A stretch of 64,000 nt of DNA from contig OZ020525.1 in the NCBI GenBank assembly GCA_963971425.1, positions 7,795,560-7,859,559 of the forward strand. Reading direction: 5' to 3'. Within the stretch, counting starts at the first letter, position 1, and each line of letters starts with the position of its first letter. The translations under genes were made by a program, and so were the position numbers. The DNA is from Bryoerythrophyllum caledonicum. Taxonomy: Eukaryota; Streptophyta; Bryopsida; Pottiales; Pottiaceae. Positions 1-64,000 of this stretch are shown piece after piece. A model generated the notes under the pieces. That model had not been told where the DNA came from and did not search any database. It worked only from the letters and a program-made list of their open reading frames with translations.

Positions 1-2
1 AG

Positions 3-1310
3 GAGAGTGCGCTCGGAGCAGCAACCACGAGCACTCCGGAAGTTCGGAAGACTTCTAAGAGACCTCGGGGGAAGGAGCCCGAGGCGGAGAGTCCGGGCAT
101 CGACAACTCCTCAACATCTTCTGGAGAAGATGAGTCCGGACCATCAGAAGGAACCAGTCGGAAGAGGAGGAAGGTGGACAAGGATGACTCCAAGAGACAG
201 CTCAAGCAAATGGACGAGCTCACCCGAGAGATCGGCTGGAGGGTTGGCCTCCTTAAGGAGACCAACTTTGTCATCACCACCAGCGTGGAGCAGATCTTCC
301 GGAGCGTGGACGTCGACCGGCTGGAGGAGGCCATCAACCGGGTGGAGGAGCTCCGGAACCGGGAGACGGACTCGAAGGCACTGCATACGCAAATCTCCAC
401 CATGTACAAAGCCAGCAATGACATGGAGAAGAAGATGAAGCGGTACCTCGCGGAGGCCGCCCTGGCAGTGGCGGCCCGGGAACTGGCCGAGGAAAAGGCT
501 AATGCTTCCGCCGCCGCCTTGACGGAGGTCCGGGCAGCCTTGGAATTCCCGGTGGACACGATCAACCGGAGCCGACTCTTCACCGAACTGATGGAGAAGA
601 AGGAGAAGGTCAGCAAGGCCATTATCATCCAGTTCCTGCTAGACCAGGCGGAGAAGATGGGCCGGACATGGGAGCAGATTCGACTGCTCGTTGACAACGT
701 CACCCAGGGTCTTCCGGAGGACCACGAAGCACCGACACCAAGGGGGACCCCAACCCCAGGACGGACTACCGCCCCTCCGGAACCCCCGCCGCCTGCGACC
801 ACTTCTGCTCCGGGGACCTCCCCAAATCCGGAGACCTTGGACACTCCGTCGCCACGGACACCAACGGAAGGTATCATACTCCCCAATCCGAGTACGAGTA
901 AGATTCTGAAGAAGCTTCCGGATCTCCTGTCGCCACCCAACATGCGGCTGCCGGACCCTCCGGTGGAAGGCGACCCTCCAACTGCTCCAAGGTCCGTGTC
1001 CCGGAGACTGGCGGACGTACCTAGGAGTCCATCCAGAAGCTACCAAGACCTGGTCCAGGAGGCCGGAACGGTTTCCGCAGCGGGAATGCCAGCTCCCCCG
1101 ATTCCGGAAGGATCACCGCAACAGCCCCTTCCACCGCCAGACGCCAGTACTCCGGTGGCCGTTGTCCCTCCAGCAGCCGGACCATCGACCCGGAGGACCA
1201 CCCTTTCACCAGCAACGTCAAAGAAGGCAAAGGGCAAGGCGCGCGTTCCTGTAGAGATCTCCCCCTCCCGCCGGAGTGGGAGAAACCGGGGCCCAGGAGC
1301 TCCAACTTAG
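3..1310 (+). CDS. Partial gene of unknown function: basic/coiled-coil N part, long Pro-rich tail
   Basis: The frame is open from the first bases of the window to a TAG at 1308-1310, so the 5' end is missing (about 435 codons present; the first internal ATG is at 174). Codons 40-60 hold a basic patch (RKRRKVDKDD) that could be a nuclear signal. A mostly helical, charged segment follows up to about codon 230, rich in Glu, Lys and Ala (MEKKEKV, EKMGRTWEQI), and looks like coiled coil. The remaining 200 residues are Pro/Thr/Ser-rich with a basic end (SKKAKGKAR, SRRSGRNRG). Many Pro-Glu and Ser-Gly codons are written with TCCGGA or CCGGA, and that motif also fills the noncoding DNA downstream, so codon use follows a local motif bias. 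I do not recognise the family. It may be a gene of a repeat element, but no enzyme domain is visible. Confidence 0.55.
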   Translation, partial: ESALGAATTSTPEVRKTSKRPRGKEPEAESPGIDNSSTSSGEDESGPSEGTSRKRRKVDKDDSKRQLKQMDELTREIGWRVGLLKETNFVITTSVEQIFRSVDVDRLEEAINRVEELRNRETDSKALHTQISTMYKASNDMEKKMKRYLAEAALAVAARELAEEKANASAAALTEVRAALEFPVDTINRSRLFTELMEKKEKVSKAIIIQFLLDQAEKMGRTWEQIRLLVDNVTQGLPEDHEAPTPRGTPTPGRTTAPPEPPPPATTSAPGTSPNPETLDTPSPRTPTEGIILPNPSTSKILKKLPDLLSPPNMRLPDPPVEGDPPTAPRSVSRRLADVPRSPSRSYQDLVQEAGTVSAAGMPAPPIPEGSPQQPLPPPDASTPVAVVPPAAGPSTRRTTLSPATSKKAKGKARVPVEISPSRRSGRNRGPGAPT

Positions 1311-2520
1311 GATTAGATAGGTTTTGAATTTCTTTATCTTCTTTTCTCAGGGTTAGAGTCCGGATCAACAGTGACTAACGATGGCGTCGATGGGGCCCCA
1401 AGCGCATCCGGCTGCTGCCGGAATCAATAGCCAGTTTTGTAGATTAAGTAGGAATTTTGAAGACGGAACTGTTCCGTGATTTATGGATCTGAGATCGGAT
1501 CTGGAGCTTTCCGAATTTTTCGGATCTTTTAGATAAGATCTAGCGGTCTTCCCGTAGATAGGTAGGAGGAAAGACTAAGTTTAGTCAGGACTTAGTTAGT
1601 ACTTAGTAGTAGGGTTTTGGCCAAAATCTTTTATCTTGTTCTTCTGACTCGGAAATATACGCTATCATTTACACTAGATTTGCTACCTTGTGTTGATTGT
1701 GGTGTATGGAACCTGTGAGTGACGGATCCATTCTTGAGGGTAGGGTTGTTTGAGTAATTCTTTCCGGAGTAGGGTAAGTGCACTGTTTCGTCGGAGGGGA
1801 AGCTGTCAAGATCGGTATCACGAGATCGCCTGGGAGAGCTGGAGAGTACTATTGCAAAGGTGTTCCTGGTAGTCTCTAGGGTCCGGAAGTAGCCAGGAGG
1901 GGAGGAGATGAACTGCAGAGGTGTTCCTGGTAATCTCTAGTTCACGGAAGTAACCGTGCTAAACTGAATTCCGGCCCCGGCCGGAGTTCTTCCCTAAGAT
2001 AGGAAAAAGCCTGGTGCCCATATCTAGACGGAATAACCATAGTGAATAGTGAGTCCCTGTACCGGAAAATTGCAACCATACCCGCCGGAATGCCGCTGTA
2101 GTCCGGATTAGTCTTTGAGTGACCGCATCCGGAAGGCCTTCCGGATGTCATGAGAGCCGACGTCCGGCAGCAGCAATCAAATTACCAGTTAGCATAGTAG
2201 GGAGAGTGGTGTTCGGTCACTATAAGTTCCGGACAGTGGGTGCCTAGCCACTTTAAGTCACAGGGCAGTGGAAAACCCAGCCACTTACACAAAACAGGGT
2301 CAGTGGACTTCGGCCACTCGCTTAAAAACTCCAGAAGACTCTCTGAGGAGGAACAGAGAAAAATCAAACTACCCTCCTGATTTCCGGAACCTACTCTCCG
2401 GAAACCATTGTAGTAATCCGGATTCCGGAAGAATCCGGATCTAACCTAAGTAAGAAAAGACTATAGCTAACTCGTTACCAAATTGCTTTGTTAAACTTAG
2501 TAATCCGGAGTATTGGAAAG
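1311..2520. repeat. TCCGGA-rich noncoding stretch
   Basis: No convincing gene. CCGGA/TCCGGA occurs again and again up to about 2,510, as in the coding part before it. Two related units of about 75 bp (near 1,850-1,895 and 1,914-1,958) share the phrase GGTGTTCCTGGTA and a GGAAGTA following it. This is probably the 3' UTR or 3' flank of the gene before it, or the tail of one element. Confidence 0.5.
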
Positions 2521-2567
2521 AAGATATTTAGGTCTCTGTGGGAACAAAACCAGAGCGGTTACTTTGA

Positions 2568-3149
2568 GAAGCTCTTAGTGACGATTGGGAGCATTCTGGA
2601 GGAATATTGTCTCTACGAACTGCAACACTGTATCGTCAAGATGATTATGACTTTGCACTTGAAGACTTCAATGGGAACCCTGTTGAGTGGAGTTGGAGAC
2701 ATAATATGTCCAAGGCACAACTGTGGCATACCTTTCAAGGGGAAGAATTGTTAGATGATCCGGACAAACTAGTACATGCAGCAAATGAGATGTATCGTGA
2801 CAAACCGGCAGATTACAGCATGAAGATGTTTTTTTACCAGACCCTAGGGTGGCATTGGAATCGTCAAAGAAACGAATTGGTGCACAGCTTAGGACCACCA
2901 CCATATTACAACTCATCTGGCGAGCGAGCTGAGGGGGATCTAGAACTACGAAGGGCTTATCGTGATACAACACTATCTCCAACCACTGGAACGGAGGAAT
3001 TGTATTGGGAAGAACGCTACCATCTAAAACGACTACTTGTGGCGGCACTCGATGCCATTTTGGAAGACGTTGCCCCGGAGGTGAAGGAATGGCTTAATGG
3101 TGGGGAGATACCTCCATATTGGCAAGGCCATGGACGTCATGGATATTGA
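2568..3149 (+). CDS. Hypothetical protein, Trp/Tyr-rich, C-terminal block
   Basis: The frame opens after a TGA at 2,565 and runs to a TGA at 3,147. No ATG sits near its start, so it is probably the last exon of a spliced gene or a 5'-truncated copy; the first ATG lies well inside. The product is about 190 residues, acidic and rich in aromatics. Visible phrases are EWSWRHNMSKAQLWHTFQGE, LGWHWNRQRNEL and a final PPYWQGHGRHGY. I see no signal peptide, membrane segment or metal-binding pattern, and I do not recognise the family. Composition (normal codon spread, lower GC) differs from the TCCGGA-rich gene upstream, so the two need not belong together. Confidence 0.4.
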   Translation, partial: EALSDDWEHSGGILSLRTATLYRQDDYDFALEDFNGNPVEWSWRHNMSKAQLWHTFQGEELLDDPDKLVHAANEMYRDKPADYSMKMFFYQTLGWHWNRQRNELVHSLGPPPYYNSSGERAEGDLELRRAYRDTTLSPTTGTEELYWEERYHLKRLLVAALDAILEDVAPEVKEWLNGGEIPPYWQGHGRHGY

Positions 3150-3520
3150 ACACGGAGTAATGTTCGTGCAAGAAATGCTGCAAGAGCTTAGAGCACCACA
3201 TTAATTTGTGGAAGTAAAGGATTAAAGATTTAGTAAACTATGACCAAGTCTAATTTCCCGACTGAATTAGTGTAACCAAAGCTCTCATGTTGTTATCTTT
3301 GACATTACGAACATGGAATTCATAGTGAGTTGTACACAACGGGATATTTTTTACCCATTTTGAATGCATTTATATCCAGGTTCAAAGCAAATTTGGACAT
3401 CACCGTTCTCACATTGCCAAAACTTGTAGTTACACGGCGACCTTATTGTCTCCCCCAAACCCCACCCCTACAGCAACGGCAGTTGCAAAGAGCAATTCAA
3501 AGGAGAAAAACAACGCCCAT
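3150..3520. other. Spacer without a recognisable gene
   Basis: AT-rich spacer between the unknown ORF and the GTCCGCGG minisatellite. No gene, hairpin or tandem repeat stands out. Confidence 0.4.
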
Positions 3521-3522
3521 TA

Positions 3523-3845
3523 AGCGGACAGGTCGCGGCCCGCAGGCAGTCCGCGGTCTCTAGGGGCCAGTCCGCGGTCAGTCCGCTGCCAGTCCGCGGG
3601 CAATCCGCTGCCAGTCCGCGGACAATCGGTGGCCAGTCCGCGGGCTCTTCCTACCCAATCCGCGCCCCATCTGCGGGCAGTCCGCGGGCAATCCGTTGCA
3701 GTCCGCGGGCAATCCGTTGGCAGTCCGCGGGCTCTTCCAACCTAATCCGCGCCCTATTCGCGTCCTGTCCGCGCCCCGTCTGCTCCCAGTCCGCGGGCTG
3801 TCCGCTCCCCGTACGCGATCAGTCCGCTTCCCAACCGCGCGGTTC
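3523..3845 (+). repeat. Left GTCCGCGG minisatellite
   Basis: Degenerate short repeats around CAGTCCGCGG, mixed with CAATCCGCTGC and CAATCCGTTGG variants, about 0.3 kb. The same motif family, in the same orientation, recurs at 6,340-7,765. The two arrays bracket the kinase-like gene. Confidence 0.85.
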
Positions 3846-3890
3846 TCCAGGTTCCCAACCCTATTTGCAATGTTCCCGACCCCTTGCACC

Positions 3891-3900
3891 CTATATAAAG
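3891..3900 (+). promoter_or_regulatory. TATA box before the kinase-like locus
   Basis: CTATATAAAG lies about 235 bp before the ATG at 4,134, at the edge of the GC-rich minisatellite. Three tandem copies of AAGTGACCGGTTT follow at 4,080-4,117, just before that ATG, and could sit in the 5' UTR. The promoter role is inferred from consensus and position only. Confidence 0.45.
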
Positions 3901-4133
3901 GCGGATAGGCCATTGACGTCCTCACTTTTTTCCCTCCATTTCCTTGCCCAATAAGAACCCGAGACTTTGTTGCGCGAGCACCATTGCACGGGTTTCGAGG
4001 GTATAGGAGTTGGGAGAGACGAATGTGGGGGGAATCCTTGTCATTTTTTTCCAGACTCACTCACTTTCGCACTGCACTTTAAGTGACCGGTTTAAGTGAC
4101 CGGTTTAAGTGACCGGTTAACTACTTTACAGGA

Positions 4134-4457
4134 ATGGCCGATAGCAGGGTGCATTATCAAGATGCAGACATGCAACTCCACGAGGCTCATCAGGTGGAAA
4201 TTCAATCAACCACTGCTGCAGCCGACCGTGTGAGCGGTGGTATGTTGGCGAGAGGACAAGGTAGTGGAAGTGGGCGAAGTGACAGGGGTCACAGGCACAA
4301 CATGGAGCAACTGCACCAAGAATTTCATGCACTTGGACGAAATAATTCTCGTGGGTCGCAATCACATTCACGAGGCACAGTAGGATCTCAAGGGGTTCTA
4401 CGAGGATCAGTGCGGGGGACCACTGAAGGAGGGCGGTCCCGAGGATCACAAGTTTGA
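4134..4457 (+). CDS. Small Ser/Gly/Arg-rich ORF, probable 5' part of the kinase-like gene
   Basis: A 107-codon ORF with ATG at 4,134, about 235 bp after a good TATA box. It is low-complexity and RGS-rich (SGSGRSDRGHRHN, GGRSRGSQV). It ends in a TGA that overlaps by four bases the opening of the next frame, which continues with the same kind of Ser/Gly-rich sequence before its folded domain. The likeliest reading is one gene with a single frameshift near 4,450; a gap of about 34 bp that could be read as an intron is too short. The alternative is an unspliced two-ORF transcript. No known domain. Confidence 0.45.
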   Translation: MADSRVHYQDADMQLHEAHQVEIQSTTAAADRVSGGMLARGQGSGSGRSDRGHRHNMEQLHQEFHALGRNNSRGSQSHSRGTVGSQGVLRGSVRGTTEGGRSRGSQV

Positions 4458-6085
4458 GCGGATTTCGACACCCGGGAGCTCGCAGTTCAGGCGGATCAAG
4501 TGGTGAGCCCGTAGTAGGAGAGCCATCACTGAGGGCTGTTCAACATGATGAGGTACCATCTCCAACAAATTCTTTGGTTCCAAGCGAACCTTCAGTTGGA
4601 GCGGGACGAGGGCGAGGTAAACGGCCAGCTTTTTCAGAGGACTCAGAGCCCTACAAGAAAAGAGCAAAGACAAGCCATTTGGATGCAATGAGCAAGGAAT
4701 TTAAGTTCAGGGTTGTAGCAGATATATTATTTTGGATGATAGAGAAAGGTTTATCCAAGTTGGAGAAACGGTACTTGTGTAACGGCGCTACAGGACTAGA
4801 AGCTATGGAGGCAAGATTGATACTCATTATCCAAAATATTGCCAATGAAGAAAAATTTTGCGAAGATAAAATGAGACATTCAATGGACACATGGCCCATA
4901 AACTTTGCCAAACAAGCTGTTCACAACCCCGTGAAGGTTATTTGGAGTGTCTATTACAATGAAGATGTAAGCGATGAGGCAATGGATGCAAAGGTATTGT
5001 TTGAGAGACTCCAAGAAGGGGTAGAAGCAATCAAGCCAAAAGGGAGATCTAACCTCACTATTCCTTGGGTTGAGCAAGATTTGGTTGCGCAGGTTGCGAG
5101 TAGAGGTCGCGAAGGTGTAGTGTGGCTTCCAATTTTTGCGGAGGTAAAGGCGTTGGATACTAAAAATTATGAAGGAGGCTTTGGAGTTGTCCGTCGTGTG
5201 AGCATTGAGGGTGTAAGTTGCATTCCAATACATATGGAGTTTGCGGGGAAGACAATGAAGGAGGGTAGTCATGAAAAAAACCGGGAGAAACGTTCAATTG
5301 AGGCGCTAGCATGTCCAGTGGACCATGCAGGGGTTATCAAAATTCAGTACCTGGATAGAAGAACATACGAGTCGTATACTCTATGGTGGAACGGTGGCTC
5401 ACTAGCATCCATTTGGAGGATCGATTCAAAATATGATGAGGAACACGAAGATGATATTCTTAAAACAGTTGGAACCGACCTTGAGGCTCGTATTGAACTA
5501 TGCGTGTATCGTAAAAATCGGGCCTATTTAGCATGGGCACTACTATGCATCATGGATGTGATACATTCCCAGCGCCTATTGCACAACGACTTGAGCCCCA
5601 ACAATGTTATGCTTCATTTTCCGCCAGAGAAAAACGATGTAGTATACATCGGGGTGTGTGATTGGGGAATGGCATCATGGGATGGCAAAGACAAGATGTC
5701 AAACTACGGCCAACCCTCTAGTACAGAGCTAAGTGCTTTCCGAGCTAAGTATTGTCATGCTGCCCTCGAGCTATTCTATGTGTATGGGAAGCCCGGAACA
5801 CCAACGTCAGCGAGGAGAATGGGAATAAAGCATAAACACAACCATAGATCTGAGGCGTATGCAGTGGGGTATTTGGCAAGGAAGATCTACAACCGCGATT
5901 GCTCTTCAAGCTTATTCCAAAAGAACAAAGATCCGAGTTCATTGTCCAAGCGATTTGAGCAAGCCATGGACGAGTTGTTGAAACCCGATCCACTAGAGAG
6001 ATCAACCGTCACGCATGTAGTAGACTTGTTGAAAAGACCGCCCTACAACCTAGCTACACCATGGGATTTCTTCCGAAATGAGTAG
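4454..6085 (+). CDS. Divergent protein-kinase-like protein
   Basis: About 540 codons ending in TAG at 6,083. A Ser/Gly-rich start and a basic stretch (KRPAF, YKKRAK) lead into a helical region. A kinase-like fold follows: a Gly-loop-like GGFGVVRRV near residue 241, a Lys in FAGKTMKE, a catalytic loop HNDLSPNNVML near residue 376 (HRD replaced by HND) and DWG in place of DFG near 402. The C lobe includes an AYAVGYLARKIY helix. The catalytic Asp and Asn are both present, so activity is possible, but the changed HRD and DFG motifs make it an atypical kinase. No membrane segment or receptor domain is seen. The start codon is unclear: the frame has no ATG until about codon 78, so it probably continues from the small ORF upstream. 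GTCCGCGG minisatellites flank it on both sides. Confidence 0.65.
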   Translation: MSGFRHPGARSSGGSSGEPVVGEPSLRAVQHDEVPSPTNSLVPSEPSVGAGRGRGKRPAFSEDSEPYKKRAKTSHLDAMSKEFKFRVVADILFWMIEKGLSKLEKRYLCNGATGLEAMEARLILIIQNIANEEKFCEDKMRHSMDTWPINFAKQAVHNPVKVIWSVYYNEDVSDEAMDAKVLFERLQEGVEAIKPKGRSNLTIPWVEQDLVAQVASRGREGVVWLPIFAEVKALDTKNYEGGFGVVRRVSIEGVSCIPIHMEFAGKTMKEGSHEKNREKRSIEALACPVDHAGVIKIQYLDRRTYESYTLWWNGGSLASIWRIDSKYDEEHEDDILKTVGTDLEARIELCVYRKNRAYLAWALLCIMDVIHSQRLLHNDLSPNNVMLHFPPEKNDVVYIGVCDWGMASWDGKDKMSNYGQPSSTELSAFRAKYCHAALELFYVYGKPGTPTSARRMGIKHKHNHRSEAYAVGYLARKIYNRDCSSSLFQKNKDPSSLSKRFEQAMDELLKPDPLERSTVTHVVDLLKRPPYNLATPWDFFRNE

Positions 6086-6339
6086 TATATAGTATATTGT
6101 GATTTCATAGTCCTTAGATGCTGTAGGGTATGTAGCATCTTCTCTATGTTGTGAAGTGTTGTCTAATTTGTATTCGGTTATTTGTAAGAAGAGAATGCCT
6201 TTTTGGACTTCCCTGTAATTTTGAATGAAGAACAACTTTGTACAAATTGTTTTGATTTGGTCTCCCAATCCCGCACTTTGTATCTTCAGAAATAAAAATG
6301 GAATAACGAAATTAAAAAATATCCTAACTACCTATCCGC

Positions 6340-7765
6340 GCTCCCCCACTCCCAATCCGCGTTGCATTGGCGCCCCCACAGAGGCCGGTGCGAGTCCGCG
6401 ATCAGTCCGCGGCCAATCCGCGGCCAGTCCGCGGCAGTGACCGTGATCAGTCCGCAGAAGTGTCCGCAACCAGTCCGCGGTGTATCCGCAGCCAGTCCGC
6501 GGTAGTGTCCACGGCCAGTCCGCGACCAGTCCGCAGCCAGTCCGCGGGTCTGCACTCAATCCGCGGGTCCCCATCCAGTCCGCTGCGTATCCGCAGCCAG
6601 TCCGCGGGTCCACATCCAGTCCGCTGCGTATCCGCAACCAGTCCGCGGGTCCACATCCAGTCCGCTACGTATCCGCGGCAGTGTCCGCGGCCAGTCCGCG
6701 ATCAGTCCGCAGCCAGTCCGCAGGTTCCCATCCAGTCCGCTGCATATCCGCAGTCAGTCCGCGGGTCCACATCCAGTCCGCGATCAGTCCACAGCAACGT
6801 CCGCAGCCAGTCCGTGGGTTCCCATCTAGTCCGCTGCATATCCGCAACCAGTCCGCGGGTCTACATCTAGTCCGCTACGTATTCGCGGCAGTGTCCGTGG
6901 CCAGTCCGCGATCAGTCCGCAGCAGCGTCCGCAGCCAGTCCGCGGGTTCCCATCGAGTCCGCTACGTATCCGCAACCAGCCCGCGGGTCCACATCCAGTC
7001 CGCTACGTATCCGCGGCCAGTCCGCGGCAGTGTCCGTAGCCAGTCCGCGATCAGTCCGCGATCAGTCCGCAGCAGCGTTTGCAGCCAGTCCGCGGGTACG
7101 CAGCCAGTCCGCGGGTCTGCACTCAGTCCGCGGGTCTACACTCAGTCCGCGGGTCTGCATTCAGTCCGCAGGTCCAAGTTAATCACCTGCGTATCGGCAG
7201 CCAGTCCGCAGCACCGTTTGCAACCAGTCCGCAGGTTCCCATCCAGTCCACTGCGTATCCGCAGCCAGTCCGCGGGTCCACATCCAGTCCGCAGCAGCGT
7301 CCGCAGCCAGTCCGCAGGTTCCCATCCAGTCCGCTACGTATCCGCAACCAGTCCGCGGGTCCACGTCCAGTCTGCTACGTATCCGCGGCCAGTCCGTGGC
7401 AGTGTCCGCAGCCAATCCGCGATCAGTCCGCGATCAGTCCACAGCAACGTTTGTAGCCAGTCCGCGGGTACACATCCAGTCCGCTGCGTATCCGCAGCCA
7501 ATCCGCAGGTCTGCACTCAGTCCGCGGGTCTGCACTCAGTCCGCGGGTCTGCACTCAGTCCGCGGGTCCAAGTTAATCACCTGCGTATCCGCAGCCAGTC
7601 CGCAGCACCGTTTGCACCCAGTCCGCGGGTTCCCATCCAGTCCACTGCGTATCCGCAGCCAGTCCGCGGCAGTGTCCGCACGCAGTCCGCGGCATGTCCG
7701 CACGCAATCCGCGGCATGTCCACGGACGGTCATCGCATGTCCGCGTGCAGTCCGCTCCTAATCCG
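6340..7765 (+). repeat. Right GTCCGCGG minisatellite (1.4 kb)
   Basis: A long array of short units such as CAGTCCGCGGGT, often grouped as CATCCAGTCCGCTGCGTATC plus CGCAGCCAGTCCGCGG. Larger blocks repeat as well: a phrase ending in AAGTTAATCACCTGCGTATC occurs at about 7,170-7,195 and 7,568-7,592. The array leaves long ORFs open in several frames on both strands. These encode only SAS/SPQPVRGS-type repeats and I do not call them genes. Confidence 0.9.
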
Positions 7766-8252
7766 CTCCCTCTGAAAAGCCCCCCAACTTAATTGATTTT
7801 CACTCAAAGGTTAATACAACACAGCAAAGGATAAAAGTGGTGAGATACACGTAGGATGTCAATGCCACATAGGACGGCCACGTCGACGCCGAGGTAACAT
7901 ATGTACCATACATAGGGGTAAAGTTCATCTTTGACCGTAGGTTGGCTCTATTGTGTCGTGACAAGAGGGTCCGTCACGACATGTCACGTCATGACGGCAC
8001 GTCACTGTCACAATGTCACGATAGACAACCCTGACGCAGTTACAAATTCAAATAAGTTTTAATTCAGGTTAGTAATTTTCAGTGTCCGAATACCAAATAA
8101 GATGGAAACAAACTAAAGGGCATGTTTCAATATAAAATTGTTCAGGAATAATTAAAACCAATACAAGATCAATATCCAATTTTGGTAGACCCTAGTTGGA
8201 CTAGCAAATAAGATCTTACTGAATCAGAAATGAAAATTAATACACCAAACAA
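7766..8252. other. Spacer with a CGTGAC palindrome cluster
   Basis: No gene. At 7,956-8,030 many CGTGAC/GTCACG words occur in both orientations (GTCGTGAC, CCGTCACGACATGTCACG and more), giving a compact block able to form several hairpins. The rest is AT-rich. Confidence 0.45.
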
Positions 8253-9013
8253 CTACTCCGTATCATTTGAACTACCCTCACTTCCATTACCAACCTCTGC
8301 CTCTGCATCTATATAACGGATAACATCTTTGTGATACCTCCGCCACTGACGTGTTGGGGGAGGAGATTTCATAGTTGATTGTATCTTTGCAGTTCTTCGA
8401 GCCCAAATAGGGAGAGAAAAAGAAGAATCTGGAGATAAAGCTAGCGGCATAGCTCTGCAAAAGAAACAGAGAAACAATGAGCTTTAGGGTTCAAATTAAA
8501 ACCGTACACATATTTTGTTAACAACGATGAAAACAAAAGAATGTTTTGAACTTACTTACAAGAAGGAATACGACTACATTTTTGCTTCTTTTGTGGTGGT
8601 TTTCCTTGAGTACGACGCACATTCCTCCTGTTCTCCAAAGTCAATTTTGCGTTTGCCTTTGGAATTAGCGGTGCGAGCAAGGCTTGGAAAATCTCCGAGT
8701 CTTCTTCAAAGGCCAATATGTGACGGCCCAATGATTGACACACCCGAATAGTTGGTCCTAAAAAATACATAGCGTTAGAAAAGATAAAATTTAGGTGAGG
8801 TATATGAAAAAGTTAAGTATACAATAATATTAAACAAATGCTTACCCGTAGAGGCATTCCAATCTAAAACAATATCCCCAACTTTTGTGAGGGATTCAAG
8901 AACTCTCTTCATGAAATCAACCCCTTTCTCTCGAGCCCCCCGCCATGGTGACTCGCCATTCTTGAGCTGTGAAGCAACATTCACCGGATTGAACAAGATG
9001 TCGAGCTCTCGAA
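8253..9013 (-). pseudogene. ParB-methyltransferase gene, 3' exons (motif I half)
   Basis: Reading on the minus strand: an exon 9,013 to about 8,843, an exon 8,757 to about 8,551, and a last exon from about 8,459 to the TAA at 8,253. The joins keep the phase (TCTACGG|GTAAGC to TTTTTAG|GACC; TGTAA|GTAAGT to TTTTGCAG|AG). The product contains PWRGAREKGVDFMKRVLESL and then GDIVLDWNASTGPTIRVCQS LGRH and LAFEEDSEIF, spaced like the SAM-binding motif I region (D-x-F-x-G-x-G with a later acidic residue) of amino DNA methyltransferases. The Gly-rich loop is degraded (WNASTG). The tail is basic and then acidic. The TIR of the 23-kb transposon cuts the first of these exons; the earlier exons lie at 32.0 kb and beyond. 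Confidence 0.7.
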
Positions 9014-9035
9014 GGGTGAACGCACACTACGGTTG
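9014..9035 (+). repeat. Left TIR of the 23-kb element
   Basis: 22 bp beginning GGGTGAACGC, directly after the TSD CGAA. It matches the right TIR at 21 of 22 positions and runs on into the first TTGTAC motif. Confidence 0.85.
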
Positions 9036-9837
9036 TACGAATTTGTAGTCACGGCACAATTTCAGAGCCAGGTACAAGTTTGGACTCAATTTTAGGCTAG
9101 ATTTTTTTATATTTTGGAGAAAATGTTTAGTAGGCATAGTTCTACGTCTTGCATACATTGAAGAATAGAAATCAAAATAGTCATTGCATAAAATTAAACC
9201 CTTAAAATGAGTACAAACATAAAACGTTGGTACTGTCACGGTTTCAGGTTTCACATGTTTGTACTCATTATGATGGTTTTTAGTTATCATTTTTACATTT
9301 TAAATAGCTATATATGATCCCCTATTCTTTGGCTATCACGCCTTGCTATTTGTATAGATAAAATGATAGCCAATAAATAATAAATGTAACAAATGTGGCT
9401 TTTTTTGGGGGGATCCAAAACATGAGTTTAAAGTCTTTTTTTTCCATTTTTTTTTAAAATTGGCGTTTAGGGACTATATTTCTAAGGCGGCCATCAAACG
9501 AATTTTGAAAATAAAAAAATCTTCCTCTTCATTTTCTGTATCGGAGATGTAGGTCTCCATATTGCCTTAGTTTTTCTAGAATTCTCATATATTCCTCTCT
9601 ATAACGCTTTGTACTCAGTTTGTACAGTGCGTACTTGTTGTACTGTATGGACCAATCAGGGGAGTCCCTTTTGTCTTCCAATTTTGGATTTATGTGACAT
9701 CTCCACGTTGTCAGCTGTTGCCTTTTCAGCAGGAATCTCTCTTGAATTACCAAAATTTGAAAGGCGGCAAAATTCTTTTGTTGCTTGCAAGTTATCCACA
9801 CACAATGACGATGTCATCCTTCTCTGAGTACCTTCTC

Positions 9838-10485
9838 GAAATTTTGAAGCAACCTTCTTGGAGTTGCTCCACTTTGGAGCTTGAATTGGGCGTGTCACAA
9901 CAACCTTTGCAAGTGAGTTGGATTCAGGGTTTTGTTGTATTCTCTTTGAACAGTTCTTTATATGTGTCCATGTATATTTACTTGACAAAGCACATGATTC
10001 TGTTTCTAACTTATAGAGGTTTAGGTTTAGGTAGCTAGAGTCTTTTAAAACCCTTTGCTAGTTGTACATGATGTACCAAAGTCTAGTACAGAACGTAGTA
10101 TTCAAGACAAACTGTACTATTTGCAAAGTCCCTGATAAATTTGCGACATGCAGAATTGCCCATCTTTTCTAATTTTGAAGCAAACTTCGTGCATTTGGAG
10201 CTTTAATTTGGAGTGTCAATACAACCTTCGCAGGTGAGTTGGATTTAGGGTATATTGTATGTTTCTTTTATGTGGTTTTTGGATGTTTTTTGTGTATGTT
10301 TACTTGACCAAGCATATTGTTTTATTTCAAACTTATTGAAATTTAGGGTTTAGGTAGATAGAGTTTAATAAACCTAGATTGCTAATTGTACTCGACAAAA
10401 TAAAGTCTAGTACAAAAAGTACTATCCAATACAAAGTGTACTATCTGCGACGTGCTAAAGTACCCATCATCCCTTATTATCCATA
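9838..10485 (+). repeat. Tandem duplication of about 330 bp holding two candidate 5' exons
   Basis: The block from about 9,838 to 10,165 is repeated, diverged, at about 10,168-10,485. Both contain TTTTGAAGCAA...TTTGGAGCTT, then a splice donor (GCAA|GTGAGTTGGATT at 9,913 and GCAG|GTGAGTTGGATT at 10,234), then a TTTAGG phrase and clustered GTAC words. An acceptor (TATTGCAG) ends at 10,507, nine bases before the ATG of the next gene. This fits duplicated alternative first (5' UTR) exons. Confidence 0.55.
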
Positions 10486-10515
10486 ATTTTTTGTCATTGT
10501 ATTGCAGCCTCAACC

Positions 10516-13159
10516 ATGGATTTTGCGTATGGGTCCGAATTTTAAACAGACGACTGGTTGATTCAAAGCAGGACCTTCTCCAGAGAAGATGACCCTGCAA
10601 GGACTTTCTCTAGAGAAGATGATCCTTCCAGTTTCTTCTCTAGAGAAGATGAGCCTGTAAGTGACTATGACTACGATGACGATCTCCCTGGATCTCCGCT
10701 TGCTAGATCACACGAAGAAGGCCTTGCTAATCACAAGGTGAAGAAGAGTGCTTTGGAAAAGGAAGTTGAGAAGTTGACGTCTCTAAAGACCCATCTTCCT
10801 CCATGCGCCGTCACCGAAGAAGATTTTGAGACAAAATACGGGCTCCCCAACAAAGGAAAAAATCCACACAAGTTGCGACCTCCAGTTGACATCTAGGACA
10901 AAGAGGTAACTGATGTTTTTGGGCCACCTAAGGGAAGGAAGGAGAGAGCTGGTTATAGTTACGGAGATTGTAAGGACCAAAAAGTCTTAACCCGCATTAA
11001 TGAGGTTTTTCCCTTGGTTTATTTGAGAGATCTGCCTAAGTCCAAGGTTATAGCTAAACAATTTGCTAGGGGGATTGTCATGGAGGTGAAAAAGAAGAAA
11101 CTTGTGAGTTGGGCGGAGTTTGCTGCGGCCTCTAACAAAAACCAAAGAAGCAAATGGTTAAAGAAGGTGAAGATATCTTTGAGGGTTCTAGGACAACTCT
11201 CAGGCAAAACGGAGGATGAACTCTTTCTGCATGAAGGGATTGATGAGTTGTTTCATGATCCTACTGTTAGGGCTTTTGTAGTTCCAAAAGTTCTGAACGT
11301 AGTGAAGGAAGAGGAGGTTCCTGTCCAATAGTGTAGCCGAGAAATTGATAAGAATTTACAAGACCTGTTGAAGTTGATCAAGTTCGTGGGATTGCAACTT
11401 CACGTTGTGACGATGGACTACATCTCTATCAACAAAAAGAAAGCTGATTTGTTGAATACTGTGTCCCATGAAGAAGGGGTCCTCCGCCGAACTGAGGAAA
11501 AAATTGTCAGGATGCAAAAGATTCATTGTGTACGCAATGTACATGGTGTACATGATGTACAAATTGGAGCAGATGAACAAAACCTATCTAAGAAGGAAGA
11601 GGCATACCAAGAGATGCTCAATGATGCCAGGATGGATTACGAAGGTGCTGTGTTAGAGCTGAAGGGATGTAATGTACGATACGAAGAGCTTCTAGCTAGA
11701 CAAAATTGTTTGAGGAGGCAATTTGATGCTTTGTTGCTCCAACTTACTCATACGAAGAGAGGAGAAGATGGTATTGCAATGAGACCTACTCCCCATTGCT
11801 CCGTATTTGATTTGAAGGCAACATCAAAGTCTAACTCAATATTGATGCAGCCTTGTGCGCTTTGCTTCAACCATTTCCCTTTAAACGACATTGTAGTTAG
11901 TACTTGTGGGCATTTATATCATCCCTGGTGCGTAGCTTTTTGGTTTAGGATGGCTAGCACATGTGCAGATGTAAGTTGTGGCACATCAGTGCATCCGTCT
12001 TGGTTTCGTAGTTTCGGATTTGGACAACTGCCTACACCTCTTCAACAACTTGCAGAAACTTTAGATTTGGAGAAGGAACAACACAGTCTCCTAGCCAGCT
12101 TGACATTGAGTATATTGAACTGACATCCAGACATCGGTATGTTCTTTATCCTACTGCTCTTTACTTGTTTGAGATAGTTGAATGTTTACACATGTTTTCT
12201 TTACACGATTTATATAAAGAGTACAAATTGTACTAATATGGTATTTAACGTATGTTCCGTGTACATTATTTTTACAAAAGAATTAAAATGAGTCTACTGT
12301 GATGTGTATATTGTATATATTTATATGCAATTGTCTGTTTTTGAGGCATAGAGAACTAATTGTCTTGTCTTACGTTAGTGCAGATCCTAAAAAGATTTAT
12401 CAAGATCAAATGGCCCAATCCACAGTATGCACATGGACTCAAAGCGCAAATGAAACATCTATTATGGACTATGTTGGTTTTGAGATTAGTTGTAGTGGGA
12501 GCCGTGGAACACAGAGCCTAGGAAATAATAGCACTGTTGGGAGTCAGGAACCCAAGGTTCAAGTTTCAAGGCACCCATTGCGAACACAATCACATTTGGG
12601 TCTTCCATCTATAGACGAAGTAGACTCCCCTGACAAAATAAAAGAGGATCTTTGCGAAAGGACAAAAGTGGATGTTGGCAACAAAACAGAGGTGGATGTT
12701 GGCAACAAAACAGACGTGGATGTTGGCATGTTCAAGACAAATGCAGGTGTTGGCAATGATGGGATACCAACTACTGTCATAGAGGCTACTGAGGTTGACC
12801 CTGAGGAACCATCCATGAATCGTACTGTAGAAATGGAGCTTGAAGAACGTGTACAGAAGTTAAGAGAAGAAGCTGTGGAGTTTGAAAGACTTCGGAAGTT
12901 GAGGCAAGAAGCTGCGGTATTAGAGCGCCTCAAAAAATTGAGAGAAGAAACTGTTGAGTTGGAATTCAAAACTGAGGCATCAAAACAAATAGAGTTGTCC
13001 AAGGCAGTGATGAAGGTGCCACCCCCACCTCTTCTACCTCTGAATGATGCTAAATATCCACCAAAACGAAAGACTAGAAGTGAGATTGCCGCTGAAGCTA
13101 AGGAGGCAGAGGAAGCTAAGAAGAAAAACAAAAGATCCAAGAAGAATCGGCGTGGATAG
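10516..13159 (+). pseudogene. Coiled-coil/RING-like cargo gene, copy A (lacks SET exons)
   Basis: The frame starts at ATG 10,516 and stays in one phase to 12,136, then splices (ATCG|GTATGT to GTGCAG|ATCC at 12,384) into a last exon ending at 13,159. In order: three repeats of FSREDDP, an acidic run, a conserved block (FETKYGLPNKGKNPHKL; WAEFAAASNKNQRSKW), a coiled coil, and a RING-like zinc finger with CALC, STCGHLYHPWC and CADVSC about 11,860-11,970 followed by WFRSFGFG. The last exon has VDVGNKT repeats, a long EL/R-rich coiled coil and a basic end KKKNKRSKKNRRG. Four in-frame stops interrupt it (10,543 TAA, 10,894 TAG, 11,329 TAG, 12,121 TGA) but there is no frameshift. Copy B is a clear paralogue with the same phase-1 intron after the RING-like part; the SET exons are absent here. 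Confidence 0.68.
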
Positions 13160-14490
13160 GATACTTTTTGTGGTGCATGGAGTTTAGATGGTACGAAGTG
13201 GAATACTTTGTATTGTTTGTCACATCTGTTGTGTAGATGGGGAGAGAGTGTTTCATAATTCATGAACTTTCTATTTACTTAACTGCCGAGGCTTGCATAT
13301 ATTGATTTTATCACCTATATTGTGCCGCATGTATTGCCAGAAACATCCCATGTATTGCCGGAAACGTCCCATGTATTGCCAAGAAAAATTTGTCTTTGGT
13401 ACAATTTGTACTATAGGTATAGTTTGTATCGCTCAAAGTCAACTTGAAAGATGTCGTGGCAGTCTTTGCGGCGCTGGTGCCGAGACCCGGGCTTTATGCT
13501 ACCCTTTTGAACCGGTTGTCGAATACTATTTTATTTTCATTGGGCAATATTATTTCATTTTTTTATTGTGAGCATATTTATATATTTATTATATAATTAA
13601 AACAACATCCACCTCTGTTTTATATATTTTACCATTTTCTCTACTCCACTTTGTAATAAATAATATTTTCCTATGATTTTTTCTTTGAACTAATAAGACG
13701 ACATTGATTTAAACACAAATTTGAGTTTATATATATAAAAATTAGATTAAACTAAAATACTTTACAATAACTATAATTACGTGGAGATGTATATATATAT
13801 ATATATATATATGAATGAATAATTAAACACTTTAAATTTTTGTATTTACAAAAAACAAATATTATACTATACTATTACATGCATATATATTCTAGAAATA
13901 TGAAAAAAATGAATCATCAAGTATACAATTGTCGAAGACCATAGATTAGCCTAACCACATTAACACCAATCCAACATTTAATTATTTTAATAAAAGATTA
14001 CCATTCGTCCTCCCATCAATCCGATATAGATTCTCCATACTTAGAAGATTTAAATCTTTTATTTTCAAACTTTATTTTCGAAACAAGTTGATTTAAGTAA
14101 CAATTATAGACACAATCATAGTAATGACATAGTAAATCCTTGAACGTCACAAGGGAACCGTATACACATGACCGTATTTCACTTTATATAATGCAAAATT
14201 TTTATTATAACTTAACAAGATTTACACCTTATTATTGAAATTTCTTAAACTAGCATCTTTTATTAGAGGTAAATTCCAACTTTGAATTTTATGAGGTTTG
14301 AATATTGTATTGTGTATGTAAGAAATTGTGCTTGTCGCATTATAGTGGTAGCTCTTGATGTTTAGCAATTAAGGCAAAGTTGCCATGTACCCCTTTTGAA
14401 ACAAAGAGTCCGCTGAAAAAGAAATCGGGCACTAAAAACACACACGTATATATATATATTTTTATTTTATTTTATTTTTTTTATTTTAAT
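13160..14490. other. AT-rich spacer with one short dispersed repeat
   Basis: No gene. GTAC words occur close after the copy A gene (13,400-13,430). A GC-rich block at about 13,441-13,510 (GTCGTGGCAG, GGCGCTGGTGCC) has a diverged relative on the other strand at about 27,985-28,050. The rest is AT-rich with an (AT)n run near 13,790. Confidence 0.45.
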
Positions 14491-15300
14491 TTTTTATGTG
14501 TGTGTCTATACATATATGTATATATATAAATAAACATATATGTATATACAAATATATATACACATATATGAATATATGTATTTATACATATATGTCTATA
14601 AGTATTTATACATATATGTCTATAAGTGTTTATACATATATGTCTATAAGTATTTATACATATATGTCTATATGTATTTATACATATATGTCTATAAGTA
14701 TTTATACATATATGTCTATATGTATTTGTACATATATGTCTATAAGTATTTATACATATATGTCTATAAGTATTTATACATATATGTCTATAAGTATTTA
14801 TACATATATGTCTATATGTATTTATACATATATGTCTATAAGTATTTATACATATATGTCTATATGTATTTATACATATATGTCTATATGTATTTATACA
14901 TATATGTCTATATGTATTTATACATATATGTCTATATGTATTTATACATATATGTCTATATGTATTTATACATATATGTCTATATGTATTTATACATATA
15001 TGTCTATATGTATTTATACATATAAATCTATCAGCATTTATACATATATGCCTCTATGTATTTATACATATATGCCTCTATGTATTTATACATATATGCC
15101 TCCATGTATTTATACATATATGCCTCGATGTATTTATACATGTATGCCTCTATGTATTTATACATGTATGCCTATATGTATTTATACATATATGTCTATC
15201 TGTAATTATACATATTTGTCTTTGTATATCTATACATATATGTCTTTGTGTATTTATACATATATCTCTATGTGAATTTATACATTTATGAATATATGTA
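14490..15300 (+). repeat. 24-bp minisatellite, TATTTATACATATATGTCTA type
   Basis: More than 30 head-to-tail copies of a 24-bp unit whose last letters vary (TATAAG, TATATG, CCTCTATG). Because 24 is divisible by three, it leaves long ORFs of IYTYMSIS-type repeats that I do not regard as genes. Confidence 0.95.
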
Positions 15301-15625
15301 TTTATACATATATATATGTATATATATATCATACTTGTATGTATATATATATACATATAAGTATGATATATGTATATACATATATATACATATATATATA
15401 CATACATATACATATATATATACATACATATACATATATATATACATACATATACATATATATATACATATATGTATATACATATATATATATGTATATG
15501 TATATACATATATGTATGTTATATATCATACTTGTATGCATACATGCATATATATATACTCTATAACAATTATATATACATGTGATATGTGTATATGTAT
15601 ATACATATTTATATCATATATATAT
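15300..15625. repeat. (TA/CA)n low-complexity run
   Basis: TATATACATA-type simple sequence that continues the minisatellite, partly palindromic (ATACTTGTATG...CATACTTGTATG). Confidence 0.85.
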
Positions 15626-16319
15626 CTACTTTCCACTCCTAGTACTTTTAATAAGGCATTTGCACTATTCTACATATCACTTTTAGTGTAGTGTAGACTA
15701 AAAGCGAACCTGTATACTATTGGTGAACTAGGCAATTAGTGTCGTGACAAAAAATTACACTATATGCTAATTGCTATAGTATTTGCATATTCTCGTTAAG
15801 ATTGTATGGAAAAAAAAACACTCCTGCGCATTTAGCGTGTCAAGAGTAGTTTTAGAATATTGTGAGTAGATTTTGAGTATGAAAAGCGACTGAGATTTCT
15901 AGTACATTTAGGAATATCAACCATTTGGAAGAATTTTTTTGGAAAAATGAAGGTGTGGATATGGAATGAAGGTGAAATTGGAAAATTAGATTAAAAAATC
16001 AAATGGAGAAGAAAATATTGAGAAAAAATAGAACGTAGATATGGAAAAAAAATGGAATTGCATTATAAGGTCCAAACACTTGAAAAAGTAAACATTTGAA
16101 GAAGCCAACATTAGAAGAAAAGAAGACTTGAAAAAAATAAAAATTAGAAAGATATACATTACAAGAAGAATCAAATGAAAAGAAAATACTTGTAAAATGA
16201 ACATTTGAAGATAAAAAACATATGAAAGTTTAATGTATAGAAAAATGAAAATTTGAAGAAGTATATCTTTGAAGAATGAAACTTACGAAGATGTATATAT
16301 TTGAAAAATAAACGGTTGA

Positions 16320-16945
16320 CTTGGAAAGTAAAGGTAAAGAAAGGAAGGCTTTAGAAAAGTAAGGGTTCCAAAAAGTAAGGGTTAAAAAAAGAAGGATTTG
16401 AGAAAGTAAGGATTTCAAAAAGTAAGGATTTCAAAAAGTAAGGGTTCAAAAGTAAGGGATCTAATAAGAAACGGTTTAAAAGAGAGGGATTGTAAAATTA
16501 TGGGATAATAAAAAGTAAGGGTACCAAAAAGTAAGGGGTTGAAAAAGTAAGGATTTGGAAAGTAAGAGATTGCAAATCTAAAGGTTCAAGAAACTATTGA
16601 AAAGTGATGCTTTAGAAAAGTAAAGGTTCCAAAAAATAAGGGTTAAGAAAAGGAAGGATTTGAGGAAGTAAGGTTCCAAAAAGTAAGGGTTCCAAAAAGT
16701 AAGGGTTCAAAAGTAAGGGATCCAATAAGAAACGGTTTAAAAGTGAGGGATTGAAAATTTATGGGATAATAAAAAGTAAGGGTTCCAAAAAGTAAGGGGT
16801 TGAAAAAGTAAGGTTTTGAAAAGTAAGAGATTGCAAATGTAAAGGTTCAAGAAACTATTGATTTGAAAAGAAAGGCTTTGAAAAAGTAAGGGTCCAAAAA
16901 AAGAAGGGTTTTTAAAAAGTAGGGGTTTGAAAAAAACTAGAAGTC
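16320..16945 (+). repeat. AAAAAGTAAGG purine-rich tandem repeat with a duplicated block of about 280 bp
   Basis: The word AAAAGTAAGGGTT recurs every 15-20 bp. On top of that, the segment from about 16,335 to 16,605 is repeated at about 16,610-16,880 with the same order of variants (GAAGGATTTGAG, AATAAGAAACGGTTTAAAAG, ATGGGATAATAAAAAGTAAG). No gene is seen from 15,626 to 17,330. Confidence 0.75.
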
Positions 16946-17330
16946 AACAAGACTTCATTATGGCATGGCAACAATTAGGTGGTTATTGGGGGTATCATTA
17001 ATGGTGTTGGCGGCAACACTAATCGTCAACTTATTCACGAATAGAGTGCAAAGGTTAGTACACTATTGTGTCACTACACCAAAAGTGATATTTAGTGTAC
17101 TAGCAAACTCTATTATTAGTATAAATAATTTACAAACTATAGATGAATTATTTTTTAAATGATGTAATTTAAAAATTGCAATAAAATGGTTTGACTAATG
17201 CGTTGCTTAGCAAGCGCCATCCGCTATCATAATACTAAAATCAGAAGCAAAGTCATAAAGTCAGAAAATTGATGATATCTCTAATTCAATATAAAGGCAT
17301 GCCTAAAAAATGTAATCAAGTATTTAAACC

Positions 17331-17844
17331 TTAACCCCTAAAGGACCAAGTGTAAATAATGGGCATTTAAAAAGTTTGGTCAGGTTCCTATGGTGTCATT
17401 TTCCAACATTCCTTTTTCAAAGCTTTCCTACAGAAAGGCATTACAGATATTTTAGTGGGAAAACTTTTTTTTGCTAAATTGGACATTTGAAGAAAAAGTT
17501 ATACTAGGGATTAGAATTTCAAATGGGAAGAGCGGGCACCTTGGGCACCTCCAAAAACTTTTGCTAGGACACTATATTGTTCAAATGTGAGATTTTGAGT
17601 ACTCTATTGAACGCATAGTACAAAATGAACCATTTGCTTAACTTCAAAAACTATAATCTTTCAATCCGTGTGGTCAAAATTTATGAAAATTTGAGAGTAT
17701 ATTACTCAATAAGTCTTAATTGCTCAGATCCTACGGTCTGAACTAAAAATCAAAGTTTTTGTTTCCTTCTTTGTTCATTGCACTAGAAACCAACAATTTT
17801 GAAGTGTTTTTGGTGTAAAATTGTCACGATACTTTAGGGGTTAA
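17331..17844 (+). mobile_element. MITE copy 1, TTAA-flanked (506 bp)
   Basis: CCCCTAAAG at 17,335-17,343 and its reverse complement at 17,832-17,840, each directly flanked by TTAA. There is no ORF. Interior phrases (TCAATCCGTG, AATTTATGAAAATTT) recur in two other copies at 46.8 and 57.3 kb. TTAA target sites and a CCC start are typical of piggyBac-type elements; that assignment is inference. It is nested in the 23-kb element. Confidence 0.7.
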
Positions 17845-19236
17845 ATATAGGTGTACAAATTATTGATTGATTGAACACTTAAACTGACCATTCATTTCAT
17901 CAGTCCATCATATGATTCAGTGAATAAGTACTCCATGACTAATTGATGTATGACCTATTTAATTAAATATTGGACATGCTTGTTTTTACCAATGATATGC
18001 CTAGTTCTTGAATGAGCCATTTAATTCGCTTAACTTTTCTTCCTTACATGACATTTCTTCTTCATTACATTGATATAAGACGTCATTTCCTAAATAAATT
18101 GATTACTACCCATGGCACCGGTTCACAAAATAAAGGATGTCACATTACACAAATGGATGACCGGTGGTACCCCGTTAACATTCAAAAGTGACCGGTGATA
18201 GGCTGTGGAAGGGAGATAACCGGTGATGGGAGGTCATGTGACCGGTGATAGGCGGTTGTGGAGACTTCTTCAAAGGGCGGGACACTGTTTCAGCCGGTTT
18301 CCATTGTCTCGCACCTTGTGGATGATGAGAAGGTGGCGCCAACCACAGTTTGAGAGGTGTAGGAGGAGCGCATGCTTGTGCGGAAGGGGAGATCTGGAGT
18401 GCTAGATCAAGGAGAATTTGGAGGCAACAAGTGTGGTAAGAATTGCAAACAAGATTGTCTCGCCCAACATTTTGTTTTTTGTTAGGTAGAAGTGTGGTGC
18501 TTTCTAGCATAGTGTGTTAGAAACGTGAGTTGTTTTGAGGTGGAGCGCCGTGTGAGTGAGCACTAGTTTTGGTGCTTTCTAAAGTAGCCCTTCATTTTCA
18601 ACTAGTTGCTTGTGCATCTAAGTCTGAGAGGGTATTGTTTGTTTGTAGTGCACATGATAGAGAACTGTTGACCCATTTGAAGCAAGTACCCGAACCTAGT
18701 GAATCTGATGCTTACTAAATTGTAATGTGAGTGGGATTTTTGGATTTAGGTTTGAAAATTTCTTGTCGATGTTGTGTCGTTCTCTTCTGTGCTCCTAACT
18801 TGCACCATCTTAGAAGTATGTGAAGCTGTAATTTGTTGATTACGATCATTTTTGGGTTTGGATGATCGTTTTATTGTATTCGTAGTGTGTACTGTTTGTA
18901 CTAGTTTGTACAATATGTACCATTTGTAGTGATGTAACTATTTAGTAGTTATTTTGAAATGCTCAACCTTGGCAGACATTGATATTTTGTGGTTCTTGAT
19001 GTTGTCTGGTATACAATGTTGATCTTGTGTTGTAGTTGCACAAGTCAAAAATCAGGTGGTGGGAAATGGGCTGAAGAGAAGACGTTGCCAGAGTTTTTGG
19101 CTTGATCCAACCACAAACAGGTTTTTTGGCTTGATCCAACCTTCTCCAATTTTGTACTTTGTGTATTGTTTTATATTTTTCTACCATTTTCTACACTAAT
19201 GTCTTGTAAGGGCGGTTTGTCATTTCCAAGGTTGAA
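17845..19236. other. 5' region of the RING-like/SET cargo gene
   Basis: No ORF of note. ACCGGTGAT repeats occur at 18,165-18,255. A GTAC cluster at 18,886-18,930 and a doubled phrase ending GGCTTGATCCAACC (19,098-19,111 and 19,129-19,142) lie ahead of the ATG at 19,237. Probably promoter and untranslated exons, but I cannot place a start site. Confidence 0.4.
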
Positions 19237-22200
19237 ATGGTTCGCTTCAGAGGAAGGGGCTCTAAGATGCTTTCGAGTAGGGGACGTACGTTGGAAGGAA
19301 GTGGCAGTGGGAGATTGATTACAACGCGAGGGATCACCCGAAATGTGATAGCTGCAAGGGAGGAATTGCAGCTCTTGGAAAAGATTGTGGATACTGAAGA
19401 TGAGGAGCTGGACGATGAAGACGAGGAGCAAGATGATGAAGACGAGGAGCAAGATGATGAAGACGAGGAGCAAGATGATGAAGACGAGGGGCATGATGAT
19501 GAAGACCAGGAGCAAGATGAGGCAGATGAGGAGCAAGACGAGGGGCAAGATGATGAAGAGGAGGAGCAAGATGAGGCAGACGAGGAGCAAGACGATGGGC
19601 CCGAGGAGCAAGACCATGAAGACGAGGAGGAAGGAGAACCCATGGGGATAGAGGAAGTTGATGTGGAGTTGGGAAGGCTACCAGAACCACCTCCATGTCT
19701 CACGACGGACTTCTTCACCAAGCACTATGGATTCAAAGATGAGGGTGCGAATCCTAGTAAGTTAACCAAATGGAAGGGCCAACCATTTGACGATAGCAAG
19801 TGCGTAGCTTTGTTTGGTGAGCCGGTTGGAAGAGAGGGACGGAATGGATACAACTGGAAGGCAGTGAAGCAGAGGAAGATCCGGCAGAGACTTGAAGAAC
19901 TTCTTTCAGCTCTATACCAGAGGGCTGTAGTGCCACACCTCCTTCCTCACAAGATGGCCCGAGCAATCGTTTTGGAGGAAGATGGAGAAGCGGTCAACTG
20001 GGCGGCATATGGGGCTGCCACCAACAAGACACAACGGGAGGCGCATAAGAGAAATCTTGTGCGGCTTCAGAAGTTGAAGGAAACTTTGACAGCGGTGGCC
20101 CGTACAGAGTGGAGAAAGATCCACGTGGATCCAAAGGAGCTCCACTCAGAGGTGTGCGAAGGTGGAGGGAGCTCCTTTGGTGGACGAATTATAGATGGGG
20201 AGGAGTGCCACAACAGGTTATCCATTAACTTACCATCTACTTAAGTGTCTAGCCTATTTGTTAAGTGTTGAGCCTCACATGTAGATTTTGATGTTATTTA
20301 TTTTATTGCATGTTTTAGATTGCACAATGCGTACTATGAATGGTAATTTTTATATGGTTTCCCAACTAGCTAGTATTTGAGTTGGGTCATTGTGTAACTG
20401 CTAGTTTGTTTTGTTTTTAAATACTTCAAAATGGATTATTGTATTGATCTGAACAAAATTGTGGTACATGTACAGTTTCCTCCATGACTGTACTCATAGG
20501 TATGTGGATTGCCACAGGTATGAATACATTGGGAGAGTTCTTGAGATGGAGAAATTGGAGTTGGAGGCTGCGGTGGATCTTGAGCGCCAAGTTGCATCAG
20601 CAAAAGACTCACAGAGGACCGAATGTGAGTATGAAACGGGAGTTTTATCTTGCATGAAGTCAAAACAAAAGGATTATGAAAAGAAGGCACAAGAGCTATA
20701 GAGTCCTTCAGATGTGGCAGCAAAGAAGAATGCTTTAGAGGAATTAATGGAGGGCACAAGTGTGGCATTGGAACGGTTGCAAAGAGATGGAGTCATCTTA
20801 CAAAAGGATCTAGAGCATCACAACGACCAAGTCGCAAGGAAGCGGTTGGAAGTTGGAGCTCTTGAAGTTGAGCATGCCCAACTTGGGTGTGCTCGAAGTG
20901 GCTTTCACTTGAGGCCTATGCCCATGGTATACACACCATCAAACAAACCGTGTACTTCACAGGGTTCCCTTGATATTACAGATTGCGTGCTTTGTGGCTT
21001 TCCATTCCCCAACTATGAGATTGTGATCTCTAGTTGCAAGCATCTATACCATCCATGGTGTTCGATGGTAAAATTTTCACAGTCGAACAAGTGTTGTGCT
21101 CGTGGTTGCTCCATGGTACAACCGACTGCTTGGACCGCAAGTTTTGGATGGAGGGGTGCGCCGGGTTGGGGGCAAGGACAAAGTGGAGGCAAGGATTTTC
21201 TGAGTATGATGTTGGAAATGGCTCCATCTATCGCTACATGTATAGCATCTCGCAGTGACGCTGCTCAAGCTCCAAAGCTCTATTCACCCACACCAGGTGA
21301 TGTGCTCTTTCCTATTTGTACAAATTGCTTGAAGTTGTACTACGTTGAATGTATCTATACATTGTTTTACAACAATTTCTTTCAAGCTGGATTTGTTTGT
21401 ACTTGTATTCAAGTGGATTTGTATATTATGTATTTGGTTTGGACTTATGGTATTGAGAGGTCTAACCATTTGTACTGGTTTGTGCTTGTTTATACTTGTA
21501 TGCTTTTAGATCTTAGTTTTGTAGGACTTACAACTGAAGTTGGACATTGGTTCGATTTGTTTGTACTTATATTCAACTGGATATGTATGTTTGTTATTGG
21601 GTTTGGACTTGTGGTACTGACAGCATATACTATTTTTATATCACCGTTAAAGTTTGTACATGTATACTTATATCGATGTGTTTTTAGGACTTAGAATTTT
21701 GATTGTACATAGGTTCGTGTTTAGTTGCACTTTACTGTACTGTTTGGTACTACTAATTATCACTGACTTCACCTTTTTGTACTGGTGTGTACAAATGTGT
21801 ACTAAGGTGTATTGTTTTGTACTAAGGTGTATTGTTTTGTACTAATGTGTATTATTTTGTACTAATGTGTACTGTTTTGTACTAATGTGTATTGTTTTGT
21901 ACAAATTTGTTTGTAGTCTGTAATTGTATTTGTATTGTTAATGTATTTTGGTTTCGACTTGTGATACCTGAAGCTCTAACATTGTTGTGCATTATTGTAG
22001 TAACCAATATTGGCGAATTGAACATGGGGGTAGAAGAAAAGTCTCAACCTCTACTCAGAACTGCAAATGAAGGTCCCACAATTGGTAATGAAGATCCTAC
22101 ACAAGTCACTATATCAACGTTGAAAGTACATCCGTGCTCCGATAATCATATAGTTTGTTATGTTTTATTTTCTTAGTTCATTCTCATTCATGCATGTTTT

Positions 22201-24061
22201 GTACATTACCACAAGGTTTATACATTATGTATTGGATTAAACCATTATTTTATATAGGCCTATGCTTGTACAATATATGCTTGTAGAGCCTGAGCATGTG
22301 GACCTAGGTAGCAATGTAGACCCCATTTGCCTGAGTGTATTGAGTTAATGAAGTATTACTCATATGATATTGGGTTTAGGTTGCCTTTGGAGCCAGCAAT
22401 GCCGGTGGAGTCAGTGGCTCCGGTGGAGTCGGTGGCGCTTGTGGAGATAGTGGAAGTTGTGGAGCAGGTGCAGAATCAAGGCAATTCAGACACTCCGGCT
22501 GGATCAAGTCACCAGAGGAGATCAAAAAGACCAAGGCCAGAGAAAAACATAGAAGCCACCGCAAGTGAAGAAGACCAAGAGAAGAAACATGGGAAGAAAA
22601 AGACAAAGAAGAAGACCCATCCACGACCCAAAGTGAGAACTTAATTTTTTTTAATTCACTTTGTGGGATTACAATCGGCAGCTAGTTCAAGTTTGCAATG
22701 GCTTTCTATTTCCTTGGAAAAGTCAATGCCACCATTATATATCTTTGAATTGTTAAAGAGACTTTTTTACTAATATAGATTTTTTCTATGATCTACAAAG
22801 CTAACATGTTTATGAGGTTGTATTTCTAATTCATTTTTGTCCATAGGCACAACTATGGTTTGATACAATGGACTTATCCAAAGGACTCGAAGTTGTTCCA
22901 GTGTCCGTGTGCCTGGATAGCTTGAAGGTCCATGAATTACAAGAATTTACTTACATTAACCGCTCCAGGATGTCTGATTTGCCATCCCACCTATCTAAAG
23001 TCACAGTGGATTCCCCACAGTTTTGCCGTGATTGCCAAAGCAATTGTCTTGGACAAGGCTGCAATTGTGGAGTACGCACAATCAAACAATCACCTTATAC
23101 TACCCAAGGTCGACTCCGAAGTATCCTTCACCAAACTGTAAGTGTGAAATATATTTTCCGTCTTGTACCTTCTTGTACAATTTGTATTGCGCTTACCACT
23201 ATGTATAATGTTGGTACATCCTATACGATTTTTTCAATTTCATCATGGTTTTGGCAGGAATTGATGGAGGAGGTTTTGTTTTGCGATGGAGAGTGGTGCA
23301 TGGAGCAAGACGTTGGTGGTTGTCCTGGTCACATGAACAGAATTTTTTTGCAGGAATGCAATGACGCATGCAAGTGTTTGCTCTCTTGTGGAAATCGGGT
23401 GGTCCAAAGTGGAGGGCGTATCCCCATACAAGTGTATTGGTCCGGAGTGAAGGGATGGGGACTTAGATCTAAGAAATTTATCAATAAAGGGACTTTTGTG
23501 TTTGAGTATGTGGGGGAGATTGTGATTGATGCAGAGTTGCAGCATCGTAGGGCCTTGAGGAGACTTGGGAAGTCAGAGGCGTACACTATGGCGCTCAATG
23601 CCACTTGGAAACCGGAGGAGGACTATTCGAACAATGTTGGATTTTGCATTGACGCCACTAATTTCTCCAATGTTACAAGGTTTTTGAATCATAGGTATTT
23701 CCTTCCAACATCAAAATGTATGAAGACAATTTTACTTTGAGATTTATTTGGAAAATTGTGATTTGTATTAATCAAAATTGTGTGTGCATGTATTTTTTAG
23801 AGATGTGAAGATGCAAACCTTATAGATGTTCCAGTGACGATTGACAACAGTGACATACGATTGTTCCACGTAGCCTTTTTTGCTCGAGTCAAAATTCCGG
23901 CTTGGGAGGAATTGACCTGGGATTATGGCTGTTGCTTTGATAGATCACAAGTTAACGAGGTAGATGCAATATTTCCTTTCCATTGTCAATGTGGTAGCAC
24001 TCGCTGCAGGGACAGTAAAATTGACGATTCAGCCATTCAACTCACACTTGACATTTTTTGA
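19237..24061 (+). CDS. RING-like/coiled-coil protein fused to a SUVR-type SET histone methyltransferase (cargo gene B)
   Basis: ATG at 19,237. Exons I can support: 19,237-20,216; 20,518-21,296; 22,001 to about 22,125; 22,380-22,632; 22,847-23,137; 23,258-23,694; 23,803-24,061. Most joins keep phase; those around 22,126-22,380 are uncertain. Order of parts: a basic start, a long Glu/Asp run (19,380-19,650), the block shared with copy A (TTDFFTKHYGF, WAAYGAATNKTQREAHKRN), a coiled coil, a RING-like finger (CVLC, SSCKHLYHPWC, CCARGC, then TASFGW), a KKK-rich linker, then pre-SET Cys clusters, SET and post-SET. One in-frame TAG at 20,699 lies between the exon start and the RING-like part. The predicted role is writing H3K9 methylation at sites chosen by the N-terminal parts; the RING-like part may bind ubiquitin machinery. 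That coupling is inference. The fusion rests on the 22,632|22,847 splice, which is phase 0 on both sides. Confidence 0.68.
22847..24061 (+). other. Pre-SET, SET and post-SET exons (SUVR1/2/4-like)
   Basis: Pre-SET: CRDCQSNCLGQGCNC, then the YTTQGRL region, then ECNDACKCLLSCGNRVVQ after a phase-0 intron (23,138-23,257). SET: GWGLRSKKFINKGTFVFEYV GEI, then VGFCIDATNFSNVTRFLNHR; an intron (23,695-23,802) splits the motif, which resumes as CEDANLID. The catalytic end is EELTWDYG, where plant SUVR1/2/4 also have Trp and most SUV39-type enzymes have Tyr. Post-SET: CQCGSTRCR. All landmark residues of the SAM and lysine pockets that I can check by eye are present, so the domain may be active. In a conventional annotation these three exons might appear as a separate gene with ATG 22,868. 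Confidence 0.82.
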
Positions 24062-27000
24062 TCTTGAATGAAATGATTCTACATGTTCTATTTTCTACAT
24101 GTAGAATCATTTCAACCGGAACTCTAAAACATTGAACAACTTCCATAATTATATCACATTCTTATTATGTTATTGTTATATTGTTTTAATTAAAAATCAA
24201 GGTATTATATGTATGACATTTGTATCCAGTATAATGCTTGTACCAAATTATAAAAATTACATAGAAGGTAGGATATTTCTAAACTAATGAATATACATAA
24301 ACCGGGATACTCAGAAACCATCAATGTTTCATGACCTTTAGGATGACCACTAAATGCAATCCTCAAAATGAAATAATTAGCAAATAAACATGTGCAAAGA
24401 AAATACTTAACTGTTACAGTCTAAACCATCAAAACGTCATGGCTGCTGTGGTGACCGCCAACTGCAAAGAAAATAAACTAATCACCAAAAAAAATGTGTA
24501 AAAGATGTACTCACAAGATTTGGTGATGATTATATCTAATGCTTTAAACAATATAGAATTTAGTACCTCTAAGGATTTGAGTTTCTTTAGATGTACTAAC
24601 CTAGCAACAATTAATCAAAACACTCCCAATAGTTTGAATATGGCTGTAGACATTCTCTTTAGTCACTAGCAGAATCCAGAAAATGCTCATCCTAAACCCA
24701 GTCCAATGCAAGAGAAACTATAATATCATAGAAGAAACAACAAGATTTGTGTACAATCATCTCAATTAATACAAACTAGCTAGTACAACTAGTACAACTA
24801 GTACAACTAAAACAATAGTACTATCTGGTACAAATAAAAAATGCTAAAAATAAAAGTCCAAGAGTAAATATAATACGCAATTGTTTCCAACATGTACAAC
24901 CATAGTACACTAAGTACAAATTGGTACAAATGGTACAAATAATGAAGTTGATGCCTAGTACAAACATATCATCATTCCACAAAGACAAGTATAACCTTTA
25001 CAATTAGTACAAACAAAACAAAAAAAAATTGACTAGAAGTACAAAATCTAAAACACCAAAATTTGCATACTTTGTACTTGGTTTTCATAGTAGATTTGTA
25101 ACAAACTAGTACATACAATACAAATAGTATACTTGACTTGGAGTACAAACATATGATCACCCCACATTGTACCTTACATTTGTTTTTACACAGTACAAAC
25201 TCTTCTAACAAACACTCCAAACAACATTCATACTTTCATGAGTACAAATCAATATTCCCAACTATGAATCACATAAATTTGGGTACACAATGTTGGTACA
25301 AACAAACTTATACGAAGTAGAGCAACTTACCACAAAATTATTTTCTAGTTCATACAATCTCCAAGTGATAGAATATTTAGTTGTACTCCTGCCATAGAAC
25401 ACGTAATAAATATCCTAGACATAATAGTAATCTGTGTACACACTAGAAAAAAATAGTGGTAATGGATAAAATTATTTGTAACAACTGACCACCTTTCCCA
25501 AAAAAACTGTGATAGTATTTCTCTCCAAATCAACCTTGTTGCTAAGTAAAACATTCCAATACTAAATGGCTTATAAATCTTTTTTCAAAACTAATAAGTT
25601 GCTTGAAGTTCTTCACTAAACTAAATGAAAGGAAAACGGCAAGAAACCCAAAAAGAAAGGAAGAATGCAGATAGAACTTACCCTTTTCTGCAGTGTGTAT
25701 TGAAATGAACTTAAAAGGCACTACTGTTGCTCCCATCTTGAAATCTGTATGTAAAATCCATTGTAAGATAGAGCACATACAAGCTACATATTGATTTTAC
25801 AAATTTGAAGTTCAAAATGGTACATATTGTACAGTACTCGTACCAACCATAAGTCCTTCGAAAGACAAACCTTCACGTCCTCTGATTAGCTGATTCACAT
25901 GTGGTGGTAGGAGTTTGGTGAAGGATTTCTACATCTTCTAACACAACGTGCCCGAACAATGCCTCACTGCTCCTAATGGCTTGACTAGGAGAGCTGTCTA
26001 TAGTATTACAAAGTCCTAGATAGAAGGCACTATTGCCACACTGAGATTCAGGGGTTTCAGAAACATACCATTTAGTTGTTGTATTCGCAGATACAGGACG
26101 AGCGATGCACAATGGGAAGTAAGAAGTGATGAGTTTTTATACAAGTCTAGAGTTTTCGAATGGAAGGTAAGACATTGCTACAGATACAGATTGAGCGGTG
26201 CACAATAGGAAGTAGGAAGTGATGAGTTTCTAAACAAATCTAGAGTTTTGAAACGGAAGGTAAGACATTGCGAAAGAACGCAAACTGGAACAAAAACACG
26301 TGCATTGCAAGAAAAAGAAGAAAAAGAATCTCCTCACACTACTTAGAGGTATCTCAACAATGACGAAGGTCTGAAAGTAGTGACTCACAAACAAGGCATC
26401 TAGGTTCTTGCGAAAAGCTGATCCAGCAGGGATTGTGATACCCCCTTATATCCCTTTGATACACTCATGATACCCCACAAAACCCCCTTATATCCCTTTG
26501 ATACACTCATGATTCCCCACAAAACCCCCTTATATCCCGTATACTACCATGATACCCTATAATATACCTGTCATAGCCGTGACATATACATGTACTACGT
26601 GGTGACATAGTGCGCGTCACATTCCGTAACACGATACCCCGGGTTGCAAAGGTATATAGTATATAAAGTCAAGGTATTAAGGTCAAAGTATTAAAAAATT
26701 TAATAACATTTAAGAGCATGCTATATATAAGTAAAAGAATAAAATCTTCCAAACATATAGAAACTTGTTAGTGAAAGTATGAAAGTAAAAGAATTAAATC
26801 ATACGAAAGCATGGAAACTTGTTAGTAAAAGTACCAAAGTAAAAGAATCAAATTTTCCAAATACATGGATAAGTTTTGCCTAACAAAAAGTAAGAGTTTA
26901 TTAATATCACATATCAATACAATGGAAACATAGATGGAACAACATTGCAAAGTGAAGAATCAAAGTACAAAGGGCTAAGACCTTTTTTATGTCCTTATAA

Positions 27001-28379
27001 ATGTATTTTGAAACCTCTACGTAATACTAATTATGTGAATATTTTAAAAAATAGACGTGCGCACATGAATATAAAAGGAAAAAGAACATTTTCTTATGAA
27101 TATTACAAGGTGAAGTACAGAAAAGGGTAAAAAGTGAGCTTGGAAAAAACACTAATATGGGATAAATATTTTTCTATGTTTCAATTGTTAAATATATATG
27201 TATAGACCTTTACATACATTACAAATAATGTAATGAATTTTAGTGTATTCCTTATACTCATACTTTAATTAAGTAAAGATGATTGCTTAATAAATAAAAT
27301 AGAAATTGACCTTAGATTTAATTCTTTTAATATGATGTTTGAACTATTAGGTTTCTACGCTTTGAGAAGAATTAATTACTTTTCTCTGATAATTTTACTT
27401 TAGCACTTTCTCTTGTGTCATGTTAAGTTATGTTACAATTATAGATACAATTACAAGGACAGGCATGGTTGAGTGAAGTTACCATACCTCGTTGGAAACA
27501 ATACGATTCCGATGGTAAGTAAAAAATTAAATAAAAAGCTTCATAAATATTACACGTTGTAAAGTATTTTAGTGTATACAATGTGTTTGGAATTTCAAAA
27601 AGGAAATGAGGATGGAACAATAGTGTACAAAGTCAAGAAACAAAGTTCAAAGTGCTAAAACATGCTTTATATACTACATAATATATTTTCGAAGCTCTAA
27701 ATAATTTTAATTATTTTAATGTATTTTTTTAATAGATGAACTTATATAAATATAAAAGAAAAAAATAACAACATATTTATAATATTACAAAGTGAAGTAG
27801 AGAAAAGGGTATAAAGAATAATATGGGGTATGACATTTTTATGTACTGTTAAATATCTATGCTCCCAAAAAAAAAACTGCAAAATGCAATAGACAAAAAT
27901 ATCAAAAGGCCTTATTGGGGAAAATCACCAAAAACCACACGATTTGAGTAGCGTGGTATGACAGGACATGTACGGGTCGAAGACCAGGTCAGATGGGTAG
28001 TTGAAAGCCCGGCACAAGCGCCACAAGGGGCTGCCACGACAACTTTCAAGTCCACCTTGATCCAGGTAATGAAGCCGACTTGACCAAGTCACCCAAAGGC
28101 TCTCTTGGTCATTTGGAAACACTAGATATTGTCCTCTCCTATATACGACCCCATTTCCAAACGGACAGTCGATATGGGATAATGGAACAAGTCCAAACCT
28201 ACCATGTTTTGAATGGTACAAACCGTATCACTTGTACAAGATGTACGATCAATATAATAGTGGTACAAACTATATAGTGAAATTCATGCTATACGATACA
28301 ACCAATACCTGAAGCAATACATGCTAAGTTAATCAATTACTAAAGAAAATGTTCATGAACCATGAAACATTGTGTCATC
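24062..28379. other. 4.3-kb spacer of the 23-kb element, GTAC-rich
   Basis: No gene I can defend. From about 24,750 to 25,320 GTACAA/TTGTAC words are dense (for example four tandem CTAGTACAA units near 24,775-24,815). At 26,100-26,275 a unit of about 95 bp occurs twice (GCACAATGGGAAGTAAGAAG type). At 26,440-26,575 a unit of about 55 bp (CCCCCTTATATCCCTTTGAT) occurs about 2.5 times. At 26,730-26,870 a unit of about 70 bp with GAAACTTGTTAGT is repeated. A minus-strand ORF at 25,873-26,112 with a good donor (AAATG|GTATGT) could be one exon of a lost gene. Confidence 0.4.
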
Positions 28380-31300
28380 CTAATTCTCATCCTCTCTTAA
28401 TCTGTCTAATCCAGCCCAAATGGTAGCAATGCTGTCTTGACTCAAGCTATAAGTAACTTCTCCACCTTTGCGTCTACCCACTTTTGGAATCATAGCAAAT
28501 TTACAATGTACAATAAGATGGGCATCAATATGCGCAGGTTGAGAGTTGCCGAGATACACATAGCCATTGTTCCACTTTTGGTAGTAAGTACCTCGTACAA
28601 CAAAATCTCCAACTTCATAATTTGGGCTCCATGGGCATGTGAATGCCGAAGTGACTTGGTGCTTTGGCAAGGAGCATTGGAGAATATAAAATTCAACCCC
28701 TTCGGCGTTTCCTTCCATAGCAGGGACAACGAAGTTGTCACCGGGGTGAATGAGGTCAGCAATTTCTTCACCCTCTAGAGCCTCCTCTTCAAAGGTATCT
28801 TCTGCTTGATCCACCCAATCAAGCATAACCTCTTGTACTTCACTAAGGTTATATGGTTTCAATTTCACCAAGTCCCAACCCTCTACATGAGATTTGTTAA
28901 CACAGTTAGTGCAATCAACGTCAAAGCAGTAACCACAAAAACATGATAATTTTCGAACAAACAACAAGGTTGGATCAGCAACAGAAAACGAGTACAGTGA
29001 ATGAAGAGCCTGAGAGCCTTTTACTGTCTCGCAGTCAAAACTGCGTTCCCTCATGCAATCTTTGGGAATTTCCCAAAAATGCCTACGCACTTCTTTGATC
29101 CCTGTCTTTTCAAAATTTGTATCCACTTGTCCTCTCATTGTCTCATTGAGAAAACAAACTGCGTCGTGCGCATTTTGCATCCTTCTCCATGTGTCATGTA
29201 GTTGAGATTGCCGTAAAGCACGCTTGACAACAACACCTACACCATCCCACTCCCCTTTTCCATGGCCAGTGCCAAAAAAATTCCAATTCATGGTGCAACC
29301 ATTGGTGAGGCCAGGATACCTTGCAACAAAGTATAGGGCTCGAGCACCTTTGAATTGGCTTGCACATCCGTCGGACCATACAACATGGTGTTTGGGACGA
29401 ATCCCTGCTAAATACAAAAACAGATTAATGACCACAACATATATAATAGTTGTTTAATTCAGTACATATCGTACAATTTGTGTGTTTTAAAAGAATTAGG
29501 TACAATCTCGTTTATATAATACATTTCAGTTCATATTGTATAGTTTAGTACATACTGTTTATTCATTCGTACATGTTACACTGTATACTCCATGGAAAAG
29601 AAATAAAGAACATAGTTAACATACCTTGCGACTGTAGCCATTGCCAATGCTGCATCAAACAATGCTGAACAAAGAGAGAATCATGCTTCTCATCATCTCA
29701 TATATAAAAATGAGAGTCCTTTAAAGTTTCTCCATGTCCATTTATTATATAAGTAATATGCACTAGAATAGTAATTTGAGTTGAACACCAATACATGCTT
29801 TGTATTTGGTTTTGAATCTCAAAAATGTAGTTCTCGGCATAATCAATATGTGATAAAATCATGCCTTCACCCATGCATTGCATTGACCGCTTGCAATGGT
29901 CATCCTGCCACCTTGCAATGAAGTTATGCCTGACAAATTTGGATAATTTGAACTTCAAGTATTCAAAAAAAACTATGGTAGAAGTCTCCTTGTATGCTTC
30001 TACAATCCTCTTCCGTGGCTTTCCCTCCTGAGTGAGTCCAATAACTTCATTCTCAAAACACTTCCATGTAACAAGTGTTGATGTGGAAGATTCTTCAGGA
30101 CAAACTGCCAACTTCAAAATACCGCAATCTATGCATGTACCCATAACACATGATAGTGCATGCCACTCCGCATTCTCCGGTTTTGAACAAACAATTTCTT
30201 GCCAAAGCGATGTTGTTCCACCATATGTCTTCAAGTGGGCTTGACAATTTGCCCCTTCTATCAGAGTATGACAAACTTCACAGAGACACTTACAATTATT
30301 AAGAAAGTGGAGTCCTTTTCTTGTATCTCGAATCCTATTGAACCCTTCTCTAAGCATGTCAATCTCAACATGGTAGCGACAGCAACATACATTCCTTTCA
30401 TTACAGGCTCTAACAAAATATGGCTTCAATTTTTCAAATGTTCTCATTTTGATTACAACATCAGGATGCGCTTCCACAAATCTGTTATAGAATGCCGTCT
30501 GCATACAAGTGTAGAAACTATAAGAAGATATCAAACTATGAAAAATATTGATACAAATGGCATAAAACTGATACATAATGTACTGAAAGGTAAAAAAAAA
30601 TACATCATACACTAAACTGTACATAATATAGTCGAAAGAAGATATAATGCAGCGAACTTTTAATTATAAGATTTGGCACAATATGAAAACCATACAGAAT
30701 GTACTAAAGGATGGAAAATATACATACCTGGGTTTCAAGCAAGTAGTGGGTGCAGTGTTTTTCGTATGTCTTCCGGCTTATCCACTTTTGAACGATCTCC
30801 TTCTTGTTGGGACTCACGCGAGTTTCTTCAATCCACCATTTTACAACGATGTCTCTAATTTCTTCAGACATACCTGGCCTCTTCTTTCGACTTGCCAACA
30901 CAAAAGGCCTGTTGCCCAAACGCATACTCTTGCATTGTGATGCTACCCTTAAGTTATATGGATTCACCTTTAAAATCCGAGACAAAGCTTTTATGTTTTT
31001 TACATCTGAAGATACAGCTGCATCTAGAAGAACAGCCTTCCTAGCAAGCTTGTCTACTGATTGAACACCCTTAACGGCCTCCAACTCTTTTTGATAGTTC
31101 TCCAAAAATTGAAATTGAACCATTGCATCTTGTTTACAAGGGTAATAGTTTGGAAGGAATGACCTGATGCGCTCATCCTCCAAAAAACACTCCATGATCT
31201 TCAGTCTTGAAGATGCGGTAGGACAAGCTTGCATCTTAGTCGTGAAAAAATTCACGATCTCGGATACCACATGACATACTTCGCGTGAAGACAACTCACT

Positions 31301-31519
31301 ACCTTCTTCTCCATTTTCAGAGATAGTGGCAAGCAATCTTGCTTCTTCTTCTCTCTCCTTCTGCAGTTGCCGACGTTTCTGTTGTCTATCTACTTCCCCA
31401 TCTCTCAGACTATCTCTAGTTGCAACGTACTCCTCAGCCCTTGCACGAGGACCCTTCTTTTTTGATCCCGCACGTTTATCTACAACATGATTATTTCCCA
31501 TTGCCCTTAACGTTGACAA
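28380..31519 (-). CDS. Sola-like DDE transposase
   Basis: Three exons on the minus strand: 31,519-30,728, 30,508 to about 29,631, and 29,406-28,380. Donors and acceptors are good and in phase (ACCCAG|GTATGT to TGCAG|ACGGC; CGCAAG|GTATGT to TTAGCAG|GGATT). About 900 residues: a basic N-terminus with KR-rich helices, a helical region with KKRPGMSEEIRDIVVKWW (possible DNA-binding part), a Cys/His cluster (NCKCLCEVCHTL), then an RNase-H-like core. Candidate acidic triad: Asp of HIDYAENY (codon 29,842-29,844), Asp of WSDGCASQFKG (29,370-29,372) and Glu of GHGKGEWDGVG (29,250-29,252). A second Cys cluster (CFCGYCFDVDCTNC) follows. One in-frame TGA (29,698-29,700) sits just before a DDEKHDSLFVQHC stretch. 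It is the only transposase in the 23-kb element and lies near its right end, facing inward. Confidence 0.72.
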
Positions 31520-32022
31520 CCATATACTCTAAAAAGCAATGAAATACTAGTCTACCGCTGTCAACACTTCACCTCAAACCGCCATCAATCTCATCTACAT
31601 TGCCATCATCTCTGTAAAATTCATCCCCTAAATCCACTTACAATCAGTAACATGTCAAGCAGAGTGCCCTAAACGTCAAGCACATTGCCTTCATCTCTAA
31701 ACAAGTCAACGTCTCCACAACCCTAGACCCAAAATCAAGGTGGTTGAAGCACTAAATCTACGAAGAGCATACATTCTGTATCAACATTGATCAACTGTAC
31801 AAAGAATGTACAAACAGTAAGAAGAGAGTACATTTTTGGCAATAATCATGTGAACAAAAAAGAGTTGTCAGCTGTCAGAAGATACGACAAACACACCATG
31901 TGCACGATGTGCACGCTTTTCCAAATATACACAGATTCGCCGGCATATTTGGGATCCAAAATTTCATACTAGTTGTACTCGTTGTACTGTTTGTACTGGA
32001 GAACCATAAACGGCCAGGGGGT
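31520..32022. other. Subterminal region before the right TIR
   Basis: Upstream flank of the transposase gene, with repeated CAAGTCAACG/GTCAAGCACATTGCC phrases and two GTAC clusters (31,797-31,832 and 31,974-32,000). No gene. Confidence 0.4.
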
Positions 32023-32044
32023 CGACCGTAGTGTGCGTTCACCC
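32023..32044 (-). repeat. Right TIR of the 23-kb element
   Basis: Reverse complement of the left TIR, directly followed by CGAA (32,045-32,048). A cluster of TTGTAC/GTAC words lies just inside it at 31,974-32,000. Confidence 0.85.
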
Positions 32045-32928
32045 CGAAGTGGAGAGCGAACTAAGAATGTCGAGACGATGGGAGCGTCACGAACAAACAG
32101 CCGAACACAGAAACGCGTTCCCTGAGAAATAACAATAAATGATATTATGGATTAGAAAGACGAAGGGGATGTTCAAGACTACAGATCAGAACTATGAAGA
32201 CAATTGGAATAGAGCTTACTGTTGCAGAAGAATCTCGAGGCAGAGCTAGAGGAAGCTCGTTCAAAGCCCACCAGTCGATGAGGAGTTTGAAGTCGTATGT
32301 GGAAGCACAATCATCAATCTCAAGTTGTAACTCCCTATCATTTGGATGAAGTAGAAGCAACGCAACGTTGTCATGAAGATAGTTGTCAACGAACTCAAAA
32401 ATTGTATCAATATAACTCTCCGGCCTCAAATTCCATGAAGGGATGACATCAATGGATTGAGAAATCCCAGGAACTGGCAAACTCTCAGGAATGTCAGCCA
32501 CTATAAGATCCAATCCGGTGTGTTTGCAATTTTTGTTTGAAACTAATCACGATCTACCTAAACCAACCTACAAGCAAAAAAAACCAATGATTGTACAACA
32601 ACTGTGTAAATGTGATTATGCAGAAATTAAAATAAAAAATGATAACATTGTCTAACCTTCGAAATAAATTGATGTAGTTCCTTCCAAAGTTGCGGTGGAC
32701 CTCCAATCTCTGAAAGAGACTGCATGGTAGAAAACAGTGATATGTTTTTGATGAAACATTCTGATGAGACAATTGGCACTGGCGCAACGGATGATTCAGA
32801 AAATAGAAATTGGTGCTGCTTGTGCTGTTGCACTTCCATCCTTATAACTTCAACATGGCTTGATCCTGCGGCTTGAGAGGATGCCATTATTGGAGGAGAG
32901 TTCCTTGCCTGGACCTCGTTCCTAGGCA
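32045..32928 (-). pseudogene. ParB-methyltransferase gene, middle exons (motif IV half)
   Basis: Three minus-strand exon pieces: 32,928-32,657 (resumes right after the 7.4-kb insertion), about 32,520-32,220, and 32,121-32,045 (cut by the 23-kb insertion). The first is a Ser/Gln-rich linker (ASSQAAGSSHVEV). The second contains LDLIVADIPESLPVPG, which has the position and hydrophobic context of motif IV (DPPY) of amino DNA methyltransferases but reads DIPE, so the catalytic tetrad is lost. It then follows the expected pattern of helix and strand (NVALLLLHPNDRELQLEI). The third reads GTRFCVRLFVRDAPIVSTFL VRSPL and joins RELDILFNPV at 9,013 in frame once the transposon is left out. Motif IV before motif I is the beta-class order. 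Confidence 0.68.
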
Positions 32929-32999
32929 CGGGGGGGGCACTCAATGGTAAATTGCGACATCACGTGCGATCAAGCCCTCATTAAAGTGGGGCTATGTAG

Positions 33000-33542
33000 G
33001 TAAATTCTGTGAATTAATATAGCCCTATCTTTACCTAAATTTCAAAATTTGGTTAATTTCATATACCCTATCTTTCATTATACATTTTTTTTTGCACTAA
33101 TTAAATGTAGGCTATCTTCATTTAAAATACAACTTACAAAATTTACGAAATTAGTGTTACACATACACTTGAAGTTGGGACATGTGCACATACATGAAAT
33201 TGCTTGCAGTGAAGTATACATGGGTGTGTGTTTGCAAAACAGTGACAAGTGAAGCGGTTTAGGTGTTTATAAATACTGTGAAACAAAGTACAAATATTGA
33301 AAATTGCTGCCATGTACTAGGCAGTGAAGTATAGAAACTGAAATCCATGCATGGGAAACACTTGTGTGTGCAAAAAAATCCTTTGAGTTTCTGCAAACTG
33401 CTGCAAACTGCTGCTAAACATGAACCTGCAAAACACAGAAAAACAAGCATCAGAAAAACAGCGTGAACCAAGGATGCAAAACAAAAAAAAACAACGAAGC
33501 AAAAGCAAATTGTAAGCCAAAAAGGATCAGGAAAACTTACCT
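33000..33542. other. Left subterminal spacer of the 7.4-kb element
   Basis: AT-rich, without a recognisable gene. It faces the 3' end of the 170-codon ORF; a GTAAGT donor directly after that ORF (33,536-33,542) suggests an intron in its 3' UTR or an alternative C-terminus. Confidence 0.35.
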
Positions 33543-34055
33543 TCATCGAGCTGCGGGTGTAACCCAGATGCAAGGACCGCCCATGGATCCATCGCCTTGT
33601 TGTAGGGTAGCCCCCAAGCAGTAGCTGCGTCGAAGCATGCTACGAAGGAGGTCGAGATCCTTCACATGCAACTCTTCAAGGGGTTTAGAACGAAACTCCA
33701 ACGAAAAACTGCGCTCGAAAGTCCAGGATTTGCAGAAGAGCGAGACGGCCTCATCGATATGTCCAAGAACAAATTTGTTATTCCTTCGCCTGCTCCAGCA
33801 AGGACCTCCAGGGAAGCCTGCAAAATCATGAAGCGCCAGTCGCAATGCAGCCGCTGGAATCGGACCTGCCGTCTCCAGCAGCTCCTTCGTTCCCTTCGAC
33901 AACGCCGCCACTGTCGAGAAAACCTGCAAAAAAGCAGCACGATCCTCGTGCATTCGGCCCACACACTCCCAACCATCCTCAGGGATGGCGGAATGATCCG
34001 CCACCCACGCGCCAAAAACCTGCGCCAATTCCCACGCTCCTGCAGGGTTCTCCAT
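33543..34055 (-). CDS. Second ORF of the 7.4-kb element, unknown function
   Basis: ATG at 34,053-34,055 on the minus strand to TGA at 33,543: 170 codons. It starts MENPAGAWELAQVFGAWVAD and is mostly helical, with acidic and hydrophobic heptads (FLQVFSTVAALSKGTKELLE). It contains a basic patch (SRRRNNK) and ends SMGGPCIWVTPAAR. There is no zinc finger, nuclease or polymerase motif. It is on the same strand as the transposase and downstream of it, with normal coding composition unlike the minisatellite before it. A longer reading from 34,478 exists only because the minisatellite is open in that frame. I do not recognise a family; accessory protein of the element is a guess from position. Confidence 0.5.
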   Translation of the reverse strand: MENPAGAWELAQVFGAWVADHSAIPEDGWECVGRMHEDRAAFLQVFSTVAALSKGTKELLETAGPIPAAALRLALHDFAGFPGGPCWSRRRNNKFVLGHIDEAVSLFCKSWTFERSFSLEFRSKPLEELHVKDLDLLRSMLRRSYCLGATLQQGDGSMGGPCIWVTPAAR

Positions 34056-34059
34056 GTCG

Positions 34060-34425
34060 ATAGGCCGCCAAGCACGAGCGAGAGCAGATGAAGGCGAGAG
34101 AAGACCGAGAGCAAATGAAAAGCGAGCGCAGGAACAAGCGAGACCGACAGCAGATGACAAGCGAGAGCAGGAACAAACGAGAGCGAGAGCAAATGGGAAG
34201 CGAGCGCAGGGAGAAAGGAGACCGACAGGAAATGGGAAGCGAGCGCAGGAACAAGCGAGACCGACAGGAAATGAGAAGCGAGACCCACAGCGACTAACAA
34301 GCGAGAGCAAAGGATCGACAAGCGAGAGCTGGAATAAGCGAGACCGAGAGCAAATGGGAAGCGAGCGCAGGAACAAGCGAGACCGACAACAATTCAAGGC
34401 GAGAGCAACAACGAGCGAGAGAGTG
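34060..34425 (+). repeat. Left GA-rich minisatellite of the 7.4-kb element
   Basis: Imperfect units of 30-36 bp such as AGGAACAAGCGAGACCGACA with GCAAATGGGAAGCGAGCGC. A telomere-like run (TTAGGGTTTAGGGTTTAGG) follows at 34,498-34,516. Confidence 0.8.
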
Positions 34426-34814
34426 CGATCTCTACGACAAACAAGCGGTTTTATGCGCAACAGCCCTCCCAAGCACATCCATCCCTTAAGTAGGTATTAG
34501 GGTTTAGGGTTTAGGCCCTCCCAAGCCAAAGCTTGTTATCACCACAACCATCTCATAATCATGTAAAGGAATAACAAGCAGGTAAGCAGGTAAGAGGTTA
34601 AGGAGTAAGGGGTTAGCACCGGGAGAAGAAATTAGCACCACAGCCAGTCAACCATCCCTTAAACAAGCAAGGGGTTTAGCACAAGGGTTTAGACTAGGTA
34701 AGGGGGATTAGGACTAGTTTTGTTGGGCCATTTAGGCAAGGGTTCCAACCAGATTTGGCATTTTGACCACCACCAAAATCATACATGCATCGGCCTCAAT
34801 AAATACTGAAACTT

Positions 34815-37800
34815 CTACGGATCAGACCTATTGTTTGACACATAATCATTCAGGTTTTCTACATCACCCCTGTCCAGGCTATACACTTGACTTCCACAGT
34901 TGTAAGTGAGAGTAACATTTGTGATTATTGACTCAAGGCTAATCCATTTAGAATCAGTTACATTGTACTTAAACTTATATGAACCAGGTGCTCGTGCGTA
35001 GTAATGTAGGATAACTTCAATACTAGAAACGGGGTTAGACTTCTTCCCTGTACTCACCTCACGGTTTGCTAGGTCCACGGGCTGCTTCAACGACCCCCAC
35101 GAGGTGCCGCCAACTCGCTTTCGCATTTTCTGTATGCGACCAATCCACCAAGTGCCCTCGTCCACGCCTTGGATGGTTGAAGCAGGGTAACCCCTCTTCC
35201 CAGCTCGCCCACCTCTCCTCTTTGCTGCTGTCACTGTGGACGGCCTACTAATCGTAGTGCGTTGTACAAAATACGCACCAACGTCGGATCCAATTCCCAC
35301 AAAACACGTATTGGCACACCGAGCAGCACCAAGATAATCATCGCTATTGTTAAAATACAAAGAGTTCTTAACATGAGTCAACCTGTCTTTGGAAAGAAAT
35401 GGGTTACCGTTAAGTTGCCCCACCAAAGTTGACTTGAATATTATGTTACCACTGAATTCCACGAAAGCTTCCACTTTTGCAAGAACAGGTATTGCCTGAA
35501 CATGGTCCTCGTGGCTGCTCAACATCTCTGATATGCAATGCCGTGTTTCACTCTCCGCAACTGAGAGTGCTGGAACTCCGTCATCGACCAGCCCCTCCTC
35601 CACATGCTCTCCTGCCATGGTGTTCGTCAGGTGGTTCTGTTGCTCTTCAACAGCTAAATCCTCACGCAGCACCTCCATGTTGCCATCTTCCCCACGTATA
35701 GGCTTGGACGACGTTGCCCAAGCAAATGACGACTTGTCTGCAAGCTCCACTACCCATGGTTTATCAAACCAGGTCCTAATATGCTTCGCAGTTGCTTGTG
35801 GATTTGGGGCCATATTCAAGGAATTGATCATCCTTTGTGCATCTCTCAAACCCTCCTTCAATGCCTGCACAACACACTCATTGCTAGACACGGCCGTATA
35901 GTCACCTAGATCTGGCACCGTCTCATCTTCTTGCAGTTTGTGCAACTTCGCCCAAATGTTCTTCATCTTGTTGTGTGCCCTCCCAAACTTGATCCCGTTC
36001 CCTCCATACTCAATCTGGGATAGATGGTTAACGGTGTTGGCACAGCTCACTAATTCTTGAAAATCATACGCCCTCTCCATACCTACCATGCCCCCTACCT
36101 TGGAAAAAAAAATCTCGCACGAATCACTTCCAGTTAAGTGGAATGGCACAGTAAGATGCGGATATTTGTCACGGAAGTGGCAGATTAAGAGCACAACAAA
36201 ATGACATGACAACTGAATGTCAAGAAAACACTGTTGACTAACAAAGTTTAGTTTGGGATCAGAGTGTTCTGTATTCCCTAATATCCCGTGGTTGCCGTGC
36301 TTCATCCATAATTTCCAGATTCTGAAAAAAAAAGAAACCTTAGCAGCCTTCACAATCTGAGCGCGCAGGTCGTGACGTAGAGACAAAAAGATATCGATGT
36401 ATTCAGCACATATCTCTAAATACATCTCAGTCCCTAGAGTGCGTTCACGGTGCAAATCAGTGGACAGACGGAGCGCCCTCAGACAATCTCTCACCTTCTG
36501 AGAACACAATCTCTGAGCGCTAGCCCAATTCTGACGATCCTTTCTATCATAATCTTCTTGAAGCAACCCGTGCTCATCTACTGTAAACCGGTTAAACACC
36601 TGACAAATCTGCTGGTGAAGAGCAAAATCACCTCCTAATCTCAAGGTACGGACATTGCTATCAATGGGATTCAACAATTTCTTACCATTATGTATGTAGT
36701 CTTGATCATGCAAGCCGGTTGCTTCTCCCTCTAAGTTCAGGTTAGCAGAAAATACCCAGCCCTCCCAATCCACAGATAACCTTGACCCCCCTAAACCTCT
36801 ATAATCAGCTAGCATTAACTGCCTTCTCCGAGAGTCTCCATCACTAGCATGTCCTATAATAGGACCCACATCAGCATAACAGTGAGTATTCCACAACTCA
36901 TCAATCCTATTCCATTGACTTCGAACCCAACTTGCATCAAAACAACCGCAAGTGCATGAAGCAACTAAAACTAAACGAGGGAGTGCATCATGCATAGGGT
37001 TGACAACAATTACTCTTGCAAAACCGCCAATCTTGTTAGTCCTAAACGCATCGACCATATTATTGTATCCTTCCTCACCAACTCCAACACTAGGCTTATA
37101 GTGTGGTGAGCAAGTGTGACATTCTTTTGGGCCACAGAATCCCACTAGCGTATCCCACCTGGCGTCCCAGGAAACTCGACCCCTCACCTTCGTTTTGTCT
37201 TCAGCAAGTAAAACAGGGACGGGGCTAGTAATCCCAACAGCAGCCTTAGCATCGGTGTAGATGCTAGCAATGGACTGGAATATTTCAGCATGTTCCCCTG
37301 AAATGAACTGAACTCCTTTTCTAGACTCCCTGCGAATAGTGTCATAACTAGGACCAGCAAAGTTCAATGAAAACAAATCAGTTAGACGCCGACCTCCATA
37401 GATCTTCATCGCTTGTGAAAAACATTTTGTGTTTTCACTGAAGCGATGCCCCTCATCCTTTCTATTGAGATTTTGAGCTACGTCTTTCATGAAATCCCAT
37501 AATCCAGGTTTCCCACCAAATGCCCCTATTCTATGTGCACTAATTATGTTGTTACAGAACTTCATGAGATTATTGTCTGATGATGCATTAATGGCACTCT
37601 CACGCAAGGTTGGTCTTTTGGCTTTTAATTGAACAATCCTAGTCTTAGCATGCCAATAATGCAGCTTCTCTAATCGATATTTTCTGGACAACTCCCTCGC
37701 ATGTTTTGACACTTCCAACACAGACAAATACCCTAACCGTATCCCTCCTGCTGTGGTTCTGTGGCCCCTCTTTACGGATGCCTGGTCTTCTCTTCTGACT

Positions 37801-39287
37801 CTCATTCTGAAATCATTTTGACGTGGTATCTGGGCACACATGGGGCAAGTCAGATCTGGGAAAGGTTGTAGAGATACTGACAACCGGTTACACTGTCTAT
37901 GGCGGAAAGACCCACTCACATGGACTACTTCATTCTGCATTTCTATGGCTGCAATGAGATGAGGTTCGGGGTACCAATCAGCACCTGAGTGGGGATCATT
38001 CACCAAGGCATTCACAGCATACACATTCCCACCATACTCAACAGTTGGACCACGGTATCCATAACACATGAGGGTAGCAAGGCAATTTCTATCAACGGGA
38101 TGATTCGTACCTCCCGTGGTGTTTGATGAAGCCGCTCTAAACCAACTGTGCAAGTCAACCTGATTGGAGTGCGAGCTCGTGGTGCTTGACCTAGATGGCC
38201 GCCCCGGTCGACCTGACCTTGCTGGCTCGCTAGCAATCTGTTCAGCATTCTGAACTGCCTTCAGATGTTTGGGACCTGCAATGTGACTTCGAAGATTCAC
38301 CTCCAATGTCTTCTTTGGTGGGCACAGGACCATCATCTCCGTACAATACGGGCATTTAACCTTAAACCAGTAACATCTGGTATCATCTGCTGTCAAATTC
38401 CCCAATATGGTGAATTTCTTGTGATCATCAGGGAGGCTGCTGTTCACATCTTCCACTATCTCAACACCTTCATCGATCATCCTCTTATGGTCATGTGGAG
38501 TGAGAGTGAGTGACCTCCCATTCTTAGCCTCAGATTGCGGGTGGTCGTCGAAGTTCACATTCTTCGCAGCACAAAAATTACGCACATGGGCTATGCTCAT
38601 GATGTGTGATCTCTTGAAGTTATTGAACAAGTTATCAATCTTTGCTTTCGTGTGGTCTTTGCTGCCACCACCGCAGTCCTTTTTGCACTCGCCACACCAA
38701 AGCTTCACAACTCCAGCGCCATTCAAATCAAACGACTTCAACCACCACTCGTGATCAGACATGGCCACCTTCTGTAACTCTGCTCGTAACTTCTTCATCC
38801 TCTCCAAGTATCGATCCATGACGTCCAACGATAAGAGGGTTGATTTCAATGGAAAATCTGTGACCTCGGCGGAGTCTGCGATTGCACTCACTCTCGATGA
38901 CCCAGCGGGCAAGGAGGCTGCAGTCGCAACGTCCTCTTGAACGTCAAGGCTATTGTCTGAGAGAAGGGGGATCTCCACGGCGGTGACGGTGAAAGATCCA
39001 TCTCGAAGCCGCCTCCGTTTGTTGCCCTCATTCAGGTCCTCCTTCGCCTGAATCACGTACACGTCCTTGGAGAACGCGTTGAGGCGCTCCAATTTCTTCC
39101 TCACACGCCGCTTATCCTCCATGTCCCAAAACTGAAATGGCCATTCCAGAACGTCATTGCTCTCCAACGTAACGCGCAATGCTCCCAACGTCGACGCGCC
39201 TCCAATGTCCACTTTCCCGAAGTATTCTGGATCTGCAAAATCCCCCTCCAACGTCCACAGCGTGATCCTATCCAGCGCCACTCCCAT
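34815..39287 (-). CDS. Transposase of the 7.4-kb element, 1,490 aa, superfamily uncertain
   Basis: A single uninterrupted frame, ATG at 39,285-39,287, TAG at 34,815. N-terminal zinc-finger-like parts: CGECKKDCGGGSKD with a distal HIMSIAHVRNFC (about residues 195-245), CPYCTEMM with RSHIAGPKHLKAV (about 315-345), and a CPMC pair in TCPMCAQIP. A catalytic-looking core follows: LLAEDKTKV, VGFCGPKECHTC, VGEEGYNNMVDAFRTNKIGG, CTCGCFDASWVRSQW, IGHASDGDSRRRQLML and, after a long helical insert, HLTGSDSCEIFFSKVGGMVG. The Asp in AEDKTKV, an Asp in HASDGDS and the Glu in SDSCEIFF are candidates for a D-D-E triad. The spacing with a large insert resembles P, hAT or KDZ types, but I cannot assign one. 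With no stop or frameshift in 4.5 kb, the element looks young. Confidence 0.75.
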   Translation of the reverse strand: MGVALDRITLWTLEGDFADPEYFGKVDIGGASTLGALRVTLESNDVLEWPFQFWDMEDKRRVRKKLERLNAFSKDVYVIQAKEDLNEGNKRRRLRDGSFTVTAVEIPLLSDNSLDVQEDVATAASLPAGSSRVSAIADSAEVTDFPLKSTLLSLDVMDRYLERMKKLRAELQKVAMSDHEWWLKSFDLNGAGVVKLWCGECKKDCGGGSKDHTKAKIDNLFNNFKRSHIMSIAHVRNFCAAKNVNFDDHPQSEAKNGRSLTLTPHDHKRMIDEGVEIVEDVNSSLPDDHKKFTILGNLTADDTRCYWFKVKCPYCTEMMVLCPPKKTLEVNLRSHIAGPKHLKAVQNAEQIASEPARSGRPGRPSRSSTTSSHSNQVDLHSWFRAASSNTTGGTNHPVDRNCLATLMCYGYRGPTVEYGGNVYAVNALVNDPHSGADWYPEPHLIAAIEMQNEVVHVSGSFRHRQCNRLSVSLQPFPDLTCPMCAQIPRQNDFRMRVRREDQASVKRGHRTTAGGIRLGYLSVLEVSKHARELSRKYRLEKLHYWHAKTRIVQLKAKRPTLRESAINASSDNNLMKFCNNIISAHRIGAFGGKPGLWDFMKDVAQNLNRKDEGHRFSENTKCFSQAMKIYGGRRLTDLFSLNFAGPSYDTIRRESRKGVQFISGEHAEIFQSIASIYTDAKAAVGITSPVPVLLAEDKTKVRGRVSWDARWDTLVGFCGPKECHTCSPHYKPSVGVGEEGYNNMVDAFRTNKIGGFARVIVVNPMHDALPRLVLVASCTCGCFDASWVRSQWNRIDELWNTHCYADVGPIIGHASDGDSRRRQLMLADYRGLGGSRLSVDWEGWVFSANLNLEGEATGLHDQDYIHNGKKLLNPIDSNVRTLRLGGDFALHQQICQVFNRFTVDEHGLLQEDYDRKDRQNWASAQRLCSQKVRDCLRALRLSTDLHRERTLGTEMYLEICAEYIDIFLSLRHDLRAQIVKAAKVSFFFRIWKLWMKHGNHGILGNTEHSDPKLNFVSQQCFLDIQLSCHFVVLLICHFRDKYPHLTVPFHLTGSDSCEIFFSKVGGMVGMERAYDFQELVSCANTVNHLSQIEYGGNGIKFGRAHNKMKNIWAKLHKLQEDETVPDLGDYTAVSSNECVVQALKEGLRDAQRMINSLNMAPNPQATAKHIRTWFDKPWVVELADKSSFAWATSSKPIRGEDGNMEVLREDLAVEEQQNHLTNTMAGEHVEEGLVDDGVPALSVAESETRHCISEMLSSHEDHVQAIPVLAKVEAFVEFSGNIIFKSTLVGQLNGNPFLSKDRLTHVKNSLYFNNSDDYLGAARCANTCFVGIGSDVGAYFVQRTTISRPSTVTAAKRRGGRAGKRGYPASTIQGVDEGTWWIGRIQKMRKRVGGTSWGSLKQPVDLANREVSTGKKSNPVSSIEVILHYYARAPGSYKFKYNVTDSKWISLESIITNVTLTYNCGSQVYSLDRGDVENLNDYVSNNRSDP

Positions 39288-39409
39288 GTTCCACTAAACC
39301 CTAGGCAGCACAAAAAATGAAAACTGCAGAGTGACCCTAAACCCTGCAGAGAATCCAGCGCATCAAACCCTAAACCAAGCAACAAGGAAAACAAGAGAAA
39401 CAAGAAACA

Positions 39410-39765
39410 AGAGCTGGAAACAGGAGCAAGAAACAAGAGCAGGAAACAGGAGCAGAAAATAGGAGCAGCAAACAGGAGCAAGAAAGAGGAGCAGGAAACA
39501 TGAGCAGGAAACCGACCGCAGGAAACAGGAGCAGAAAATAGGAGCAGGAAACCGACCGTAGGAAACCTAAACCCTAAACAGGAGCAGGAAATGAGAGCAG
39601 GAAACAGGAGCAGGAAACGAGAGCAAGAAACAGGAGCAGGAAACAGGAGCAGGAAACCGACCGCAGAAAACAGGAGCAGGAAACAGGAGCAGGAAACCGA
39701 CCGCAGGAAACACAAGCAAGAAACACAAGCAAGAACACGAGCGAAAACACGAGCAAAAAGCGACC
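39410..39765 (+). repeat. Right GGAGCAGGAAACA minisatellite of the 7.4-kb element
   Basis: Short units (12-13 bp) of GGAGCAGGAAAC and GGAGCAAGAAAC with CCGACCGCAGGAAAC variants, ending about 120 bp after the transposase start on its 5' side. Similar in kind but not in sequence to the array near the left end. 39,766-40,352 is an AT-rich subterminal spacer without a gene. Confidence 0.8.
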
Positions 39766-40352
39766 AAGCAAGGAGGCGAAACACATTCACCAGAATATTA
39801 GAAGGGTACGCAGTCTCTCCGTACTCCCAGTCCACGCCTACCGGATACGCGCACTGCTCTCAGAAACCCACGGCAGTCTCGCATCAACAATGCACGCAAA
39901 ATATCAGGAAACACTCAACGGACACAGAAGCATTGGCGGGAGCATTGGTGAGGGCTGCGACGAAAGAAAGTGAGCGCCAAACCCTAGGCAGCCTCGACCT
40001 GCGTCAACAGTTCTCCACTTTCGCGCGCTGCCAAATGAAGATGTCCCATTCGTTATACTCCTTTTCATCCACCAGTACTTGTCATGATGGCACGGCATGA
40101 TGGAGCATTGGATCCAATCCTTTATAGACATGGCATTTACATTTGCATTCTACCTACCCTATTTTAGAACTAAAATTTTCCTAAATTTTAGTATTTTCAC
40201 CTACCCTTTGTTATTTATTAAGGTCAAACGCCCTATTATGATGACCCAATTTTACTTCGAACCCTTTTCTAAGTTTTTGGACACATGCAATTATAATACC
40301 CCTTCATTTGATCGCACGTAAAACTAAATAAACGCGCAGTGCTCCCCCCGGG

Positions 40353-43198
40353 TTCCTAGGCATATCTGTTGCATCTGGCATGAAAGAAAGATCCAATGAA
40401 TCTCTCTCAGCAAGGGCGACTGCAACAGCTGCATCTATCTCAGCCTTCTTCGCAACCTCCGCGTCTTTGATGAGTTTTTCCTTCTCAGCCTTCGAAAGAC
40501 GCTTCTTCTTTCCTGACGTCTCCTCTTGGACTAGAACTGGCGGGAATGACGACTGCTCTACAATTTCTACCTCCGGCTCCTCCAATGTTGTTGACGTGGG
40601 AAGTTTTGAAATATCTACAAGACCTTGAAAGAGGTCTTTCTCTGCATCTGGAACGAAGTTGATAGAGCATTCCAGGTACCATCCACCACCGTGTAATACT
40701 CAAGTGGAATACCACTTCTTCTGAAGCTCCGTAAAGATGCACAAGTCCGATGAAGGCTGAATCCATGTTGACAGAAATGAAGGGCACACAAATTGCTGGA
40801 GAGCATTTTTAGGTATTAGCTCTCTCACAATGTACCTAAAGAGAAACAATCTGACTTTAATAAGCGACTTAGAATTAGAAGATATTAAAACAACAATGAA
40901 ATAGGACACTCACAAAACAATACCTGTATAGAAGTCGTTTGATGGCCAGGTCAGCTCCAGGCAACACATCAAACTTTGTATTCTTCTGAAATGGTGGTTT
41001 TAACCTTGGATGCACAATGACCATATACGCCTTCTCCCATAAAACCATGCGCCATTTTTCCACATATTTGGAGGGCTTTTCAATACTTGGGGAAGCGTCC
41101 CAGTTCATTGAAATTGTGCCCGTTGCACAAATTTCGTCAAAATGGGCAATAAATTTGTCCTCCAGCTGATATCATGAATTTGAAAAGTCTGGACTCATAC
41201 GTAATGATCAAGATTCAAAAACTGTCACATAAGTCATGAGAAACTGATAATAAATTTCAATACCTGTGCCCAAAAAGTTGCACGATTGAGAAAGGAATCA
41301 AGAGTACCATCTTTGATTTGCGTAGCTAGAAAGCTGAATGTTGATCTCACCATTGCTGGAGAGTTCCAAAAATGCAGCCACCTTGCTTTGAAATGAGGCT
41401 CCACCGCTGCCGTTGCCACCTTTTGTAACTTTTCAATGGTCATTTCAGTCTTTTTAAAGTGACTGAAATGAAAATTGATCTGCTAAAAGTAATGAGGTTA
41501 AAATAAAATCACTATGTATTAACAAAAAAGATTCTAATCAATTCTAATCATGATTTATATTTCAAACAGTTTATGTTCATTATTGTTTACCTCATCAAAG
41601 AAGTCCTCGCCGTTCTTGGGATTGGCAACTGCAAGGTACTTTTGAAAGTCCTTGCCCTTCATTGCCTTGACGGTGTTGGCTGCAGCATCGCTCATGACCT
41701 TCCACACTCCTTCAGCACTTCTCTCCTCTACTGATGTCCTCTTCTCGTATTCAATGGCGGCTTCATTAGAAGCTCGAGAAATATCTTGCTGCAATCATGT
41801 TTCAAAATATTGGTATTTGAAACAAACTCAAACGTGGTTACAAAGTCAAACATTACAAAAAATTAGCGTGTGCAAATCCCTACCCAATATAAGAATGATA
41901 TAAAAACATCAATTGTTAACAGGAACCATGCTGCACGGGACTGCCGAACTTTCATGCACGTCTTGAATTCCTCAGCTCTCAAGAGATCCTTGAAATCTTC
42001 TAACTTCAGCCCACCATAAAATCGTATACGTTGGAGTTTTGTAGGAAGGCTGGTCTTCACAAAATCGTTCTGTATTGACCTGAATGGGCACACGCAGAAA
42101 ATAAGTTCTAGTTAGCTCTAAGTAGCAAAAAAGAAGTGAATGATTTCATAAGAGAGAGGATAAGTGTTAGAGAATGTACGAGTTGACATCGTGCATGCAG
42201 TTCAGTAACACAGATATCCGCCCTGTCGGATTCAATACGATACACTGGACATCATAGTGCCAATTTGGGTCATTGCCATGTTGTTCTTGAATGAAACGCC
42301 ACCACGCATGGTACCTATGATTTCCGTCCCAAACAAAAAACATTTTGCCACTGAATGCAACTAACTCTGGAGTAGAGCTCAACATCTCTTCAAACTTATC
42401 ATTTGCTGCAATCCAATGTGAATCCCACGTTGACTTTATACGAGGGGAAACATCACGTGTCATTTCTTGGTCATCATAGATGGATATGTAGAATGCACGA
42501 TCTCCATCAATATAGCCGCCTTCAAATCTCTTTTGCAACGCACACACATCAATCTCTTGAATCGGCCGAACTCGTGGAAGAGCAATCATCCTACAAAGTG
42601 GCACATAAAAAGGACCCTTTGTAATGCGCATGCTCTCCAGGACAGTCACGAAATTCGACTTCTGATGAAGTCGTCTTGCTCTTTCGCCCTCGAAGGAACT
42701 GACCAATCCATTCGGACACTTTGGTGACGAATCTTCAGAATCGCTAGTGGAATCGTTCTACAAAAGGCAATATGGGTAACTTAGCAGAAATTATACCAAG
42801 GTATGATAAATCCCAAGTATTGCTAGGAAGAAATTGAGGAAGTGACTAATCTGAATAACGGGGCTGTCATTATGATCATTGACATCTTGAGTGTCATTTT
42901 CATCTCCCTAATATCAAACAAACAATACAGAATTTAGAAAATATATTCCTCAAAGTTAACTTATCCATTCCAAATTCCACCATCCACATGCACTAATATC
43001 CAGAGTCAAAATAAATGAACTTTATATAGTATCACCATCTACATGAACTTTATATATTATAGATTTGAGCATGAAAATATCAGTCATTATTTAATTTCAG
43101 AGCTTCGTACTCACCTCATTACTTGGTGTAGTATTCACCAATGGTGAACTTTCCAACATGTTGTCCCGAAGATCTTCGCCTGCTTCGCCAAGATCAAC
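40353..43198 (-). pseudogene. ParB-methyltransferase gene, N-terminal and ParB-like exons
   Basis: Minus-strand exons that keep phase: 43,198-43,115; about 42,909-42,860; 42,757 to about 42,178; 42,079-41,884; 41,788-41,591; 41,449-41,264; 41,165-40,924; 40,835-40,353. An acidic start (DLGEAGEDLRDN) precedes a domain with LCRMIALPRVRPIQEIDVCA LQKRFEGG and FVWDGNHRYHAWWRF. The latter matches the ParB/sulfiredoxin signature D-G-N-H-R, used in ParB for nucleotide and DNA binding. Then come helical parts (WKVMSDAAANTVKAMKGKDF) and a Lys/Glu-rich coil (KKKRLSKAEKEKLIKDAEV). In phages and bacteria ParB domains fused to amino DNA methyltransferases are common; here the methyltransferase halves lie at 32.0-32.9 and 8.3-9.0 kb. 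One in-frame TGA (40,700-40,702) and two transposons break the gene. Confidence 0.68.
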
Positions 43199-43199
43199 C

Positions 43200-43600
43200 T
43201 GCCGTGCCCACAATATTTTGCAAACATATTAGAGAGAATAGTGTACGAGGCTTTAGTGTTTGGCAATTCTTGAACTTTCTGGCATTGAATTTTGGACTTT
43301 GGGTTGCTTCCTGGTGCCAAAGACCAAAATCAGCAAATGAACAGCGTTTGTCTTGCCATAATTAAGTAGTGTTCCATGCTGCTGAACCAAAAACACTTAA
43401 TACAATACATAAGCCCTTGCCCACGAGGCTTCAGTGGAACATCAATATTGACCTCCTCTTAATAAATATAAAAACGTTCGGCATATAAGGCAAGCAGAAA
43501 AATTGCCACGATCTGCTTGGCTCAATATTCCTAGCTGAAAAATAATTTCTACAATGGATCCCTAAACCATTTACGGTGCTCGCCTCGAGTCAAATCCGGC
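43200..43600. other. Spacer at the start of the large intron
   Basis: AT-rich, no gene seen. It lies in the inferred intron between exons 1 and 2 of the ParB-methyltransferase gene. Confidence 0.35.
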
Positions 43601-46340
43601 GACCAAACAATAACCTCGTAAACCCGAAAAACTGTGTCCCCGAGCTAGTAACACAGGTCCAGTTCATTCGCGCCTGCCAACACAAGTCCACTGTAGCACA
43701 GGTCCACTTCATTTGAGCCAGTATCACAGGTCCACTGTAGCACAGGGTCACTACATTCGCGCAAGCCAACTCCAGAATTATGAAGACCAGAGTAATCGGG
43801 ACACTGTAGACCTCGAGCATGATAACAGTGATTAGGACACTATCAGAGGAGGCCTCGTGCACGAGGTCTCCTTCCGACCTTCTCCAAGTCCTGTCGGGAT
43901 CGAAGGAGAGGAAGATTTTTAGGACAAGAGGAGAGGAAGGAATTCGGGAGAAGAGAAAGTAGTCGGGAGTCCTGAGTCACAAACCCAAAAAACTTCTTCC
44001 CGGAGCCAGTAATCGGGAGCGAGCAATCGGTCCACTCCATTCCATGTCCACTCCAACATGCAGGAACATGCGGGAACCCAACATGCGGGAACCCAACATG
44101 CGGGAACACTGTATACCTCTGCTGGTATATAGTGATCGGGCCTCGAGTCCAATCCAGCGACACCACACAACGTCGCAAACCCGAAAAACTGCATTCCCGC
44201 ATCTCCACTCCAACATTGCCACCACAACGTACACTGTAGCACAAGTATACAGTGATCGGGACACATGTATACAACAATCGGGAGCCAGTAATCTGGAGCC
44301 AGTAATCCCGCATGTCCACTCCAACATTGCTACGCAGACGTACATTGTAGCACACGTACAATGTAGACTTGGAGTGATCGGGACACTCCAGAAGGAGGCC
44401 TCGTGCACGAGGTCTCCTTCCGACCTTCTCCAAGTCTTGTCGGGACAGGAGGAAAGGAAGATTTTTGGGATATGAGGAGAGAAAGGTATTCAGGAGAGGA
44501 TAAGGTAGTCGGGAGTCCTGAGTCGCGAACCCGTAAAAGTGCGTCCTCGAGCCAGTAATCGGGACACTGCAATCGGTCCACATCAATCGCGCATGTCCAC
44601 TCCAGCGACACCACGACAACGTCAACAATAACCGGGACACCTTAAATTCACATACACAGAAATACGGAAACTGCAGAAGGAGGCCTTGTGCACGAGGTCT
44701 CCTTCCGACCTTTATCAGGTCATGTCGGGATTGATGGACAGGAAGGTATTTGGGACTTAAGATGGAGGTTGGGAGTCAGGAGTAGTGAACCCAAACAACT
44801 GCAGAGGAATCAGTACTGCCATCCGGACTCATGCACCAACCACCATCCCGAGGAGTTCAGGCAGGGGCCTCTCACGAGGAACAATTTGACGTTATAACTT
44901 ATCAGTGAAGGGCCTGGACTCCAAGGTGGATAGCTTCGTCTAGTTCGGCAGGCTGCTCATGTGCCTGAAGGGCGACCCGAAGAGTTTGAACAGGCTGTCG
45001 CTGGACCAATGCGTGTACCTGCTGGTGCGGAAGGTGTGAGGGGGTCGATTTATAGTAAAGGGTTCCTGAGCCCTGCCACAATTTTGATTGGCCGGAGTGC
45101 TGTGATCGACATTCCTTCTTGGCGCACATTGGCGAAGACATGAATGAATCCGCAGTTAGGTCATGTGCAAGATAATGAGGGTTTTCTGTACAGTACAGCG
45201 CCGTGTGAGAGGTTCAGTGAGCTATGGTTCTGAAGAGAAACATGTGACCCTTGAGAGGAGAACTTGGAGTTTTGGAACTTTGTCATAGTTGACCGTAATC
45301 ATGTCTGGACCCATGCTCGAACCACTCATGCATCACTAGGAGTTCAGGTAGTGGTCTCTCCCATGGAAATCACTTATGCATAATATACCATGATGTTGAC
45401 ATCACTGTAGTCAGGACAGGTAGTCGGGACAAAAGGAGAGAAAGTCCATAATGTGTTCACAGTACTCGGGACAGTGCAGAAGGAGGCCTCGTGCACGAGG
45501 TCTCCTTCCGACCTTCATCAGGTCATGTCGGATCCCAACTGTAACCAAATTTCGTGACGTCCAAGTCCCATAATTCCTGAACTACTTCGAAACCTGAACC
45601 TTGATAGTATTCAAATATCTAAGTTGTCTATTGACTTCAACGAAGGATGCCTCGTTGACATGTCAGGCCAGAGTAATCGTCAAAAAGTATCATGAGTTCC
45701 ATGAGTTCAGCCACACTTATGTACATGAGAGTCCTCCTGCGTGCTGCTACTTATGTCCACGTTTGAGAGGTTCGGTGTATTATCAGCTTCCATTTCTAAT
45801 ACGTGTGGTGCTACTTCCACTGCCTGCTCAGTAGCCACTGGTTTTTTTGTGGCTATTACATGGACTCACAGGGCTCTCATGAATGCCATCTTAAGACAAT
45901 GTATCTCCATCTACAACATCAGTCGCAACCCACATGCGTTCTCTGCAGAGAAGAACGCCCTGAGGCGCAATATTTCCTGGTAAGTCGCATAGAGACGTTC
46001 GGCATCAAAGACAGGTTCCCGGAACGAGATCAGGAGGACGAACCTAAGTAGTCTTGTAGAGAAGTCGGGACAAGAAGAGTGTCGTAGAGAAGTTGGGAGT
46101 TGTAGAGAAATAGTCGGGAGAAGAGGAGAGCAAGGTAGTTGGGACTAGTCTAAAACAATAACCGTGACAGTGACGAGAATAGGTATACAAGGCCCTAGAT
46201 CTGGGCCAGAATGTTATGGTAGATGGCTCAAGTAGAAAGGAAGTCGGGACGTCGGGTGAGGTAGATTAAACTTCGGGAGATGTAGACAAGAAAGTTGAAG
46301 AATGAATCCCGACAGTTTGGAAAACGTCGGTTGTATCACA
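43600..46340. repeat. TCGGGA-rich repeat region with four 30-bp near-palindromes
   Basis: TCGGGAC and TCGGGAG occur dozens of times, with GTAGCACA, ATCGGTCCA and CATGCGGGAACC repeats. A near-perfect palindrome GAAGGAGGCCTCGTGCACGA followed by GGTCTCCTTC occurs near 43,845, 44,391, 44,676 and 45,478, each followed by CGACCTT and, about 15 bp later, by TGTCGG. Short ORFs here look incidental. No gene. Confidence 0.7.
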
Positions 46341-46790
46341 CAAAGTTAGAAGTCGGGTATGCAACTGATAAACGTTACAAAGATTGCGAAGATATCTGCA
46401 CTTTTTCTGCTTACTCCAAACCCTAACCCGAAGCAAGTCCTAATAAAACATAGTTTTCATACCTCAACGCTTGGTGACGGTACTGTCGGTGTAGCCATTT
46501 CCTTGCTCGTGCCTCCTGTTACCTGCCACACCCATAGAATGCGTAAGAACTTGCACAGAGACCTTCACCAAGAGACCTTCACTGCAAACACTTTCGGCGG
46601 ACAGTGAGTACAAGAGACGAAGGAAACAGGTCAGGAACCCGTCTTCCTAGATCAACATTCCTGGGCGTGGACAGGCGTTTACCCTAAACCGAACTATCCT
46701 CGTGGAGAAAAATCATCCATCCTCAAGGCTCATTCGTTCAAACCAAGAATATGAATAGCCCAACATGTTGATCCGGCCGTCCAACATAAC

Positions 46791-47333
46791 TTCACCACTA
46801 AGGTACCGTGACACTTTTACACAAAAAATACTTCAAAACTGTTGGATTCTAGTGCAATGAACAAAAAAGGAAACAAAAACATTTACTTCTAGTTCTAACC
46901 GTAGGATCTCAATTCAGACTTATTCAGTAACATACTAAAAAAAATTCATAAACTTTGACCGCACGGATTGAAATATTATAGTGTTTGAAGATAAGCACAT
47001 GGTACATTTTCTTTCCTGCTTTAACTGGATCAGCCATCTTTGACTTCACTTGGTGTCAAATTTTTACACTACACTAGGTCAAAATCTAATACCATCTTGT
47101 TAAGCATGATGTTAGTTCCTTATACACCAATTTTTGGAGGTAGATGACGGGTGTAGCATAGTCAAAACAATTGTGCAAGGAGTGGAGGTTCAAAAGCTGC
47201 CAATTCACACTTTAATTTTTGGTGAACTTATTATGTTTTACATTGTAATCCAAATTTTCAATAAGAAGGTTTACACCACATATTGTTGTGGGAAAAATTA
47301 TAAGTGAAAAATATTTAATTCTCTAGGTTTAAC
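46791..47333 (-). mobile_element. MITE copy 2 (about 535 bp, diverged)
   Basis: Reverse-strand relative of the 17.3-kb MITE. It shares ATTGAAA..CACGGATTGAAA and the GGTTCC/CCACTAAGGTACCGTGACA end, which corresponds to the CTTTAGGGG end of copy 1. Flanking TTCA and TAAC look like mutated TTAA sites. It is more similar to copy 3 in its other half (ACATATTGTTGTGG). Confidence 0.55.
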
Positions 47334-47990
47334 GTGGAGAAGAAGAAGTTTTTTTGGTACCTTGCCCGACAATGAGTGACAATGTGTGCAAATGTTTGAC
47401 TTGGGTTGGTATGCTATTTTTCACTACAGACAAGAGACTTTATTTGTACAGCATATACGACTCTATTCAATAACTTTGAAAAGATGGCATTTAGGACCTT
47501 GATAGATTAAGGACTTCTCAGGTTCCTAATACAAACACATACTTGCATTATTGCAAAAGGTCAACCTAAATTAGTGACCCATGTATTTCATGCAGATGAG
47601 TATCTTTGATCGATACTATTTCATTTACTTATTTCAGGAAATCGATGTACTGAGATTAGGGTGCTATATTAGTTATGAGTGTGAAGTGAAAATACATCTA
47701 ACTTGAGTATGAATAGTGAAAGCCTAACCTCTTCTCTTGAAGGCCTTGTTTGTGGAGATGATATACTGCCCGATATATTGTGGCGTTCTGCTTCGCTTCC
47801 TCCCGCAACTTTTGCCTCACAAACCCACGCGGAAAAAGTTCAATAGACAGGCTTAAAGAACTTTGATATCACAGAGTACACACGTAAATAGCATGGAATA
47901 ACATTTGAGAAGAAATTCAAAAACAACTTTGGGGCTTGCATGTAATCGACCCTACTGGTCTGATATTTTCAACAACGCTATTACCAATAC
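47334..47990. other. Spacer without a gene
   Basis: AT-rich; inferred intron of the ParB-methyltransferase gene. Nothing else recognised. Confidence 0.35.
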
Positions 47991-48239
47991 CTGAGACAAT
48001 GACTCTCCTTCATTCTCTTCAACGTTTTGAAGTTCGCAATCACTATCACGCTCGGTGGAGTTAAAGGACAACACCTTTGCGGTTTCGGAAATATCCAACT
48101 GACTACAAAATGCCTTTCGCTTGGCCATCCTAGATCTCTGCAACTCCTTACGACTTGAAAACAAAATACCTCGCTTTCTTTGTCTCCTCTTCTTCTCACA
48201 CGATGGAACAAGAGATTGATAGCTACACTTCCTAGTCAT
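47991..48239 (-). CDS. Probable first exon of the ParB-methyltransferase gene
   Basis: ATG at 48,237-48,239, 83 codons, donor TCTCAG|GTATTG at 47,990, phase 0. It would join the phase-0 exon at 43,198 across an intron of about 4.8 kb that contains repeats. It is basic (CEKKRRQRKRGILF, RMAKRKAF), probably a nuclear signal, then acidic (DSDCELQNVEENEGESLSQ). The assignment is supported by a diverged copy at 58,053 (+) with the same layout: KRRRRQSLYFTSSKQLKKS, then SETATVLEFE here read SETAKVLSFN. The link to the downstream exons is inference from phase and strand. Confidence 0.5.
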
Positions 48240-48927
48240 CTGAGATATGCCAGATTTCCCATCTCACTCAATTTATCAAATTCGACAATTTGTGAATTGA
48301 AGATGTTGCTCATGAAAATCAACAGAAATCCAATGTCGACAGTACACTTCATTATTGCTATATTCAATAGTGTAAATTTTGTCAGAGCTTATCATAGTTA
48401 TTTAGTTGTCACCAACTGTCATTTATTTGTATTCATAATTGGAAATTATTAATTATCACAACCTTTATGACCTAGTGAGACTACAATTACATGCACTATA
48501 ACTATTTTGTTCATTTCGCATAAACTTTTGGAAGCGCGCTTAGCCAACCTGACATGCTTACTAATAACTTAAGTGTATTTATGTACATTCCAAAGTTCGA
48601 CTACTATGCGCTGGTTTACACTAAAAACACCTCACTCATTACAATTTCCAACTCAATATTTATCTATTTTGTGGTCAAGTAGATCGGGGATGTTGTTTAT
48701 GTCAAGAACGCCATCATTTTGAACATTGTCAGTCTCCATGATGTGTTCAATCTAGCGCAACGCATAAAATGGATCTAGACTTTCCAAATAATTTGTCATA
48801 CTTTTTATCATGCTTTTTATCCATAATTTCACATAATATAATAACTCATTGTTTTGAAGTATAAATCTAATGAGGTCGTTTGGTTTAACTCTCTCATTTC
48901 ATACTTGAACTTCTAAAACTTTTTGTC
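48240..48927. other. Spacer between the probable first exon and the MULE
   Basis: AT-rich, no ORF with support. It should hold the promoter of the minus-strand gene and the 5' flank of the MULE; I could not find MULE TIRs. Confidence 0.35.
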
Positions 48928-51900
48928 ATGTCGTCTGCTGATGTAGGTAGTCTAGGCACAGTTGTGATTCATGGTGATGGTGAAGAAATCCCGATTACGT
49001 TCCGTGTGTCTTTCGATGGTCATTGCTCTATTAGTGCGAGTTGACTTTCTTCTAGATTCCATTTACTGGAGGCTTCAGTTTATGTTGATGAAGAAGTACG
49101 TGATTTAGAGTCCGGAGTTGTTACTCACACCATAGGTCAGGAAGCCGTCACTACTAACGAAGGGAAATCCTGGCTGCTCAAGTGTGGAACTTTTAAAGTG
49201 TACGGCGTTAGAGATAATACGCACAGTTCATCCAGCCAAATGTTGGCATCTCGTGTCTCTATTACAAGCAACCAACAGGATAGTGGTCCTCGGATAATCA
49301 AAGTTGAGCCGGGTTCTGAAACAATTCACATTTTGAGTGATGACTCAGATACAGACACCCCTGTTTTTGTTCATCGAGAGAAACCAGATTCTACCCCATC
49401 TCTTGTCTATGTAGATTCTCCAGTACGTGATACCTCTCTTGACAATCGACCCCTTAATGTGAAACCTCCATATCTACCATCTAGATCTTCTCCAACTTCC
49501 ATAGTAGATTGTATAAGGAACCTAGGTGCCAGAAAGGGGTCTAAGTCCATATTGTCAAGGGTTGATTTTTCAAAGGTCCCGATTTCTACCATGGATTGCT
49601 TGCCCCCGAGCTTTGATGGGGATCTCATTTTTGTTTTGCCTCCAGCTTCAATGTTGTCTTCACAGTCACAAGCCAAGCTATTACAAGGCATGGACAAACG
49701 TCATGATGATCATGCATGGACTCGTACTGTCACAACCCACATTTAGAATGACATGGGTCTGTCATTTAGAATGTCATCTTGTCTTGGGCACCTGCAGTGT
49801 GTCAATAACAAGTGCGCGTATCTTGATAGAATTCATAGGCCAACTCCCGCAAATGAGACCGAGTGGGATGGATCATCGTATTTACGATTTGAAATTGACT
49901 CAAATCCTCCCAAGAATTCTACAATCGTCTGCAAAATCTGTTAGACTCCTCCTACTTGTTTGAACGTTTGTTCAGCCAAGGTATACAATATTATAAGTCC
50001 CCCTCCGATGTCTCGTGCATGTGTCCATATTGGTTGTCACAAGCATCCAGTCAAGAAGGGTGTAGACAGGGAGTCTGTGGAGCGTCTTACGACCCTACTG
50101 AGTGACCAGGTGGAAAGAACACCCATTGCCACAATTCAGCTATTATTTTAGAGGCTGGCAAGGACTTTGTAGCGTCTATTTTGCTAAATCCTGAAGGTGC
50201 GCCTGAGAAAAGTTTGTCATCTGAGGAGTAGTTGCCCGTCCTCGAGACTTGCAAGAACTTGACATCTCCAAATGTGCGGAACCAGGTCACATCTTTTCGG
50301 TACCTCAGGCGTTGTGGAGTCATGGACAATATTACGAAGCTCACAGAATCCAGCAAATGGGCGTACCTGCAAAATAACATGTTCCATGAACAAGGTTCTC
50401 AATCAGATAAGGTATTTGTTTTCAAGATGTCTGAAGTTGGCCCGGGGAGTGGTGTTGACTTTGTTAGACGAATGCAATCTGATGGAGATTGTGCAAATCA
50501 TGGATGATGTTTGGTCATGTCAAGCGTGTGAAGGATTGGACCACGATGGCTTGTCATGTGTACGACTCATCATATTGTCGTGTCATGACCATAGTTGTTT
50601 GTGACATGCAATCTGAGGATGTTGAGGCCCATCTTGTATTTTGGAAGAACTTGAATGTCGTTGCAGAACGACATGGCATTTTGAAACCTTAGTTTAAAGG
50701 ATTTATGGCAGACAGTGCCCAAGCTAATTGGAATGCAGTGAGGATCATCTACGGCTCCGGTGATGCAAAGATCCCAATGGAAAATCGTGAACGCACATGC
50801 CTATTACACTGGACGCAATCTCTGGAGAAGCATACAAAAGCCGACATTCGACCCGACCTACAAGAGCAACACCGCTCTCTATGTAAACAGTACAAGAATG
50901 CTGATTCACTGGAAGATGCAGAGAGGAAGTACCTTGCCATCCGGTCATGGTGGTTGTCATCAGGCGCTACAACCGAAGAAGGTGTTCTTTGCCTCGACCT
51001 TTGGCTAGCGTTTTGACACTTTCGTTACCGCCAATGGGGTGGCTTTCTTGAGCTTGTAAGTAATGTCTTCTTTGCACGTTTGATTTTTTTAAAAATTACA
51101 GTTGTTATCGCTACGTTGATTTTCTGGCTAACGTTTTGATCCGTGAGTAAGGATCTAACGGAGAAGGAACTTGTGGAAATGCCTTCCTGCAATCTCGCTG
51201 AAACGGTGCACAACAAGTGGCTTCAACAATCCGGAAAACGAGGAAATGATCTCTACGTAGCAACGGTGGATGATCATGTCCGAGCATTTACACAAGTTCT
51301 AGCATACTATCAATTCTTCAAAGGCGAGCGTGCAGGCACGGGACCTAGTAAGGAAGATCTTTGTCTTCGACTTGCCCAACGTAATGCAAAAAGCTCCGGC
51401 GATCCGAAGAAGTTGCATGCGGCGTTAGAAGAGATGAGAGGCACTTTGGAATTTTGCACAAGAGAGCCACACTTGGAAGGCGAAGAGGTTTTCTTCTCTG
51501 TAAAGCGGAAGGCAGATATTCCCATAGGATCAGAGTTTGACTCACATCGCCCTGACAAAATTAGCATCTCCCGACCCATGAAGAGAAAACGCTACGGTGC
51601 CCACGCCACCATTGTCGATCTTACTGCAGAAGAAGTGCCTGCCCCTGCCGTACAACTTAATCCACCTGAAGTGCAGAGTAGTCCACATGAAGAGGCAACA
51701 ACAACCGTCCCAATTCCATATCATACAAAGGCAGTCCTTGAGACGTCTTGTAATGAGAAGGAGTGACATATAGCGCGGCTTTCGAAGACCTCAGCGAAAG
51801 CATGTTTTGCACAACACGCTATCACAAAAAAAAAATGCGTGGCAAAAATAGTTCAATGCAACAAAGCTACTGCTGCTCCTACTTACACAGGACTGATGAC

Positions 51901-52581
51901 GTCATACAAGAAAAACAAAGTAGAGCAAATGCAATTTTTCTTTTGCAATGATGATATTGAGCGTTGTGTGAAGGGCACTAGGCGCAAGTGGGTTGTTGCT
52001 AAACCGTCTGTGCCTGAGATTTGGCCCGTAAAGCTTGGTACTAATCTTACACAAGAAGAAGTGTTTGCTCTCGAACATGCTGGATTCGCTTGGCTGAACG
52101 ACCGGCCTTTGCACCGCACCAGTTGTTTTGTGATTTCAATGGTCTCATCAATTTTGATGACTTCCCGGCACCAATTTCCCCAGATGAGTATCCAAAGCGC
52201 AGATTTGGGAAGAACATTCGACGCAACTCCAAGGCACCAACAACGAAGCATTCCAACAGCTACGCATCAGCGCTTTCAATAAATGGTAAAATTTTGAAAG
52301 CCACTTTGCTTCCTTCTCCAGCACTAGGTTCAATTGTATCATTTGAGTCTCGTCAAGGATCCAAATCATCCCAGTATCTCATCACTGTCGGTCAATTTCC
52401 AAGTTGTGATTGTCCTTTCTTTAAGGATATGGCAGCAAAGTCATTAGGTAAGCGTGGTCAATGGGTAAATTGCAAACATATGTATTATGTTTTTACCCGG
52501 CTTTGTAATCTGCTTCTTGAAGTAGATCAGTTTATCCACGCACCTAGTTTCAGCTACAACGAGATAGTCTTTAAGTATTAA
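48928..52581 (+). mobile_element. MULE (Mutator-like element) coding relic with SWIM zinc finger
   Basis: Frame opens at ATG 48,928. The N-terminal part keeps one phase to about 50,150 with three in-frame stops (49,042 TGA, 49,744 TAG, 49,942 TAG). Further on it shifts frame at least twice (around 50,160-50,240 and 50,500). MULE landmarks: TMACHVYDSSYCRVMTIVVC, the central KGFMADSAQANWNAVR with its catalytic Asp (50,697-50,745), then DAERKYLAIRSWW and NLAETVHNKWL. At the end is a SWIM finger, CDCPFFKDMAAKSLGKRG then NCKHMYYVF (about 52,403-52,492), and TAA at 52,579. A possible intron starts at 51,057 (GTAAGT). It is an inactive DNA transposon gene; TIRs were not found, so the outer limits are only those of the coding relic. 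Confidence 0.72.
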
Positions 52582-52886
52582 AAACATGCATGATTTTAAG
52601 TATATTCGGGCGGCATATAATTTTTTTTTCATTCGTTATGTCTGTAACTGATTACAAATATATTCATTTCCACGGTTATAGGCTCATATATTCTTCCACA
52701 ACATGAGGCCAAAGTTTTAACCAATCTCTTTTTTCACGATTATAGGTTCATTCATTTTCCACGATACTGACCATCTTATGAATCCGAAATAGCCAAACCT
52801 CTTATTTTAATATACATTAGTAAATTCAAAAAACTAATATCCATGTATTTTAAGAAAAATCCTGCCAAAAACCCTAATTTTTCTGC

Positions 52887-54285
52887 TCACCGCTCACCGC
52901 TCACCGCTTTCTGCTCACAAAATAGCTTCGCTCGGATTAGCTTCTCAAATCCAAATTGATTTTGAGGAACAGCTTCTGGGCATAATAGCAATTCTCCTAG
53001 ATACTCCTTGCTAGCCTCAAGGACAATTGAGGAGTTGGTCGCAGATGGAGTCCTCTCCACCTGTTCAGCAATTAGTGACTGGAATTTCGCGGAGGACTCT
53101 CTATAGTTCCCCTTCTTCACAGCATGACTGTGTATTCCTAGATGCACACATGCACGTGTCATGTGGCTATCGGTATGTACGTAATAAATCTTAGCCGATC
53201 AACTTTCAATGCATGAGGGTGGAACCTGGCAGATAGCGCAAACGACGGTAGAATAAGGAGGTGGGTTAGAACCTGGATGAAATGGAGTTGAGGCAGTACC
53301 CTCCCACTCAGTTTCATTTGTTGGTGAGGTCCGGTTCAGATGCTTCAAGTAGTTACATGAATCATTTGTGCACTGGAGGTGGCCCAAACAGGTAGACATC
53401 CTAAATGTGAGGTGGAACTCTGATTTGATGTGCGATGTGACAGTTCGAATCCACGCGTGGCCAACCTCTTGCTTATCCATTCCATGAAGTTGCCCAGCCT
53501 TGGATGATGGCGGGTACTTCCCCATCGGCGGAAGTTCAAAAATGACATCGCCATCGAATTCTGGGGGAAGAAAATCTACTTTACGAATTGATATCGAATT
53601 ATAATCTAACTTGCTGAGAGCTGACTTTGCACCCCGTCTGGCACCAAGAAGGCGGAGGCATTGGATAATATTGTCTACAGGAGGAAGTTGGGGTTTTGTA
53701 GTGGTCGGACCAATACAAGGAGATGGGGAGGACTCGAGATTCTCAGAGGCGGACTTAGACTGGGGAACACTACAAAGAGAGATTGCAAGGAGGCATTCAC
53801 AGTCAGAGTTGTCACTAAGATTGAAGACATGATCATCAGGAGGCTCAAGTTTTACCTTCTGCAGCAGTGGAGTAATAGCCGTTCCAGTGGTTGACCGTCT
53901 TGGTGTTAACGTGTCCGCGGACACGTTGGAGGGACGGTGTTTGGTTCCATACACTCTATAATTCCCCGGCTGCAATTTCCAGTAGTCACCACCATCACAA
54001 GGAAAGGAAATCTGAGCTTCAGTGTGCGAGAGTTCTCTCGTGACCGGATCGACTACTTCCTTGTCAATATGCAAACTGCCATCTAAGATGTGGAATCGAG
54101 CAGCTAAACAATTTCCACTAACAATGGAGAAGCCATCCTCTCCGACTACAAACAAAATAGGCACGCCAGATCCACTCCCATGAATCAGAACAGGTTGGGA
54201 CTCGGCATCCAACAGGGAGGTTATGCGAAGCAAATCGAAAGCAGAGGAATAAGAAATTAATCTCCAACAAGGGATGGTGGAGGCA
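52887..54285 (-). pseudogene. Second MULE relic, N-terminal half, opposite orientation
   Basis: Minus strand, one phase from above 54,233 to 52,887 with a single in-frame TGA at 53,199. It is a paralogue of the first third of the 48.9-kb MULE: FDGDVIFELPP versus FDGDLIFVLPP, FRMSTCLGHLQC versus FRMSSCLGHLQC, MTRACVHLG versus MSRACVHIG. Each copy shows coding residues where the other has stops (CAICQ here, CKIC then stop there), so both come from an intact parent. It ends at a short direct repeat (three GCTCACC units near 52,890-52,908). No transposase core or SWIM part follows. Confidence 0.65.
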
Positions 54286-55435
54286 ATGGGGAACTATGTC
54301 GGAATATCTAAAGGCATTGTTAAATAATTTACAGCTTCTATCTATCATATTTGCACGCCGTAATGGACAGAGTGAGGTTACCAGAAACAGTAATGGCATT
54401 CAAATACGCTGTCAAAAGAAGACGAGAATTAAAGTTAAAAAGGAATTGGTGGTTGAATAGGCTTTATTGTTTTCTCACTAACGATTGTAGCAGTGAATAA
54501 TATAATACAGATTGTCCGGCACGAGCTAAATGTATATGGTGACAATAATAGCGGAGCCCACAAAAATGATCACAAATGGAATACCTGTCAGAGCAAGATT
54601 ATGAGCTTTGTGAGCCAAATAAACCGCCCCTAAAGGCTGGCTTATCTTGAACACAAGATCCTAATACGGGGCCTAGTTACTTGTGTAACCAATCTTCCAC
54701 CCATTCATACACAACTTATACAAACATGGTGACACATCTCATGTTCACTTGGGTTCCTTGTGGTTAATTAGTGAGGTGGTGACTTAATCCAGCCTTCTAA
54801 TTGAACCCACCTTTGAACAAGTGTAACTTTTACTCTAAGGCTCCGAATGCAACGTTTCCAACTCTTATGGGTTCAATTCAGCCTTCCGAACTTGATTAGA
54901 CCCTTAATGATCAATTTCAGGCTTAGGTGTGACCCTGGGACCAGTTGGCAGCAGACAAGCTTCCCTACTTTCTACAAACTTATAATCCTAATTATCTCCT
55001 CGACTCTAACTCCGATTCTTATGTTTGTTTTTTACTATTCCTATTAGTTTTTTATGCTTAACATGATGGCAGCCTTCAATTAGTCATTTGACTCGACCCT
55101 GGACCTCACAGCCAGCGACCAGCAGTGCACCTTTAACATACATGTTTATTCAAAAGTTGTAGCCAATCATTCACATGCACGCCCATATACTTCACATGAT
55201 TAACCCCACCTTAACACTAAGCTACTCATGAGCATCCAACTGCGTTCTCTTATTCTTATAGAGTGATCACCTAGTTAAGTTGAGTTGATTGTAACCCTAA
55301 TTCTAGTGAAATTTTGACAGCGCTTCCGCGTGACATGTGTGACTAGAAAAAATTAGGGTTCCCTTAAGCACGAGGAATTGAAAACTAGTCGGGGGAAAGG
55401 AGGGGCTCCCTGATTCGATTCAATTCACCCTCCTT
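54286..55435. other. Spacer without a recognisable gene
   Basis: No ORF with support, no clear repeat. The last 60 bp run into the 17-bp minisatellite. Confidence 0.35.
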
Positions 55436-56440
55436 CCTTCAGTTGTGTGATGGTCCTCTTCGTGCTCTCCTCTCTTCACATTCTGGTCCTCTTCGTGATC
55501 TCGTCCTCTTCGCATTCTGGTCCTCTTCGTGATCTCGTCCTCTTCGTGTTCTTGTCCTCTTCGTGATATCGTCCTCTTCGTGTTCCGGTCCTCTTCGTGA
55601 GATCGTCCTCTTCGTGTTCCGGTCCTCTTCGTGAGATCGTCCTCTTCGTGTTCTGGTCCCCTTCGTGATATCGTCCTCTTCGTGTTCTGGTCCTCTTCGT
55701 GCTCTCCTCTCTTCGCGTTTTGGTCCTCTTCGTGATCTCATCCTCTTCGTGCTCTGGTCCTCTTCATGATCTCGTCCTCTTCGTGCTCTGGTCCTCTTCA
55801 TGATCTCGTTCTCTTCGTGATTTCGTCCTCTTCGTGTTCTGGTCCTCTTTGTGATATCGTCCTCTTCGTGTTCTGGTCCTCTTCGTGATATCGTCCTCTT
55901 CGTGTTCTGGTCCCCTTCGTGATATCGTCTTCTTCGTGTTCTGGTCCTCTTCGTGCTCTCCTCTCTCCGCGTTCTGGTCCTCTTCGTGATATCGTCCTCT
56001 TCGTGTTCTGGTCCCCTTCGTGATATCGTCCTCTTCGTGTTCTCCTCTCTTTGCGTTCTGGTCCTCTTCGTGATCTCGTCCTCTTTGTGTTCTGGTCCCC
56101 TTCGTGATATCGTCCTCTTCGTGTTCTCCTCTCTTTGCGTTCTGGTCCTCTTCGTGATCTCGTCCTCTTCGTGTTCTGGTCCTCTTCGTGAGATCGTCCT
56201 CTTTGTGTTCTGGTCCCCTTCGTGATATCGTCCTCTTCGTGTTCAAGTCCTCTTCGTGATATCATCCTCTTCGTGTTCTGGTCCCCTTCGTGATATCGTC
56301 CTCTTCGTGCTCTCCTCTCTTCGCGTTCTGGTCCTCTTCATGATCTCGTCCTCTTCGTGTTCTGGTCCCCTTCGTGATATCGTCCTCTTCGTGTTCTAGT
56401 CCTCTTCGTGATCTCGTCCTCTTCGTGTTCTGTTCAGCTC
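55436..56440 (+). repeat. 17-bp minisatellite TCCTCTTCGTGATCTCG
   Basis: About 1.0 kb of 17-bp units, often alternating as TCCTCTTCGTGATATCG and TCCTCTTCGTGTTCTGG (34-bp dimer), with breaks TGCTCTCCTCTCTTCGCGTT. It leaves RRGRxHEED-type ORFs open on the minus strand that I do not call genes. It lies directly outside the left arm of the inverted repeat. Confidence 0.93.
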
Positions 56441-57310
56441 CTGCTCTTACCTAATTCACACTTCCAATGGCCGGGGCTTCCGGCTCTCATTCCCTCAGTT
56501 CCTCTTCTCGCACCGTCTCTCCACACCCATGTTCTCTCTCTTCCTACAGCCTTTCTCCCAACCGAATGCCACCTCTCCAGGGAGTAACCCCCCAACCTTC
56601 GTTCTCCTTGAGTTCCCAAAAAAGGTTCCCCGCCGCCTTTGGCCTCCTTCCATAAATGGCTTACTTCTTACAAAACCTATTAAACCTATAACTACTAATT
56701 CCTTGCCACCCTTGCATTTAAGAAGAGTGGGTGTCCCACTAACCAAGGAATATCTAAATCTAAACATTGACTGATCTCAATAAGTGAGCTATTAGCTAAT
56801 TACCAAGGGTGAAAAATTTAATTTAATCTACCTAAATTGAATTCCCCTTGCTTGGGGTTAGGATTAATTTACCAAGTGATGGTGACGTCTTTTCCCACTT
56901 CTTTTGGACTTTTTTTCTTTTCCTACTTTTTAAGGGCTTTTTGAGCCTCCTCTTTTTTCTTTCTCCTTCTCCTCATCATCATTCTCCTTTTTCTCCTAAT
57001 TTTTCCCCTGGTTTTCCCCACCACTTTACTTTTCTTTCTTTTCTATTGTTTTTGTTTTCTTTTTTTCTTTTTCCTTCTCTAACCTTCTCTTCATTTTTTC
57101 CTTCCGTAATTATTTTTTTGGTTAACTTAATAAAACCCGTGGTCGCCATAAGTGGCTCCTATTTAAGGAATTAGTGAATGGGAAGGCCATTTAGCCATAT
57201 TGATCAAAAATCATGGGTTAATCTTATTGGATTACCCACTTCAACTACTAGTTGAACCTAACACAATTGATGTGCGGTCCATTCATCATCGGGAGCCGTT
57301 TTGGCGGCTC
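56441..57310 (+). repeat. Left arm of the long inverted repeat
   Basis: Matches the reverse complement of 61,070-61,990 over its whole length at moderate divergence. Anchors: GGCCGGGGCTTC, GTGTCCCACTAACCAAGGAA TATC, TTTAGCCATATTGATCAAAA, ACTACTAGTTGAACC, GGGAGCCGTTTTGGCGGCTC AC. No intact gene. Confidence 0.8.
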
Positions 57311-57328
57311 ACGAGCTCCTTCAGTGTC

Positions 57329-57858
57329 TTAATTCCCAAAGGACCAAATGTCTATAAATTTATCACTTTATATTTTTTCCACAACAGTATGTGGTGTAAA
57401 CCTTCATACGGACCATTTGGAATATGAGTATGAAATATATTAAGTTCACAAAAAAATAAAGTGTGAATTAAGAAATATCGAACTTCCACTCCTTGCACAA
57501 TTTTTTTCAATATGCTTCACTTGTCCTCCTCCTCTAAAACTTGGTGTATAAGGAAATAACACCATGCTTACGAAGATGGTAATAGATGAAGACCTAATGG
57601 AAAGCCAAACATTGAAAACAAGTGAAGTCACAGTTTCCTGATCCACTAAACGCAGGGACGATAATAACCATATGCTTGACTTCAAACACTATAATTTTTC
57701 AATCCGTGCGGTTAAAATTTATAAAGTTTGGTGGATATATCACTTAATAAATCTTAATTGAGATCTTATGGTCAGAACTGAAAATCTTCATTGCAGCAAA
57801 ATCCGACATTTATGAAGTGTTTGTGGTGTTAAACAGTGACGGTATCTTAGGGAATAAA
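57329..57858 (+). mobile_element. MITE copy 3 (about 520 bp)
   Basis: TTCCCAAAG at 57,333 and CTTAGGGAA at 57,846-57,854, preceded by TTAA and followed by TAAA. It shares CAATCCGTGCGGTTAAAATT TAT and the GTGTTTGTGGTGTTAAA region with copies 1 and 2. It sits inside the inverted-repeat structure, just after the left arm. Confidence 0.6.
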
Positions 57859-58052
57859 TCTACAGGTAACCGGCGATTTTTTCAGCATGCCCTCTGCTTT
57901 TGACATTATTATATTTCATTACATACAAGATTGGCGGCCAACCTAGGTTTAAATTAAGAAGCAACTACGTATTTGAAACTATCCATAAATGAGATTTAGT
58001 TGTAGTGGAGTGCCGAGGTAGTGGGCAAAAGCTGTCAGCCAATTTTTGTAAT

Positions 58053-58790
58053 ATGCCCAAGAGACGGAGGAGACAATCACTATACTTCACAAGCTCTAAG
58101 CAACTCAAGAAGTCCAATCAGATGAGGGGATTGAGGTCGACTTCTAGGCTAGTTTCCGGGAGTGAGACCGCGACAGTGCTTGAGTTTGAAAGACATTGCA
58201 GAACTCCTGAGATGTCTGGAGATACTCCCAACGGTCTAGATGGTATTGCAGTGAACACGATGGGACAAGAGCAGAATTTGACGATTCATTCGAGGGAAAG
58301 CCAAAGTAGTAGCAATGATACAAGAGGGCAAGAGCATGCTGAGACTATTCAAAGTAGAGAGCCATCAGCAGAACGAGGTTTTTTCACGGTTCCTTTCGTC
58401 ATTTGTTATGCATATAAAATCATTTAGACATAGTTACTTGGGTTTGTACTCTCATTTTGTGGTTTCGATAAAATTCCTTTCAGAAGGCAATGTGTTAGAG
58501 TTTGAGGCGGCCGACAAGGGAAGTCGTAATAGTGATGAAAGTAGCCACGTTAAGACTGTACTATGTTTATTGGAGGTAGTTTTCTGTTGACTTGATTTAG
58601 GGTTTTAGTCTACTGATAAGGTCTTGGCGGTAGAAATACGTGCACTCTATTAGAGATTGTGGAGCTCGTAAGACGTTGACCTAAACAACTTTCTTCGCTT
58701 TCTGCAGGCGACATTGCTATTCAACCAACAAGGAGCGGGAGTGAAGCCGAAGATCTTCATTATTCTGCAAGCGACATGGAAGGTTCGAAT
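58053..58790 (+). pseudogene. Captured 5' exons of a ParB-methyltransferase paralogue
   Basis: ATG at 58,053 (MPKRRRRQSLYFTSSKQLKKS), exon to 58,377 (CGAG|GT), then 58,484-58,575 (acceptor TTTCAG; phase-1 join gives EGNVLEFEAADKG), then 58,708-58,783 (acceptor TCTGCAG, donor GGAAG|GT; GDIAIQPTRSGSEAEDL). This is the basic-then-acidic N-terminus seen in the probable first exon at 48.2 kb. After 58,790 nothing of the ParB or methyltransferase domains follows. Intact splice sites on a truncated gene inside an inverted-repeat element fit gene-fragment capture as in Pack-type transposons. It could instead be the truncated end of an older full copy. Confidence 0.5.
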
Positions 58791-61069
58791 ATTTCCAAAT
58801 TTCATTGTTGTCGTTCAAATTCACGGTATTAGCATTAGAGTACAACGATATGGTCGGCAAGCACTCCATCTTAGGGTATGATCGGATAAACATTCCTTAG
58901 GGTATAATTAGCAAGCACTCTGTTTTTGGGTTGCCGATGTTGGCAACTATTTTGTGGGATTGGGAGTCGTGATTGGGAGTCGTGATTGCGTATTTTGCCC
59001 GAGGTGCAACTGTGTCTATGCGTACGTTGGTTGTCATGTGACTCAGGTCAGGGCGGAGCCAGACCACGGCGCGCGACCTTCGCCGACATCGGCACCACTC
59101 ACGGCTTGACGTGAATGTCAATTGTTCTACGAACCAAAGTCGTTTCAGATCCAAGGACGTTTTAGATCCAAGGACGTTTTAGATTTGAGGTCGTTTTATA
59201 TTCTAGTGTAGGGCCCTTCACAAAGCCGTTTTATTGAGATTTTCTTCCAAGCTATGACACATGAGGAGGCAGCTGTATTTCAAATTCGGGTTGTTTGTGG
59301 GTGGAGGTGTCTTGCCTTGCGCGCAACTCCTTCAGCGCGGTTGAAACTGGTGCCATCCTTTGGTGAGTTTTGTATTCTTGTGTGAAAGTCGTTTGTGAGC
59401 ATATTTGTGAGCATATTTGTAAGCATATTGCGTGAAAGTCGTTTGCGAGCGTATGCTATTGTTGTCCGTTTGGAAGTTGAATACGAGCCTGGTTTAGCGC
59501 CTGAACGGGCTGCCGATGTCGGCAGTGGAGAACGACAAATATTTTGGATGGAGAACTAGAGTCGCTGGGTTTAGGGTTAGAACCATCGCCGACATCAGCA
59601 GTCCTCGTGACAACAGGTCCTCGTTGGTTCCTCGGGACCGGCAGTGGAGAACGATGAATGTATTGGTGGAGAACAGTGCTTCGTTGGGTTTACATGCGAA
59701 CCATCGCCGACATCGGCGGTCTTTATGACCTCTTGACCTATCTGGTTCTTCGGGACTAGCATTGGAGATCGACAAATATTTTGGGTGGAGAACTAGACTC
59801 GATGGGACTACATGCGTACCATCGCCGACGTCGGTAGTCTTAGAGACAACAGGACCTCGCTGGTTTGTAGGGACCGACAGTGGAGATTGACGAATGTATC
59901 GGGTGGAGAACTAGACTCTCATGCGTACCATCGCCGACATCGGCAGTCCTCGTGACCTTTGGACCTCGAGACCTGTACCTAGGTGGTTCCTCGGGACCTC
60001 GGGACCTGGACCTAGCTGGTTCCTCGGGACCATGCATCGGCAGCAAGCATGGCTTCTTCTTCATCGACAGACTTAGTGGAGTGGGGAGGCAGGCATCTAT
60101 CTAGCTCATCTTCTCACATGAATCGCTTGAATCGCATCGCCGACATCGGTTGACGTATTGACTTACATGGCATTGACGTGCATCGGAAGACAAATTTACT
60201 TGCATGGCACTCGTTAGGTCATGGAGCAATGGTTTATGGAGATATTTGTCTCCTGTATAGAGGGTCGTGAAGTAATGTTTGCAGGTTGTCCGAGACGCAA
60301 GCATTTTCACCTTGGAATATTTACCTTGGAAGATATGGCTTGGAATATTCACCGTGGAATACGAGGCATCGGGGAGAGCAATACAAGAGCATTACCTGAT
60401 GCCGATATCAGCAGTGGTGAACCACGATTTTGTTTTTCTGAGCAACGAGCTTGACTAGAGCTTGACCGACATAAGCGACATGAGCTTGACTGGAGCTTAT
60501 CGACATGACCAAACTGAGCTTGACTGGAGCTCGATACAAGCTTGACTGGAGCTTGTCTGGAACTTGACCAAACTGCTACTAATAACAAGGTCACTGGTTC
60601 ATGCAGAATTCGTGCCAAGGTCACGGTCACTGTGCCTTGGTCACGGTCTTCTGTGCCTTGGTCACGGTCTTCTGTGCCTTGGTCACGGTCTTCTGTGCCT
60701 TGGTCAATTATCAGTGAGCCAAGGTCACGGTCACTGTGCTTGGTCACGGTCCTCTCTCGTGTAGAGAGGGTCGGGATTCACTGTTCGCAAGTGAGCATAA
60801 TCAAGCTGTCCGAGACGTGGGTTGGGCCGATGAATATAGGTTTGAATATGTTGATTTATCATCGCATCACCTTTTTGGTGGAAATATAAACTTCATTCCC
60901 TCCCTCACTAATGTATCCAGATTCCCTGTCGATTTCGGGCTACCGATATCGGCAGTGGTAGATTGCGATACTGATTATGATTTCCTTCTAAGTTCGTGGA
61001 CGCAAATTTTTGAGATCATGGACGCAGTTATTTGAGTTTAGCCAACCGCAGTTTACGGGTGCCAATATC
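58791..61069. repeat. Interior with TGCCGATATCGGCA-like palindromes and tandem repeats
   Basis: Near-palindromes of the form GCCGA(C/T)(A/G)TCGGC recur about a dozen times (for example near 58,927, 59,086, 59,512, 59,587, 59,706, 59,823, 59,932, 60,130, 60,400, 60,948 and 61,050). At 59,505-60,010 they sit at one end of a unit of about 115 bp repeated four times (CATCGCCGACATCGGCAGTC, CGGGTGGAGAACTAGACTC). GAGCTTGACTGGAGCTT is repeated at 60,445-60,570, and a 22-bp unit with CCTTGGTCACGGTCTTCTGT is repeated at 60,612-60,760. I see no gene. Confidence 0.65.
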
Positions 61070-61990
61070 GGCATTGGTGTGAGCCGCAAAAACGGCCCAC
61101 GATGTTGAATGGGCCACGCATCGCGTCCATAAAGGTTAACTAGTAGTGGAGATAGGTTATCCCATGGGTTAGCTCGTGGTTTTTGATCAAAATAGCTAAA
61201 TAGCCTTCCATGCGCTAATTCCTTAACTCGGAACCACTTATTGGCAATCGCGGAATTTATATAGTTAGCCAAAAAATAAATAGAAAGGAAAAAAAATGAA
61301 GAAAAGGCAGGAAAGGCAAAAACAATAGAAAAGAAATAAAATTAGTAGTGGCGAAGAAGAATTTACCTCCTACCGAATCAGGGACCGCCGTTGGCCTCGG
61401 TGAGGAAATCACGGGGAAAAATTAGGAGAAGAAGAAGAAGGATGGTGAGAAACGAGAAAAAAGAAGAAGAAGGCCTTAAAAGCCATAAAAAAAATAATAA
61501 CCAAAAATCCCAAAGGAGTGCAAAAGAAAAAAACCTCACCATCACTTGGTAAATTAGTCCAAACCCCAGGCAAGGGGAATTCAAGTAAGGTAGATTGGTT
61601 AGAATTTTTACCCTTGGAAATTAGCTAAATTAGCTCACTTATTGAGATCATGCACACCCATGTGGCATGGAGTCAAAGTTTAGATTTAGATATTCCTTGG
61701 TTAGTGGGACACCCACTTTTGTAAAATGCAAAAGTGGCACGGGATTAGTAGTCCTAGGGTTAAGAGGCTTCGTAAGAACGGGGTCATTAATGAAAGAAGG
61801 CCAAAGGCGGCGGGGAACATCCATGGGAACCAAAGAAAGCAAGGCTGGGCGGTTACCCCTGGAGACAGGGATAATTTTCGAGAGTGTGCAAGGAATGTGG
61901 AGAGAAAGAACAGCGAGAGAGACTCAGAAAAATTGAGAGAGAGGCGAGAAGCCCCAGCCACGAACTGGAGAACAACGTTAGGTTAGACCA
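61070..61990 (-). repeat. Right arm of the long inverted repeat
   Basis: Reverse complement of 56,441-57,310. The clearest anchor is GATATTCCTTGGTTAGTGGG ACAC (61,689-61,712). The arm ends where the 40-bp minisatellite begins. Confidence 0.8.
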
Positions 61991-63605
61991 ACTCAAGTAA
62001 GCACGACGAACAAGAGGAGCAAGACCAAGAGCTAGAGTAAGCACGATAAACAAGAGGAGCAAGATCAGGAGCTGGAGTAAGCACGACGAACAAGAGGAGC
62101 AAGATCAGGAGCTGGAGCAAGCACGACGAACAAGAGGAGCAAGATCAACAGCTGGAGTAAGCACGACGAACAAGAGGAGCAAGATCAAGAGCTCGAGTAA
62201 GCAGGACGAACAAGAGGAGCAAGATCAAGAGTTGGAGTAGGCAGGACGAACAAGAGGAGCAAGATCAGGAGCAGGAGCAAGCACGACAAACAAGAGGAGC
62301 AAGATCAGGAGCTGGAGCAAGCACGACGAACAAGAGTAGCAAGATCAAGAGCTGAAGTAAGCAGGACGAACAAGAGGAGCAAGATCTGGATCTAGAGTAA
62401 GCACGACGAACAAGAGCAGGAAGATGAGGAGCTGGACTAAGCACGACGAACAACAGGACCAAGATCAAGAGCTGAAGTAAGCAGGACGAAGAAGAGGAGC
62501 AAGATCTGGATCTAGAGTAAGCACGACGAACAAGAGCAGCAAGATGAGGAGCTGGAGTAAGCACGACGAACAAGAGGATTAAGATCAAGAGCTAGAGCAA
62601 GCACGACGAACATGAGGAGCAAGATCAAGAGCAGGAGTATGCACGACAAACAAGAGGAGCAAGATCAACAGCTGGAGTAAGCACGACGAACAAGAGGAGC
62701 AAGATCAAGAGCTGGAGCAAGCACGACGAACAAGAGGAGCAAGACCAGGAGCTGGAGTACGCACGACGAACAAGACGAGCAAGACCAAAAGCTGGAGTAA
62801 GCACGATAAACAAGAGGAGCAAGATCAGGAGCTGGAGTAAGCACGACAAACAAGAGGAGCAAGATCAGGAGCTGGAGCAAGCACGACGAACAAGAGGAGC
62901 AAGATCAACAGCTGGAGTAAGCACGACGAACAAGAGGAGCAAGATCAAGAGCTCGAGTAAGCAGGACGAACAAGAGGAGCAAGATCAAGAGTTGGAGTAG
63001 GCAGGACGAACAAGAGGAGCAAGATCATGAGCTGGAGCAAGCACGACAAACAAGAGGAGCAAGATCAGGAGCTGGAGCAAGCACGACGAACAAGAGTAGC
63101 AAGATCAAGAGCTGAAGTAAGCAGGACGAACAAGAGGAGCAAGATCTGGATCTAGAGTAAGCACGACGAACAAGAGCAATAAGATGAGGAGCTGGAGTAA
63201 GCATGATGAACAAGAGGATTAAGATCAAGAGCTAGAGCAAGCACGACGAACATGAGGAGCAAGATCAAGAGCAGGAGTATGCACGACAAACAAGAGGAGC
63301 AAGATCAACAGCTGGAGTAAGCACGACGAACAAGAGGAGCAAGATCAAGAGTTGGAGCAAGCACGACGAACAAGAGGAGCAAGACCAAGAGCTGGAGTAT
63401 GCACGACGAACAAGAGGAGCAAGACCAAGAGCTGGAGTATGCACGATAAACAAGAGGAGCAAGATCAGGAGGTGGAGTAAGCACGACGAACAAGACGAGC
63501 AAGATCAAGAGCCGGAGCAAGTAGGACGAACAAGACGAGCAAGATCAGGAGCAGAAGCAAGCACGACGAACCAAAGGAGCAAGATCAAGAGCGGGAGTAA
63601 GCACG
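61991..63605 (+). repeat. 40-bp minisatellite with a 760-bp higher-order repeat
   Basis: About 40 copies of a 40-bp unit (GAGCAAGATCAAGAGCTGGA plus GTAAGCACGACGAACAAGAG). The series of unit variants at 62,121-62,840 reappears at 62,881-63,600 in the same order, giving a 760-bp (19-unit) higher-order repeat. Open frames across it encode only repeats. Confidence 0.93.
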
Positions 63606-64000
63606 ATGTCGTGTTGAGAAACTTTGCTTTAGGAAAGACATGGTCTTTTTTGCATTTAGGTAGTTAAGTGCAAGACTTATCTTGTATGTGTGGCTTCAAC
63701 AAACATAAAAAATGGCTATTTTGCCTTTCTTTTGTTTCTAGTCTATCTCCATAACACTCTTAATCTAGAAGTTCCCATCTTCAAACGCTGCCTTTAAAAA
63801 TCCCACCACTAATTTTCACATAACTTTCTATCTACAAGTCTAATGATTCTAGGATTTTGACACAACCTTTATAATCTTGTTAAAAAGCTATGTACCAATT
63901 TTCACTATTACTGGATCAATTCTCAACAAGATCCATGGCCTCAAACTCCTCTGCCTCTAATATCAGCCCCCCCTACTTCAATTCTTCATCACTCCTATTC
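63606..64000. other. Right edge of the window, no gene seen
   Basis: AT-rich sequence without repeat or ORF support. Confidence 0.4.

Follow-up and report, generated by a model that had tools for sequence, protein, structure and literature searches.

Sola transposons move by cut and paste with a DDE-type transposase, and a 4-bp target-site duplication (TSD) belongs to the definition of Sola beyond Sola2. In the account of Sola2 drawn on here, the elements have short TIRs and 4-bp TSDs, and the TSDs described are AT-rich (PMC3627910); Sola1 is listed for Physcomitrella (PMC9033089). SET histone methyltransferase genes occur in HarbingerS and MuDR transposons of the oomycete Phytophthora (Repbase Reports 2014, cited in PMC12730594), so DNA transposons of this kind are already known, and fungal DNA transposons bearing TET/JBP genes are described in the citing paper (PMC12730594). 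SETMAR is presented as a transposon-linked, sequence-specific SET protein (PMC6326780), and fission yeast CLRC pairs a ubiquitin ligase (Cul4) with an H3K9 methyltransferase, Clr4 (PMC12407891). In Arabidopsis, VANC21 is reported to bind short motifs that have accumulated in the non-coding parts of VANDAL21, and the target of VANC6 is given as the AC-type motif AGTTGTAC (PMC5735166). A sequence-only reading of the present locus had stated that no described Sola element carries a chromatin-writing enzyme, and this stands within the open PMC literature, since none of the papers listed there deals with a Sola element that bears a SET gene. As far as searches of that literature show, a plant element of 23 kb with a 4-bp TSD is new, as are the combination of SET with RING genes, the presence of several diverged SET groups in a single genome, and the motif arrays described below.

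Boundaries and copies of the element

The element occupies positions 9014-32044 of the 64-kb window, that is, of the whole stretch of DNA analysed (Table 1). Its 22-bp TIRs differ by one mismatch and CGAA stands on both flanks, much as had been claimed; no further TIR match with three or fewer mismatches occurs in the window, and 100 shuffles gave none. When the insert is subtracted from the interrupted host gene, one frame stays open across the junction, and the interrupted exon matches the Pfam DNA-methylase family PF01555 (E = 3.8e-8, residues 52-106). The match lies on a single side of the junction and is thus no test of the exon join, so that of the proposed restoration of the exon the open frame holds and the domain gives no further backing.

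Table 1. Features of the element, in window coordinates
Feature	Position	Strand	Basis and remarks
Left target-site duplication, CGAA	9010..9013	.	flank read
Left 22-bp TIR	9014..9035	+	homology of other copies begins at the TIR or a few bases from it
GTACAA/TTGTAC sites, 82, scattered	9036..32022	.	81 outside the AT tract; 77/82 outside masked coding exons
Gene A exon 1, coiled-coil/RING protein	10516..12136	+	putative exon end; homologues P0141-P0147
Gene A exon 2 (probable), with coiled coil and a lysine-rich tail	12384..13159	+	putative splice
ATATAC-type tandem tract	14481..15691	.	repeated matches in copy C3
Gene B, RING/coiled-coil part	19237..22125	+	exons 19237-20216, 20518-21296, 22001 to ~22120-22125
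Lysine-rich exon 5' of pre-SET	22312..22632	+	uncertain start, either an ATG of its own or a splice junction with gene B
SUVR4-type pre-SET/SET/post-SET	22847..24061	+	exons 22847-23137, 23258-23694, 23803-24061, stop included
DDE-type transposase	28380..31501	-	exons 31501-30728, 30498-29625, 29404-28380; fold from homologue
Right 22-bp TIR	32023..32044	-	inverted-repeat match
Right target-site duplication, CGAA	32045..32048	.	flank read

The window lies at positions 7795560-7859559 of contig C14 in an assembly of 437 Mb and 894 contigs, and its host is probably a moss, in any case apparently a land plant, to judge by the plant SUVR4 relatives, a transposase relative from Ceratodon purpureus and the host's own SUVR gene. 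Searches of this assembly revealed a large family. With 391 bp of the 5' end as query, at least 40 places were hit at 92-100% identity, window included (40 of 189 first-look candidates scored), besides two short weak matches; the matches begin at query positions 1-8, the TIR itself starting at position 5. The 3' end likewise was found at at least 40 places (83-100% identity, 40 of 89 candidates scored), as was SET exon 23258-23694 (81-100%, 40 of 72 scored). Five of six copies fetched through their 5' ends have both ends and equal 4-bp TSDs (TTCA, AGGA, AGGA, CGCG and CACG; lengths 23.06, 23.03, 29.9, 23.15 and 26.5 kb), and copy C3, whose 3' end was not reached within 30 kb, was left out of the TSD count. 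Copies C12 and C9, at 23.06 and 23.03 kb, can be aligned with the window element from end to end at 96% and have TSDs of their own, and copies C1 and C7b are lengthened by insertions. Among nine further end pairs, eight show perfect TSDs (CAAT, CCCT, CACG, TCGA, TGAT, GATT, CCGT, ATTG); in copy C8 the 3' TIR is damaged and the flanks, judged by eye, read AGTT/AGCT. With the window counted, perfect duplications of 12 different tetramers accompany 14 of the 15 end-paired units. By coordinates against the SET-exon search, 14 of the 15 also enclose a SET match, the sole unit without a listed match being one of 12 kb on C7; for the units of 37 and 46 kb (C7, C2), only the ends were read. The earlier claim of a single mobile unit is therefore borne out by many copies with their own TSDs and by the end-to-end sisters, as are the expectations that other copies would exist and would enclose the SET gene; the lack of any second copy, which was to have counted against it, is contradicted.

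The transposase

No Pfam model scored above cut-off for the transposase, and a Foldseek search by itself yielded nothing below E 0.001. The protein has a relative in Ceratodon purpureus, and a homologue is predicted to adopt an integrase/RNase H fold, with the RNase H-like catalytic core and invariant acidic residues of DDE/D transposases and integrases, so that the suggestion of a DDE transposase gains support through the predicted fold of a relative. The window frame is broken by one in-frame TGA at codon 525. A 4-bp TSD, seen in 14 of 15 end pairs, is that of Sola, whereas the AT-rich TSDs of Sola2 were not found (CGAA, CGCG, CCCT, CCGT and others), which speaks against Sola2 but not against Sola1. 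Together, TSD length and predicted fold fit Sola, and the element is best regarded as a Sola-like candidate.

The RING and SET genes

Reading frames for the two proposed related RING/coiled-coil genes were found, both of them interrupted in the window copy: gene A exon 1 has in-frame stops at codons 10, 127, 272 and 536, and gene B one TAG at codon 388. The three TAA/TAG stops in gene A raised the possibility of a variant genetic code in which TAA and TAG specify Gln; it was rejected because CAA/CAG codons are in use in two further long frames of the window (11 and 48 of them), where TAA/TAG does not occur ahead of a terminal TAG, and because the other copies read are open at the gene A stop codons. 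In the window copy the RING-SET junctions are GT-AG and in phase, but five other copies read GTAAGT at the RING-SET donor, with TAA in the frame used. The reading of a joined RING-SET protein is thereby weakened, and a SET gene with its own ATG is possible.

The SET protein matches PF05033 and PF00856 above cut-off in the SUVR order of pre-SET, SET and post-SET, and the post-SET CxCxxxxC is visible in the translation. WIYLD is a ubiquitin-binding domain. Its model, PF10440, matched neither the RING frames nor the SET protein, nor exons 22001-22125 together with the beginning of 22312-22632; the plant SUVR4 P0028, as positive control, scored E = 1.2e-17. Identity to plant SUVR4 is 37-39% over 94-96% of pre-SET/SET/post-SET for the best 10 of 284 matches (120 listed). 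The plant SUVR-like module anticipated from the sequence is thus an SUVR4-type one, and it looks as if the enzyme is a writer of silencing chromatin marks. As in SET-bearing DNA transposons, the gene lies inside the TIR- and TSD-bounded mobile unit. The label "cargo" is too weak for a SET-transposase pairing that recurs in three distant groups.

Decay and constraint

The window copy is damaged: its transposase and each of its RING genes contain stops, and its SET gene is open. Other copies that were read are open at the window's stop codons (codon 536 of gene A being compared with relatives only) and have their own damage elsewhere. The SET exons are open up to the final stop in four of eight copies checked, in alignments that do not print insertions, and three more copies have no SET insertions, in output that does not print stops.

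The fixed differences in the SET core that separate subfamily I (11 copies) from subfamily II (3 copies) comprise 19 synonymous and 19 nonsynonymous changes. With the neutral expectation built on non-coding singletons, omega is 0.37 for the SET core (P = 0.0019) and 0.68 for pre-SET plus SET (P = 0.043), values that show the imprint of constraint on the SET core between subfamilies. Singletons among young copies gave 0.75 for SET (P = 0.24), 0.71 for the transposase (P = 0.089), 0.61 for gene A (P = 0.014) and 1.28 for the RING part of gene B (P = 0.87). Shared variants number only 7-13 per gene, with all P at least 0.098 and no stops. Constraint within young copies thus appears weak or absent, as is expected if most changes arise after insertion. 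A McDonald-Kreitman-type contrast gave no significant result (P = 0.71 and 0.094).

Other SET groups and their origin

A plant SUVR4 query returned at least 140 SUVR-like matches, counted per exon (89 of 534 candidates scored). Sorted by span and identity, they fall into G1 (11 rows), G2 (the window family) and G3 (19 rows by last exon); the remainder comprises one or two host-like genes and some rows in no group. The region past SET was read at one place for G1 and at two for G3. All three have a transposase that belongs to the window's superfamily, about 1 kb or less downstream, on the strand opposite to SET (convergent) and about 42-44% identical. One G3 place has a piece of RING gene upstream (E = 2e-6), and the two G3 copies are 95% identical across 2.8 kb. 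Transposase ends from all three groups, G2 included, form one clade with P0002-P0006 (86/92), and the SET tree unites G1 with G2 (96/89), on long branches and only 122 columns. On this evidence from sequence comparison, SET is not a one-off capture, and is inherited by the transposon lineage.

The host SUVR core shares 60-71% identity with the SUVR cores of 13 angiosperm sequences, and the element SET cores are 40-57% identical to these same 13 and to the host's SUVR; given this lower identity, either the split is old or the element genes change fast. The NHR^C intron, common to host SUVR, G2 and G3 and absent from the single G1 copy read, implies that SET was captured as genomic DNA. Among viral contigs, eight stretches fit a pattern and none of the eight encodes a relative.

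A motif array in the non-coding DNA

GTACAA/TTGTAC is enriched fivefold in the element (81 sites versus 15.3 in shuffled sequence) and occurs at chance level in the rest of the window (18 versus 16.3). The sites are concentrated in non-coding DNA, with 77 in 13.7 kb (5.6/kb) versus five in 8.1 kb of exons (0.6/kb), under a coding mask that overshoots the end of one exon by a few bases and does not cover exon 22001-22125. Three 3' flanks have 0.29-0.88 sites/kb, eight diverged copies have 1-8 sites per 1.9 kb around SET, and G3 has three in 3.4 kb. The arrays suggest a self-address of the element. The motif may serve as an address for a protein, or it could instead be a transposase-binding or promoter motif.

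Interpretation

The reading to which we incline, by a modest degree, is that of a giant cut-and-paste transposon with an inherited chromatin-writing module that directs motif-guided H3K9 methylation to its own copies. The transposase would excise and insert the unit with a 4-bp stagger; an element protein, most likely the RING/coiled-coil pair, would recognise TTGTAC in the element's non-coding DNA, and the motif-bound protein would bring the SET enzyme, leading to H3K9 methylation over element copies. The likeliest use would be for the element to set its own chromatin state on its own terms, with the chances about even between self-restraint outside a transposition window and pre-emption of host silencing by DNA methylation. 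A broader proposal can be offered only tentatively and may well fail: that there is a clade of giant plant transposons with a portable heterochromatin machine, in which a RING (ubiquitin-ligase-like) protein and a WIYLD-less SUVR4-type H3K9 methyltransferase are addressed by family-specific motifs in the element's own non-coding DNA.

It is unlikely that the SET enzyme instead steers insertion, by marking or being tethered to particular chromatin into which the transposase then inserts. Older copies are numerous on contig C1, which makes up 15% of the genome and holds 17 of 40 listed SET rows, and transposon-linked, sequence-specific SET proteins do exist, as SETMAR is described (PMC6326780); but only 10 of 40 listed 5' ends, in a search that ranks by likeness, lie on C1, a lesser pile-up, so that slow removal from one chromosome would explain the pattern equally well. 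The TSDs, moreover, vary widely, and an open reading frame is the site of the window copy.

Gene fragments are common in plant transposons, and SET might be a mere passenger, captured once as genomic DNA and without function for the element. The decay of the window copy and others, the near-neutral SET singletons among young copies and the intron shared with the host gene would all agree with this, yet the SET-transposase arrangement repeated in three distant groups is strong evidence against it; constraint on the SET core between subfamilies, together with SET exons that stay open as far as the final stop in half of the eight copies checked, adds to the case, and we consider a passenger improbable. 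Equally improbable is use of the enzyme as a weapon in trans, by which competing transposons or host defence genes would be silenced: such an enzyme could act anywhere, but a motif dense within the element and no commoner than chance elsewhere in the window points to self-address. Juxtaposition of SET and transposase by two overlapping elements or an assembly chimera, conceivable since insertions into copies do occur (C1, C7b), is refuted for the window's family by the end-to-end copies on other contigs and is further opposed by the same gene order in G1 and G3.

The transposon-borne chromatin factors of the literature drawn on here (VANC, TET/JBP) mostly undo silencing; a silencing-type histone methyltransferase kept for so long suggests that some parasites gain by writing the mark, and makes it testable whether a selfish element profits from controlling its own heterochromatin. 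The element would also provide a histone writer of natural origin that may be addressed by sequence. Moreover, transposon genes may swell the number of SUVR genes counted in genomes of this sort, as the 140 or more SUVR-like matches, counted per exon, warn here.

Comparison with known systems

The element resembles Sola in its short TIRs and its TSD of 4 bp, both of them given for Sola2, and in that Sola is listed in a moss, but differs in its 23-kb length with RING and SET genes and, from Sola2 as described, in TSDs that are not AT-rich. Like plant SUVR4 its SET protein has pre-SET, SET and post-SET, but unlike SUVR4 it is without WIYLD. The Phytophthora HarbingerS and MuDR elements, compared here through the citing passage alone, are likewise DNA transposons with a SET gene of their own, in other superfamilies and an oomycete host. 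The fungal TET/JBP transposons, too, are DNA transposons of several lineages with an enzyme that modifies DNA or chromatin, but one that, in the account cited, is a dioxygenase acting on methylcytosine rather than a histone methyltransferase. With VANDAL and VANC the element shares a transposon protein and short motifs dense in transposon non-coding DNA, and the VANC6 motif contains TTGTAC, as does the element's; unlike the SET protein, however, VANC brings about a loss of DNA methylation, and the passages cited do not present it as a SET enzyme. There VANC itself binds the motifs, a role for which an element protein is proposed here. Finally, should the portable-machine reading prove true, one transposon would bring with it the pairing of ligase and methyltransferase that is described for CLRC.

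Copy distribution and a derivative locus

The 65-Mb contig C1 makes up 15% of the genome assembly, yet is rich in older copies of the element. By-eye counts placed on it 17 of the 40 scored SET matches (the best of 72 candidates), 15 of the 40 for the 3' end (best of 89) and 10 of the 40 for the 5' end (best of 189); among the 40 SET matches scored, 15 have at most 95% identity, and 12 of these lie on C1. This excess of older copies would be explained if C1 were a non-recombining (sex?) chromosome.

On contig C7, the locus G000:C7:6860871-6869870 adjoins a subfamily II SET copy. Both transposase and TIR are absent from these 9 kb downstream of that copy, where fragments of the 17.3-17.8 kb part of the element occur instead, in reversed orientation; the locus is a rearranged or different derivative.

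Neighboring genes and open frames

Short peptide-coding repeats form long arrays within open frames at three places in the window.

Features in the window around the element
Feature	Position	Strand	Remarks
Peptide-repeat array, QSA/PVRG-type	6328-7775		open frame
Interrupted gene	about 8560-9009 and 32049-32120	-	N6_N4 DNA methylase-like domain (PF01555)
1,492-aa open frame	34815-39293	-	no Pfam match at E 0.01
Related protein 1	49045-49746	+	stretches common with protein 2, by eye
SWIM-like C.C..F piece	52045-52581		found with proteins 1 and 2
Related protein 2	53199-54293	-	stretches common with protein 1, by eye
Peptide-repeat array, RRGPEHEED-type	55439-56337		open frame
Peptide-repeat array, EEQDQELE-type	62596-63667		open frame

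Proteins 1 and 2, which have in common the stretches LGAR.G.KS.LS, LPP.FDGD.IF.LPP and GMDK (by eye), may represent another repeated gene family; a Pfam search of the SWIM-like and protein 2 frames gave no matches. Pfam likewise returned none at E 0.01 for the 1,492-aa frame, the C-terminal half of which looks transposase-like by eye. The match to PF01555 in the gene split by the element (E 3.8e-8, Pfam) represents a domain that is unusual for a plant gene, and the interrupted gene is perhaps itself mobile.
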